Of a stretch of 64,000 bases of DNA, positions 1 through 64,000 are shown piece after piece. Origin of the DNA: Chondrosia reniformis (taxonomy: Eukaryota; Porifera; Demospongiae; Chondrillida; Chondrillidae). Every line of letters begins with the position of its first letter. The first letter of the stretch is position 1. Location of the stretch: the NCBI GenBank assembly GCA_947172415.1, contig OX359199.1, forward strand, positions 3,560,001 to 3,624,000, given 5' to 3'. The notes under the pieces were generated by a model. The model was not told the origin of the DNA. It saw only the letters and a program-made list of their open reading frames with translations, and did not search any database. Made by a program: the position numbers and the translations under genes.

Positions 1-1255
1 ACATCCACAGGGAGGTGTGGGGCCTCTGCAACCCTCACTCGCTTCCTCCACAATCCTGTCCGAATTTCTACCTCAGCTGTGGGGTTCTGCACTATATCCC
101 CATGGACACACAACACTGGTACTGACTAATGGCTTACCTCTGGAACTAGGTCAGCTGAGACCATGGTCTGACTGCACCCTGTGTCAACCAGCATCTGGGC
201 TTGCCGGCCATAGACAGGACCTTTCCGCAGGTACTTGTGGCTCTTGGGGTTCCATGCCACCTCTGAGCATGCCTGGAGTGCTGGCTTTGTCTCAGCCTTC
301 TCCTTGTTGCTGGGCTTCTCTGCACAGTTGTACATTAGGTGCCCTCACTTTTCACACTGAAAACACCTCTCCCCACGAAAGTTGGTCTGATATATCCCAA
401 CATCCCGGTAGGTCCTGTTGGCTGCCTTATCCTCGGTGGATGTCTGGCCAGATGCTGTGTCCAGTTTGCTTCCAAGGTTTGGTCCAGAACTGTAGTACCT
501 GCCCTGACCACTGCTACCACTATTATTACCCCTCCTGGCAAGGGTATAGTCATCAGCTAGTTCAGCTAGCTTCTGAATAGATGGGGCTTCTTCTCCAGAA
601 GGCACACTGCCAGGTCCTGTGGGACACTCTCATATACTTGCTCCATCAGTACTAACTGTTCCCACGGCAAAGTTTGGCATTTCACCCACTTCTGGAGACG
701 ATCCTGCAGGCAGTGTAGCCACTTCCGAGAGGTTTCACCCCTTCTTGCGGTCGTTCTGGAACCTCCTACCATGAGTCTCCTCATTGACTTCATATCGCTG
801 GAGGATAGCAGCTTTAACCTTCTCGTAGTCTCCTGACTCCTCTGTGGACAGACAAGCGAAGGTGGCCATTGCTTTACCAGTTAGCAGGCCAGCCAATTGC
901 ATGGACCAGATGTACTCAGGCCAATCTTGCTGGTTCCCCACTCTCTCGAACATGGCAAGGTAGTCCTCTATGTCGTCCCCCTCAGTTTGCTTTTGGATGG
1001 TGGCTTTGGGCAACTTTACCTTAGGAGCAGTCAGAGTGGGCTCCGTGGCCTTCTTTGGGAGAGCTTACATCTCTTCCCTATGAGCTTCCATTTCCCTTCT
1101 TTGCTGCTCAATGACAGCATTCAGCATCTCCTGTTGAGATCTCTGCTGCTCTATCATGGCCCTCTGCTGCTCTTGAAGCATCTGCACCATGGAAATGGAT
1201 GCTTCCTCTGCTCCCCCAGGTTCTGTTGTTGACTCTTCTAAAGGGCGATTGATTT
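1..1255 (-). pseudogene. Ty3/Gypsy-like retrotransposon Gag-protease fragment
   Basis: Read on the minus strand this is a Gag followed by an aspartic protease. A Gln/Glu-rich coiled-coil-like leader lies around 1190-1068. It is followed by a SCAN-like Gag region (DDIEDYLAMFERV, around 980; the YESVPQDLAVCLLEKKP part, around 600-650), a CCHC zinc knuckle (C-x2-C-x4-H-x4-C, 320-365) and a retropepsin active site LVDTGCSQT near 170. Protease-like sequence continues in the same frame to the left edge, so the element runs off the window. It is broken: TAA at 1065-1067, TGA at 345-347 inside the zinc knuckle, TAG at 126-128, and two compensating frame changes between about 740 and 600. No RT or LTR lies inside the window. 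Family assignment rests on the domain order; decay is directly visible. Confidence 0.75.
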
Positions 1256-1956
1256 ACTCTAAGTCAGTTGACTTATTAAAACCTCAATCAACTTGTTGGA
1301 ATGAAAGTTACAAAACTAATGGGTATTTATAGAAACTGGGGAGGAAATGATTACAACTTGTGGGTTGATGTGAAATAAGATGTGGGTTTACATGATATAA
1401 ATGTGGTTACATTGAAGGAAACCCAACATATAAAAAAGGTGGAACTCAAAACTGTGGAATGCTAATTAAATATATGAGAACAGGTGCTCCTACAATGTCA
1501 AGGAAGTTAAGTAACTAATGAAACAAGTTCCAGGATCTAAAATTAAAATCTCACTTGATCAGACTAGACGTCACAGATAGTAATTACTTTGAAGATTATG
1601 CCCCCCAAGAAAAGCCAAGAGGAATATCAGTTGCTAATCAGATTGCTCTAAAGTTCAACAGTGGCTTTGCAACGTTGCTGCATATGAATTATTCATGAAC
1701 AAAAGGTGCCTAAAACTAAGTAGTCAACGATAGCTAGAGAAGTGAATCATGTATTACTAGAGCCCCTGAAAAGCAGTGTACACGATTATATTAGACATTA
1801 ATTATATAGGTATTACGATATATACGAAGTGAGAAGATTAGATAAGACATTAATAAGATACGAAGCGAGACAATTATATACCATATGCCAATCAATTAAG
1901 CCAAAAGATGGCTGCTGTTATAAGTCTATATATATACATAGCTATATCCTGTAACG
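1256..1956. other. AT-rich interval, no gene recognised
   Basis: Both strands carry frequent stops and no recognised domain. It could hold the 5' leader or LTR of the Gypsy fragment to its left, but no primer-binding site or LTR ends could be identified. Confidence 0.4.
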
Positions 1957-2004
1957 GCTAATGCTAAATAACGCATTCACTCTAACGAATCAAAATTGAA
2001 AATT

Positions 2005-2074
2005 TTAGGGGCGTCACAGGCGCCCCTATATTTTTTTCACAAATTATGTTAACGTATGGCTACCGGTTTGTAGT

Positions 2075-2111
<37 letters not shown>

Positions 2112-2423
2112 GTCAAAAAATGGCAGACATTCGACTAGCTTTCGTTTTCTAGTTTAAAATTAGCTTTCTCTTCCTTAGCGTAGAACATTGAACGATCGAA
2201 ATGGACTTATAAACCACCCTTACTAATACTATGTACATATATACTATACTACGTAAAGCTTGCCCAAAAACATTTTCTACGAGATATGGCCTTGAAAAAT
2301 TGACTGCCAATAAGAGTCGATCGAAAATTGGTTAACCGGATATATATGAGAACCAGCGAAGTAGTTCCAGTTTACTTAGGGGTACCTGGCGCCCCACTCG
2401 CTTTTTAAACTCAAACTACTTGT
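2005..2423 (+). mobile_element. ~415-bp nested element with GC hairpin at left and palindrome at right
   Basis: The left end carries a GC-rich hairpin (AGGGGCG ... GCGCCCCT, 2006-2027). The right end is the 63-bp nested palindrome at 2359-2421. The same arrangement occurs at 32830-33229 with a related interior. Bases 2250-2358 also match the reverse complement of about 12241-12350, next to another palindrome copy. A (TA)n microsatellite of about 30 bp lies at 2078-2109. No coding capacity is visible, so it is a non-autonomous element. Confidence 0.5.
2359..2421 (+). repeat. Nested palindrome (family copy 1)
   Basis: Outer arms are AAGTAGTTCCAGTTTA and TTTAAACTCAAACTACTT. An inner GC-rich hairpin (GGGG ... 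GGCGCCCC) sits between them. Other copies lie at 12178-12240, 33171-33229, 35946-36004 and 56892-56955. Confidence 0.8.
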
Positions 2424-2499
2424 TTACTGATTAGCGCTTGTTACGTGATGATCGCTATAAGGCAGCCTATACCGAAGGAACAGTCATAAGGTACCAGTG

Positions 2500-5400
2500 T
2501 TTATGTACTAGTTGTAAGAACTAGTTGTATGTACTAGTTATATGTACTATTTCTATGTACTAGTTGTAGTTCTAGTTTAAGGTACTAGTTGTATGTACTA
2601 GTTGTATGTATTAGTTGTATGTATTAGTTTTATGTACTACTCTATATACTAGTTGTGTGTACTAGTTGTATGGTCTAGTTGTATGTATTAGTTGTATGTT
2701 CCAGTTGTTTGTACTAGTTGCATGTACTAGTACTAGTTATATTTACTAGTTGTATGTACTAGCAGTGTGTACTAGTTGTATGTATTAGTACTAGATTTAA
2801 TTACCTGTTCGATGTACTAGTTGCATGTACTAGTTGTGTGTACTAGTTGTAAGTACTAATTATATACTAGTACAACTTTGTTGTAGGTACTAGTTGTATG
2901 GTCTAGTTGTATGAACTAGTTGTATGTACAAGTTGTTGTACCAGTTTTATGTACTACAACAAGTTATATTTACTAGTTGTATCAATAGTTGTTTGTACTA
3001 GATGTATGTAAGAGTATTGGTTATGTTTACTAGTTGAGTATACTAGTTGTATGTAATAGGACCAGTTATATTTACTAGTTGTAGGGAGACTAGTTGTATG
3101 TACTAGTTTTAATTACTAGTTACTAGTTGTATGGTCTATTTGTAGGTACTAGTTCTATGTTCTAGTTGCATGTACTAGTCGTATCTACTAGCAACTAGTT
3201 GTATGTAATAGTTGTATGTACTAGTTGTATGTATAAGTTGTATGGACTAGTTATGGCTGAGTTGTCTGTACTAGTTGAATATACTAGTTGTATGTTCTAG
3301 TTGTATGTACTAATTGTAATTACTATATAGTTCTAGTTATATTTACTAGTTGTAGGTAATAGTTGTAGGTACTATTTGTATGTACTAGTTGAATGTAGAA
3401 GTTGTATGCACTAATTTTTATGTACTACTTCTATGTACAAGTTGTAGTACTTTTTGTATGTACTTGTTGGGTGTACTAGTTGAATGTAGTAGATGTATGT
3501 ACTAGTTCTATGGACTAGTTGTAGTATTAGTTTAATGTACTAGTTGTATGTATAAGTTGTGTGTACTACTTATGTACTAGTTGTTTGAACTAGTTCTATG
3601 GACTAGCACAAGTTTTATTTACTAGTTGTAGGTACTAGTTGTATGTACTAGCAGTGTGAACTAGTTGTATGTACCAGTTGTATGTACTAGTTGTATGTAC
3701 TAGTTTTACTTACTAGTTACTAGTTTCATGGTCTAGTTGTATGTACTGGTTGTATGTTCCAGTTGTTTGTACTTGTTGTATGCACAAATACCAGTTATAT
3801 TTACTAGTTGTAAGTACTAGTTGTAGGTACTAATTGTATGTACAAGTTGCCTGTAGTAGTTGTATGTTCTAGTTACTAATTGTATGTACAAGTTGTATGG
3901 ACTAGTTAGGGCCGAGTTGTATGTACTAGTTGAATGCACTAGTTGTATGTACTAGTTGTATATACTAGTTGTTTGTACTAGTTGTATGTACTATATGTAC
4001 TACTTTTATGTGCTAATTGTAAGAACTAGTTGTATGTACTAGTTGTATGTACTATTTCTATGCAGTAGTAGTAGTAGTTATTATATGTACTGGTTGGGTG
4101 GACAAGTTGAGTTGTAGTAATAGTTTAATGTACTAGTTGTATGTATTAGTTGTATGTATTAGTTGTATGTACTACTTATGTACTAGTTGTATGTACTAGT
4201 TGTATTGTCTAGTTGTATATATTAGTTGTATGTTCCAGTTGTTTGTACTAGTTGTATGGACTAGAACAAGTTATATTTACTAGTTGTAGGTTCTAGGTGT
4301 ATGTACTATTTGTATGTAGAAGTTACTAGTTTTATGTACTAGTTTTATGTTTTAGTAGTATATACTAATTGTATGTGCTAGTACTAGTTATATTTACTAG
4401 TTGTATGTACTAGTAGCATGAACTAGTTGTATGTACTAGGATCAGTTATATTTACTAGTTGTAGGGACTAGTTGTATGTTCTAGTTGTATGTACTAGTTG
4501 TATGCACTAGTTTTACTTACTAGTTACTAGTTGTATGGTCTAATTGTATGTACTAACTGCATGTTCCAGTTGTTTGTACTAGTTGTATGCACAAGTACAA
4601 GTTATATTTACTAGTTGTAGGTACTAGTTGTATGTACTAGTTGCATGTAGTAGTTGTATGTACTAGTTACTAGTTATATGTACTAGTTGTATGTACTAGT
4701 TGTATATACAAGTTGTATGGACTAGTTATGGCCGAGTTGTATGTACTAGTTGAATATACTAGTTGCATGAACTAGTTGTATATACTAGTTGTATGTACCA
4801 ATTGTATGTACTAGTTGGATGTACTAGTTGTATGCACTATTTCCATGTACTATTTGTAGTACTTGTTGTATGTACTGGTTGGGTGGACTAGTTGTATGTA
4901 CTAGAGTATGTACTATTTCTATGTACCAGTTGTAGTAATAGTTTAATATTCTAGTTGTATGTGCTAGTTGTTTGTATTAGTTGGATGTATTAGTTGAATG
5001 TACTACTTATGTACTAGTTGTATGTACTAGTTCGATTTTCTGGTACAAGTTTAATTTACTAGTTGCAAGTTCTAGTTGTATGTACTAGCATTGTGTTCTA
5101 GTTGTATGTACTAGTACTAGTTATAATTACTAGTTCGATGTACTAGTTTTTTGTACTAGATGTATGTACTGATACTAGTTATGTTTACTAGTTGTATGTA
5201 CTAGTTGTATGTAGTAGTCGTATGTACTAGTTGTATGTACTTGTTACTAGTGATATGTACTAGTTGTATATACTAGTTGCACTTACTAGTTACTAGTTGT
5301 ATAGTCTAGTTGTATGTTCCCATTGTTTGTACCAGTTGTATGTACTAGAACAAGTTATATTTACTAGTGGTATGTACTAGCAGTGTGTACTAGTTGTATG

Positions 5401-5590
5401 TACTAGTTACTAGTCATATGTACTAGTTGTATGTTCTAGTTGTATGTACTAGTTATATGTGCTAGAAATACGTATAAGTTCTATGTATTATTTCTATGTA
5501 CCAGTTCTATGTTCTATATAAAAGTAGTACTTGTTGTATGTTCTAGTTGGATGTACTAGTTGGATGTACTAGTTTTATGTACTAGATGCT
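2500..5590 (+). repeat. 13-bp satellite array, TACTAGTTGTATG on the plus strand
   Basis: Over 3 kb of degenerate tandem units with consensus TACTAGTTGTATG (13 bp). Many copies are altered by substitutions and short deletions. Longer words recur, for example GGACTAGTTATGGCCGAG and variants near 3242, 3898 and 4722, so higher-order duplication has occurred. No open frame of note. The array ends at the 5' boundary of the R4-like LINE. Confidence 0.95.
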
Positions 5591-6004
5591 AAGAGTACCA
5601 GACTTCATCAAGCTAACAAATGTTGAGGTTAGAATCTGACGTCGTGGGAATGGGAGGCTGTGGTGCCGAGCTGACAAGAGGATGGGTTTTGTCCAATTCA
5701 ACCCCCCGATGGAGCAGGGTGCTTAGCCCCTCATGTGGCATCCTGTGGCTCCCTGCCAGTATGGGCTAGCCGCCCGTCTTGCAGTTTCACTGGGTTACGT
5801 TGCTTCACGAGAATGAAAATTTTCAAACCAGGCTGTAGCCTAGGCACACCAGTGGTGAAGAAAACCCTGGGTCAACCAGAATAGGTGATTCCACTGGTGC
5901 CTAACAGGTAGATGTACCTGAATATAATAGCCCTTCTTTGGTCCCCGTGAGGGGCCAAGCAGCCCTCTTGACCGAGGAAATGACTAGGGCACTAATCGAT
6001 TACT

Positions 6005-7190
6005 ATGAGTGATCTCAACCCAAAAGAGAAGTGTTTAGAGCAGGAATGGCTGAGCAAATGCCTACATTTGCCTCAGACCTGTCGAATCTTTGCCTGCCAA
6101 GCCAAAAGGAACTTGGTAGGAGACGGAGTACTGCAAGTAACTGGTAGCCGAGATTTAGATTTGGTTAATGATGTACCACAGGATGCCTCTAGAAGGAGAA
6201 TGATCCTGGGGCGATTTGGAACCTTCAGAGGGATAATATCCTCATGGAGCTCTACCGAGAAAGTAAGCCCATGGAAAAGGGGTATGCCGAGCAGTTTTAC
6301 CAGGCTTGGAATGCGGCAATGCCAGACCATAAAATCACAAAGGTAGCGCTAACTGCAAGAGTTAGTAGAATCGAGACTAAACCTTGTGGAACCTGACTCT
6401 CGTGGTGTAGCCACCCTAACTAGGACTGATGCAAATTTTAGGCAAAGCCAAAGATGCCTGTCTACGAAAGAGACTTGGAGATTTCTCTGATAGAAAACCC
6501 TGTGGGGCGGTGCGGCTCAACCATGTTGATACGGCACTGCTTCAGGAGGCCAATGATTGGGTGGAGAAAGAGTGGCAGGAAGGCCCTAGGTCGGCCTGGC
6601 ACCTGAACTGTCTGGTCTACTCTGTTGATATGGCTGTGAGGGGAAAAACAACCTACGAATCGCAGCCATGCAACCAGGGAAGAAAATCAGACAATCAGAA
6701 GGGTAGTAAGGGACAGGAAGGTCACAGAAGTGACAGGAAGGCCAAGGGCCTTAGGTTTAGAAGACTACTTGCCTGGTTGGATGTGGAAATAGTGCATCAA
6801 CAGAATAACAATCCTATGACCAAACACCAGAAAGTACTCCGAAGAAAGCTTAGGAGGGAGTTCCATTCATTAAACCTGAATGTGCTGATCTGAGCTCAAG
6901 AACAGACACCAGGGAAACTCAGGGTCTGGACCCTACAAGAGCGAAGATAGGCTGAATGCAGGAAATTCCAGGAACAAAATCACCTTTGGAATACCCAAAG
7001 GAAGTTCCGGATGAATGGCAATGTTCCAACCTCCAATGAAGCTCCCTCAATTGAGGTAGTAAGAGACCTTTGGACAAAGATTGTAGGTACTGTTGGTAAG
7101 GTCAACAAATACGACCCAGGGGTGAAAGAATGGCTAAAGGAAACCAAAAGAGGGTGGGTAGAACTTCCTCTGAAGGGTCGATAGCATTGA
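6005..7190 (+). pseudogene. R4-like LINE copy 1: N-terminal region
   Basis: Broken coding sequence upstream of the RT. One frame at 6229-6375 gives the recognisable N-terminal motif with MELYRESKPMEKGYAEQFYQ, of the type (aromatic-x-S-x-P ... GY ... W) seen near the start of R4/Dong-type LINE proteins. Further downstream a basic region is shared with copy 2 (MTK..KVLRRKL). At least five frame changes or stops interrupt it, so no single product could be made. Confidence 0.6.
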
Positions 7191-7212
7191 TTAGGCCAAT
7201 CTGAGGAAAGCC

Positions 7213-8338
7213 TTGAAAAAGGCAAAAAGCTGGTCAGCCCCTGAGCTGAATGGCATCCACACTTTTTGGTGGAAAGCACTCCCCTCTGCACAGTCTGCCT
7301 TGGCAGATGTACTACGGAGGGTGGTGAGCGGAGATCTGTCCATCCCAGACTGGCTTACAAGGGGTAGCACTCTACTCATCCCCAGAAAGGATGACCCCGA
7401 AAAGTGCGGCAAACTACCGACCTATTGCGTGTCTCAACACAATGTACAAGGCTATCACAGCATACATTTCGTCAGAACTACTCACTTACACCTACACTAA
7501 TTATGTTTTGCCTATGGCCCAAAAGGACATGAGAAAAGAGAGGTGGGGCTGTGTGGGCTGTCCACTGCTGGATCAAACAATCAGTCTAGATGCCAAAATT
7601 ATGGGCAAGCCACTTAGTGTGGCATGGATCGATTATGAGAAGGCATATGACAGAGTCCCTCATAAGTGGGTGATAAGGGTGCTAAAAACCATCAAGTGCC
7701 CAGGTTGGATCTGGAAATCTATAGATCTCTTCTCCAAACACTGGGATACTGTGCTTGAGTTGAGGACTGCGGGGAAGGTGGTTAGGAGCACCCCTGTAAA
7801 ATATGAAAGGGGACTATTCCAAGGGGAATCCTTATCGCCACTCCTCTTTTGTCTGGCCATAGCTCCCATATCCCAAGTTCTTAACAGAACCAAGGGATAT
7901 ACCCTCTGGCATATTGGGGAAAGGAACACCATGTCACACTTGTTGTACATGGATGAAATTAAGATATATGCTGGAGGGCCTGATAAACTCAGAGAAGCCA
8001 TGGTATGTGTGGAGAAAACCTCAAATGCCATTGGCATGAGGTGTGGAGTGAGAAAGTGTGGAACAGCTCACATGCAAAAGGGGAAGGTTCTGGCTGGCGC
8101 AGACAACCCTAAACGCAGTGAAGAATCCATAAGGAGCCTTGAGAAGGGTACTACCTATAAGTACCTAGGGCTAGAACAACTGTTTGAGGTAGATGACAGC
8201 ATGATCAAAGCTTGCTTGATCAATGAATTGAGGAGGAGACTCCCCAAAGTGTGGAGCTCTCACCTAAATGGAAGAATGCTGCAGAAGCCTCTAACATGTT
8301 GTGTGCCTCTCTGTTCAGATACCCTTACCCAGTTTTGA
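7213..8338 (+). pseudogene. R4-like LINE copy 1: reverse transcriptase domain
   Basis: RT of a non-LTR retrotransposon, which would make cDNA at a nicked target. Recognisable blocks are KKAKSWSAPELNGIHTFWW (7216-7275), the NYRPIACLNTMYK block near 7410, WIDYEKAYDRVP near 7630 (first catalytic Asp), LFQGESLSPLLFCLAIAP near 7820 and LYMDEIKIYAGG near 7945. The last should read YMDD, as it does in copy 2 (53520-53531); here the second catalytic Asp codon is GAA (Glu). A frame change near 7390 separates the first block from the rest. Inactive by sequence. Confidence 0.85.
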
Positions 8339-8340
8339 GG

Positions 8341-9192
8341 TGGACTCAAAGTGAGCTTCCAAAACTGGACTGAATGGTGAGAAAGATCATGAGAAAGTAC
8401 CAGTGTCATCACTATAACTCTGCCATTGAGAGAGTGAACTTGCCTCACTCTCAAGGTGGTAGAGGGCTCTGTAGTTTTTCTTTGGATCATGACAGGGCTG
8501 TTGTGAATCTGGCAAGATACTTCCATACTACCAATGATCCACTCGCAGCTGTTGTGGGTAAACACCAAAAGTGGCTGTAGTGCTCAAAGCAGAAGAGGAC
8601 TGTCTTGAAAGAAGCCAGATTTATACTGGGAAGCCACGAAATAGAACTAGAACCGGAAATGTGGCTAAAGACTGATCCCTCACAAAATAGTGTAAGAGAA
8701 TGGAGGAGAGTGGCACGTGAGCTCCAGGAGGCTCAGACTGAAAGGTTAAAAAATAACCTAGCCGAAACGTCTCACCAGGGCTCATACCACAAACAAGTCA
8801 CAAATAGGGAGTCTTATGTGTGGCTTTCTGAGGGGAGACTCAGACCTCAATCTGAGGCTCTGATTCTTGCAGCCCAAGATGATGTGCTGCACACTAGGTG
8901 ATACCAAATTAGGATTTTGAGGAATTCTAGCCTCCTACTGTGCAGAGAATGTCGCAAGGCTATGGAAACAGTCAAACACATACTAAACATATATGAGCCA
9001 AAAGGATTTTCTCTCTACAAAAAGAGGCATGACCGGGCAATACTGATAGTTTTGTGGAGATTGTTGAAAGAATATGGATTCAAGCAGGAAGAGCCCTGGT
9101 ACAAACTAGAAGCAAAACCAGTCTATGAGAATAGGTCTGTCAAAATCTTGTGGGATCCTAGTATCCCTACAGATGAAGAAAATGACAGAAAC
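8341..9192 (+). pseudogene. R4-like LINE copy 1: thumb, zinc finger and start of endonuclease
   Basis: Three open stretches in one frame (8374-8580, 8605-8901, 8917-9190) are separated by TAG at 8578-8580 and TGA at 8899-8901. At the TGA, copy 2 has a Cys codon (TRCPKI). The last stretch carries LCRECRKAMETVKHIL, part of the C-x2-C ... H ... C finger that precedes the RLE nuclease in this LINE class, then WDPSIPTDEE, where similarity to copy 2 ends. A frame change joins it to the RT segment. Confidence 0.75.
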
Positions 9193-9204
9193 AAGTTAAA
9201 CAAA

Positions 9205-9345
9205 ACTATTATGTATGGACTAGTTGTATGTACTAATGGTAAGTACAAGTTGTATGTATTAGTTATATGTTCTAGTTGTATGTACTCGTTACTCGTTGTA
9301 TGTACCAGTTGTATGAAGTAGTTGTATGTTCTAGTACTAGTTATG
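9205..9345 (+). repeat. 13-bp satellite, short block after LINE copy 1
   Basis: Ten or so degenerate TACTAGTTGTATG units, same orientation as the array at 2500-5590. They start within about 15 bp of the LINE truncation point. Confidence 0.9.
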
Positions 9346-9501
9346 AAACTGTGAATATTATTATTAATTTATATTCATAGTTTATGAATATTAATTAATA
9401 TGTAGAGCTTTCAATGAATATTTATTCATTAAAATTAAATCTGGAAATTTGTCAATATACAATTAAAATAGAAAAAGTGATTAAAATAAATTCTTTAGCA
9501 G
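9346..9501. other. AT-rich spacer, nothing recognised
   Basis: Very AT-rich, with small inverted words such as TTCATAGTTTATGAA. It lies immediately 3' of the stop codon of the candidate minus-strand gene and could be its 3' UTR. Confidence 0.3.
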
Positions 9502-10064
9502 CTAATTCTTTTGAAGTCTATCTTGATAGGTATGTAGCCATGAATTCCGAACAATGGCATGTGGGTTGAATCTAAACAAAAGACAAAAAGTGGTAATTAT
9601 ACAAATATATAAATCTTCTTACCAAAATACTTACTGATCAATGATGATAATGTGTTTATTGCCACTACACACCCAGGATCTTCTGTTAAATGCTGCCTAA
9701 ATAAAAACAGATTTTTCATCCCAAGCCCAAACTCAGTATCAAAAGCATTGAAATGTAATGTTATCTTACTTTAATTGCTTACAGCATATAAATGTCTTCC
9801 TATAGTAAGACATTCCATATTCAATTGACACTATATAATATAATCAGTTGTTGTAAATAAAATGCAAGTTTTATTTTGAGTCTTACTGGCACTATACCCT
9901 TCACTAAAGCTGCTGAAAGGAAGCGTTGCTCCAACTTTAACAGCCTAATAAATCAAAAACAATTGGTGAGTTACTTCTACAAGGTATAAGGATTTTGCAC
10001 GCTTACGCATATGTAATAGTCAAAAGAACCGTTTCCTTCGTGAATGGCGATATTGGTGAGTTCC
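9502..10064 (-). CDS. Candidate spliced gene, four 3' exons, function unknown
   Basis: Four short exons on the minus strand have consensus splice sites and matching phases. They are 10064-10007 (acceptor after a T-run and GGAG, donor GTAAGC), 9944-9887 (acceptor TTTATTAG, donor GTAAGA), 9696-9635 (acceptor TTTATTTAG, donor GTAAGT) and 9571-9502 (acceptor TTTTGTTTAG, ending in TAG at 9502-9504). Joined, the frame stays open to the stop. It includes short segments such as LLKLEQRFLSAALVKGIVP, AAFNRRSWVCSGNKHIIIID and NPHAIVRNSWLHTYQDRLQ. I do not recognise the family. Additional exons upstream are likely, for instance around 10176-10240 before a GTAAGC donor, but could not be phased. It lies between two blocks of 13-bp satellite. 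Inferred from splice signals alone. Confidence 0.4.
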
Positions 10065-10449
10065 CTCCAAAAAGTATACGTTATAATTGCATTGATAGAA
10101 TTGACCACGCCTTCACGAGATTTTGGTGGGACTGGGCAGTCTTCTCTGTGTACGATCAAGTTAACCTTGGCTTACAAGACTTTGTAGAATTGCAGAACGT
10201 CACCGAACTGATGCAATATGTGTATGCAGTACACTTGTAACACGGTGAATTTCAATATCTTAACCCTGTAGCCTTCATACACTGCAATATTCATTGTATG
10301 TTGAGCAAAAGTGTACGTACGTATGTACGTACATTTCACTACTAAACAGATATATATATACGTAGCATAAAAAATCGATACGATTGTAATGATTATGGAG
10401 CTTCTACAATAGCTACAAGGCTGTAAACAGATATACGTACATGGCAAAA

Positions 10450-10608
10450 GTGGAGGGCCTGTGATGGGCTGTACCCATCAACATTTGATTAAAACAATGA
10501 TGTGACAGTTGGAAGTGGAGGGCCTGTTTCAGGCTGTACCCACCAACATTTGATTAAAGCTATGGTTGTGACAGTTGGAAGTGGAGGGCCTGTTTCGGGC
10601 TGTACCCA
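10450..10608 (+). repeat. 65-bp tandem repeat, about 2.5 copies
   Basis: Units start at 10450, 10515 and 10581 with GTGGAGGGCCTGT ... GGCTGTACCCA and share the linker CAACATTTGATTAAA. The third copy is cut off where the 13-bp satellite begins. Confidence 0.9.
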
Positions 10609-10862
10609 CCCAGTTGTGCGTACTAGTAGTATGTACTAGTTGTATGTCCTAGTTGTGTGAACTAGTTATTTGATGTATGTACTAGTTCTATTTTCTAGTT
10701 GTATGTACTAGTTATATGTACTAGTTATATGTACTAGTTGTATGTACTAGTTGTATATACTAGTACTAGCTATATTTACTAGTTGTAGGTACTAGGTGTA
10801 TGTACTAGTTGTATGTACTAATTGTATGTACTAGTTATATATACTTGTTGCATGTGCTCGTT
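10609..10862 (+). repeat. 13-bp satellite block before the Penelope fragment
   Basis: Degenerate TACTAGTTGTATG units, plus orientation, running directly into the 5' truncated Penelope RT. Confidence 0.9.
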
Positions 10863-11690
10863 GTGCTTTTGGATGATACAAGCTATCAACCAATCAAAAA
10901 CCCAACATTGAAAATAGAACGGAAGGTAACTGAAGTTTTACGGTCAATGGAGGAAAATGGCAAACTCCCCAATGATCTGAAGAAGAGGGTTCAGAACCAA
11001 CAAAGCTCTACACCCCAGTTATATGGACTCCCGAAGATCCATAAGGCCAGTTACCCCTTAAGACCTATTGTTTTCTCTATAAACTCCCCTACCTACCACC
11101 TATCCAGATATCTGGCTAATATCCTGTCACCCTTGTGGGGGTACACTCCTTACTTTGTGAGGAACTCGGAGGGCTTTGTGAAGAAAATCAGGGGATTACA
11201 AGTAGAGAACAAAGATAAGTTAATCAGCTTTGATGTGAAGAGCCTGTTTACCAAGGTACCTATAGATCTCTCCTTAGAGATCATTGACAGGAGGCTGAGG
11301 GAAGGCAACACCCTATCAGACTGGACCACTCTGGACCCTCCCACCATCACAACGCTTACAGAACTCTGTCTTAGGACAATGTACTTCCAGTACGGTAACA
11401 AGTTCTTTGAGCAGAAGGATGGGACAGCCATGGGCTCTCCTCTCACTCCAGTGGTGGCAAACATCTTCATGGAAGAGTTTGAAAACAAAGCCCTCTAGGA
11501 GGCTGGCTCTAAACCCAGGCTCTGGCTACATTATGTAGATGACACCTTTGTCATCTGGAACCAGGGTAGGGATCAGCTGGAGGATTTTCTCTTTTCCCTT
11601 AATGGAAGACATGGAAACATCCAGTTCACCATGGAGGAGACAGATGACTCTATCCCGTTCCTTGACCTGCTAGTGATAATAAAAATAACT
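10863..11690 (+). pseudogene. Penelope-like element reverse transcriptase fragment
   Basis: Penelope-type RT: QLYGLPKIHK and PLRPIV, then SFDVKSLFTKVP (first catalytic Asp), QKDGTAMGSPLTPVVANIFM, and YVDD at 11532-11543, followed by FTMEE and IPFLDLLV. The reading frame is continuous except for TAG at 11496-11498, between the ANIFMEEFE block and YVDD. The 5' end is cut and abuts 13-bp satellite. The 3' end dissolves into AAT-rich microsatellite, so the GIY-YIG endonuclease expected in many Penelope elements is absent. Only an RT core remains. Confidence 0.9.
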
Positions 11691-11867
11691 AAGGTAATAA
11701 TTATACTACTACTACTACTACCACTGCCACTGCCACTGCTTCTGCCAATAACAATAACAATAGCAATAACAATAACAATAACAATAATAATAATAGCAAT
11801 ATTGATAAATAAAAATAGAAATAATAATATTAATAATAGTAATAGAAACAACAATTATAGAAATAAC

Positions 11868-11900
<33 letters not shown>

Positions 11901-12177
11901 TAAAAGCAATAAAAATACTAATAATAAAAATAATAAAATACCAATAAAAACTATAATAAAAAATAATAATATAATAATAACAATAAATATAATACACTAC
12001 TACTACTAAAAATACTAAAAATAATGATAAAAAGTGAAAATAAATATGATAAAAATATGATTAATGAGAATTATAATATTAATAATAAATAAAAATAAAT
12101 AATATTAGTAATAGTAATAATAATAATAATAATAAAATAATTATAATGAAATTAAGAATAATAAAAATAACACTAAC
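11691..12177. repeat. AAT/ACT-rich microsatellite tract
   Basis: About 490 bp of interrupted (AAT)n, (ACT)n and (AAC)n repeats. Short open frames across it encode only low-complexity residues and are not genes. Confidence 0.95.
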
Positions 12178-12350
12178 AAGGAGTTCCAGTTTAAAAGTCT
12201 CGCGGGGCGCCAGGCGCCCCTAAGTAAACTTGAACTACTTGGCTGGTTCTTATAGATATCTGGTTAACCGATTTCCGATCGACTCTTGTTGACCATCAAT
12301 TTTTCAAGGCCATATCTCGTAGAAGACGTTTTGTGCAAGCTTATTAAACA
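12178..12350 (-). mobile_element. Palindrome family copy 2 with flank (reverse orientation)
   Basis: The palindrome at 12178-12240 has arms AAGGAGTTCCAGTTTA and TAAACTTGAACTACTT around an inner GGGGCGCC/GGCGCCCC hairpin. Bases 12241-12350 match the reverse complement of 2250-2358 (shared word GAGATATGGCCTTGAAAAA). This is therefore the terminal part of the same element family in reverse. The opposite end was not identified with confidence. Confidence 0.6.
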
Positions 12351-12607
12351 AAATATTTTTAACAACGAATAATAACACGTTATACAATCTACGTATATGT
12401 AAATGCAACACAGCTGAGCGGGGCCAAAATGGCCCTGCTGCGATACCTGCAGCGCAAGGACGGTTTACTGGACCCAAAGGGCTCACTTTCGTCGGAAGTA
12501 CGTACTAGCAGCAACAATCATGGTAGCCCCCAGACCACGAAAATATTTTAACACGAAAATGTTTCCCACGAAAATTTCCGAACACAAAAATTTCCGGAAC
12601 TACGGTA
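12351..12607. other. Unassigned interval with small inverted repeats
   Basis: Contains a GC hairpin GGGGCC ... GGCCCT near 12418-12437, possibly the far end of the preceding element. Several ACGAAAAT-type words follow at 12537-12590. Short open frames here show no domain. Confidence 0.3.
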
Positions 12608-12873
12608 GGTCAAATTATGGCCAATCGTCCCTATTGTGCCCACTTTTTCATGGCCATCTCTTAAATCTTTATAAAACTGCCTTGGGTTTATCAATTTTCC
12701 TTATATTGCTTTGCATTTTGACTGAAACCACCTTCACTACATAGTCTTTCTGCAATTCTTTGATAAATCTCAGTATTTCTAGTAGCCCCTTTGAGCATAT
12801 TTTGGATGGTTTGGTCTGACCAAACCCGAATAAGAGCTAAAATCTGTTCATGGGACCAACCCGGACTTCTTCT
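12608..12873 (-). pseudogene. Myb/SANT-like (trihelix) DNA-binding domain fragment
   Basis: Minus-strand reading from 12873 gives GWSHEQILALIRVWSD, then KGATRNTEIYQRIAERL, the first two helices of a Myb/SANT-like domain. These domains are common in DNA-binding proteins of PIF/Harbinger-type transposons and in host genes descended from them. After about 12725 the frame is lost. The expected last part reappears in another frame as FYKDLRDGHEKVG near 12640. At least one, probably two, frame changes interrupt the domain. No transposase is visible beside it. Confidence 0.6.
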
Positions 12874-13059
12874 AACAGGTATTATAGAATGATGGAAACG
12901 GGCGTCACTATGCTGCCAAAATTAAAGCTAGTTTAAATTGTTTACATGCAGAACTAGATTACTTAATCCACCGGTTTAAACTGTTTATACATTGATAGTT
13001 AATCACAATTACAGGGTAACCAATCTTTAAACCAGTTTAAAGATTGTCGTGTAAATGCA

Positions 13060-13766
13060 GCTCATGATGCCCTGACCATCGGCTTTCCCAAATAGCACAA
13101 GCAAGAACCACAGGGACCAATTCTTTGCCATGATGTTCACTGAGTCCCACTCTTAAAGCCATTGTACTTGTAACCACAAGTTACCCCTGATTGCCCCACA
13201 ACTAAAATTGCCTGATGTATCAGTGAATATATTCATGGATGGGACCACCTGCTGCATCAGGGTGAGAAAGGTGATTCCATTCCAGGAATCTACAAAAGTT
13301 GACCACCAGTCTACATTTAGGCAAATGTGGTGATGGGGTGCCCTTTGGATTGACAACAAGTTGATTATCCTTCTTAAGAATGGCCGACCATGAGGAACTA
13401 CCCTACAAGCAAATTGTCCAACACCTATCAAGTGCTGCGTGAATTTGTTCTGTATATAACTTGAGTGGACTGCCATTTAGTCTTGTACTTTACACACTTG
13501 TTAATCATTAATAAGGACGGCAATGTTTACATTCCAATTACCAAATATGGAAGGTTGTTGACCACAGAATGGTCGGTGTTAATTGCGACCGTACAACAGC
13601 AAACCGTCCGTTAGTTGTCAGACCCTTACTGGAGCAAGTATTGCGTAAGTTTTGGGTCTGATTTCATCAGACTAATTCTAATCCCTTCCACCAAAACAGT
13701 TAGCAATTGACCAACCCTGGCATTGTTTGGGTGATCAGCCAACATAACTGGGAAGGCTTTAACTTT
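13060..13766 (-). pseudogene. DIRS-type RT/RNase H ORF, internally deleted
   Basis: The minus-strand start of a DIRS RT ORF is visible at about 13766-13650 (HPNNARVGQLLTVLVEG). The RT catalytic core is missing. An RNase H region runs from 13476 to 13153: GRPFLRRIINLLS, PHHHICLN, WWSTFVDSWNG, IFTDTSGNFSCGA. After a frame change it continues at 13130-13065 with GKELVPVVLACAIWESRW. Compared with DIRS elements, a short stretch after PHHHICLN is also missing. It is probably one element with the Gag-like ORF at 15703-16281, which lies upstream in the same orientation (inference). Confidence 0.65.
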
Positions 13767-13775
13767 TAGTGGTGA

Positions 13776-14440
13776 ATGAACTTTAAGGCTGAGCTGGGTA
13801 ACAGAGATGGACTACCGCTGCGGTGCCCTTCATTCTGGAGACGAATGAACCGGGTGGCCAGCAATGGAGACATTCACAGCAGGAGACATTTGTATCCATA
13901 TATGGATATGTATGGAGACTATGCACACAAGGGACATCATATGACACACATATACAAAGGTCTTGGCCTTTTATGTCCTTGTGTACAAGTTACAAAATGG
14001 TTTCTAACCCTGTTGATTATGCGAATGCATGCAACCAACCGTCGGTGTTCTTAGCTCCCTCACAAGGCAAATGAAATCTGCTGTGTTTATTAGCTGAGAC
14101 CCCTTTAAGACTGGAATCTTTGTTGATATATGGCATGCAGGTGCATCATCTTCAGTCTATACTAAGGCGTGAAAAGGTAATTGGTAGGCCATGTGTTCTA
14201 CCTAGCAATTGGAGTGATCTGTATCAACTACTACTCTCTATGCAGTAGTTGAGGATTTGAAAGCCTGCAACAGTGTGACTAAAGTCTTGTACTGTTTAAA
14301 ATACTGATTAACCTATGGGTCACTTGGAGCTCTTTAAAACTGTAACTTGCACTGCATGTGTAGCTAGAACTTGATTGTAATTTTCATATTGTATAGTCAC
14401 TTGGCCCTCTTAAATTTTTAATTTTCACTGTATAGTGTAC
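13776..14440 (+). repeat. Diverged copy of the foldback family seen at 34.87-35.74 kb
   Basis: Bases about 13960-14400 align with 35280-35735. Shared words include TCTAACCCTGTTG, GAATGCATGCAA, GCATCATCTTCAGTC and GTGAAAAGGTAATTGG. Two overlapping open frames of 92 and 83 codons here have no counterpart maintained in the other copies and are not called as genes. Confidence 0.6.
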
Positions 14441-14552
14441 TTCAGTGTAATTAGCCAGGAAATAACTTCACTATACTTTGACATTCACTATGAGCAATTT
14501 CGTTATAAGATTCTACTGTACATGTATGTACACATGGAAAACGTACACACAT

Positions 14553-14702
14553 GGATAAGAATAAAGCTTTGTAGAATATCAGTAACATAAATTTACTAAT
14601 CCTGGACGTTTCAACCTGGAGGTCCTAATCAGTAATACAGGAGTAGGAAATTAGTAAATTCACATTGCTGACGTTCAACAAGGCTTTATTCTCATAATGA
14701 TG
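14553..14702. repeat. Small foldback (imperfect inverted repeat)
   Basis: Left arm near 14555-14603 (AAGAATAAAGCTTTGTAG ... AATTTACTAAT) is inverted near 14648-14697 (AATTAGTAAATTC ... GGCTTTATTCTC). About 45 bp of loop lies between. MITE-like; no coding. Confidence 0.6.
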
Positions 14703-14711
14703 GCAACTAAC

Positions 14712-15411
14712 GCTACACATGGACAAGTAAAAATATGAACAAAAAACAAAAGAAGAGAAGACAGAGCTTAAATTAAGTTTTAATACGGTCGACTAAACGA
14801 ATTTCTTTTGCATGAATATAGGGACAATTCTGCCTCACACTTAATGGAAACGTATACAACTACGCTTTATCTAACCTTCGCTACAACTCCTTTATTCTAT
14901 AGATCTTTCTCGTAGACTTGTCATAGCTGTTCTCGAAAGGATGATCTTCTTTTACAACAAGGGGGCAACGTTTTCGCAACATGACAGGAAAATACATTAA
15001 GTATGTACGGAGCAACATATAAGAGTGCTAGTGACGCACTAGAGAAACATCACAATACATCACCAGATTTTGCAATCGTAAGCTTATTTTGCAACTTTAA
15101 TTAAGCAATATTTCGCCAGACATTTGTCTTACACATGTCCCATAATATATATCGCTATCGCTTTCACAGTGATCTTACAAACTGATAATTTTTATAAATA
15201 TAACACTTGGTTGCAATATAAATTTTCTACAGCTTTTCTATAATCCTATGGCATTTTATATGTAGACTTTGTCCTCCGTTTTCTACCAAACTGAGACCTA
15301 TTTCTAAACGTTATGATGCTATGCCCATTTTGTTGCTAGGTCCTTTCCTAGAGTCATATGAATTATTTATATTATTTATATTAGATTACCTTAGAATATT
15401 GTAACTTGTAC
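14712..15411 (-). mobile_element. Non-autonomous element, diverged copy of 33292-34655
   Basis: Reverse-complement match to the element at 33.29-34.66 kb. Shared features are CCTCCGTTTTC (hairpin region), CGAAAGGATGAT, GACTTGTCATAGC, AACCTTCGCTACAACTC and CTAAACGAATTTCTTTT. One terminus is near 15411 (reads CAGTACAAGTTACAATAT on the minus strand). No domain found. Confidence 0.65.
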
Positions 15412-15702
15412 TGCATGTATATAATAATTTAATATAAGGTGAGTTGCAATTAATGTATAAATTAATATCCTCCATGAGGTGGCTTTTACAGATATACTCT
15501 ACCAACCTTATAAGGTTGCTTTGACCATCAGGGAAATGCATGTTATAATAAATATAACGATTATAGCATTATATATGATGCATGTATTTCTAAGTACTGC
15601 CCTAAATGCTATTGGGCATTGGGCCCTTCTTTATTACATGGCTAGCAGAGCCTGTGTAGTGTCTTGATCCGGACGGGCAGGCTGGTGCCTTATGCTGGGG
15701 GC
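15412..15702. other. Unassigned interval downstream of the Gag-like ORF
   Basis: AT-rich, nothing recognised. It may be further DIRS sequence on the minus strand, since it directly follows the stop of the Gag-like ORF. Confidence 0.3.
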
Positions 15703-16281
15703 TTAGGCCAGTGGAGCTTGGAACTTGCATGCCTTGAAAGGACAGAAGGTGCCCTCATTCCACCTATCACAGGTGGTGGAATTTGGAGCCCTCCTTTTCT
15801 GAGGCAGTTGGCTGGACTGGACCAGTTGAGCTGCTTTCACTGTGCTAAACGTCCACACCTTCTGGTCCAGCTTGTTCCATTTTATTGATGGATATGCAAC
15901 CACATTAGCTCTAAATGCCTTTTGGTAAGTGGCCCAGGCCAATCCCGGGTGGTCCCTGGCTAGCCTTGTGACAGTCCCGACAAAAGTCAAAAGTTCCCCT
16001 CCAATAAAAGGATTGACAGAAAAGAGGGCTTGGCTGTATGTACAAAAGGCCAACATCCAATCAAAAAACTTGTCAATAGCAGGGGCCTTCTTTTTCTTTC
16101 CATTGGGGTTGAGGAAAGACTCCTGAATCCTTTCAGGTAATAATTCACACAGCTCCACGTAAGACTTGCTTTGGATTCTTTTTAATACATCAGATGGTAT
16201 GGCCGGTAACCCACCATCCAGGATGAGGGCCACAATGGGAGTTTCAGTACTAGCAGTACTGACAGCAGTCAAAGATGTCAT
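15703..16281 (-). pseudogene. DIRS-type Gag-like ORF (192 codons)
   Basis: Minus-strand ORF with VALILDGGLPAIPSDVLKRI, then YVELCELLPERIQESF, a central helix-rich region with WATYQKAFRANVVAYPS, and a C-terminal finger with CDRWNEGTFCPFKACKFQ. This layout resembles the first ORF of DIRS-like retrotransposons. The frame is intact over its length but the finger appears cut short (no final H-x-C). Its N terminus abuts the end of LINE A at about 16290. DIRS RT/RNase H remnants lie downstream at 13060-13766. The family call is inference from the domain pattern. Confidence 0.55.
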
Positions 16282-16289
16282 TTATCTTA

Positions 16290-17803
16290 AGAATCCATCT
16301 CATCTTTATGTCCCAGGCTAGAATATGGTTAATTATCTTTTTAATCACTATGGTATCTGGCATAATTAAGAGCTTCCTCCAATACATTAATACTTTAAGT
16401 CTCACTCTACACCTAGTTGATATCCAGCCACATTCAGTTTCTAAGGCTGTAATAGGATGATGGATACCTACCCCTAGAAATCCTCTAATGGCCCTATTCT
16501 GTACCCTGTCTACTGACCTATCTACTGCCCTTGTCCCCCACACTTCTGCTCCATAGTCTATGACTGTGGTTACCAGGGTGTCATACAGTTTGCTAAACAA
16601 CAAGAATTGGGGGTCAAAATCTCTGCACTTGCAGATTAGAGCGCTAAGGGCTCTTTTACATTTTGTCAGGCGATCTTCCATCATCGCTCTAGTATCCAAA
16701 TGCTCAGTAATAGGATTGCCTAGATAGGTATATGAGTCTCTAATTTCAACTGGTACTCCTTTGATGGTGAATACTTGGGTCGTTCTCGGTTTCTTTTTAG
16801 GTCTAACATGTAATACTCCTGACTTGTTATTGTTAATTATCAAGGAGTTAGCATCACACCAAGAGCCTACTACGTCCAAACTCTTCTGCAGATCCTCTCC
16901 GTTGGCTTCCATAAGTACTAAGTCATCAGTATATAGTAGATGGGACATTTTGCTATTTCCCAGGTCAACGCCCCTGCTGTTATCCTTTAGTGAGCTTCCA
17001 ATATCATCGATAAAAAGACTAAATAATGTTGTAGACAAGACACATCCCTGTCTCAAGCCTCTTCCAACACTGAATTGCCTGCTGATATCCTCATTTACTT
17101 TCACTTGGCACTTTACATCACGGTATATTTCTTTGAGTATGTCTAAGAAGCCTCCTTGGATACCCATACTCTCTAATTTACCCCATAAACGATCTCTCTC
17201 TACTGAGTCGTATGCTTTCTTCAAGTCTATGAAGCACATGTAAGTCTCCTTCTTGGCTTTCATTCTGATTTCACTTAACAGGTTTAACGCTAGTACATGG
17301 TCTATACATCCTCTTCCCTTCCTAAATCCATTCTGTTCATCACTTAACAGTTTCTCACTTTCAATAATTCCCACTAATCTACTTCCTAGAATTCTGCAGA
17401 AGGCTTTGTACATTACAGACAGCAAGGTTATTCCTCTGTACTGGCTTGTGTCCATTTGATCCTTAGCTCCTTGTTTTGGGATGGGTACTATTATGCCAAC
17501 ACGCCACTGAGTTGGTATTCTTTTCAGCTGGAAGCACTTCTTGAAGAGTGCCGCTGTGACCTTTAGGCATCTTGGGTGCCTCAGGATTTCAGCTATCATC
17601 TCATCGTTTCCTGCTGCTTTCCTGATCTTGATTTGGTTCAGAGCCATTGATACCTCTTCTTCTTCTACTTCTTTGTTAAGTAATGACTGGCTGGCTTCAG
17701 AGGTCTTTCCACTACCTAGAACTGTGCCATGTGTATCCACTGGGTTACTCTGGGTAGGTTGGCTGTTAGGGTTGAGCAGCTTTTCAAAATATGCTCCCCC
17801 TAC
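16290..17803 (-). pseudogene. LINE A ORF2, C-terminal part: reverse transcriptase
   Basis: RT that would prime on nicked DNA. Blocks in order on the minus strand: AYFEKLLNPNSQ (about 17790), KIRKAAGNDEMIAEILRH, SQYRGITLLSVMYKAF, EQNGFRKGRGCIDHVLALN, MCFIDLKKAYDSVERDRLW (first catalytic Asp), VGRGLRQGCVLSTTLFSLFI, then SHLLYTDDLVLM at 16922-16933, followed by the thumb (TYLGNPI) and DYGAEVWG. The usual YADD is YTDD, an Ala-to-Thr change next to the catalytic Asp pair. A one-base frame change at about 17800 separates it from the endonuclease part. The last ~20 codons near 16290 look non-homologous. Confidence 0.85.
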
Positions 17804-19404
17804 TCCCTAATGTTGGATCTTCCAGCTACCACCTCTCCGTCTTCATTTCTTACTTTCTTTGGGAGGGCATTTTGCTTTTTCCCGGTTATTCCTATCTTCT
17901 TTAGCTCCTTCCACAACCTCTGCGGGTTAGACTGCAGTTGTTTTTGCATATCCCTCCCTCTCATTTCATTGAAGTTTCTCTTCTCCTGTTTGATTGCCCT
18001 AGAGTATTCTCTCCTCTTCAATGTATACACTTCTCTCAGTGCCCTTCGCTTCTCCTTGTCCTTACATTGCAACCATAATCTTTCAGCATTCCTAAAATCC
18101 TTCTTCCTTTTCCATAGCTCTCTGTTCCACCATGGGTGACTTTTCTTCAGTTTCCTCTTCCTTTTGCTCCTCCTGTTTCTTTGAACACCAGCATCTCTTA
18201 GTGTGGTCACAAGGTTGTCATATACTTGGTCCAGTGTCTCCTGATCATCGTTGCTTGTCAGACCATTTATATCATTGTTAATAGCATTTAGTTCATCTTC
18301 CTTGTCCGCTAGGTATTCCTCAGTGATCAGTACGTGCACCTTCCCACTTTCTTTCTCTTCTATTGTACTTGCACATAATGGCACTGACATTTCTAATGAC
18401 CAGCTAAGTAGTGAGTGATCAGGTAATCTTTCTGCATCTACAATTCTATAATTATCTAAGAACTCTGATATAGTTCTGACAGTGAAGTTTGATATACTCT
18501 GGAAGTAATCAGCTTGTACTATGCAGTAGTCTACTACTGGTCGCCCTTTTGATGATATGCAAGTAAAATTACCACTATCAGACCTACCATTTAGCATACA
18601 CAGCTTACAGTCTCTCAACAGTTGTAACAACATATCCCCACTGCGGTTTCTATGTTCATCAATAGGTTTTCTGCTAGGTATATAAATAACAAGGTCCTCA
18701 TGTAAGTCAGTTTCTATTCCACATCTAGCATTCAGATCCCCACAGATAGTTACACATCCAAGGTTATAATAGTGGTGCAAAGAGTCAATTATGCTATCAT
18801 TGAAGGTATCAGGATTGTCACCTCTGGAACTAGTAAGTGGGGGCAGGTAACAAACACATACTACTATACTCTCCATTGCTTCTGATTCTGTAATAGGATT
18901 CAACAGTGCCCAAAGGACATCTTCTCGGGATTCATCTAACACTTGGACATTATATTTCGTAAACACCTTATTATTTACTAAGAGGCCTACTCCTCCAGAT
19001 CCTCGCATAGCTCTACTATGGCATTGCTTTCGGTTGTTCCCTATCCACCTATAGTTGTTTACTTTCACAGACTCATTCCCCTGTAACCAAGTCTCAGTTA
19101 AAGCAAGGATATCAGGTTGTAAGACAGCTATAACCTTAGCCCTTATATCATTTGGCCTAACACTACGTCCTATTTCCCCTTTATCAGAATTGGTCCATCC
19201 CTGCACGTTCCAATAAAGAAAACTAAGCTTACTGATTACATTATCATTAAAATTAATTAAATTTGACATAGAGGAATCTAAACTCCTCAAATTTGGTTGT
19301 AGGAGGTCTAAGTCGGCCGCTGGGTCTCCTGTGCAGGATTCTCTAAAAAAGGAGACCTCTGGATGGAGTAGACTTTCTCTAATTTCCAATAATCGTGTTT
19401 CCAT
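17800..19404 (-). pseudogene. LINE A ORF2, N-terminal part: AP endonuclease and linker
   Basis: A 534-codon open stretch. The apurinic endonuclease-like domain covers roughly residues 60-345, with FLYWNVQGW, LALTETWLQG (catalytic Glu), RGSGGVGLLV, CYLPPLTSSRGDN, TICGDLNARCG, VVDYCIV and LPDHSLLSW (catalytic His). All major endonuclease motifs look intact. A basic linker (HPWWNRELWKRKKDFRNAE) leads to the RT. TAG at 17800-17802 ends this frame, and the RT continues in another frame. The start overlaps the end of ORF1 by about 100 bp. Confidence 0.85.
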
Positions 19405-20395
19405 TTAGATTCTAGCTCAGTCAAAACTGACTCATTGCCTGAAATCTCGAACCACCAAATATCTTTCCCATCCCGCCGCTTAAAATTTCGAAAAATGGAT
19501 AGGTCTTCGATTTTATCGACAAAACTAAGAATTCGATTTTTAACCTGGCCTATATGCTGGGCTTTGCACGTTCCCCAAAGCTTCCTCACCTCCTTCTTTG
19601 GTGTCCTCTGGCAGTCTTCTGAGTGGCCTCTGTCTTCAGCTTTCTTCACGCTTTCTCTTCCCTTATCTTTGTCTTTATTTCCCTTTTTCTTCTCTTGTGG
19701 CCTTCTGTTTTTGTTATCTTACTGCTAGGTCTGCTTTTCTTAACTATTTCTGTCCAGAGCTGAGGTGGTTTCTCTTTCTCAATGATCGCCCTCAGTTCTT
19801 CAACCACTTTCTTCTGCTCTTCCACAGCCTTCTTCTGCTCTCTCAGACCTTCCTGAAGTTGGTTAACTTCCCTGTCTTTTGCTGGTGTGACCTCGTCGAT
19901 ATCCTTCTTTTGCTCCCCTAAATCCTTTTCAAGCTCTCCTATTATATCCTCTTTTCCGACCATAATTCTCTCCAACCGAGCCATCTCTGCCTTCATATCT
20001 TCGTTCTTCTCTTCCAGTAACTTGTACTCCTTCTCTGCTGGCTCAAGTCTTTTGCAGTGTCTGCAATCCTCCTTGGTTTGCTTTAAAATCCACTCCATTT
20101 GGCAAAAGAAGCAGTAGAAAGGCACCTCCTCTTTAGCTACAACGCTCTGCGCAATTCTGTAGCAAGAAGGGTGGGACCAGCACCTACAAAGGTCGCACTG
20201 GACCCAATCCCCCTTGTCTTTCGCTGCCGACTCTCTCTTCTTCCCACAAGTACAGTTTACAACGTCTCTAACCGGCAAACTCTTCCGGCCGACTTCTCCG
20301 TTTCCTTGGCTTCCGCTTCCGCTCGAAACTACTTCACGAGTACGTACAGGCGTAACACATAAACCTGCGGTTGTTGTGGGCGTAACATTAAGCAA
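19308..20395 (-). pseudogene. LINE A ORF1: PHD finger, coiled coil, C-terminal domain
   Basis: The first 249 codons (20395-19646) carry a PHD finger: Cys48, Cys50, Cys67, Cys70, His75, Cys78, Cys95, Cys98, with GDWVQCDLCRCWSHPSC in the middle. A long charged coiled coil (about residues 115-215) and a basic tail follow. TGA at 19646-19648 ends that frame. The next frame (19649-19308) continues with KNRILSFVDKIEDLS and WWFEISGNESVLTELESKWK, which resembles the C-terminal domain of LINE ORF1 proteins. One frame change therefore most likely splits a single ORF1 of about 360 residues. ORF1 proteins of this type bind LINE RNA. Confidence 0.75.
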
Positions 20396-20458
20396 GTTGT
20401 CGGTTTCTGGGACATTTTCGCCAGAGCCCTTCTTCCACTTTCTTCAATCACCATGGAA

Positions 20459-23400
20459 ACAATATATATATAACACAAACTTTTGACCCTACATATATAT
20501 GCAATATATAAGATATATAACACATATATAAGATGTATACTTTTTTATACTTTTGACCTTACATATATATGCACTATATTACATATAAAATAAACTTATA
20601 AGTTATATACTATATATATAGCATATAAGATATATAACACATAAATAAGATATACTTTTTTCTTTTTTCAGGTGACCCAGCCTGGTATCGAACCAGGGCA
20701 TCCTCACACCCTGTATCCAGAAGATGTCATCCGTAACATCATCGGTCACGTTGGTCAACCAATGTATGATGTAAATGAAGTCAAATTTATATAACACACA
20801 CTTTGACCATCCATATATATGCAATATATAAGATATATAATATACATATAAGATGTATACTTTTTTTTTCAGGTGACCCAGCCTAGTATCGAACCAGGGC
20901 ATTCTCATACCCTGTTTCCAGATGATGTCATCCAAAAGATCGTCTGTCATGTGGGTTCCCCAATATATGATGTAATTGAAGTCCTCATAACATCATCGGT
21001 CACGTTGGTCACCCAATATACATATAAGATGTATACGTTTTTCTTTTTTCAGGTGACCCAGCCTGGTATTGAACCAGGGCATCCTCGTACCCTGTTTCCA
21101 AATGATGTCATCCGTAAGATCATTGGTCACGTGGGTTCCCCAATATATGATGTAAATGAAGTCCTATTTATATAACACACACTTTTGACCTTACATATAT
21201 ATGCAATATATAAGATTTATAATATACATATAATATGTATACTTTTTTCATTTTTCAGGTGACCCAGCCTCGTATCGAACCAGGACATCCTCACACCTTG
21301 TATCCAGAAGATGTCATCCGTAACATCATCGGTCACGTTGGTCAACCATTATATGATGTAAATGAAGTCCTATTTATATAACACACACTTTTGACCTTAC
21401 ATATATATGCAATATATAAGATATATAATATACATATAAGATGTAAACTTTTTTCTTTTTCAGATGACCCTGCTTGGTTTCGAACCAGGGCATCCTAGTA
21501 CCCTGTTTCCAGATAATGTCATTTTTAAGATCATCAGTAACGTGGGTTCCCCAATATATGATGTAAATGAAGTCCTATTTATATAAGACACACTTTTGTC
21601 CTTACATATATATGCAATATATAAGATATATATTATACATATAAGATATATACTATATATATAGTATATAAGATATATAACCCATATATAAGATGTATAC
21701 TTTTATTTCTTTTTTCAGGTGACCCAGCCATTTTTCGAATCAGGGCCTCCTAGTGCCTTGTATCCGGAAGATGTCAGAAGATGTCATCCGTAACATCCTT
21801 GGTCATGTTGGTCACCCAATATATGATGTAAATGAAGTCCGATTTATATAACATACACTTTTGACATTACATATATATGCAATATGTAAGGCATATACTA
21901 TATATATATGGTATATAAGATATATAAACATATATTAGATGTATACTTTTTCTTTTTTCAGGTGACCCAGCCTGGTATCGAACCAGGGCATCCTCGTACC
22001 CTGTATCCAGAAGATATCATTCGTAAGATCATTGGTGACATATATTCCCCAATATATGATGTAAATGAAGTCCTATTTATATAACACACACTTTTGACCT
22101 TACATATATGAAATATATAAGACATATAAAATATATATATATAGTATATAAGATATATAACACATATATAAGATGTATACTCTATTTTCTTTTTTCAGGT
22201 GACCCACCCTGGTATCGAACCAGGGCATCCTCGTACCCTGTTTCCAGATGATGTCATCCTTAAGATCATCGGTCAAGTGGGTTCCAGAATATATGATGTA
22301 AATGCAGTCCTCATAACAACATCGGTCACGTTGGTCACCCAATATACATACAAGATGTATAATTTTTTCTCTTTTTCCAGTTGACCTAGCCTGGTATCGA
22401 ACCAGGGCATCCTCCTACCCTGTTTCCAGATGATGTCATCCGTAAGATCATCGGTCACGTGGGTTCCCCAATATATGTTGTAAATGAAGTCCTATTTATA
22501 AAACACAAACTTTTGACCTTATATATATATGTAATATATAAGATACATAACACATATATGAGATGTATACTTTTTATACTTTTGACCTTACATATATTTG
22601 CAATATATAAAATATATAACACATATATGAGATGTATACTATATACGTAATATATAAGAAATATAATATACATATATAAGATGTGTACTTTTTTCTTTTT
22701 TGGAGTGACCCAGCCTGGTATAGAACCAGGATATCCTCGTACCCTGTCTCCAGAAGATGTCATCCGTAACATCATCGGTCACGTTGGTCACCCAATATAT
22801 GATGTAAATGAAGTCCTATATATATAACACATACTTTTGACCTTATATATATATGCAATATATAAGATATATAATATACATATAAGAAATATACTATATA
22901 TATAGTATATAAGATATATAACACATAAATAAGATATATACGTTTTTCTTTTTTCAGGTGACCAAGCCTGGTATCGAACCAGGGCATCCTCACAACCTGT
23001 ATACAGAAGATGTCATCCATAGCATCATCGGTCACATTGGTCAACCAATATATGAAGTAAATGATGTCCTATTTATATAACACACACTTTTGACCTTACA
23101 TATATATGCAATATATGCAATATATAATATATATGTAATATATAAGATGTATAACCCATATATAAGATGTATACTCGTTTTTCTTTTTCAGTTGACCCAC
23201 CCTGGTATCGAACCAAGACATCCTCGTACCCTGTTTCCAGATGATGTCAAACGTAAGATCATCGGTCACGTGGGTTCCCCAATATATGATGTAAATGAAG
23301 TCCAATTTATATAACACACACTTTTGACCTTGCATAACACATATATAAGATGTATACTTTTTTCTGTTTTCAGGTGACCAGGCCTGGTATCGAACCAGGC

Positions 23401-26400
23401 CATCCTCGTACGCTGCAGCCAGAAGATATCCACCGTAACATCATCGATCACGTTGGTTACCCAATATATGATGTAAATGAAGTCCTATTTGTATAACACA
23501 CACGTTTGACCTTACATAACACATATATAAGATGTATACTCTATTTTCTTTTTTCAGGTGACCCAGCCTGGTATCGAACCAGGGCATCCTCGTACCCTCT
23601 TTCCAGATGATGCTATTCGTAAGGTCATATGTCACGTGGGTTCCCCAATATATGATGTAAATGAAGTCCTATTTATATAACACATACTTTGACCATACAT
23701 ATATATGCAATATATAAGATATATAACACATATATAAGATGTATACTTTTATATACTTTTGACCTTACATATATATGCAATATATGATATATAATATACA
23801 TATAAGATATATACTATATATAAAGTATATAAGATATATAACACATATATAAGATGTATACTTTTTCTTTTTTCGAGTGACCCAGCCTGGTATCGATCCA
23901 GGGCATCCTCGTACCGTGTATCCAGAAGATATCATCCGTAAGATCATCGGTCACTTGAGTTCCCCAATATATGATGTAAATGAAGTCCTATTTATATAAC
24001 ACACACTTTTGATCTTACATATATATGCAATATATAAGAAATATAATATACATATTAGATATATGCTATATATATAGTATATAAGATATATGACACATAT
24101 ATAAGATGTATACTCTATTTTTTTTTAGGTGACCCAGCTTGGTATCGAACCAGGGCATCCTCGAACCCTGTTTCCAGATGATGTCAAACGTAAGATCATC
24201 GGGCACGTGGGTTCCCCAATATATGATGTAAATGAAGTCCTATTTATATAACACACACTTTTTACCTTACATAAAATATATATAAGATGTATACTTTTTC
24301 TTTTTTCAGGTGACCCAGAATTGTATTGAACCAGGGCATTCTCCTACCCTGTTTCCAGATGATGTCATCTGTAAGGTCATCCATCACGTGGGTTCCCCAA
24401 TATATGATGTAAATGAAGTCCTATTTATATAACACACACTTTTGACCTTACATAACACATATATAAGATTTATAACACATATATAAGATGTATACTTTTT
24501 TCTTTTTTCATGTGACCCAGCCTGGTATCGAACCAGGGCATCCTCGTACCCTCTTTCCAGATGATGCTATTCGTAAGATCATAGGTCATTTGGGTTCCCC
24601 AATATATGATGTAAATGAAGTCCTATTTATATAACACATACTTTGACCATACATATATATGCAATATATAAGATATATAACACATATATAAGATGTATAC
24701 TTTTATATACTTTTGACCTTACATATATATGCAATATATGATATATAACATACATATAAGATATATACTATATGTAAAGTATATAAGATATATAACACAT
24801 ATATAAGATGTATACTTTTTCTTTTTTCTGGTGACCCAGCCTGGTATCGAACCAGGGCATCCTCGTACCGTGTATCCAGAAGATATCATCCGTAAGATCA
24901 TCGGTCACTTGGGTTCCCCAATATATGATGTAAATGAAGTCCTATTTATATAACACACACTTTTGATCTTATATATATATGCAATATATAAGATATATAA
25001 TATACATATTAGATATATGCTATATATATAGTATATAAGATATATGACACATATCTAAGATGTATATTCTATTTTCTTTTTTTAGGTGACCCAGCCTGGT
25101 ATCGAACCAGGGCATCCTCGAACCCTGTTTCCAGATGATGTCAAACGTAAGATCATCGGTCACGTGGGTTCCCCAATATATGATGTAAATGAAGTCCTAT
25201 TTATATAACACACACTTTTTACCTTACATAAAATATATATAAGATGTATACTTTTTTCTTTTTTCAGGTGACCCAGAATTGTATTGAACCAGGGCATTCT
25301 CCTACCCTGTTTCCAGATGATGTCATCCGTAAGGTCATCCATCGAGTGGGTTCCCCAATATATGATGTAAATGAAGTCCTATTTATATAACACACACTTT
25401 TGACCTTACATAACACATATATAAGATTTATAACACATATATAAGATGTATACTTTTTTCTTTTTTCAGGTGACCCAGCCTGGTATCGAACCAGGGCATC
25501 CTCGTACCCTCTTTCCAGATGATGCTATTCGTAAGATCATAGGTCATATGGGTTCCCCAATATATGATGTAAATGAAGTCCTATTTATATAACACATACT
25601 TTGACCATACATATATATGCAATATATAAGATATATAACACATATATAAGATGTATACTTTTATATACTTTTGACCTTACATATATATGCAATATATGAT
25701 ATATAACATACATATAAGATATATACTATATGTAAAGTATATAAGATATATAACACATATATAAGATGTATACTTTTTCTTTTTTCTGGTGACCCAGCCT
25801 GGTATCGAACCAGGGCATCCTCGTACCCTGTTTCCAGATGATGTCATCCGTAAGGTCATCCGTCACGTGGGTTCCCCAATATATGATGTAAATGAAGTCC
25901 TATTTATATAACACACACTTTTGACCTTACATAACACATATATAAGATTTATAACACATATATAAGATGTATACTTTTTTCTTTTTTCAGGTGACCCAGC
26001 CTGGTATCGAACCAGGGCATCCTCGTACAGTGTAACCAGAAGATATCATCTATAAGATTATCGGTCAGGTGGTTTCCCCAATATATGATGTAAATGAAGT
26101 CCTATTTATATTTCACACACTTTTGACCTTACATATATATGCAATATATGATATATAATATACATATACGATATATACTATATATAACACATATATAAGA
26201 TGTATACTTTTTGTTTTTTTCAGGTGACCCAGCTTGGTATCGGACCAGGACATCCTCGTACCGTGTATCCAGAAGATATCATAAGTAAGATCATTGGTAA
26301 CATGGGTTCCCCAAAATATGATGTAAATGAAGTCCTCATAACATCATCGGTCACGATGGTCACCCATTATACATAGAAGATGTATACTTTTTCTTTTTTT

Positions 26401-29400
26401 GGGTGACCCAGCCTGGTATCGAACCAGGGCATCCTCGTACCGTGTATCCAGAAGATATCATCCGTAACATCTTCGGTCACTTTGGTCACCCAATATATGA
26501 TGTAAATGAAGTCCTATTTATATAACACATTCTTTGACCTTACATATATATGCAATATATAAGATATATAACACATAGATAAGATGTATACTTTTACATA
26601 CTTTTTACCTTACTTATATATGCAATATATAAGATATATAAGATATATATAAGAAATATACTATATAGATTGTATATAAGATATATAACACATAAATAAG
26701 ATGTATACTTTTTTTTAGGTGACCAAGTTTGGTATCGAACCAGGGCATCCTCACAACCTGTATAGAGAAGATGTCATCGATAGCATCATCGGTCACATTG
26801 GTCAACCAATATATGATGTAAATAAAGTCCTATTTGTATAACACACACTTTTGACCTTACATTACACATATATAAGATGTATACTCTATTTTCTTTTTTC
26901 AGGTGACCCAGCCTGGTATCGAACCAGGGCATCCTCATACCCTGTTCCAGATGATGTCATTCGTAAGATCATCGGTCACGAGGGTTCCCCAATATATGAT
27001 GTAAATGAAGTCCTATTTATATAACACACACTTTTGACCTCACATATATATGCAATTTATGATATATAATATACATATAAGATATATAACACATATATAA
27101 GATGTATGCCTTTTCTTTTTTCGAGTGACCCAGCCTGGTATCGAACCAGGGCATCCTCGTACCGTGTATCCAGAAGATATCATCCGTAACATCATCGGTC
27201 ACGTGGGTTCCCCAATATATGATGTAAATGAAGTCCTATTTATTTAACACACACTTTTACCTTACATATATATGCAATATATAAGATATTTAATATACAT
27301 ATAAGATATATGCTATATATATAGTATATAAGATATATGACACATATATAAGATGTATACACTATTTTCTTTTTTTAGGTGACCCAGCTTGGTATCGTAC
27401 GAGGGCATCCTCGTACCCTGTTTCCAGAAGATATCATCCGTAACATCTTCGGTCACGTTGGTCACCAAATATATGATGTAAATTAAGTCCTATTTATATA
27501 ACACATACTTTGACCTTACATATATATGCAATATATAAGATATATAACACATATATAAGATGTATACTTTTATATACTTTTTACCTTACATATATATGCA
27601 ATATATAAGATATATAATATACATATAAGAAATATACCATATATATTGTATATAAGATATATAACACATAAATAAGATGTATACTTTTTTCTTTTTTCAG
27701 GTGACCAAGCTGGTATCGAACCAGAGCATCCTCGTACCCTGTTTCCAAATGATGTCATCCGTAAGATCATCGGTCACGTGGGTTCCCCAATATATGATGT
27801 AAATGAAGTCCTATGTATATAACACACACTTTTGACCTTACATATATATGCAATATATAAGATTTATAATATACATATAATATGTATACTTTTTTCATTT
27901 TTCAGGTGACCCAGCCTCGTATCGAACCAGGACATCCTCACACCTTGTATCCAGAAGATGTCATCCGTAACATCATCGGTCACGTTGGTCAACCATTATA
28001 TGATGTAAATGAAGTCCTATTTGTATAACACACACTTTTGACCTTACATAACACATATATAAGATGTATACTCTATTTCTTTTTTCAGGTGACCCAGCCT
28101 TGTATCGAACCAGGGCATCCTCGTACCCTGTTTCCAGATGATATAATTCGTAAGATCATCGGTCACGTGGGTTCCCCAATAAATGATGTAAATGCAGCCC
28201 TATTTATATAACACACACTTTTGACCTTACATATATAGGCAATATATGATATATAATATACATATAAGATGTACAATATATATAAAGTATATAAGATAAA
28301 TAACACATATATGAGATGTATACTTTTTCTTTTTTCGGGTGACCCAGCCTGGAATCGAACCAGGACATCCTCGTACCGTGTATCCAGAAGATGTCATCCG
28401 TAACATCATCGGTCACGTGGGTTCCCCAATATATGATGTAAATGAAGTCCTATTTATATAACACACACTTTCACCTTACATATATATGCAATATATAAGA
28501 TATATAATATACATAGAAGATATATGCTATATATATAGTATATAAGATATATGACACATATATAAGATGTATACTCTATTTTCTTTTTTAGGTGACCCAG
28601 CCTGGTATCGAACCAGGGCATCTTCGTACCCTGTATCCAGATGATGGCATCCGTAACATCATCGGTTACGTGGGTCAACCAATATATGATGTAAATGAAG
28701 TCCTATTTATATAATACACACTTTTGACCTTATATATATATGCAATATATAACATATATAACACATATATAAGATGTATACTTTTTTTCTTTTTTCACGT
28801 GACCCATCCTGGTATCGAACTAGGGCATCCTCGTACCCTGTTTCCAGATGATGTCATCGTAAGATCATCGGTCACGTGTGTTTCCCAATATATGATGTAA
28901 ATGTAGTCCTATTTATGTAACACACACTTTTGACCCAACATATATATGTTATATATAAGATATATAATGTACAAATAAGATATATATATATAGTATATAA
29001 GATATATAGTACATATATAAGTTGTAATTTTTTTTCTTTTTTCAGGTGACCCAGCCTGGTAACGAAACAGAGCATCCTCGTTTCCTGTATCCAGATGATG
29101 TCATCCGTAACACCATCGGTCACGTGGGTTACCCAATATATGTTGTAAACGAAGTCCTTTTTATATATCACACACTTTTTACCCTATATATATATGTAAT
29201 ATATAAGATATATATAATATACATATAAGATATATATTATATATATAATATATAAGATATATAAAACATATATAAGTTGTATACCAGCCTGGTTTCGAAC
29301 CAAGATATAAAGAACATATTTAAGATGTATACTTTTTCTTTTTTCAGGTGACCCAGCCTGGAATCGAACCAAGGCATCCTCGTACGTTGTATCCAGATGA

Positions 29401-32400
29401 TGTCATCCGTAAGATCATTGGTCAAGAGGGTCACCCAATATACGATGTAAATGAAGCCCTATTTATAGAACACACACTTTGTCCTTATATATTTATGCAA
29501 TATATAAGATATATAATATACATATAAGATATATACTATATATATATAGTATATAAGATATATAACACATATATAAGATGTGAACTTTTTTCTTTTTCAA
29601 GTGACCCACCCTGGTATCGAACCAGGGCATCCTCGTGCCTTGTATCCAGAAGATGTCAGAAGATGTCATCCGTAACATCCTCGGTCACGTTGGTCACCCA
29701 ATATATGATGTAAATGAAGTCCAATTTATATAAGATACACTTTTTACCTTACATATATATGCAATATATAAGACATATACTATATATATAGTATATAATA
29801 TATATAACACATATATAAGATGTATACTTTTCTTTTTTCAGGTGACCCAGCCTGGTATCGAACCAGGGTATCCTCGTTCCATGTATCCAGAAGATATCAT
29901 CCGTAAGTCATGGGTCACGTGGGTTCCCCAATGTATGATGTAAATGAAGCCCTATTTATATAACACACACTTTTTACCTTACAAAAATATGCTATATATA
30001 AGATATATAATATACATATAAGATGTAAATTTTTTCTTTTTGCAGGTGACCCAGCCTGGTATTGAACCAAGGTATCCTCGCACCCTGTTTCCAGATGATG
30101 TCATCAGTAAGATCATCGGTCACATGGGTTCCCCAATATATGATGTAAATGAAGTCCTATTTATATAACCCAAACTTTTCACCTTACATATATATCTAAT
30201 GCATAAGATATATAACACACATATAAGATGTTTACTTTTTTCTTTTTTCAGGTGACCCAGCCTGATTTCGAACCAGGGCATCCTCATGCCTTGTATCCAG
30301 AAGATGTCAGAAGATGTCATCCGTAACATCCTCGGTCACGTTGGTCACCCAATATATGATGTAAATGAAGTCCAATTTATATAAGATACACTTTTAACCT
30401 TACATATATATGCAATATATAAGACATATACTATATATATAGTATATAATATATATAACACATATATAAGATGTATGCTTTTTCTTTTTTCCGGTGACCC
30501 AGCCTGGTATCGAACCAGGGTATCCTCGTACCGTGTATCCAGAAGATTTCATCCGTAAGGTCATGGGTCACGTGAGTTCCCCAATGTATGATGTAAATGA
30601 AGTCCTCATAACATCATCCGTCATGTTGGTCACACAATATACCTATAAAATGTAAACTTATTTCTTTTTTCAGGTGACCTATTCTTGTATCGAACCAGGG
30701 CATCCTGGTACCCTGTTTCCAGATAATGTCATCCGTAAGATCAACGGTCACATGGGTTCCCCAATATATGATGTAAATTAAGTCCTATTTATATAACACA
30801 AACTTTGACCCTACATATATGCAATATATAAGACATATAATATATATATAGTATATAAGATATATAACACATATATAAGATGTATACTTTTTCTTTTTTT
30901 AGATTACCCAGCCTGGTATTGAACTAGGGTATCCTCGTACAGTGTATTCAGAAGATATCATCCGTAAGATCGTCGGTCATGTGGGTTCCCCATTATATGA
31001 TATAAATGAAGTCCTATTTATATGACACACACTTTTGACCTTACATATATGTGCAATATATAAGATATATAATATACATTTAAGATGTATACAATACATG
31101 TAATATATAAGATATATAACACATATATAAGATGTATACTTTTTCTTTTTTCAGGTGACCCCGCCCGGTATCAAGGCGGGACATCCTCGTACCCTGTTTC
31201 AAGATGATGCTATCAGTAAGATCATCGTCACATGGGTTCCCCAATATATGATTTAAATGAAGTCCTCATAACATCATCGGTCACGTTGGTCACACAATAT
31301 ACATATAAGGTGACCCAGCCTGGTATTGAACCAAGGTATCCTTGTACCCTGTTTCCAGATGATGTCATCAGTGAGATCATCGGTCACATGGGTTCCCCAA
31401 TATTTGATTTAAATGAAGTCTTATTTATATAACCCAAACTTTTCACTCTACATATATATGTAATACATAAGATATATAACACATAGATAAGATGTATACT
31501 TTTTCTTTTTTAATTGACCCAGCCTGGTATCGAACCAAGATATCATCGTACCCTGTTTCCAAATGATGTCATCCGAAACATCATCGGTAACGTGGGTTCC
31601 CCAAAATATGATGTAAATGAAGTCCTATTTATATAACACAAACTTTTGACCCTACATATATATATATAATATATAAGATATATAACACATATTTAAGATG
31701 TATACTTTTTTATAATTTTGACCTTACATATATATGCAATATATAAGTTATATAATTTACATATAAGATATTTACAATATATATAGTATATAAGATATAT
31801 AAATATATATAAGATATATAGTTTTTCTTTTTTCAGGTGACCCAGCCTGGTATCGAACCAGGGCATCCTCATTCCCTGCTTCCAGAAGATGTTATCCTTA
31901 ACATCATCGGTCACGTTGGTCACCCAATATATGATGTACATGAAGTCCTATTTATATAACACACACTTTTGACATTAAAAATATATGCTATAAATAAGAT
32001 ATATAACACATATATAAGATGTACACTTTTTATAATTTTGACCTTACATATATATGCAATATATAAGGTGCATAATATACATATAAGATATATACCACAT
32101 AAATAAGATGTATACTTTTTTCTTTTTTCAGGTGACCCAGCCTGGTATCGAACCAGGGCATCCTCGTACCCTGTTTCTAGATGATATCATCCGTAAGATC
32201 ATCCGTCATGTGGGTTCCCCAATATATGATGTAAATGAAGTCCTATTTATATAACACACACTTTTGACCTTAAATATTTATGCAATATATAAGATATATA
32301 ATATACATATAAGATATATACTATATATATAGTATATAAGATATGTAACACATATATAAGATGTATACTTTTTTCTTTTTTCAAGTGACCCAGCCTGGTT

Positions 32401-32836
32401 TCGAACCAGGGCATCCTCGTGCCTTGTATCCAGAAGATGTCAGAAGATGTCATCCGTAACATCCTCGGTCACGTTGGTCACCCAATATACAATGTAAATG
32501 AAGTCCTATTTATATAACACACACTTTTTACCTTACATATATATGCAATATATAAGACATATACTATATATATATAGTATATAAGATATATAACACATAT
32601 ATAAGATGTATACTTTTCTTTTTTCAGGTGACCCAACCTGGTATCGAACCAGGGAATCCTTGTACCATGTATCCAGAAGATATCATCCGTAAGATCATGG
32701 GTCACGTGGGTTCCCCAATATATGATGTAAATGAAGTCCTACTTATATAACACACACTTTTGACCTTACATATATATGCAATATATAAGATATATAACAC
32801 ATATATCAGATGTATACTTTTTCTTTTTAGGGGCTG
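20459..32836 (+). repeat. Long satellite array with T-arm/exon-like core
   Basis: About 50 tandem units spaced roughly 180-320 bp. Each has an AT-rich spacer (TATATAAGATATATAACAC words), a pyrimidine tract TTTTTCTTTTTTCAG, a conserved ~99-bp core starting GTGACCCAGCCTGGTATCG and ending CCAATATATGAT, then GTAAATGAAGTCCTATTTATA. On the minus strand the core contains CCTGGTTCGATACCAGG, a 5-bp stem and 7-nt loop matching a tRNA T-arm and internal-promoter B-box pattern, followed by an A-rich tract. On the plus strand the core is open for 33 codons in most units. Two core subtypes are interspersed. The array is interrupted at 32.83 kb by a composite insertion. Confidence 0.95.
23558..25788 (+). 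repeat. Higher-order repeat of about 956 bp within the array
   Basis: Four basic units form a block that recurs almost unchanged. Equivalent core starts lie at 23558, 24512 and 25470 (spacings 954 and 958 bp). Diagnostic words such as CTCTTTCCAGATGATGCTATTC and the CCAGAATTGTATTGAACC variant recur in order. The third copy is shortened after about 25790 by deletion of one or two internal units. Confidence 0.85.
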
Positions 32837-33229
32837 CCACAGGCAGCCCCTTATATTGTTTTCATATGCCGATTACGTTGTACGGCTTCATGTTACGGAA
32901 AGATATATATATATATCTATTTATATAATACGGGTTCATACGCAACTGTTATAACACCTATTTTATACGTGGGTATATGTATAATACAAGTTCATATGCA
33001 ACTATTGTAACACTTAATTTATACGTCAATACATCGTTTTTGCAAATGGCGGCATTCAGGAAGCTTTAGTTAACGAAGCTTTTCCATTGTTATTTATAAA
33101 GTTCAGGACACTTAAGCGTCCTCAATCGTTAGTATTACGAATATGTATATTAACTCCCAACAATGCGGCCAAGTAGTTCGAGTTAATTCGGGGGCGGCAG
33201 CCCCACAAGTTTTTAAACTCGAACTACTT
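32830..33229 (+). mobile_element. 400-bp nested element, GC hairpin left and palindrome right
   Basis: It starts with a perfect hairpin (GGGGCTGCC, aca, GGCAGCCCC) just after the array pyrimidine tract and ends with the nested palindrome at 33171-33229. Bases 32985-33229 recur at 35758-36004. Its layout and parts of its interior match 2005-2423. No coding capacity. Confidence 0.6.
33171..33229 (+). repeat. Nested palindrome (family copy 3)
   Basis: Arms AAGTAGTTCGAGTTAA and TTTAAACTCGAACTACTT around GGGGGCGGCAGCCCC. The flank that follows (TTGTTTTCAT.TGCCGATTACG) repeats the sequence just after the left hairpin at 32853. Confidence 0.85.
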
Positions 33230-33291
33230 GTATTGTTTTCATTTGCCGATTACGTTGTACGGCTTCATGTTACGGAAAGATATATATATAC

Positions 33292-34655
33292 AGTGGAAGT
33301 TACAATATACTAAGGTAATCTAATATAATATAATATAAATAATATAATTAATTAAATAATTCATATGGCTCCAAGAGAGGATCCAGAAACAAAATGGGCA
33401 TATCATCATAAAGTTTAGGGTATAAAACTCATTTTGAATTAAGGGATTTTATATTTAGGCCTCCGTTTGTTAGAAAACGGAGGACAAAGTTTACATATAA
33501 AAGGCCATAGGACTATAGAAAACCTATGGGAAATTTATATGCAAACCATGTGTTATATTAATAAAAAATTTCAATTTGTCAGTTAACTGGGAAATCAACA
33601 TATATCATGGTACATGTGTATAAGAAACGTCTGGCAAAGTTTTGCTTAATTAAATGAGCAAAATAATCAAAATATAATGAAGAATTCAAAGTTACGATTG
33701 CGCAAGCTGGTGATGTTTTGTGATGTTCTTCTATTGCGTCACCAACACCTTCGTATGTCGCTCGGTACACACATTTTGTGAATCATGTGACGTTGCGAAA
33801 ACGTCACCGCCTCGTTGCTAAAGAAAATCATCCTTTCGAGAACGATGTATGATGTAAATGAAGTCCTATTTATATAACACACACTTTTGACCTTAAATAT
33901 TTATGCAATATATAAGACATATAATATACATATAAGATATATACTGTATATAGTATATAAGATATATAACACATATATAAGATATATACTTTTTTTCTTC
34001 TTTCAAGTGACCCAGCCTGGTTTCGAGGCCTCCGTTTGTTCGAAAACGGAGGACAAAGTTTACATATAAAAGGCCATAGGACTATAGAAAACCTATGGGA
34101 AATTTATATGCAAACCATGTGTTATATTAATAAAAAATTTCAATTTGTCAGATAACTGGGAAATCAACATATATCATGGTACATGTGTATAAGAAACGTC
34201 TGGCAAAGTTTTGCTTAATTAAATGAGCAAAATAATCAAAATATAATGAAGAATTCAAAGTTACGATTGCGCAAGCTGGTGATGTTTTGTGATGTTCTTC
34301 TATTGCGTCACCAACACCTTCGTATGTCGCTCGGTACACACATTTTGTGAATCATGTGACGTTGCCAAAACGTCACCGCCTCGTTGCTAAAGAAAATCAT
34401 CCTTTCGAGAACGGCTATGACAAGTTGACGCTCTCCTACGAGAAGGAGCTACCGATTAAGCGAGTTGTAGCGAAGGTTAGATAAAGCGTATTTGTATACG
34501 TTCATGCTAAGTTTAAGCCAAAAGTGTTGCTATATATATTGATGCAAAGAAATAAAAGAAATTCGTTTAGACGACCATAGTAAAACTGTGGTACTTTAAG
34601 CTCCGTCATCTCTTCTTATGTTTTCTATTACTTATCCATGTGTGTACGTGTGTAG
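33292..34655 (+). mobile_element. Non-autonomous element with internal 388-bp direct repeat
   Basis: Same family as 14712-15411 in opposite orientation. Starts CAGTGGAAGTTACAATAT. A segment beginning with the hairpin CCTCCGTTT ... AAACGGAGG occurs twice, at about 33458-33843 and 34026-34415, nearly identical. Between the two copies is a piece of the long satellite (33845-34025). A 63-codon minus-strand ORF occurs in both repeats (33770-33579, 34339-34148). The diverged copy at 14.7-15.4 kb keeps only its first ~30 codons in register, so coding is uncertain. Confidence 0.6.
33845..34025 (+). repeat. Fragment of the long satellite inside the composite insertion
   Basis: One spacer plus the start of one core, ending at CCCAGCCTGGTTTCGAGG. 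It closely matches 36740-36905 and is flanked by the 388-bp direct repeats. Confidence 0.85.
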
Positions 34656-34843
34656 GAGTGTAATTGGATACGTAGGGGTGGATTTGGATAAATATGCGTG
34701 CGTGCAAGCTCATGATTTGAGTTGAGATGAGTTGAGATAATGAGTTTCACTATAATGAGATTCCACTCTATATACAGTGCAAGTAAATTCATGTACACAT
34801 TCATCCATGGGCTCCTGTGTACCTATTTCCTCATTTAGAGCAT

Positions 34844-34872
<29 letters not shown>
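34656..34872. other. Spacer with (TA)n run
   Basis: No gene recognised. TTGAGATGAGTTGAGATAA repeats near 34718, and (TA)n at 34844-34872. Confidence 0.4.
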
Positions 34873-34874
<2 letters not shown>

Positions 34875-35727
34875 ATCAAGTACTACACAGTGCAAGTTAC
34901 AAATTTATACATGGATGCAAGTGACTCCCAAGATAATCACAATCAGGTATACAAGACTTTAGCCACACTGAAATTCTCAACTGCTGCATACAGAGTAGTA
35001 GTCTCTACAGATCATATAAGGTTAAATACATGGCCTTCCAATTACCTTTTCACACCTAAGTATGGACTGAAGATGATGCATCTGCATGCCATTATCAGCA
35101 AAAATTCCAGTCTCATGCAGGGGATCTCAGCCAATAATCACCGCAGATTTGACTTGCCTTGAGTGTCAGCTAGGAGTACCATTGGTTGCTTGCATGCATT
35201 CACATAAACAACAGGGTTAGAGACGATTTGGTAACTTACACACAGGTACATAAAGGCTGGGGCCTTTAATTTATTTCATGAACAATGTCCCTTGTGTGCA
35301 AGTTACCAAATCATGTCTAACCCTGTTGTTTATGTGAATGCATGCAAGCAACCAATGGTACTCCTAGCTGACACTCAAGGCAAGTCAAATCTGCGGTGAT
35401 TATTGGCTGAGATCCCCTGCATGAGACTGGAATTTTTGCTGATAATGGCATGCAGATGCATCATCTTCAGTCCATACTTAGGTGTGAAAAGGTAATTGGA
35501 AGGCCATGTGTTTAACCTTATATGATCTGTAGAGACTACTACTCTGTATGCAGCAGTTGAGAATTTCAGTGTGGCTAAAGTCTTGTAGCGTTTAATATAC
35601 CTGATTGTGATTATTTTGGGAGTCATTTGCATCCGTGTTATATTATATACCTCAGTGTGATTATCTTGGGAGTCACTTGCATCCGTGTATAAATTTGTAA
35701 CTTGCACTGTGTAGTACTTGATTGTAT

Positions 35728-35735
<8 letters not shown>
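34873..35735. mobile_element. Foldback element, arms of about 390 and 470 bp
   Basis: Left arm 34873-35262 and right arm about 35290-35735 are near-perfect inverted copies (left ATCAAGTACTACACAGTGC, right its complement). The loop is about 40 bp around AAAGGCTGGGGCCTTT. The right arm has an extra ~80-bp duplication containing a second AGTCATTTGCATCCGTG word. The identical open frames in both arms are a consequence of the inversion, not evidence of a gene. A (TA)n run borders each end. A diverged relative is at 13776-14440. Confidence 0.8.
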
Positions 35736-35757
<22 letters not shown>

Positions 35758-35758
<1 letters not shown>

Positions 35759-36004
35759 ATACGAGTTCATACGCAACTATTGTAACACTTAATTTATACG
35801 TCAATACATCGTTTTTGCAAATGGCAGCATTCAGGAAGCTTTAGTTAACGAAGCTTTTCCATCGTTATTTATAAAGTTCAGGACACTTAAGCGTCCTCAA
35901 TCGTTAGTATTACGAATATATATATTAAATCCCAACGATGCGGCCAAGTAGTTTGAGTTAATTCGGGGGCGGCAGCCCCACGAGTTTTTAAACTCGAACT
36001 ACTT
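35758..36004 (+). mobile_element. Second copy of the 3' half of the 400-bp element
   Basis: 247 bp nearly identical to 32985-33229, same orientation, ending in the palindrome at 35946-36004. The satellite resumes immediately with TTTCAGATGACCCAGCC. The insertion 32830-36004 is therefore bracketed by two related segments and splits one satellite unit at its pyrimidine tract. Confidence 0.8.
35946..36004 (+). repeat. Nested palindrome (family copy 4)
   Basis: Arms AAGTAGTTTGAGTTAA and TTTAAACTCGAACTACTT around GGGGGCGGCAGCCCC. Almost identical to copy 3. Confidence 0.85.
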
Positions 36005-39000
36005 GTTTCAGATGACCCAGCCTGGTATCGAACCAGGGCAACCTCGTACCGTGTATCCAGAAGATATCATCCGTAAGATCATCGGTCACGTGGGTTCCCC
36101 ATTATATGATGTAAATGAAGTCGTATTTATGTAACACAAACTTTTGACTCTACATAAATATGTAATATATAAGATATATAACACATATATCAGATGTATA
36201 CTTTTTTATAATTTTGACCTTACATATATATGCAATATATGCAATATATATTATATATATAGTATATAAGATATATAACACATAAATAAGATGTATACTT
36301 TTTCTTTTTTCAGGTGACCCAGCCTGGTATCGAACCAGGGCATCCTCGTACCCTCTTTCCAGATGATGTCTTCCGAAAGATCATCGGTCACGTGGGATCC
36401 CCGCAATAGGATGTAAATGAAGTCCTATTTATATAACACAAACTTTTGACCCTATATATATATACTATATAAGATATGTAACACATATATAAGATGTATA
36501 CTTTTTTATAATTTTGACCTTACATATATATGCAATATATGAGTTATATAATATACATATAAGATATATACAATATATATAGTATATAAGATATATAACA
36601 CATATAGAAGATGTATACTTTTTTCTTTTTTCAGGTGACCCAGGCTGATATCCAACCAGGGCATCCTTGAACTTTGTATCCGGAAGATGTCATCCGTAAC
36701 ATCATCAGTCACGTTGGTCACCCAATATATAATGTAAATGAAGTCCTATTTATATAACACACACTTTTGACTTTAAATATTTATGCAATATATAAGATAT
36801 ATAATATACATATAAGATATATACTGTATATATTGTATATAAGATATATAACACATATATAAGATATATACTTTTTTTCTTCTTTCAAGTGACCCAGCCT
36901 GGTTTCGAACCAGGGCATCCTCGTGCCTTGTATCCAGAAGATGTCAGAAGATGTCATCCGTAACATCCTCGGTCACATTGGTCACCCAATATACAATGTA
37001 AATGAAGTCCTATTTATATAATACACACTTTTTACCTTACAAATATATGCAATATATAAGACATATACTATATATAGTATATAAGATATATAACACATAT
37101 ATATGCAATATATAAGACATATACTATATATAGTATATAAGATATATAACACATATATATGCAATATATAAGTTATATAATATACATATTAGATATATAC
37201 AATATATATAGTAAATAAGATATATAACACATATAGAAGATGTATACTTTTTTCTTTTTTCAGGTGACCTAGGCTGATATTCAACCAGGGCATCCTCATA
37301 CCCTATTTCGAGATGATGTCATCCGTAAGATCATCGGTCACGTTTGTCAACCACTATATGATGCAAATGAAGTCCTATTGATATAACACACACTTTTGAC
37401 CTTATGTATATATGCAAAATATGCAATATATAATATACATATAAGATGTATACTTTTTTCTTTTTTCAGGTGACCCAGCCTGGTATCAAACCAGGGCATC
37501 CTCTTACCCTGTTTTCAGATGATGTCATTCGTAAGATCATAGGTCACGTGGGTTCCCCAATATATGATGTAAATGAAGTCCTATTAATATAACACAAACG
37601 TTTGACCCTATATATATATGTAATATATAAGATATATAACACATATATAAGATGTATACTATATATTTAATATATAAAAAAGATAATATACAAATATAAG
37701 ATGTATACTCATTTTTCTTTTTCCAGGTGACCCAGCCTGGTATAGAACCAGGGCATCCTCATACCCTGTATCCAGAAGATGTCATCAGTAACATAATCAG
37801 TCACGTTGTTCACCCAATATATGATGTAAATGAAGTCCTATTTATATAACACACACTTTTGACCTTACATGTATATGCAATATATAAGATATATAATATA
37901 CATATAAGATATATAATATATATGTAATATATAAGATATAAAACACATATATAAGATGTATACTTTATTTCTTTTTTCAGGTGACCCATCCTAGTATCGA
38001 ACCAGGACATCCCCCAACCCTGTTTCAGATGATGGCATCCGTAAGATCATTGGTCACGTGGGTTCCCCAATATATTATGTAAATGAAGTCTTCATAACAT
38101 CATCGGTCATGTTGGTCACCCAATAGACATATAAGATGTATACTTTTTTCTTTTTTCAGGTGACCAAGCCTGGTCTCGAACCAGGGCATCCTCACACCCT
38201 GTATACAAAAGATGTCATCCATAATATCATCGGTCACGTTGGTCAACCAATATATGATGTAAATGAAGTCCTATTTATATAACACACACTTTTAACCTTA
38301 CATATATATATGCAATATATAAGATATATAATAAACATATAAGATGTATACTTTTTCTTTTTTCAGGTGATCCAGCATATTATTGAATCAGGGCATTATC
38401 GTACCCTGTTTCCAGATGATGTCATCCGTAAGATCATCAGTCACGTTGGTCAACCACTATATGATGTAAATGAAGTCCATTTGATATAACACACACTTTT
38501 AACCTTACATATATATGCAAAATATGCAATATATAATATACATATAAGATGTATACTTTTTTCTTTTTTCAGGTGACCCAGCCTGGTATCGAACCAGGGC
38601 ATCCTCACACCCTGTATACAAAAGATGTCATCCATAATATCATCGGTCACGTTGGTCAACCAATATATGATGTAAATGAAGTCCTATTTATATAACACAC
38701 ACTTTTGACCTTACATATATATATGCAATATATAAGATATATAATAAACATATAAGATGTATACTTTTTTCTTTTTTCAGGTGACCCATCCTGGTATCGA
38801 ACCAGGACATCCTCGTACCCTGTTTCCAGATGATATCATCCGTAAGATCATCGGTCATGTGGGTTCCCCAATATATGATGTAAATGAAGTCCTCATAACA
38901 TCATCGGTCACGTTTGTCACCCAATATAAGATGAATCCTTTTTGTTTCTGGTGACCCAGCCTGATATCGAACCAGGACAACCTCGTACCCTGTTTCCAGA

Positions 39001-39952
39001 TGATGTCATCCGTAAGATCATCGGTAACATGGCTTCCACAATATATGATGTAAATGAAGTCCTATTTGTATAACACACACTTTTGACCTCATATAACACA
39101 TATATAAGATGTATACTTTTTCCTTTTCTCAGGTGACCCAGCCTGGTATCAAACCAGGGCATCCTCGTACCCTGCATCCAGAAGATGTCAACCGTAACAT
39201 CATCGGTTGCGTTGATTACCCAATATATGATGTAAATGAAGTCCTATTTATATAACACACACTTTTGACTTTACATAACACATATAAGAGATGTATAACA
39301 CATATATAAGATGTATACTATATATGAAATATATAAGAAATGTATACTTTTTCTTTTTTCGAGTGACCCAGTCTGGTATCGAACCAGGATATCCTCGTAC
39401 CTTGTATCCAGAAGATGTCATCCGTAACATCATCGGTCACATTGGTCACCCAATATATGATGTAAATGAAGTCCTATTTAAATAGCACACACTTTTGACC
39501 TTACATATATATGTAATATATAAGATATATAATATACATATAATATATATAATATACATGTAATATATAAGATATAAAACATATATATAAGATGTATACG
39601 ATTTTGTCTTTTTTCAGGTGACCCAGCCTGGTATTGAACCAGGACATCCTCGTACCCTGTTTCCAGATGATGTCATCCGTAAGATCATCGGTCACGTGGG
39701 TTCCCCAATATATGATGTAAATGAAGTCCTCATAACATCATCGGTCACGTTGGTCACCCAATATACATATAAGATGTATACTTATTTTTCTTTTTTCAGG
39801 TGACCCAGCCTGGTATCGAACCAGGATATCCTCGTACCTTGTATCCAGAAGATGTCATACGTAACATCATCGGTCACGTTGGTCACCCAATATATGATGT
39901 AAATGAAGTCCTATTTAAATAGCACACACTTTTGACCTTACATATATATGTA
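36005..39952 (+). repeat. Long satellite array, second block
   Basis: Continuation of the array of 20.46-32.84 kb, same orientation, about 15 units. Several adjacent units share the CTCATAACATCATCGGTCACG junction, in which a partial core follows a full core. The frame through the two then stays open, for example 38757-38954 and 39618-39803. Confidence 0.95.
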
Positions 39953-40706
39953 AAGAAATATTAAAAATTTTCTACAAAAATAGTGAAGATGTAGGGATGG
40001 CATAAAAAGTAGAGAAACAAGAAAGGGATGTTACACAGTGAAGCATTAGCTGTGCATGAATCATACAACACCCTTGCTTGTAGGATTCATGTATAGCTAA
40101 TGCTTCACTGTGTAACATCCCTTTCTTGTTTCTCTACTTTTTATGCCATCCCTACATCTTCACTATTTTTGTAGAAAATTTTTAATATTTCTAGTTTCTG
40201 TACTTTTTATGGAGCATGGGCTAGGAATTAGATTCGTATAATTAAAATCATTTTGGTTTCGCAATCTTCGACTGATTATGACGTCATTAAAATGGCGACT
40301 TTATTGAGGCCTTGACTCTAGGGTCATGAAAACCGCCATGCTCAATAATAGCGTTATCGCTCTCGCTTCTACAAAAGAATACAGCTCGGAAAATTTGCAG
40401 TAGTTTCGTGTAACAATTAGTCCAAAAGCTTATATAGTTTTTTAGTTATGGCTGACGAAGAATAAGAAGAAGAAGAAGAATATGAAGAAGACGAAAATGG
40501 GAATTTTTAAAGTTTATTATTTCGCCAGCGGGACATATTCGCTTGCTTTTAAGGTCTATTTAGAGTATGTATATTGTATATTTAGCTATACATAGCCTTG
40601 TTTTGTCGATTTTCGGCCTATTTCGGGATTTCGCTCCTATACCAATGTATGGGGAAAACGAAAAAACCGTGTCATCCCTACATAGGGAGTACTACCGTAC
40701 TCCCTG
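39953..40706. mobile_element. ~750-bp insertion beginning with a long perfect palindrome
   Basis: Arms of about 110 bp (39955-40063 and 40085-40192) are inverted copies: left TTTTCTACAAAAATAG ... AAGCATTAGCT, right the complement. About 20 bp of loop separates them. Roughly 480 bp of unique sequence follows, including a short acidic reading frame at 40447 broken by TAA (MADEE then stop), and a small inverted repeat GGGAGTACTACCGTACTCCC at 40685-40704. The element splits the satellite. The satellite segments on its two sides (39490-39803 and 40707-40994) are near-identical duplicates. Confidence 0.7.
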
Positions 40707-41385
40707 ATATATAAGATATATAATATACATATAATATATATAATATACATGTAATATATAAGATATAAAACATATATATAAGATGTATACGATTTTGTCT
40801 TTTTTCAGGTGACCCAGCCTGGTATTGAACCAGGACATCCTCGTACCCTGTTTCCAGATGATGTCATCCGTAAGATCATCGGTCACGTGGGTTCCCCAAT
40901 ATATGATGTAAATGAAGTCCTCATAACATCATCGGTCACGTGGGTAACCCAATATACATATAAGATGTATACTTATTTTTCTTTTTTCAGGTGACCCAGC
41001 CTGGTATCGAACCAGGGCATCCTCGTACCCTGTTTCCGGATGATATCATCCGTAAGATCATCGGTCATGTGGGTTCCCCAATATATGATGTAAATGAAGT
41101 CCTATTTATATAACACACACTTTTAACCTTATATAACACATATAAGAGATGTATAACACATATATAAGATGTATACTATATATGTAATATATAAGAAATA
41201 TACACATATAAGATTTATACTTTTTCTTTTTTCGAGTGACCCAGTCTGGTATCGAACCAGGACATCCTCGTACCCTGTATCCAGAAGATGTCATCCATAA
41301 CATCATCGGTCACGTTGGTCACCCAATATATGATGTAAATGAAGTCCTATTTAAATAACACATACTTTTGAATTTATATATATAT
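40707..41385 (+). repeat. Long satellite array, third block
   Basis: Three units, the first two almost identical to 39522-39950. Ends within an AT-rich spacer at the 5' end of LINE B. Confidence 0.9.
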
Positions 41386-41543
41386 GGCAGCATGGCAGCA
41401 GATTGTGTACCCTCCTCAACCACCTTTTCCACCACCACCTTGCTGTCCAATAAGGGGGGTTCCTCACCCTCAGAGGCTGCCAACCCCTCAGAATCAGCTA
41501 CTGCCGCCTCCCTGCCCGTATCTCCATCACTGGTCAGGCCAGT

Positions 41544-43010
41544 GTGCAGGAAAGATCCCATACCTGTATCCTCTACCTTCCCCCAGTCACTACTCAGATA
41601 AAATGTAGTGTTTGGAATGTAAGTGGTTTAGGCAATAAATTAGGTAACAATTTCATAGCTAATATTATGTCTCACCTAGATTTAGATATTCTTTGTGTTT
41701 GTGAAACTTTCTTAAGGAACAATGATTGTCCTCCTTCTAACCATAATTATATTTGGTATGGCTCTTATAGGAAACTGTTATCAAAGAAAGCTACCAGAGG
41801 CTCTGGTGGTGTTGGGGTCTTTATTAATCAATCACTATTGAGGTCATTTAATGTTAATGTCCTAGATAATTCAGTAGATGATATTCTCTGGCTCAGCTTC
41901 ACTAGTACCACACAAATGTTTGTTGACTTTGTCCTATGTGTTGGTTACCTCCCGCCAGTAGGCTCCAGTAGAGGTGACACAGCAGTAGAATTTTTTGATA
42001 CTCTTATATCCCAGACCTACAAATTTCAAAATTTTGGTAACTTCTTTATCTGTGGTGATTTTAATGCCTGATGTGGTACTCTTAAGGACCCCCTAGAAGA
42101 TGTATTCCCTAGACAAATTCTCGACAAAACAGTGAACTCACATGGTGTAAAACTCATGGAATTCCTCAATAGTTGTGACATGTGCTTACTAAATGGAAGA
42201 ACCCACTTTAATAATCAAGGTAACTACAATCACTTTACTTCTATCTCCCCAAAAGGCCCTGCTGTAGTAGACTACTGTCTGTTGCCCTCCGAGTGTGTTG
42301 ATAGATATAAGAACTTTTCTGTTATCACCATGACCGAGTTATTGGCCCTCCTGTCTCACCTATATACACTACAGAAACTCTCAGACCACTCTATTCTCAC
42401 ATGGGATCTTGTTGTTAACGACGAAAATTCTGCAATTCAACTCTGTCCCAACTCACTACCTCACACCCCTTTAATATGTAAACCGTCAATCCCTTCACCC
42501 CCCTCTCCTATCGCAGATACTCCCACTGATTCTCACTCTCTGAATCAAATCTTGACACTAATAGAAAGCCTCCAGGACCCTTCTATAGTTACACACCCCT
42601 CCCTATATATAGAAGCCAATTACAGTACATTTCTCTGTACCATTATCCCCCCTGCCCCCCGCACTACTTCAGTTTTATATAAATCTTCCTCCAGTTACAT
42701 TAGATCCTCTAAAAAACCCTGGTGGAGTAGCTCCCTTACTGCAGCTAGGAAAACCCTTAAAAGTACACAGAGGAGATGGTTAAAAAATAAATCAGATCAG
42801 AACCTGTTTATAAATTACAAGGTTGCCCAAAGACATTTTGATAAGTTAGTCAGAAATTCTAAACGATCTCTAATTAGGAAGAAACGAGAGAATCTATTAG
42901 GAATGCTGTCCAAAAACCAAAGAAAATTTTGGAAAACCTTTGACAGAATCTCAGTAGCTAGTGAAAGGGCACAAAAAGAGGCATACCTAGACAAGTTAGA
43001 CTGCATAATG
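41544..43010 (+). pseudogene. LINE B ORF2: AP endonuclease and linker
   Basis: Endonuclease motifs in order: KCSVWNVSGLGN, LCVCETFLRN (catalytic Glu), RGSGGVGVFIN, VGYLPPVGSSRGD, FFICGDFNA, then VVDYCLL and LSDHSILTWD (catalytic His). The reading frame is single except for TGA at 42069-42071, directly after GDFNA and before CG. LINE A has Arg at that position (NARCG), so a CGA-to-TGA transition is the simple explanation. A basic, Lys/Arg-rich linker with KKPWWSSSL follows. The frame is lost near 43010. Confidence 0.85.
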
Positions 43011-44380
43011 GTAATCTTAGTAATGATCCTAGGGTTGTCAAAGATTCTTGGTTGTCCTTCTTCAAAAGTATTTATGCAGGAACAACTGACTGTAACCCAG
43101 CAGGTAACCCTTTGGTATCCCAAATAACACCTGAATATGATGTAAACCACACTAACACTGATCATGACCCCAGTAATGAGTTACCTAACCCTCTAATGCA
43201 CCCAGAGGAATTAGAGGTGGCTATTACCCTAAGGATATTGATTTAGCTATTACCCTATTAGGAGAAAACAAATCCCCCGGATTAGATGGAATTACTACCT
43301 CAATTCTTAAAAATGAAAATGGTCAAGAGATACCTACTTGTGCTTTATAACTATTGCTTTGACTCTGGACTAATTCCTTCCTCTTGGGATAACACCTTAA
43401 TATGCCCTATCCCTAAAATAACAATGACCCCTACTCCCCTGAAAATTACAGAGGTATTGCCATACAATCAATCATCCTAAAGGTTTTCTGCCACATACTT
43501 AACAAAAGACTGAGTTTGTACTTAGAAATTAATGATTTACTTGTTGAGGAACAGTATGGCTTTAGAAAACAAAGAAGCTGTGCCGACCATCTTTTCTCTT
43601 TAAGTAGTGTAATTGAAGCTAGAATGAAAATGAAATTAGACACCTTTGTCTGCTTTATTGACTTCAGAAAAGCCTTCGACTCTATCTATCCCTAGAAATC
43701 GTCTCTGGGGTAAACTACAGAGGATTGGTGTGAAAGGCAAATTATTAAGGTCATTCAAAGTATGTACTCCAATGTCCACTACACAATAAAACTTAACGAT
43801 ACCTTTACAGAATACTTTAAGGTAGATCAGGGTGTAAAACAAGGATGCCCCTCTCCCCTACACTTTTCAATATTTACATTAATGACTTAGCCATAGACCT
43901 CAAAAAGTGCCAGCTTGGCATCAATATATATAATGATAAATTAAGTTGCCTTCTCTATGCAGATGATATTGCAACCTGTGCGAATCAGTAACTGATTTAC
44001 AGCGTCTACCAGATATACTGCATGTTTGGTGTGCCAAATGGCAACTCCAAATTAACACCAATAAGACTAAGGTCATTCATTTCCGCCCGACTCAACACAA
44101 ACTATCACAGTTCAAATTTCATATAGGCTCCTCTCACATAGAATACACCAAAGATTATAATTACCTAGGTTTATCACTAAATGAACATTTAACCTGGAGC
44201 AATTCTATTGCATTAATATCCAAGAAAGCCTCCAAAGCTTCCAACCTCTTAACAGCTAAATCTAGAGCATATGGTAACTTCCATTATAATGTCTTTAGTC
44301 ATCTATACCGAACACTAGTCCTAAGTATAATTAGTTATAGCTCACATATCTGGGGTGCAAAAGAATATCAGGCCCTTGAA
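43011..44380 (+). pseudogene. LINE B ORF2: reverse transcriptase, multiply frameshifted
   Basis: RT blocks appear in alternating frames: KSPGLDGITTSILKN (about 43275), the ENYRGIAIQS-like block near 43440, EEQYGFRKQRSCADHLFSL, FVCFIDFRKAFDSI (43650), VKQGCP near 43833, and LSCLLYADDIATC with YADD intact at 43956-43967. DYNYLGLSLNEHLTW and IISYSSHIWG follow. I count at least five frame changes or stops, so no functional RT can be made. Confidence 0.85.
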
Positions 44381-45133
44381 TTGGTACAAAACAATGTCAT
44401 GAGATCGTTTATAGGCCTTGGTAAGACTGCTCCTCTTGTCGGACTCATGGGTGAACTAAACTGGAAGCCATTACACTGGCATACTAAATTTACCATCATT
44501 AAATTCTGGCATCACCTTTGTGGTCTCCCTATTAAATGCATGCCCAAGAAGGCATTATTGTTTTTAGCCAAACTTAACCTTAAAGATACATGGTATAGCA
44601 ATGTTATGGATGTAATCTCTAAATTAATTACCCCCATTGATGCTCCTTATCCTGCTATTTCTAACCCAAGTTATTTCATGAACATCACCATCATGTATGA
44701 TAGATCACAATTCCTTAGTCATACCATGCAACTTATAAATAAATTAGCCTTACAAGATTGGACCTTACTAGACACTATAGACAAAAATAGTAGATCTGGG
44801 GGCAGGTTAGCTGACTACAGGCTCATTAAGAGAACGCCCTCAACTGATGACTATATAAGGACCGGTAATTTTGATAAAAGGAGAGTCCTGGCAGACCTGA
44901 GGTGTGGGTGCCTCCCTCTTGAAATTGAGAAGGGCAGATTAAGACACCCTAAGGTTGATCTGGAGAGCAGGATTTGCCAGCTGTGTAACTGTGGTGCAAT
45001 AGAGGACTCCACTCATTTTATCCCAAACTGTCCAGCTTTCAATCATACAAGATGTAATCTTTTTGCTGAGTGCTCACTTTTATCCCCTAACTTCTACTCT
45101 TACCCAAGTATCCGAAAAACAACTTCATCCTAA
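44381..45133 (+). pseudogene. LINE B ORF2: C-terminal region with zinc finger
   Basis: A 250-codon open stretch ending at TAA 45131-45133. It includes a long helical region and, near 44965-45060, RICQLCNCGAIEDSTHF and a following Cys, a C-x2-C ... H ... C finger typical of the end of LINE ORF2 proteins. This part is intact in frame. Confidence 0.8.
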
Positions 45134-45398
45134 CATACCCAAATCAAAAGATCTCAAATTATATTTACAGTATGTACATTCATCGTAAATCTCTCACTCA
45201 TTCTCACTAATTTTTGTTCCATAAAGGTTTTATAATACACACACCCTCCCTGCATGGCCCTGGAAATGAATACCCAATGACTTGTAAAGCCACCATGGGT
45301 TGGGCTATTCCTGATTGATCTTTTTTCAGAATAGCATGTCACATTAATAAAAATCATTATTATTATTATATTATTATTATTATATTATTATTATTATG
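45134..45398 (+). repeat. LINE B 3' UTR and (ATT)n tail
   Basis: A non-coding tail ends in ATTATTATTATATT repeats at about 45353-45397. The satellite resumes at GCAATATATAAG. The microsatellite tail marks the 3' terminus of the insertion. Confidence 0.85.
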
Positions 45399-45885
45399 CA
45401 ATATATAAGATATATAACACATATATAAGATGTATAATTTTTTATACTTTTGACCTTACAAATATATGCAATATATAAGATATATAATATACATATAAGA
45501 TATATACTATATATATAGTATATAAGATATATAACACATAAATAAGATGTCTACTTATTTTTCTTTTTTCAGGTGACCCAGGCTGGTATCGAACCAGGGC
45601 ATCCTCGTACCCTGTTTCCAGATGATGCCATCCATAAGATCATCGGTTACGTGGGTTCCCCAATATATGATGTAAATGAAGTCCTCATAACATCATCGGT
45701 CACGTTGGTCACCCAATATACATATAAGATGTATACTTTTTTCTTTTTTCAGGTGACCCAGCCTGGTATCGAACCAGGATATCCTCGTACCCTACATCCA
45801 GAAGATGTCATCCGTAAGATCATCGGTCACGTTGGTCACCCAATATATGATGTAAATGAAGTCCTATTTATATAACACAAAGTTT
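45399..45885 (+). repeat. Long satellite array, fourth block, plus orientation
   Basis: Two units. The second runs in frame with the first over 45573-45875 because of the CTCATAACATC partial-core junction. Confidence 0.9.
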
Positions 45886-46157
45886 ATGGCCTTATCGGCA
45901 TTGGTTCGATTACAAACTGGGTCACTTGAAAAAAGAAAAAAGTATACATCTTACATATGTGTTATATATCTTAAATATTACATATATATGTAGGGTCAAA
46001 AGTTTGTGTCATATAAATAGGACTTCATTTACAACATATATTGGGGAACCCACGTGACCGATGGTCTTACGGATGACATCTTCTGGATACAGGGTACGAG
46101 GATGCCCTGGTTTGATACCAGGCTGGGTCACCTGAAAAAAGAAAAAGTATACATCTT
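45886..46157 (-). repeat. Long satellite array, inverted terminal units
   Basis: Orientation flips at about 45886. The next cores read on the minus strand (GGTTCGATTACAAACTGGG near 45905; GGTTTGATACCAGGCTGGG near 46110, then CACCTGAAAAAAGAAAAAG). The array then ends and the 13-bp satellite begins within about 10 bp. Confidence 0.9.
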
Positions 46158-49100
46158 TTGTACATTCTACTGGTAACTAGTACACAGAACTAATACATAC
46201 TACTAGTACACACAACTAGTACATGCACCTAGCACGTATAGCTAGTACTAGTACATATAAGTAGTATATACAACTAGTACTATATTCAACTAGAACTTAC
46301 AACTAGTGCATGCAACTAGACCATAGAAACTGGTAACGAGTAACTAGTGCATACAACCGCTACAAACAACTAGTATGAATGAGTAGGTTATACAACTAGA
46401 ACGTACAACTTGTAAATATAACCAATCAAATACATACAACTAGTACATACAACAAGTCCCAACAACTAGTAATGAGTAGAAACAACAATTATAAAACTAA
46501 TAAGTATAATAAGTCCTAGTACGTACAACTTGGAAATACAACTAGAACTTACAACTAGTACATAAAACTAATACCACAATTAGCACATACATCTAGTACA
46601 TATACCTAGTACATACAACTAGTAAATGCGACTAATACAGGCAGCTAGTACATTAAACCCGTACTGCAACTAGTACATTTAACTAGTACATACAACTAGT
46701 ACAAACAACTAGTACATACAACTAGTACGTAGAACTAGTACATTTAACTAGTACTTATAATTGGTATTTACAACTATTAAATATAACTGTTACATACACA
46801 GAAGTAGTCCATACAACTAGTTCCTACAACTAGTACATACAACTACTACCTAGAACAACTACATACAACTAGTACATACAACTAGGACACACAACCAGTA
46901 CATGCAACTTATAACGCGTACATACAACTAATACATACAAGTAGTACATATAAATAGTATATAGAACAAGTACATACAACTACTACAAAGAACTAGTATA
47001 TAAAACTAATACATACAGCTGGTACATATAACTAGTTACTAGTACATACATCTATTACACACAACTATTACATACCACTAGTACCTACAACTAGTAAATA
47101 TAACGAGTACTAGTACATAAAACTACTACATACAACTAGTATCTAACACTAGTAATTTTAACTAGTACTAGTACATACAACTAGTACATACAACTAGGAC
47201 TCACAACTAGCACATACAACTAGTAACGAATTCATAGAACTAGGTCCTACAACTAGAACATTCAACTAGTTCATATACCTTGTGCATAAAACTAGTACTT
47301 ACAACTAGTACAGAGAACTAGTACATACAGCCAGTATATACAACTAGACCATAAAACTAGTTACTAGTACATACAACCAGTACATACAACTAGTACATAT
47401 AAGTAGTACATACAACTTGTACCAACATCTAGTACATACAACTAGTACATACAACTAGTTCATAGAACATGTACATACAACCAGTAACGAGTACCTAAAA
47501 CTGGTATATACGACTAGTACATACGACTTGTCCATACTACTAGTACCTACAACTTGTAAATATCTTCAGTCCTAGTACATAGAAATAGTACATACAACTA
47601 TAACATACAACTAGTACCTAAAACTAGTAAGTATAATATGTCCTAGTATATACAACTTGTAAATACAACTAGTATTTACAACTAGTACTTACAACTAGTA
47701 CTACAACTAGCACATACATCTAGTACAAATACCTAGTACATGCAATTAGTAAATGCGACTAATACAGGCAGCTAGCACATTAAACTAGTACTGCCACTAG
47801 TACATTTAACTTGTACATACAAGTAGAACATACATCTAATACATACAACTAGTACAAACAACTAGTCCATACAACTAGTACGTACAACTAGTATATACAA
47901 CTAGTTCATTAAACTAGTATTACAACTAGTACATTTAACTACTACATACAACTAGCACATATAGCTAGTACAACAACTAGTACATACTACTAGTCCATAT
48001 AACTAATATATATATACAACTAGTACATTAAACTAGTATTACCACTAGCACATAAAACTAGTATATACAACTGTTCATACAACTAGGTCTACAACTAGTA
48101 TATATAACTATTATTACTCCTTGCAAGTAGAACATAAAACTAGCATATACAACTAGTAACTGGCACATACAACTAGTACATAAAACTAGTACCTGCAAAT
48201 AGTAAATATAACCAGCCCTAGTCCATAGAACTACTACATACAACTTATAATATACATTCAGTACAAACATTTAGTAACAAGTACATACAACTTGTACATA
48301 CAAATAGTAACGAGTACATAGAACTAGTACAAAGAACTAGTATACCCAACTAGTACATAGTACTAGTACATACAATAAGTACATACAACTAGTACCTACA
48401 ATTAGTACATAATATTAATACTACAACAAGTAAATACAACTAGTCCATATAACTAGTAAATACAACTAGTACATTAAAATTGTATTACAACTAGTACATA
48501 TAACTAGTACATACAGCCAGTTCATACAACTAGGTCTACAACTAGTAAATATACAATTATTAGTCCATGCAATTAGAACATAAAACTAGTACATAAAACT
48601 AGTAACTAGCACATACAACTAGTACAGACAATTAGTACAAACAACTAGTAAATGCAACTAGTACATACAACTAGTACATACAACTACTACCTAGAACTAC
48701 TACATACAACTAGTACATACAACTAGAACATACAACCAGTACATGCAACTTGTAACGCGTACATACAACTAATACATACAAGTAGTACATACAAATAGTA
48801 TATAGAACAAGAACATACAACTACTACAAAGAACTAGTATATAAAACTAATACATACAGCTGGTACATATAACTAGTTACTAGTACATACATCTATTACA
48901 CACAACTATTACATACCACTAGTACCTACAACTAGTAAATATAACGAGTACTAGTACATAAAATTACTACATACAACTAGTATCTAACACTAGTAATTTT
49001 AACTAGTACTAGTACATACAACTAGTACATACAACTAGGACACACAACTAGCACATACAACTAGTAACAAATACATAGAACTAGTACATACAGCCAGTAT

Positions 49101-49539
49101 ATACAACAAGACCATAAAACTAGTTACTAGTACATACAACCAGTACATACAACTAGTACCAACATCTAGTACATACAACTAGTACATACAATTAGTACAT
49201 ACAACTAGTACATACAACTAGTTCATAGAACTAGTACACATAACTCTTCCATACAACATGTACATACAACTAGTAACGAGTATATACAACTAATACACAC
49301 AACTAGCAAATACAACTTGTACATACAACCAGTAACGAGTACCTAAAACTGGCATATACAACTAGTACATACAACTTGTCCATACTACTAGTACCTACAA
49401 CTTGTAAATATCTTCAGTCCTAGTACATAGAAATAGTACATACAACTATTACATACAACTAGTACAAACAATTTGTACATACAAATAATGAGTACAAACA
49501 ACTAGTACATACAAATTTTACGTATAACTAGTGCATAGA
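46158..49539 (-). repeat. 13-bp satellite array in reverse orientation
   Basis: About 3.4 kb of CATACAACTAGTA units (reverse complement of the left array). It contains a large internal duplication: about 46845-47225 and 48675-49060 are nearly identical (shared ACAGCTGGTACATATAAC, TATCTAACACTAGTAATTTT), as are about 47480-47620 and 49320-49460. No genes. Confidence 0.95.
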
Positions 49540-50573
49540 CACAGGCGCCGTATGGCTGTTCCGCGTTAAATTGCGTTAAACCATTAACCCTTTACAAGTT
49601 AATTTCTCAGCATAGGAATAACTAATGCCTTTCAAAATTTATATTTAAAGTCTTAATGGTTTGAATAATAGTCTTACAAATTTTGAAGGGCATCGAATAA
49701 AAGTTTTCTTCGAAATTCTCCGCCGAATTAGCACCCATTTACAACACTCATAAGGTTTGCGCTTAGTTCTTGGAAGAGCTACAGCCAATTTCTGTACATC
49801 ATTGGAATCCTTATAGGTTAAACTAAAAATCTGTCGGCCTCGGTTTTAATACAGCTTTCCTTTCTTGAGATAATAAAGAAAATGTCACTATTAAGTGTAA
49901 TGAACAAGCACAAATTTGGCCATAACTTGACTAATGAAGAGGGTATCGATACCGAGGCCGACAGTTTTGTATAGCAACACTTACTGATCACTATGAAACC
50001 ATCGGCGTTGTCCAACTGTTCTTCTAGACTAAGCACAAAACGATTTTCTTAACAACAACACTTCGCCGACATTTTCGGCAGTTGTAATGATATTCATAAA
50101 TACAGTTAAATAAATTCATTGTCATTTAACACCTATCTTGTTTCGTCTAACGCAAATACAGTTAACAGTACTTTCGGAAGTGCAATAGTCGGCGATCATT
50201 GGCTGGGCGTACGTATGCATATATTTACAGCTTTGGCTAAGGTGTTACTTTATTTCTCAAGTGAAAATCGCCTAAAATCATTCAAAGAAATGCCAAGAAA
50301 AGCCAAAGCAATTCGTGGAAGTTTGACCTTCAATTGTGGATTTGCTAGCGTTGCTGCTTATTATTTATTCGCCAACAAAAGGTAAGTGTTTCGAATTGGG
50401 TGAATTGGGTATTACTAGGGAGTCTTTAAAACACAGAATCTGTTTGGACTAACGCTAAATAACGCATTCACTCTAACGATTAAAAAACGAACATTCTTTA
50501 CTAATTAGCGATTGTTAGGTGACGATCGCTATAACGCAGGCTATCCCTCACGAACAGCCATAAGGTACCAGTG
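49540..50573. mobile_element. ~1.03-kb TIR element within the 13-bp satellite
   Basis: The left end CACAGGCGCCGTATGGCTG and the right end, read in reverse (CACTGGTACCTTATGGCTG), align over about 22 bp with few mismatches. These are terminal inverted repeats. Satellite lies directly outside both ends. The right end also occurs at 1957-2499. No transposase was recognised, so it appears non-autonomous. Superfamily not determined; no clear target-site duplication could be read. Confidence 0.65.
50290..50382 (+). CDS. Possible short 5' exon inside the TIR element
   Basis: ATG at 50290 in the context AAAGAAATGCC opens a 31-codon frame (MPRKAKAIRGSLTFNC ... YYLFANKR). It ends exactly at a consensus donor, AAAAG|GTAAGT, at 50381-50382. 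The same frame is open further upstream to about 50119. No domain recognised. It could be a transposon-carried or captured exon, or chance. Confidence 0.25.
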
Positions 50574-51668
50574 GAACTTTTACATACAACTAGTACATGG
50601 GACTAGTATATACAAAAACTATAAACAACTAGAACACACTACTAGTACATACAACTAGACCATAAAACTAGTACATACAACTAGACCATAAAGGAGTAAC
50701 TAGTCCATACAACCACTACATACAACTAGTACATATGAGTAGGTTATACAACTAGTACATTTAACTATTACATACAACTAGAACGTACAACTAGTAAATA
50801 TAACCAATCCGAGTATATACAACTAGTTCAAAGAACCAGTACAAACAACTAGTAACGAGTACATTCATAAAACTAATACCTAAAACTAGTAAGTATAATA
50901 AGTTCTAATACATACAACTTGGAAATACAACTAATACTACAACTAGCACACACATCTATTACATATACCTAGTACATACAACTAGTAAATGCGACTAATG
51001 CAGGCAGCTATTACACTTAACTAGAACTTATAATTGGTATTTATATCTATTAATTATAACTAGTACATGCACATATAGAAGTAGTCCATTCAACTAGTAT
51101 ATATAACTAGTATATACAACTAGTACATTAAACAAGTATTACAACTAGTACATAAAACTAGCACATATAACTAATACACACAACTAGTACATACAATTAG
51201 GACCTAAAACTAGTAAATATAACTATTGCTAGTACATTCAATTAATAATTAGAAACTAGTACATACAACTAGTAAGTAGTCCATACAGCTAGTACATACA
51301 ACTAGTAGAAACAACTAGTAAATACAACAAGTACATATAATTAGCACCACAACTAGTAGGTATAATTAGTTCATAGAACTAGTACACACAATTAGTTCAT
51401 AGAACTAATACACACAATTAGTCCATACAACTAGTACATACAACTAGTACATACAACTAGAACATACAAATACAATATACCACTAGAACATACTACTAGT
51501 ACATACAACTAGACCATAAAAGGTGTAACTGGGACATACAACCACTACATACAATTAGTATATATAAGTAGTACATACAACTGATACATTTAAGAAGTAC
51601 ATACAACTAGCATGTACAACTAGGAAATATTACAAGTACTAGTACATACAACTAGTGCTTACAACTAG
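50574..51668 (-). repeat. 13-bp satellite array, second reverse block
   Basis: CATACAACTAGTA-type units between the TIR element and the 3' end of LINE copy 2. Longer words, such as GCGACTAAT.CAGGCAGCTA near 50990, recur at 46625 and 47755, showing that the blocks are parts of one array. Confidence 0.95.
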
Positions 51669-51713
51669 TACCTACTTTAGAAAGAAAAGCCTTAATGGAG
51701 AACCTTGTTACTT

Positions 51714-51737
51714 CTTGCCTTAGTTTACTAAGGCAAG
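51714..51737 (-). other. Perfect hairpin near the LINE copy 2 3' end
   Basis: Read on the minus strand: CTTGCCTTAG, loop TAAA, CTAAGGCAAG, a perfect 10-bp stem about 45 bp before the satellite junction. Terminal hairpins in LINE 3' UTRs are often what the RT recognises; here that is inference. Confidence 0.6.
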
Positions 51738-51942
51738 GAGTATCTGGCTTGGACAACCCTCAGTCAGTTATGTTTTCCCTTCTTCGGGTTTTTAGCCAGA
51801 AGCCTCGGCTTGGGCCCTTCCGGAAGCAGGAAACAGGTGCGCGTCGGGCCAAAGTTGACCGTCATAATAGGAGTAAGTACCTCCATACACCAATCCACCA
51901 CTGCTTTCCAGAGGTGGATAGGCAAGACCGGGACAGGACTAC

Positions 51943-52587
51943 TTATCGTCCAGGCCCCAATCCCTCAACAGATAGATGTTGCCTCAATATCCTCACAGCT
52001 GAACAGAGAACAGTTCTTTGCATGGCTCTCATCCCTTCTACTGCACTTTTCGACAGCTTTGGAATTTCCCTAAGGTCTTCTAATAGCGTCTCCACTGTCC
52101 CCAAAGCACCAATTATCATTGGGACTACCTTAATTCGGTAGCCCCTAAATTGTTTCCTCATATCAGCTGCCAGCTTCTGGTACTATTGGAACTTCTCTTA
52201 CCATCTTCCATTAATATTGCTGTCAGTAGGAACTGACATCTCAATAATGTAGATGGAATTACATAGCCGATCCTCAACCACTAAGTCTGGCCTTCTTTCT
52301 GTCATTTCTTCATCTGTAGGGATGCTAGGATCCCACAAAATTTTGACAGACCTATTCTCATAGACTAGTTTTGCTTCTAGTTTGTACCAGGGCTCTTCCT
52401 GCTTGAATCCATATTCTTTCAACAATCTCCACAACACTATCAGTATTGCCCGGTCATGCCTCTCTTTGTAAAGAGAAAATCCCTTTGGCTCACACATGTT
52501 TAGTATGTGTTTGACCGTTTCCATAGCCTTGCCACATTCTCTGCACAGTAGGAGGCTACAATTCCTCAGAATCCTATTTTGGGACAC
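51943..52587 (-). pseudogene. R4-like LINE copy 2: zinc finger and restriction-like endonuclease
   Basis: Minus strand: LLLCRECGKAMETVKHILNM (C-x2-C ... H ... C finger), a region with YGFKQEEPWYKLEAKLV, then WDPSIPTDEE. The PD-(D/E)xK-type catalytic segment follows, RRPDLVVEDRL ... IYIIEMSVP, which nicks target DNA in RLE-type LINEs. TAA and TAG between 52200 and 52162 interrupt it. The same frame resumes with VVPMIIGALGTVETLLEDL and QRTVLCSAVRILRQHL, the usual end of such proteins. It is therefore nearly complete but nonsense-mutated. Confidence 0.8.
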
Positions 52588-53102
52588 CTAGTGTGCAGCA
52601 CATCATCTCGGGCTGTGAGAATCAGAGCCTCAGTTTGAGGTCTGAGTCTCCCCTCAGAAAGCCACACATAAGACACCCTATTTGTGACTAGTGTGCCCTG
52701 GTGAGACTTTTCGGCTAGGTTACTTTCTAACCTTTCAGTCTGAGCCTCCTGGAGCTCCCGTGCCACTCTCCTCCATTCTCTTACACTATTTTGTGAAGGA
52801 TCTCTCTTTAGCCTCATTCCCGGTTCTAGTTCTATTCCGTGGCTTCGCAGTATCAACCTGGCTTCTTTCAAGACAGTCCTCCTCTGCTTTCAGCACTCCA
52901 GCCACTTTTGGTGTTTAACCACAACAGCTGTGAGTGGATCATTGACAGTATGGAGGTATCTTGCCAGATACACAACAGCCCTGTCGTGATCCAAAGGAAA
53001 ACTACAGAGCCCTAAACTACCTTTAGAGCGAGGCAAGTTCACTCTGTCAATGGCAGAGTTATAGTGATGACACTGGTTCTTTCTCATGATCTTTCTCACC
53101 AT
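52566..53102 (-). pseudogene. R4-like LINE copy 2: thumb region
   Basis: Two open stretches (53102-52890 and 52871-52566) match copy 1 8374-8901: CHHYNSAIDRVNLPRSKG, ARYLHTVNDPL, then VREWRRVARELQEAQTERL and ILTARDDVLHTRCPK. A frame change and stop separate them. Confidence 0.75.
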
Positions 53103-53333
53103 TCACTCCAGTTTTGGAAGCTCACTCTTTGTCCACCTCAAACTGGGTAAGAGTATCTCAATAGAAAGGCACACAACATGTTAGAGGCTTCTGCAGCATT
53201 CTTACCATTGAGGTTAGAGCTCCACACTTTGTGGAGTCTCCTTCTCAATTCGTTGATCAAGCAAGCTTTGACCTTGCTGTCATCTACCTCAAACAGTTGG
53301 TCTAGCCCTAGGTTCTTATAAGTAGTACCTTTT

Positions 53334-53681
53334 TCAAGGCTCCATTATGGATTCTTCACTGCATTCAGGGTTGCCTGGGCCAGCCAGAACTTTCCCCTTT
53401 TGCATGTGAGCTGTTCCACACTTTCTCACTCCAAACCTCATGCCAATGGCATTTGAAGTTTTCTCCACACATTCCATGGCTTCCCTGAGTTTTTCAGGCC
53501 CTCCAGCATATATCTTAAGGTCATCCATGTACAACAAGTGTGACATGGTGTTCCTTTCCCCATTATGCCAGAGGGTATATCCCTTGGTTCTGTTAAGAAC
53601 TTGGGATATGGGAGCTATGGCCGGACAAAAGAGGAGTGGCAATAAGGAGTCCCCTTGGAAGAGTCCCTGTTATATTTAACA
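53334..53681 (-). pseudogene. R4-like LINE copy 2: RT palm with intact YMDD
   Basis: Minus strand: CPAIAPISQVLNRTKGYTLW, then NTMSHLLYMDDLKIYAGG with YMDD at 53520-53531, and VRKCGTAHMQKGKVLAG. The palm is cut off at 53682 by the TIR element. Copy 1 has YMDE at the same site. Confidence 0.8.
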
Positions 53682-54968
53682 CGCTAGTGGAACATGTCCA
53701 TACTTCCGGAAATTTTCAAAAAAGTCGTTAACTAACACTCTTTTTTAATCTACTCTATTTTACTTTAGAAACATCGTATCACTAAACAAATTATATAGAT
53801 TTGAAGCGCTATTCTTTCTTAATAATTTGGCTACAAGAGCGTCACGATTGCAGGCTTAAAAGAGAAGGTTAGCGGCCGTAAGTGATAGGTGCCAAATCGC
53901 CAAAAATGTTTTATTAGACAGTGGAAAATACGAATATAGAATAAATGGTGACACCAATCTATGAAGGATAATGATATCTAACGATGGTATGTATACTCCT
54001 TTTAAATTCCCTTTACTTTTTGAATTATAATCGAAAACGTATTTTCGTACCTTTATCAGGCGCCTCTAGTACTTCATATCTCAGTTAAGCAAGGGAATAT
54101 TCCAGGAGTATACATACAACTTTTAGGCTGTTACTTACTGAAGAGATTGATGTCAAAAAATGGTTAGATATACAATTCTCCACTGTCTAATAATCGGTTC
54201 GTTTTCCATTTGTCTCTTCTCCTTCGAGTAATGGTATTGTCACGTGATTATCAGCCGAAATTAGTGATATAGCTTAGCCATCATACAATGACGTCTTATG
54301 ACGTTGCATATGCACCCAAATATTTGGTAACACGTTATACAAGCATTAGACTTCCGAAGTTGATATGTCAAGTAAGGCTTCTCGGTAGCGATACAGTTTC
54401 CTTGATCGAAGTTTTTTGTTATTGTAAGAGGTAAGTGGAAACAGTAAACATGCATGTCTACCAATATCTACGTAATTATCAATGGCGAAAATGTATGAGC
54501 AATTAACGAAGTATAATCAAAAGAAAATCGAACGTTTCGGTCATGTAAGCCTTAATTCCTCAGCTATTATAATACGTTAATAATAGCTGAGGAATTAAGG
54601 CTTACGTGACCGAAACGTTCGATTCTTTTTTTGATTATTAACGTAGTATAATCAAAAGAAAAACGTTCTATTCTTCTTTTGATTATTAACGTAGTATAAT
54701 CAAAAGCAAAATAAAACGTTTCGGTCACGTAGGCCTTTATTGGCCTTCCTCTGTCGTTGGCCTTCCTCCGCAATTGCTCATAAGTTTTCATAATTGATAC
54801 TTTAACATCGAAAACGACTAGTGATGAATCGTGACGTTTCAGTGGCTGGTGCTCTGCTTCACGCGCAGGTCACATGCTAGAGACACTTCCGCCTGGAATG
54901 TGACACCTCTGAATGCGCTAATAGACGAATTACAAAAATCGGAAATTCGTAGACATGTTACACATGCG
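53682..54968. mobile_element. ~1.29-kb TIR element inserted in LINE copy 2
   Basis: Ends CGCTAGTGGAACATGTC (53682-53698) and, in reverse, CGCATGTGTAACATGTC (54968-54952), a 17-bp TIR with three mismatches. Comparison with copy 1 (ACAGGGGTGCTCC context near 7795) shows that the LINE sequence is continuous without it. Inside are two further foldbacks: GTATGTATACTCC / GGAGTATACATAC (about 53984-54117) and the palindrome at 54512-54637. No transposase recognised. Confidence 0.75.
54512..54637. repeat. Palindrome inside the 1.29-kb element, arms of about 60 bp
   Basis: AATCAAAAGAAAATCGAACG ... CAGCTATTATAA is followed after ACG by TTAATAATAGCTG ... CGTTCGATTCTTTTT. Partial copies of the arm (ATCAAAAG, AAACGTT) continue to about 54740, including CGTTTCGGTCACGTAGGCC. 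Confidence 0.8.
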
Positions 54969-55985
54969 CAGGGGTGCTCCTAACCACCTTCCCCGCAGTC
55001 CTCAACTCAAGCACAGTAGCCCAGTGTTTGGAGAAGAGCTCTATAGACCTACGGATCCAACCTGGGCACTTGATGGTTTTTAGCACCTTCATCACCCACT
55101 TGTGAGGGACTCTATCATATGCCTTCTCATCGATCCATGCCACACTAAGTGGCTTGCCCATAATTTTGGCATCTAGACCGATTGTTTGATCCAGCAATAG
55201 ACAGTCCACACAGCCTCACCTCCTTTTCTTCATGGCCCTTTGGGCCATAAGCAATTGATCATTAATGTAGGTGTAAGTGAGTAATTCTGATGCAATGTAT
55301 GCTGTGACAGCCTTGTACATTGTGTTGAGACACGCAATAGGTCGGTAGTTGGCTGCACTTTTCGGTTACCCTTTTTGGGGATGAGTAGAGTGCGACCCCT
55401 TGTAAGCCAGCCTGGGACTGACAGATCTCGGCTCACCACCCTCCATAGTACATCTGCCAAGGCAGACTGTGCGGAGGGGAGTGCTTTCCACCAAAGGTGT
55501 GGATGCCATCCGGCACAGGGGCTGACCAGCTTTTTGCCTTTTTCAAGGCTTTCCTCAGTTTGTTCCCATCAATGTTATCAGGACCTTCAGAGGAGGATCT
55601 ACCCACCCTCATTTTGTTTTCCTTTAGCCATTCTTTCACCCCTGGGTTGTCTTTGTTGACCTTACCAACCTAGTACCTACAATCTTTGCCCAAAAGTCTT
55701 TTACTACCTCAATTGAGGGAGCTTCATTGGAGGTTGGAACATTGTCATTCATCCGGAACTTCCTTTGGGTATTCCAAAGGTGGTTTTGTTCCTGGAATTT
55801 CCTGCGTTCAGCCGATCTTCGCTCTTGTGGGGTCCAGACCCTGAGTTTCCCCAGTGTCTGTTCTCGAGCTCTGATCAGCATATTCAGGTTTAATGAATGG
55901 AACTTCCTCTTAAGCTTTCTTCGGAGTACTTTCTTGCGTTTGGTCATAGGATTATTACTCTGTTGACGCGCTATTTCCGCATAAC
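54969..55985 (-). pseudogene. R4-like LINE copy 2: N-terminal and RT finger regions
   Basis: Minus strand from 55947: a basic region (KVLRRKLKRKFHSLNLNML), SFLL-type linker, KKAKSWSAPVPDGIHTFGG near 55530, then LTRGRTLLIPKKGN, LLDQTIGLDAKIMGKPLSVA and AYDRVPHKWVMKVLKTIKCP. At least four frame changes or stops occur. One codon appears lost in WIDEKAYDR (copy 1 WIDYEKAYDR). The 5' truncation at about 55985 abuts satellite. Confidence 0.75.
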
Positions 55986-56891
55986 TATTCCTAGTACATA
56001 CAATTAGTACTTAAAACTGGTACATACAACTAGTAAGTAGCACATACAACTAGTACATACAACTAGTAAGTAGCACATACAACTAGTACATACAACTAGT
56101 CCATACAGCTAGTCCATACAACTAGTAGAAACAACTAGTAAATACAACTAGTACATATAACTAGCACTACAACTAAAACTTAGAACTAGTTCATAGAAGT
56201 AGTATCTACAAGTAGTTCATACCACTAGTACATACCACTAGTACATTAAAGTAATACTACAACAAGTACAAAGAACTAGTACATTCTACTAGTCCATACA
56301 ACGAGTCCAAACAACTTGTACATACAATTGGTATATGCAACTAGTACTATAACTAGTACATAAAACTAGTACAAAGAACTAGTACACACAACTAGTACAT
56401 ACAACTAGTACATACAACTATTCCACATAACTAGTATATACAACTAGTACATTAAACTAGTATTACAACTAGTACATATTACTAGTACATAGAACTAGTT
56501 CATACAACTAGGTCTACAACTAGTAAATATAACAATTATTAGTCCAATGCAATTAAAACATTAAACGAGTACATACAACTTTTAACTAAAAAATACAACT
56601 AGTACAGACAATTAGTACAAACAACTAGTACTTACAACTAGTACATACAACTAGTACATACAACTAGTACATACAACTACTCCTCACATCTGGAACATAC
56701 CTCTAGTACATAGAACTAGTACATACACCTAGTACATTCAACTAGTACACACAACTAGTTCATACAACGAATACCTACAACTAGTACATACAACTAATAC
56801 AACCAACGAGTTAATATAACTATTACTAGTACATACAACTAGTTAATACAAATAGTCCATATAACTACCATATACAACTAGAACACAAAAC
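55986..56891 (-). repeat. 13-bp satellite array, third reverse block
   Basis: CATACAACTAGTA-type units from the 5' end of LINE copy 2 to the palindrome at 56892. Confidence 0.95.
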
Positions 56892-56955
56892 AAGTAGTTC
56901 GAGTTTAAAAAACTCGTGGGGGCGCCTGGCACCCCTATGCAAACTCGAACTACTT
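56892..56955 (-). repeat. Nested palindrome (family copy 5, reverse orientation)
   Basis: Arms AAGTAGTTCGAGTTT and AAACTCGAACTACTT around GGGGGCGCCTGGCACCCC. It forms the exact boundary between the satellite and the non-repetitive right edge. Confidence 0.85.
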
Positions 56956-57346
56956 GGCGTATTTCATAGATGTCACCTTTACTCATGCCATTTAGCAGCA
57001 CCCTAATAGCTAGAGTGATCCCAGGATGCACCACACGGAGGTAGGCATGAATGCAGTCCACAGGGAGGTGTTTGCTTTGGAGGGGCAAGTGGATGCCCGT
57101 AAGCATGTTACCAGCCCTGGATGTAATGGAGGATGTACAGATGGCTGTGGTAGCCAGTGTGACATGTTTCGTGCATGTCTTGGAAGTGCCTGCATTAAAA
57201 GAAACTGTAAAATTAGAATCAATGTACTGTAACCAAACACAGTTAGTTGGACCAAGTGAGTATAAAGTACTCACTAATATAGTGTGCAAAAGTTGCACAA
57301 ACATGAAGATATTATGTCTAAGTTTGTAGAATGCTAATACATTCAT
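56956..57346 (-). CDS. Unrecognised minus-strand ORF with possible splice acceptor
   Basis: A frame open from 57346 through the adjacent palindrome. The part after a plausible acceptor (TTTCTTTTAATGCAG, exon from about 57196) is the most protein-like: KTCTKHVTLATTAICTS, LPLQSKHLPVDCIHAYLRVV, PGITLAIRVLLNGMSKGDIY. A donor-like AAAG|GTGACA lies near 56975. I do not recognise the family. It could be one internal exon of a host gene or part of the retroelement on the same strand to its right. Confidence 0.3.
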
Positions 57347-57660
57347 GAACAGATCTTACTTAGTCTGTTATAAGTAGTAGCTCTAACACCTATTATCCTG
57401 CTAAATTATGCAGGAGAGTGTCAGCTACTACACACATACTTTACAAAGGCATGTATCAGTCACATGAAAATGTGTAAAAGACATGCATATGCATGTGCAA
57501 ATATATACAGTATAATTACACATATACTATATAAACACATATATATATATAAACACGCATATAATATACAATAACACATATATTATACAATAAGTAATAT
57601 TGTTTATTGTCTATGACAAATAAATAATATATACATATATATCCAGTTCAATTATCAATC
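57347..57660. other. AT-rich interval, no gene recognised
   Basis: Contains TATATA-rich runs and, on the minus strand, ACAATAAACAA, a possible polyadenylation signal about 60 bp after the stop of the retroelement fragment. Confidence 0.4.
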
Positions 57661-57678
57661 ATTAAGATAATAATAAGT

Positions 57679-59063
57679 TCACCCGAAGGTCCCCAGGACT
57701 GAGGCAGCGTTGCCTCGCTGGAGGGCCACAGACACCTGCTGCAGGATGAAGGCCCGTGATTGTGCTTCATTAGTGACCGCTCTGACTCGGCTGCCAATGT
57801 CAGCGAAAAAGTCCAGGGCATCACTACCCATGGCACCAGCCGTCTCCACAACAACTGCAACAAAGTGGTGCGTCTGGGCTAAGTCAAGGTACTTTGCTTT
57901 CTTTCTTTGCTCCGCCAATGCTGCAATTGCCCCTGCTTCCCTTGCAGCCCGGTCCAGATGCGATGCAGCAAAGGTATCAGTACATGCAGCATCCCAGATG
58001 AGGGTGCGGCCTGACCACCAGGGGATGATCGTAACCCCATCGGGTCTCTTGCCATCTGATCTGCAAAGCCCTGTAGGCTCCAACATTGATGGAATCTGTG
58101 CCGCCGCCAAGGAGCGCTTAATGATGTCGTTAAAAGCTGCATGACGGGAATGGTGACCCTCGCTTTTGTAGCAGCTGAGACCGTGGGTGGCCTGTTTGTC
58201 CACAAGGGTACCACCATGGCAGCATGTGTGTGGGTGGCACAGTGGAACACCCAGGCGAAGCCCAACAGCTATACCTACCACCTCATCATCCATGCGTAAA
58301 CCCAGGGATGTGATTGGTTGGGCATTCAGCCAAGCACCTGACTCCTTTATGGAGGCTGCCAAGAGCCTTGCTCGGTCCTTGGGGTCAGTGGTGGTATCAA
58401 GGAGACCATCAAGGGTAGCTTGGACACGTGGCTGGTCCCAAGATCTTTGGTGAATGTTTCCAGGGGAGACTGGAGGCTGATGACTGTGACCCATTCTCCA
58501 CTCCTGTAGAGCCTCCTCAGCTGCTGGGTGGGAGACGCCATGCAGCCTAGGTGGTAGGATCTGTTCAGTGAGGCTCACACAACCAGCAGCAGAAGCCAGG
58601 AAAGCAGACAGTGCAAGCTGTGATGTGTTGCGGACCCCAATACCTCCAAACCCAATGGGTAAGGTTGCCTGAGTTCATGCCGAATTGTCGACCAGATCTA
58701 CATTGAGGATGGCACTGAGACAAGAGCGAAGCTCTAGGTCAAAGGACTTGAGAAGCGGAGACTGGAAACATGGCGCAGTCCTTAGCAGGTACAGTACCTT
58801 TGGGATGGCTATGGAATAGCGCAACAGGGTGATGGCATCATGTTTGGAAAAGTGGCTCAACTTTGCTCCCATTGTCTTCAAGGCCTGTGTCTTGTCGGCA
58901 AGGGAGGTATCAATTGAGTCTCTCTGGCCAATCCCAGGATGACAGCCTGTTCAGGGGGGACTTTGCACAGGGTAGGGGCAGCATCCAGGATCTTCTTGCC
59001 AGCTTGCTCTGCACAAATTAGTTCTGTCTTGCTTCTGTTCAGGTCAAGGCCCAGATATTCCGC
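57679..59063 (-). pseudogene. Retroelement RT C-terminal fragment with Cys/His finger
   Basis: Minus strand: AEYLGLDLNRSKTELICAEQ (59063), a frame change near 58900, HDAITLLRYSIAIPKVLYLL and LRTAPCFQSPLL, NVDLVDNSA, then TGA at 58675-58677 where a Trp codon is expected, and TLPIGFGGIGVRN. The 57679-58578 stretch carries LCHPHTCCHGGTLVDKQATH, DGKRPDGVTIIPWWSGR with LIWDAACTDT (possible PD-type nuclease), and VALQRGNAASVLGTFG at the end. This is the thumb-to-C-terminus of a reverse-transcriptase polyprotein of a type common in marine invertebrates. The exact clade is not resolved. Fingers and palm are missing; instead the N-side joins a copied PARP exon. Confidence 0.65.
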
Positions 59064-59246
59064 TGGGTTTTGAATTCTTTCTATTTTCTCAATTTTTGAC
59101 CAAGGACGGTTCATCCCTGATACGTTAGTGTCCTTTGGATGCATGGAACGGCAGAACTCCTTCTCAACCTCTTGGTACTCCTTGTCATTGGGATCCAGTT
59201 GAAAGGATACAAAGTGGTCATTCTTCAATGCTTCATAATCCATAGG
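59064..59246 (-). pseudogene. Inverted copy of a PARP exon fused to the RT fragment
   Basis: 183 bp are the reverse complement of 62783-62965 with a single mismatch by my reading (AAG for AAT, Lys for Asn). It encodes DYEALKNDHFVSFQLDPNDK through IEKIERIQNP. The frame runs on without a stop across the junction into the RT fragment (RIQNP then AEYLGLD), giving a 124-codon chimeric ORF (59249-58878). Neither edge coincides with a splice site. The copy lies immediately before the first preserved exon of the PARP-like gene on the opposite strand. Confidence 0.9.
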
Positions 59247-59248
59247 CA

Positions 59249-59665
59249 ACAGATGCTCTGAGGAATTGCAAGGTAAAGGAAAAGCTGGTGAAACTGCCTC
59301 CTGAAGTAATAGCGTTTCTGACTACTATAGCTGGAAGAAGGAGATTGAGGCAGACACTTGCTTTGTCAAACAATCAGGTGGTCTCTGTCTTCACAAATGA
59401 TGAATATAAAGTGCCTCCAGATGAATCATCATTCAGTCACTTGTTCCTTGCTTCAGAAAGTAAGGAAGAAGTAGCAGAAATAGGAGCTCAATTGCAGAAA
59501 ACCTTTATTGCTCTATCCATTGATATCCAAGAGGATTTCTCTTTTGTTGCTGGCCCATCCTGGGACAAATTCCAGAGGGTCTTGGTGGATGAGCCCATTC
59601 ATTTGAAGCAGACGCAAAGTGAAATAGTCATAGCTGGGGAGAGAGGCATCATGTACTCGCAGCTA
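59249..59665 (+). pseudogene. PARP14-like gene, KH-like repeat region, first preserved coding block
   Basis: The frame is open from 59249. It contains KLPPEVIAFLTTIAGRRRL, VVSVFTNDEYKVPPDESSF, VAEIGAQLQKTFIALSIDI and HLKQTQSEIVIAG. This alternation of short strand-helix units resembles the KH-like repeats upstream of macro domains in PARP14. No ATG start exists in the block, consistent with loss of 5' exons. A TAA follows at 59675. The shift into the next frame (LAAKEKIMKFLEKAY) must lie between about 59636 and 59666. Confidence 0.6.
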
Positions 59666-60753
59666 AAGAAAAGATAATGAAGTTCCTTGAGAAGGCCTAT
59701 GCTGATGAGGCATCCGTTCTCACGTCTCTTATAAAATGGGAAATGCTGAAAGAAACAGAGAAATGGCAACAGATAAGAGCTGAGGCCTGTAAACACAATT
59801 TGGAAATCACAGTAACAAACTTGGACAAAGTCATTCACCTGTCGGGACACAAGAATGTACTAAAACCTCTTCGAGAAAGAATAGTTGAAGCACTAGAGCA
59901 GTTACCAAAGGTGAACTTCTCTCTTTTGTGTCCAGGCATAATTAAGCTTCTACTGGACCCAAAAGGTAGGGCTGCAGGCACTATACCAGCATTTGAGGAA
60001 AAGAACAAGGTTAGGGTAATCATAAATGAGGCTGAACATTCCCAAAAGATGGGTTTAGTTCCCGAACTGGTTGAATTAAAACACAAAATCTTGTTTTCTG
60101 GTTACAAACCTGGTCAGAATAAGAAGGTATTTCTTGTGACTGGAGACCTCACTGAGATGCAGACTGATATTATAGTCAATGCAGCCAACGAAGAACTGAA
60201 GCATGGTGGAGGATTAGCCAGGGCAATACTGCTCAGAGGGGGACCCATAATCCAGCAGAAATCTAGTGAATATATCTTTCAGCATGGCAAACTAAAAGTA
60301 GGAGAAGCTGTGTTGATGGAAGCAGTGGGCAACCTGAAATGTAAGGCACTTGTTCATGTGGTTGGGCCAAGATGGCAGAGTGAAAAACCAGAGCAGGTTA
60401 AGAGAGGTTGGCTACGAGATGCTGTAAAAAACTCTCTTACAAAATCAAGAGAATATCAATCCATTGCCCTACCAGCTATCAGTACTGGAGTATTTCGGTG
60501 TCCAACTGAAATATGCGCCGAGGTTATGGTAACTACAATCTTGGAATTTCTTCAAAACCGTAGTGTTTCCATTGAATCGGTCTTCATAGTACTACTTGCA
60601 AAAGACAATATAACTCACTTCTTCAAAGAGGCATTGATTGGGCGCATTGGTGCAGGTGTTCCCATTCCAGAGCTCCCTAAGGAAGGCCTTGGTAATGTTG
60701 GAGTGTTTCTTGATAAGTTTAGCATCATCGAGGAAGACATTTGTAAAGTCAAT
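59657..60753 (+). pseudogene. PARP14-like gene, KH-like unit and first macro domain
   Basis: After a KH-like unit (ACKHNLEITVTNLDKVIHL ... GHKNVLKPLRERIVEAL), the macro domain spans about 60115-60640. It has FLVTGDLTEMQTDIIVNAAN, then EELKHGGGLARAI (the Asn and Gly-rich loop that bind ADP-ribose), GEAVLMEAVGNLKCKALVHV, HVVGPRW and ALPAISTGVFRCP (second binding loop). All hallmark residues of an ADP-ribose-binding macro domain are present. The coding block ends at AAAGTCAAT|GTACGT (60753); translation past it would stop at 60781. Confidence 0.85.
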
Positions 60754-61121
60754 GTACGTATACATAGCAAAATCACAATGTAAACATATCATGTATGTAT
60801 AAGTAGTTTAGTGTGGGACACTCCTGATCATCACGGATTAACATTCAGCCTATTCAAGTATCATTGTGTCGTTCATTTTTTGACTTTTGATCGAATGTCT
60901 TTTGGCAACTCTTTTGTTATTAGACATTTCAATCCCGTGAGTCTTCCTTACAAATTGAAAGACAATGGTAAGTCTAACACAGTTAAAATTTCTCCTTCTC
61001 TCCTCCTTTTTAGACAAAATTCTATTTGGTATGTGCATATGTAAAGCTGAAATACACATACAGATGTATGGAGTATTTTAATGCACCTATAGTTTAGCTA
61101 CTTTTCTTCCCTTAAAACCAG

Positions 61122-61349
61122 GCTGATGTTTTGGTGAGCTCAACAAACCGAAACTTAACTCTTAAGTCAGGTTATATTTCCAAAGCTCTCAGCGACGCAG
61201 ACCCTACATTACAAGGAAAGTGTAATGATGTAAAGGCAAGCAGGGTACTGCATGAAGGGGACGTGGTCATGATTGAGTCTCCTAACCTGCCTGCCAAGTT
61301 TGTGGCTCATGCCATCTTGCCACAAAACACTTCCTTAGACACTGTTCCA
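61122..61349 (+). pseudogene. PARP14-like gene, exon for second macro domain, N-terminal half
   Basis: 76 codons, phase 0 at both ends, with acceptor CCTTAAAACCAG and donor GTGAGT. ADVLVSSTNRNLTLKSGYIS corresponds to the VNAAN segment of a macro domain, with the usual Ala-Asn replaced by Ser-Ser-Thr-Asn. The Gly-rich loop is poorly conserved, so ADP-ribose binding is doubtful. Further segments: GDVVMIESPNLPAKFVAHAI. Confidence 0.7.
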
Positions 61350-61440
61350 GTGAGTAATTGAAATACGTATATTGCAGGCATGGTGTAAAAAAAAGATCCT
61401 AACATGCATAAGCTGTCATTAAACCAACTGTAATAAGCTC

Positions 61441-61606
61441 TCCCATTCCTATCATTGTACCACTCCGATTCATCTCATTGTACCACTCCCATTCCTCTCA
61501 TAGTACCACTCCCATTCCTCTCATAGTACCACTCCCATTCCTCTCATTGTACCACTCCCATTCCTCTCATTGTACCACTCCCATTCCTCTCATAGTATCA
61601 CTAATA
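61441..61606 (+). repeat. 23-bp minisatellite in the intron
   Basis: About seven copies of ATTGTACCACTCCCATTCCT plus CTC (23 bp), with T/A variation at one site (ATTG or ATAG). Confidence 0.9.
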
Positions 61607-61777
61607 TGTTGTAGTTACCCCCCAACGAAGTCATGACTATATACCTAACCAACAAATTAAAATCCCTGTCAAACTTTCCTGCTATACGGTATATGCACAA
61701 GTGTATCTGTACATACATATGCCAGTACTTAATTTGTATTTCTTGCATTATACGACTTGAAGGATGTTGTTTGGTAG

Positions 61778-62321
61778 ATAATGGAACAGGCTGATCTTAA
61801 AAATGCTGAATTTATTGCTTTTCCTGGAATAGAAACGGGCAACTTGAGGCTCTCTCCCAAGGAAGTGGCTCTCAATATAGTGCGCTCTGCCATCACTTAC
61901 TGCCACAGTCACAAGGATAGCACTTCTATTCAAAGCATCTTCCTTGTAGCCTTTGATGAGAAGGTAAAGGAGGCCTTTGAATATGCCTTGAGAGTCTCCC
62001 TAGTTAATGAAACCTTACCTTCTAAAAAGGTTGGAAATTTGACATTTAGCACAGTGAAAGGACGACTTGATTGTGAGCATGATACAGATGCAGTTGTTCA
62101 CATAATAAGCGACAGTGAAGCTCAGACCATTAACAATGCAGTCGCAGTTGGTGACTTCCTAGCCAGTCCAGCCCCTGCTGACTGCTCTTTTAAACATGTC
62201 TTCCACTTCAGATCACCAGAAGACCTGGCCCAGATGGGGCAGTGTATTAAATCACTGCTTGATCTAAAGAGGATGATAGAACTTCCAAATGTTTGCATAA
62301 AAAGGACTAGTGTCAATGAAG
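61778..62321 (+). pseudogene. PARP14-like gene, exon for second macro domain C-terminal half and linker
   Basis: Acceptor TTGTTTGGTAG and donor GAAG|GTTAGT; 181 codons plus one base. EQADLKNAEFIAFPGIETGN is the second ADP-ribose loop of a macro domain (FPGIETGNL). VALNIVRSAITYCHSH and SIFLVAFDEKVKEAFEYAL follow. The remainder (GNLTFSTVKGRLDCEHDTDA ... HFRSPEDLAQMGQCIKSLL) could be a linker or diverged WWE-like region; not resolved. Confidence 0.7.
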
Positions 62322-62762
62322 GTTAGTTTTAAGTTTCCCGTTTGTGAATGGCATTATACTCATAGGCCAATGATGATGTACGTACATGTCATTAGTAAAT
62401 AGTAAATAGATGCAGTCAATAGCTTTTTTAATATTGAGTGTTGGTCTTTATGATAAACAGACCCTAATGAAAATCTATTAGTGTCAAATCTTATGATTGA
62501 GGGAAAATACTGTATATATAGTCTTGGAAATATTTTTTACAAAATATATGGCCAAAATACAGGAATATTTGATGCTTTTATTGCTGAAATCATTCAGATT
62601 GTGCTGCAGTTGCCCTTATATATATACTAAATATTTTGATGAATTGCAATTTATCCATGAAATTTGTGAAAATATTCTCCCACCAAAATCTCCCACTATG
62701 TGAAGATGTCTATTTCAATCTAAGCACCTTCCTATACTTAATGAAATGACTATATTTTGTAG

Positions 62763-63122
62763 ACTATCCATTATCTTGGGATCCTATGGATTATGAAGCA
62801 TTGAAGAATGACCACTTTGTATCCTTTCAACTGGATCCCAATGACAAGGAGTACCAAGAGGTTGAGAATGAGTTCTGCCGTTCCATGCATCCAAAGGACA
62901 CTAACGTATCAGGGATGAACCGTCCTTGGTCAAAAATTGAGAAAATAGAAAGAATTCAAAACCCACATTTGTGGGCAGCTTTTAAGACAAACCTTGAAGC
63001 ATTACGGCGTTCTCTCAGTGATGCGACTGTTGAGCGAACTCTGTATCATGGCTGCAAAGGAGAAGTCACAAAGAGCATCAACAGAAATGGATTTCCTTAT
63101 TGAATGGCAGGTGAAAATGTTG
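62763..63122 (+). pseudogene. PARP14-like gene, N-terminal half of the catalytic domain, with in-frame stop
   Basis: Acceptor TATATTTTGTAG, donor GTTG|GTAAGT. YPLSWDPMDYEALKNDHFVS, then KEYQEVENEFCRSMHP, WSKIEKIERIQNPHLWAAF and RTLYHGC, whose His (codon 63046-63048) is the first residue of the PARP H-Y-phi/E triad. Near the end NGFPY is followed by TGA at 63101-63103 and MAGENVG, where active relatives continue through an NGF-x-R-S-x-A-G type segment. Bases 62783-62965 also occur inverted at 59064-59246. Confidence 0.85.
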
Positions 63123-63277
63123 GTAAGTAAATGTAATAACACAATTTTCTTAGATGCTACATCTACTTTAGAGTAAAGGCCTATATAGGGAACTAAACCT
63201 AGTGAGGATACTAGTTTTCTTCTTCTCCGCTGGACCAGACATGTCATTTAAAGAAATTACTTTCTGTCTTTCTAAAG

Positions 63278-63372
63278 GTGCTATTTATGGCAAAGGAATC
63301 TATTTTGCTTCTGAGGCCTCCTACTCAGCAAATGATCAATATTCTCCTCGAGTGCCAACATGTGTTTCCTTT
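63278..63372 (+). pseudogene. PARP14-like gene, catalytic exon with the PARP signature, truncated
   Basis: Acceptor TTTCTGTCTTTCTAAAG. In phase with the preceding exon it reads GAIYGKGIYFASEASYSAND, the PARP signature with the catalytic Tyr. After QYSPR the sequence turns into the CCTTTCCTACTCTCACTCC flank of the duplicated zinc-finger exons. The remaining strands and third triad position are absent, and no donor was found. Confidence 0.85.
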
Positions 63373-63388
63373 CCTACTCTCACTCCAG

Positions 63389-63483
63389 AATGAAACGAAA
63401 TGTGATTTTGCGAGAGAATATTTCATGGCAAATACTCCAAAGCGGCAGTTAAGAGACATAATGCATACAATGAATGAAGAGGT
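63389..63483 (+). pseudogene. Zinc-finger-like exon, copy 1 (degenerate)
   Basis: Follows acceptor CTCTCACTCCAG. NETKCDFAREYFMANTPKRQ then LRDIMHTMNEE aligns with copy 2, but the metal-binding Cys/His positions are largely lost. Confidence 0.5.
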
Positions 63484-63613
63484 GCCAACCAAAATAAGTA
63501 TTTTACTTATTTATCCGGTTAGTTCACCTCTGCAAGATTGACATTCACATGCTTGTTCAATGATGCATAGCCACCTCTCACTCCTTCACTTTCTTTTCCT
63601 ACCCTCACTCCAC

Positions 63614-63748
63614 AATGAAGCAACATGTGAAAAATGTGGAAGACAATTTTATGGAAAGCACTGCAAAACTTCCTTAAAGAGACATTTCACAATGAAACAT
63701 AAACAATTAAAATGGCGAGATTTATCAAATCGGGTATGCCCAAACTGA
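63614..63748 (+). CDS. Zinc-finger exon, copy 2 (C2H2-like)
   Basis: HNEATCEKCGRQFYGKHCKT then SLKRHFTMKHKQ: C-x2-C, then H-x4-H after a loop about three residues longer than the classical C2H2 finger. The flank TTTTCCTACCCTCACTCC precedes it, but the acceptor reads AC rather than AG. Stop at 63746-63748. Confidence 0.5.
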   Translation, partial: NEATCEKCGRQFYGKHCKTSLKRHFTMKHKQLKWRDLSNRVCPN

Positions 63749-63959
63749 GGCATTTTCAAAATCTGGATTTTTAGAGGCAAATGAGGATATGAGGCAAAAT
63801 CACAACCACAAATCTCAACAAAGTGGAAGATTCTTATATATATAGGCACTATGGATACATTAAGTTTCAAAGAGTTATACAAAAAGATTATTTAACTTTG
63901 TATGCAGTGAAGATTTAAAGAATTTTAAGCCACAACTAAGGTACTACCCTCACTCTAGG

Positions 63960-64000
63960 ATGAAGAAACATGTGACAAATGCGGTAAAACATTTTATGGA
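63960..64000 (+). CDS. Zinc-finger exon, copy 3, cut by the window end
   Basis: After acceptor CCCTCACTCTAG: DEETCDKCGKTFYG, the start of the same finger type with both Cys present. Continues beyond the window. Confidence 0.5.
   Translation, partial: MKKHVTNAVKHFM

What the first reader, a model, noticed from the sequence alone, without database searches (positions are those of the whole stretch)
20459..46157. Satellite whose core carries a tRNA T-arm-like hairpin followed by an A-rich tract
On the minus strand nearly every unit contains CCTGGTTCGATACCAGG: a perfect 5-bp stem with a 7-nt TTCGATA loop. It also matches the Pol III B-box pattern GWTCRANNC. It lies inside a longer closing stem (GTGACC ... 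GGTCAC) and is followed by AAAAAAGAAAAAAG. This looks like a tRNA-related (SINE-like) module that became a tandem satellite of more than 70 units. No A box and no close Pol III terminator were seen, so transcription is inference.
Basis: partly seen in the sequence, partly recalled or inferred. Interest (0 to 1): 0.75.

Follow-up and report, generated by a model that had tools for sequence, protein, structure and literature searches.

The report
Sponge mid-chromosome satellite with tRNA-gene-like module
A tandem repeat of the kidney sponge that was found in one mid-chromosome zone on most chromosomes, probably at or beside the centromeres, and whose unit pairs a TATA-like box with a tRNA T-arm-like hairpin at about the spacing seen in this sponge's own tRNA genes.

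Summary
In detail: 75 units, 74 on the minus strand; the T-arm 17-mer is exact in 30 and within two mismatches at 67 places. The window is, by assembly size and chromosome lengths, chromosome 11 of the demosponge Chondrosia reniformis. The 17-mer has 1,091 near matches genome-wide. Units were found on 11 of 14 chromosomes, each time within one zone between 27% and 59% of chromosome length, on both strands on 8 of 11, and beside a 13-bp satellite where I looked. Best reading: a (peri)centromeric satellite.

The tRNA idea is partly supported. A TATA-like box lies 96 nt before the T-arm; this sponge's tRNA genes often carry TATA at a similar distance. But no tRNA model matches, only the T-arm resembles tRNAs, compensatory changes do not exceed a tree-based null, the T-arm evolves at the average rate, and downstream TTTT is mostly missing. 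The TATA-containing 24-mer is the best conserved block.

A SINE origin is not supported: all listed copies lie in these zones, and the upstream box belongs to the repeat. Centromere function and Pol III factor binding are inference: no ChIP, Hi-C or RNA data.

The parts
20467..32826 (-). main block of satellite units (about 180-320 bp apart)
   Evidence: nhmmer hits; T-arm places
35990..41388 (-). second block of units
   Evidence: nhmmer hits
45395..45953 (-). third short block of units
   Evidence: nhmmer hits
45902..46162 (+). inverted unit at the right end of the array
   Evidence: nhmmer hits on the plus strand; T-arm at 46106-46122 +
21164..21174 (-). TATATAAATAG box of one example unit
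   Evidence: sequence; box and spacing statistics
21062..21078 (-). T-arm/B-box-like hairpin CCTGGTTCAATACCAGG of the same unit
21038..21050 (-). A-rich tract after the T-arm of the same unit
   Evidence: sequence
2502..5585 (+). 13-bp satellite TATGTACTAGTTG left of the array
46166..52000 (-). 13-bp satellite in the opposite orientation right of the array (approximate limits)
   Evidence: 1st to 3rd 2-kb bins after the array
6781..9181 (+). retroelement copy (reverse transcriptase ORF 7328-8338), left flank
   Evidence: inverted matches of 90-95% to 52305-55982; RVT_1
52305..55982 (-). copy of the same retroelement in opposite orientation, right flank

Best explanation
This is a (peri)centromere-associated satellite of Chondrosia reniformis. 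Shown: units found on 11 of 14 chromosomes, on each in one mid-chromosome zone; blocks in both orientations on 8 of 11; a 13-bp satellite and retroelements beside it on chromosomes 8 and 11. Each unit is a rigid module (TATA-like box, 96 nt to a T-arm/B-box-like hairpin, A-rich tract) followed by an AT-rich spacer of variable length. Inferred: these zones are centromeric or pericentromeric; the unit began as a tRNA-like Pol III locus copied together with its upstream TATA box, spread by unequal exchange and inversion, and now serves as bulk (peri)centromeric DNA. Inferred and less likely: the sites still recruit TBP/TFIIIB or TFIIIC and help set chromatin domains. My odds: (peri)centromeric place about 0.7; tRNA-like Pol III ancestry about 0.4; present Pol III factor binding about 0.1.
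For: 1,091 near matches of the 17-mer, 0 for the reversed control. Complete lists of rarer patterns (31, 60, 18, 7 and 10 places) and capped lists put every listed place in one zone per chromosome, at most 1.24 Mb wide. Oriented blocks with a flip in contiguous sequence on chromosome 8. TATA-to-T-arm start 96 nt (median in four arrays, sd 0.4-2.4) against sd 8-62 for the spacer to the next box. TATA-containing 24-mer least variable of 124 windows. 18 of 40 own tRNA genes have TATAWA upstream, 1.9 in shuffles; tRNA-Sec carries the same 11-mer TATATAAATAG.
Against: No CENP-A, Hi-C or cytological evidence. No units listed on chromosomes 1, 9 and 12 (an 8-kb piece of chromosome 1 has none). Likeness to tRNAs vanishes without the T-arm (24 against 23.5, 128 of 300 shuffles as good). 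T-arm and B-box evolve at the average rate (ranks 53 of 131 and 80 of 137) and the A-box-like stretch faster (117 of 137). TTTT within 60 nt of the T-arm in only 40 of 294 units. No compensatory signal.
Confidence: 0.6

Rival explanations
1. An ordinary (peri)centromeric satellite with no tRNA ancestry: the T-arm is a chance dyad spread by homogenisation, and the TATA-containing block is conserved as a site for some other satellite-binding protein or only by homogenisation.
For: No tRNA model matches; likeness to tRNAs is the T-arm alone; T-arm rate average. Short dyads are reported as common in centromeric repeats (PMC13081366, passages).
Against: A B-box inside a 5-bp stem arises in 4 of 60,000 shuffles of the unit, and it sits close to the distance from a TATA-like box found in own long-arm tRNA genes (97 against 93-94 nt).
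Confidence: 0.35
2. A SINE with a tRNA-like head that became tandem.
For: B-box hairpin followed by an A-rich tract.
Against: All listed places lie in one zone per chromosome, none dispersed (two lists capped). The best conserved block is an upstream TATA-like box, which retroposition of a Pol III transcript would not be expected to copy (general knowledge). I did not search for diverged dispersed relatives beyond these patterns.
Confidence: 0.08
3. A working array of Pol III genes for a structured four-arm RNA.
For: TATA-like box, B-box, and intact units from chromosomes 4 and 3 that fold with z -4.9 and -3.5; sense z lower than antisense in arrays of chromosomes 3, 4 and 8.
Against: Seven window units z 0.07 to -2.3; antisense as good in chromosomes 11 and 13; no consensus fold over all 271 cores; no compensatory excess; TTTT near the T-arm in 40 of 294 units against 42 of 42 Pol III genes examined.
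Confidence: 0.06
4. Tandem protein-coding exons on the opposite strand: a T-tract plus CAG resembling a splice acceptor, then an open frame of 40 codons.
For: 171 of 295 units have no stop in the first 40 codons; stop-making changes are somewhat rarer than expected in frame 0 (6 against 15 on C11, 25 against 34 on C8).
Against: No clear synonymous excess in frame 0 (155 against 164, 370 against 388, 31 against 52, 26 against 30, 32 against 28 expected) and no consistent third-position bias; 53 of 295 units have a shifted frame length.
Confidence: 0.02

Closest known systems
Tribolium (peri)centromeric satellites in macro-dyad symmetries (PMC13081366, passages read)
   Same: satellite blocks in alternating orientation, two satellites intermingled, putative (peri)centromeric place
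   Different: no TATA-like/B-box module named in the passages I saw; unrelated animal; blocks there are far more numerous
5S rDNA amplified at (peri)centromeres of pikes (PMC5437419, abstract read)
   Same: a Pol III gene-derived tandem repeat, (peri)centromeric on many chromosomes, some blocks inverted
   Different: there the units are real, mostly intact 5S genes; here no known RNA family matches and downstream TTTT is mostly missing
Cassandra tandem arrays of plants (PMC7215508, passages read)
   Same: Pol III promoter boxes repeated in long tandem arrays
   Different: Cassandra is a retroelement with LTRs and a 5S-like domain; no LTR or retroelement structure was seen in the unit
Fission yeast centromeric tRNA genes and inverted repeats with B-boxes (PMC2040200, abstract; PMC4502379, passages)
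   Same: B-box elements at heterochromatin borders; what the module would work like if it binds TFIIIC
   Different: few sites with tested barrier activity there; here a large array in an animal, binding untested
tRNA-derived SINEs (general knowledge, no call)
   Same: B-box and A-rich tract
   Different: no dispersed copies among those listed; external TATA-like box inside the repeat; no recognisable tRNA body

Membership tests
tRNA gene | matches a tRNA covariance model or tRNA finder | tested here: not met
   ARAGORN 0 genes in window and 8 other loci; Rfam no tRNA or tRNA-Sec hit in the window at gathering scores, or at E up to 10 in 5.5 kb of the array and in one chromosome 4 unit, or at E up to 5 in 6 kb of chromosome 4
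Pol III gene with TATA and B-box | TATA-like box and B-box at the spacing of own tRNA genes | tested here: inconclusive
   unit 97 nt TATAAA to GGTTC in 85 of 119 measured; own genes median 85.5 over 14, 93-94 in three long-arm ones
Pol III gene with TATA and B-box | T-run terminator downstream | tested here: not met
   TTTT within 60 nt in 40 of 294 units, anywhere before the next box in 86 of 269; downstream in 42 of 42 Pol III genes examined
Pol III gene with TATA and B-box | A box | tested here: inconclusive
   only a degenerate A-box-like stretch seen by eye, and it varies more than average (rank 117 of 137)
structured RNA | compensatory base changes | tested here: not met
   none of six helices exceeds 200 simulations in double changes
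tRNA-derived SINE | dispersed copies | tested here: not met
   all listed places lie in one zone per chromosome; lists capped, one search scored 40 of 1,821 candidates
tRNA-derived SINE | target-site duplications around single copies | not tested
   no single dispersed copy was at hand
satellite DNA | head-to-tail tandem array homogenised by chromosome | tested here: met
   tandem array; chromosome consensuses differ at 10 of 90 core positions
centromeric satellite | one locus per chromosome, on every chromosome | tested here: inconclusive
   one zone on 11 of 14; not listed on 1, 9, 12
centromeric satellite | CENP-A chromatin or primary constriction | not testable with these tools
   needs ChIP or FISH

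The most novel reading that the evidence does not exclude
The (peri)centromeres of a sponge are built on more than a thousand tandem TATA plus B-box modules that still recruit TFIIIB/TFIIIC, so that Pol III factors organise animal centromeric chromatin from a dedicated satellite.
Probability: 0.08. Interest if true: 0.85.

Novelty: new variant of a known kind. Interest (0 to 1): 0.45.

Why it matters
My two searches for sponge centromeric DNA returned no paper on it: one search found none, and the two are, by title and start of abstract, unrelated. If the mid-chromosome zones are centromeres, they give an entry point to centromere evolution in an early-branching animal. A satellite whose best conserved block contains a TATA-like box, near the spacing used by the host's tRNA genes, also makes the question of Pol III factors at animal centromeres directly testable.

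Tried and rejected
Tried: Rfam at permissive thresholds on parts of the window array and on chromosome 4 units (no tRNA; weak hits to CRISPR-DR40, microRNA, RAGATH-25 and SNORD83 models, all far below their cut-offs and taken as chance). tRNA-Sec as a relative: the real gene is on chromosome 12; it shares the TATATAAATAG 11-mer, but no tRNA-Sec hit falls in the array. Coding exons on the other strand: no codon signature. RNA covariation: letter shuffles suggested an excess of double changes (T-arm 9 against 3.2, D-like 13 against 4.0) that was gone against alignments simulated on a tree, where only the percentage of paired cells of the D-like helix stays high (9 of 200 simulations as high). 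RNAalifold over 271 cores gave no structure; chromosomes 3, 4 and 13 alone gave about -10 kcal/mol with almost no covariation term. U6 upstream for a shared proximal element: none seen by eye. Viral-contig scan for relatives: 0.

Rows dropped: the unit set keeps 313 hits from five chromosomes (3, 4, 8, 11, 13) that reach from profile position 92 or before to 236 or beyond; 271 cores were left after dropping identical ones and those with more than 12 gaps. 40 of 63 tRNA matches were fetched, and that search had scored 63 of 5,542 candidates. Units of chromosomes 2, 5, 6, 7, 10 and 14 were located but not aligned.
Full report
Identity of the window. The genome that holds the window has 117,379,552 bases in 15 contigs; the window is C11:3,560,001-3,624,000. 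C11 has 7,633,987 and C8 8,125,224 bases. The genome note of Chondrosia reniformis (PMC12181767; passages read) gives 117.37 Mb, 14 chromosomes plus a mitochondrial genome, chromosome 11 of 7.63 Mb and chromosome 8 of 8.13 Mb.

The array. A profile from the 30 exact units finds 75 hits of at least 141 bits in the window, 74 on the minus strand. The T-arm 17-mer occurs 67 times with up to two mismatches, 0.02 expected. Blocks: 20,467-32,826, 35,990-41,388 and 45,395-45,953, then one inverted unit up to 46,162. Inserts: a LINE-like stretch at 41,454-45,133 (endonuclease domain in its first ORF; the two further ORFs have no Pfam match) and a stretch with a 295-bp, 99% inverted repeat at 34,950-35,587.

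Place in the genome. With up to one mismatch the 17-mer has 1,091 matches; the reversed control has none. Lists are capped at 100 places, so I also used rarer patterns whose lists are complete: 31 places, 60, 18, 7, 10. Together with the capped lists and the DNA search (40 of 1,821 candidates scored), places fall on chromosomes 2, 3, 4, 5, 6, 7, 8, 10, 11, 13 and 14, on each in one zone: C2 4.83-6.02 Mb, C3 2.56-3.79, C4 3.34-4.36, C5 2.45, C6 4.41-4.70, C7 3.41-3.97, C8 3.58-3.67, C10 3.63-3.72, C11 3.58-3.61, C13 3.33-3.39, C14 3.04-3.45. That is 27% to 59% of chromosome length. None was listed on chromosomes 1, 9 and 12. This is not proof of absence: each complete list also misses several of the 11 chromosomes. 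An 8-kb piece of chromosome 1 taken from its 13-bp satellite zone has no unit.

Layout. In 144 kb of C11 and 120 kb of C8 the units and a 13-bp satellite (TATGTACTAGTTG) lie in oriented blocks. C8 reads units(-), 13-bp(-), flip, 13-bp(+), units(+). The flip at 3,645,533-3,645,574 is in contiguous sequence, before the assembly gap at 3,647,201-3,647,400; the plus-strand units lie beyond that gap. Places on both strands are listed for 8 of 11 chromosomes (2, 3, 4, 6, 7, 8, 11, 13). The 13-bp satellite has 5,575 exact 26-mers; the first 100, all that are listed, lie on C1 between 3.82 and 4.24 Mb. In the window, copies of one retroelement flank the array in opposite orientation (6,781-9,181 and 52,305-55,982).

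Anatomy of the unit. The start of the TATATAAATAG block lies a median of 96 nt before the T-arm in four arrays (sd 0.4-2.4), while the distance on to the next box has sd 8-62. The 11-mer is exact in 171 of 288 boxes, the B-box in 158 of 294 T-arms, and 104 units have both. The 24-mer that begins with this box has the lowest substitution rate of 124 windows of its size and does not differ between the five chromosome consensuses; the T-arm ranks 53 of 131, the B-box 80 of 137, the 5' side of the long closing stem 136 of 139.

Comparison with Pol III genes of the same sponge. Of 63 tRNA matches I fetched 40 with 80 nt upstream, plus tRNA-Sec and U6. 18 of 40 tRNAs have TATAWA between -45 and -15, against a mean of 1.9 (largest 10) in 500 mononucleotide shuffles; of 30 occurrences in the 80 nt before all 42 genes, 19 start at -35 to -31. 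tRNA-Sec has TTTATATAAATAG there. All 42 have TTTT downstream. TATAWA to B-box: median 85.5 nt over 14 genes, 93-94 in three with long arms; in units 97 nt in 85 of 119 measured, the remainder scattered and including mispaired boxes. In units TTTT follows within 60 nt of the T-arm in 40 of 294, and anywhere before the next box in 86 of 269. Local alignment to 41 tRNAs: best 36 against a mean of 25.1 for shuffles (3 of 300 as good), but without the T-arm 24 against 23.5 (128 of 300). So the layout is tRNA-gene-like, and the body is not a recognisable tRNA.

Structure. Two intact units from chromosomes 4 and 3 fold as multi-arm structures with z -4.9 and -3.5; seven window units give z from 0.07 to -2.3. 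With DNA parameters five units give z -0.7 to -2.7. Mean z of sampled units, sense and antisense: C11 -1.38 and -1.46 (24 of 69), C8 -1.96 and -1.50 (24 of 148), C3 -1.49 and -0.67 (20 of 20), C4 -2.07 and -1.00 (19 of 19), C13 -1.47 and -1.55 (15 of 15). RNAalifold finds no structure over all 271 cores. Double changes that keep a pair do not exceed simulations along the inferred tree for any of six helices; percent paired is high for the D-like helix alone (9 of 200 simulations as high). A letter shuffle without the tree had given 9 against 3.2 for the T-arm and 13 against 4.0 for the D-like helix.

Coding. The opposite strand has an open frame in 171 of 295 units, but frame 0 shows no clear synonymous excess in five arrays.

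Mechanism. The best-supported reading is a (peri)centromere-associated satellite that spread between chromosomes and differs a little from chromosome to chromosome; this place is inferred from position, orientation and neighbours, not from centromere proteins. The fixed TATA/B-box module suggests descent from a tRNA-like Pol III locus copied with its upstream flank, rather than from a retroposed SINE. Whether Pol III factors still bind is open: the conserved TATA-containing block favours some bound factor, while the average T-arm rate and the missing TTTT speak against active genes. In fission yeast a centromeric tRNA gene acts as a heterochromatin barrier and B-boxes contribute to a boundary element (PMC2040200, abstract; PMC4502379, passages). 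Inverted satellite blocks at putative (peri)centromeres are described in Tribolium (PMC13081366, passages), a Pol III gene repeat amplified at (peri)centromeres in pikes (PMC5437419, abstract).

Literature limits. Searches for sponge centromeres, TFIIIC with B-box, centromere and satellite, tRNA-derived satellites (12 of 16 listed) and satellites with Pol III promoters listed no report of this satellite. The library holds open-access papers only, and most listed papers were seen as titles and abstract starts.

Noticed in passing
window 2502-5585, 9212-9335, 10612-10864 and about 46166-52000; C1 3.82-4.24 Mb: 13-bp satellite TATGTACTAGTTG, 5,575 exact 26-mers in the genome; oriented blocks that flip.
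   Followed up: partly
window 15703-20443 (-): LINE-like element with PHD-finger, endonuclease and reverse transcriptase ORFs; the ORF at its 5' end stops right at the left border of the array.
   Followed up: partly
window 41454-45133 (+): LINE-like insert with an endonuclease domain between two blocks of units.
   Followed up: partly
window 34950-35587: Inverted repeat with 295-bp arms, 99% complementary, 48 nt apart, inside the gap of the array.
   Followed up: no
window 10809-11498 (+); L035 1-2000: Reverse transcriptase ORF beside 13-bp repeats (RVT_1 below its cut-off); it looks Penelope-like by eye, and similar pieces lie next to the 13-bp repeat on chromosome 1.
   Followed up: no
plus strand of the units: T-tract plus CAG that resembles a splice acceptor, followed by a 40-codon open frame in 171 of 295 units; no coding signature.
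   Followed up: yes
tRNA loci L044-L083, L038: tRNA genes of this sponge often carry a TATA box about 30-36 nt upstream (18 of 40).
   Followed up: yes
window 59623-60783 (+): ORF with a macro domain to the right of the array.
   Followed up: no
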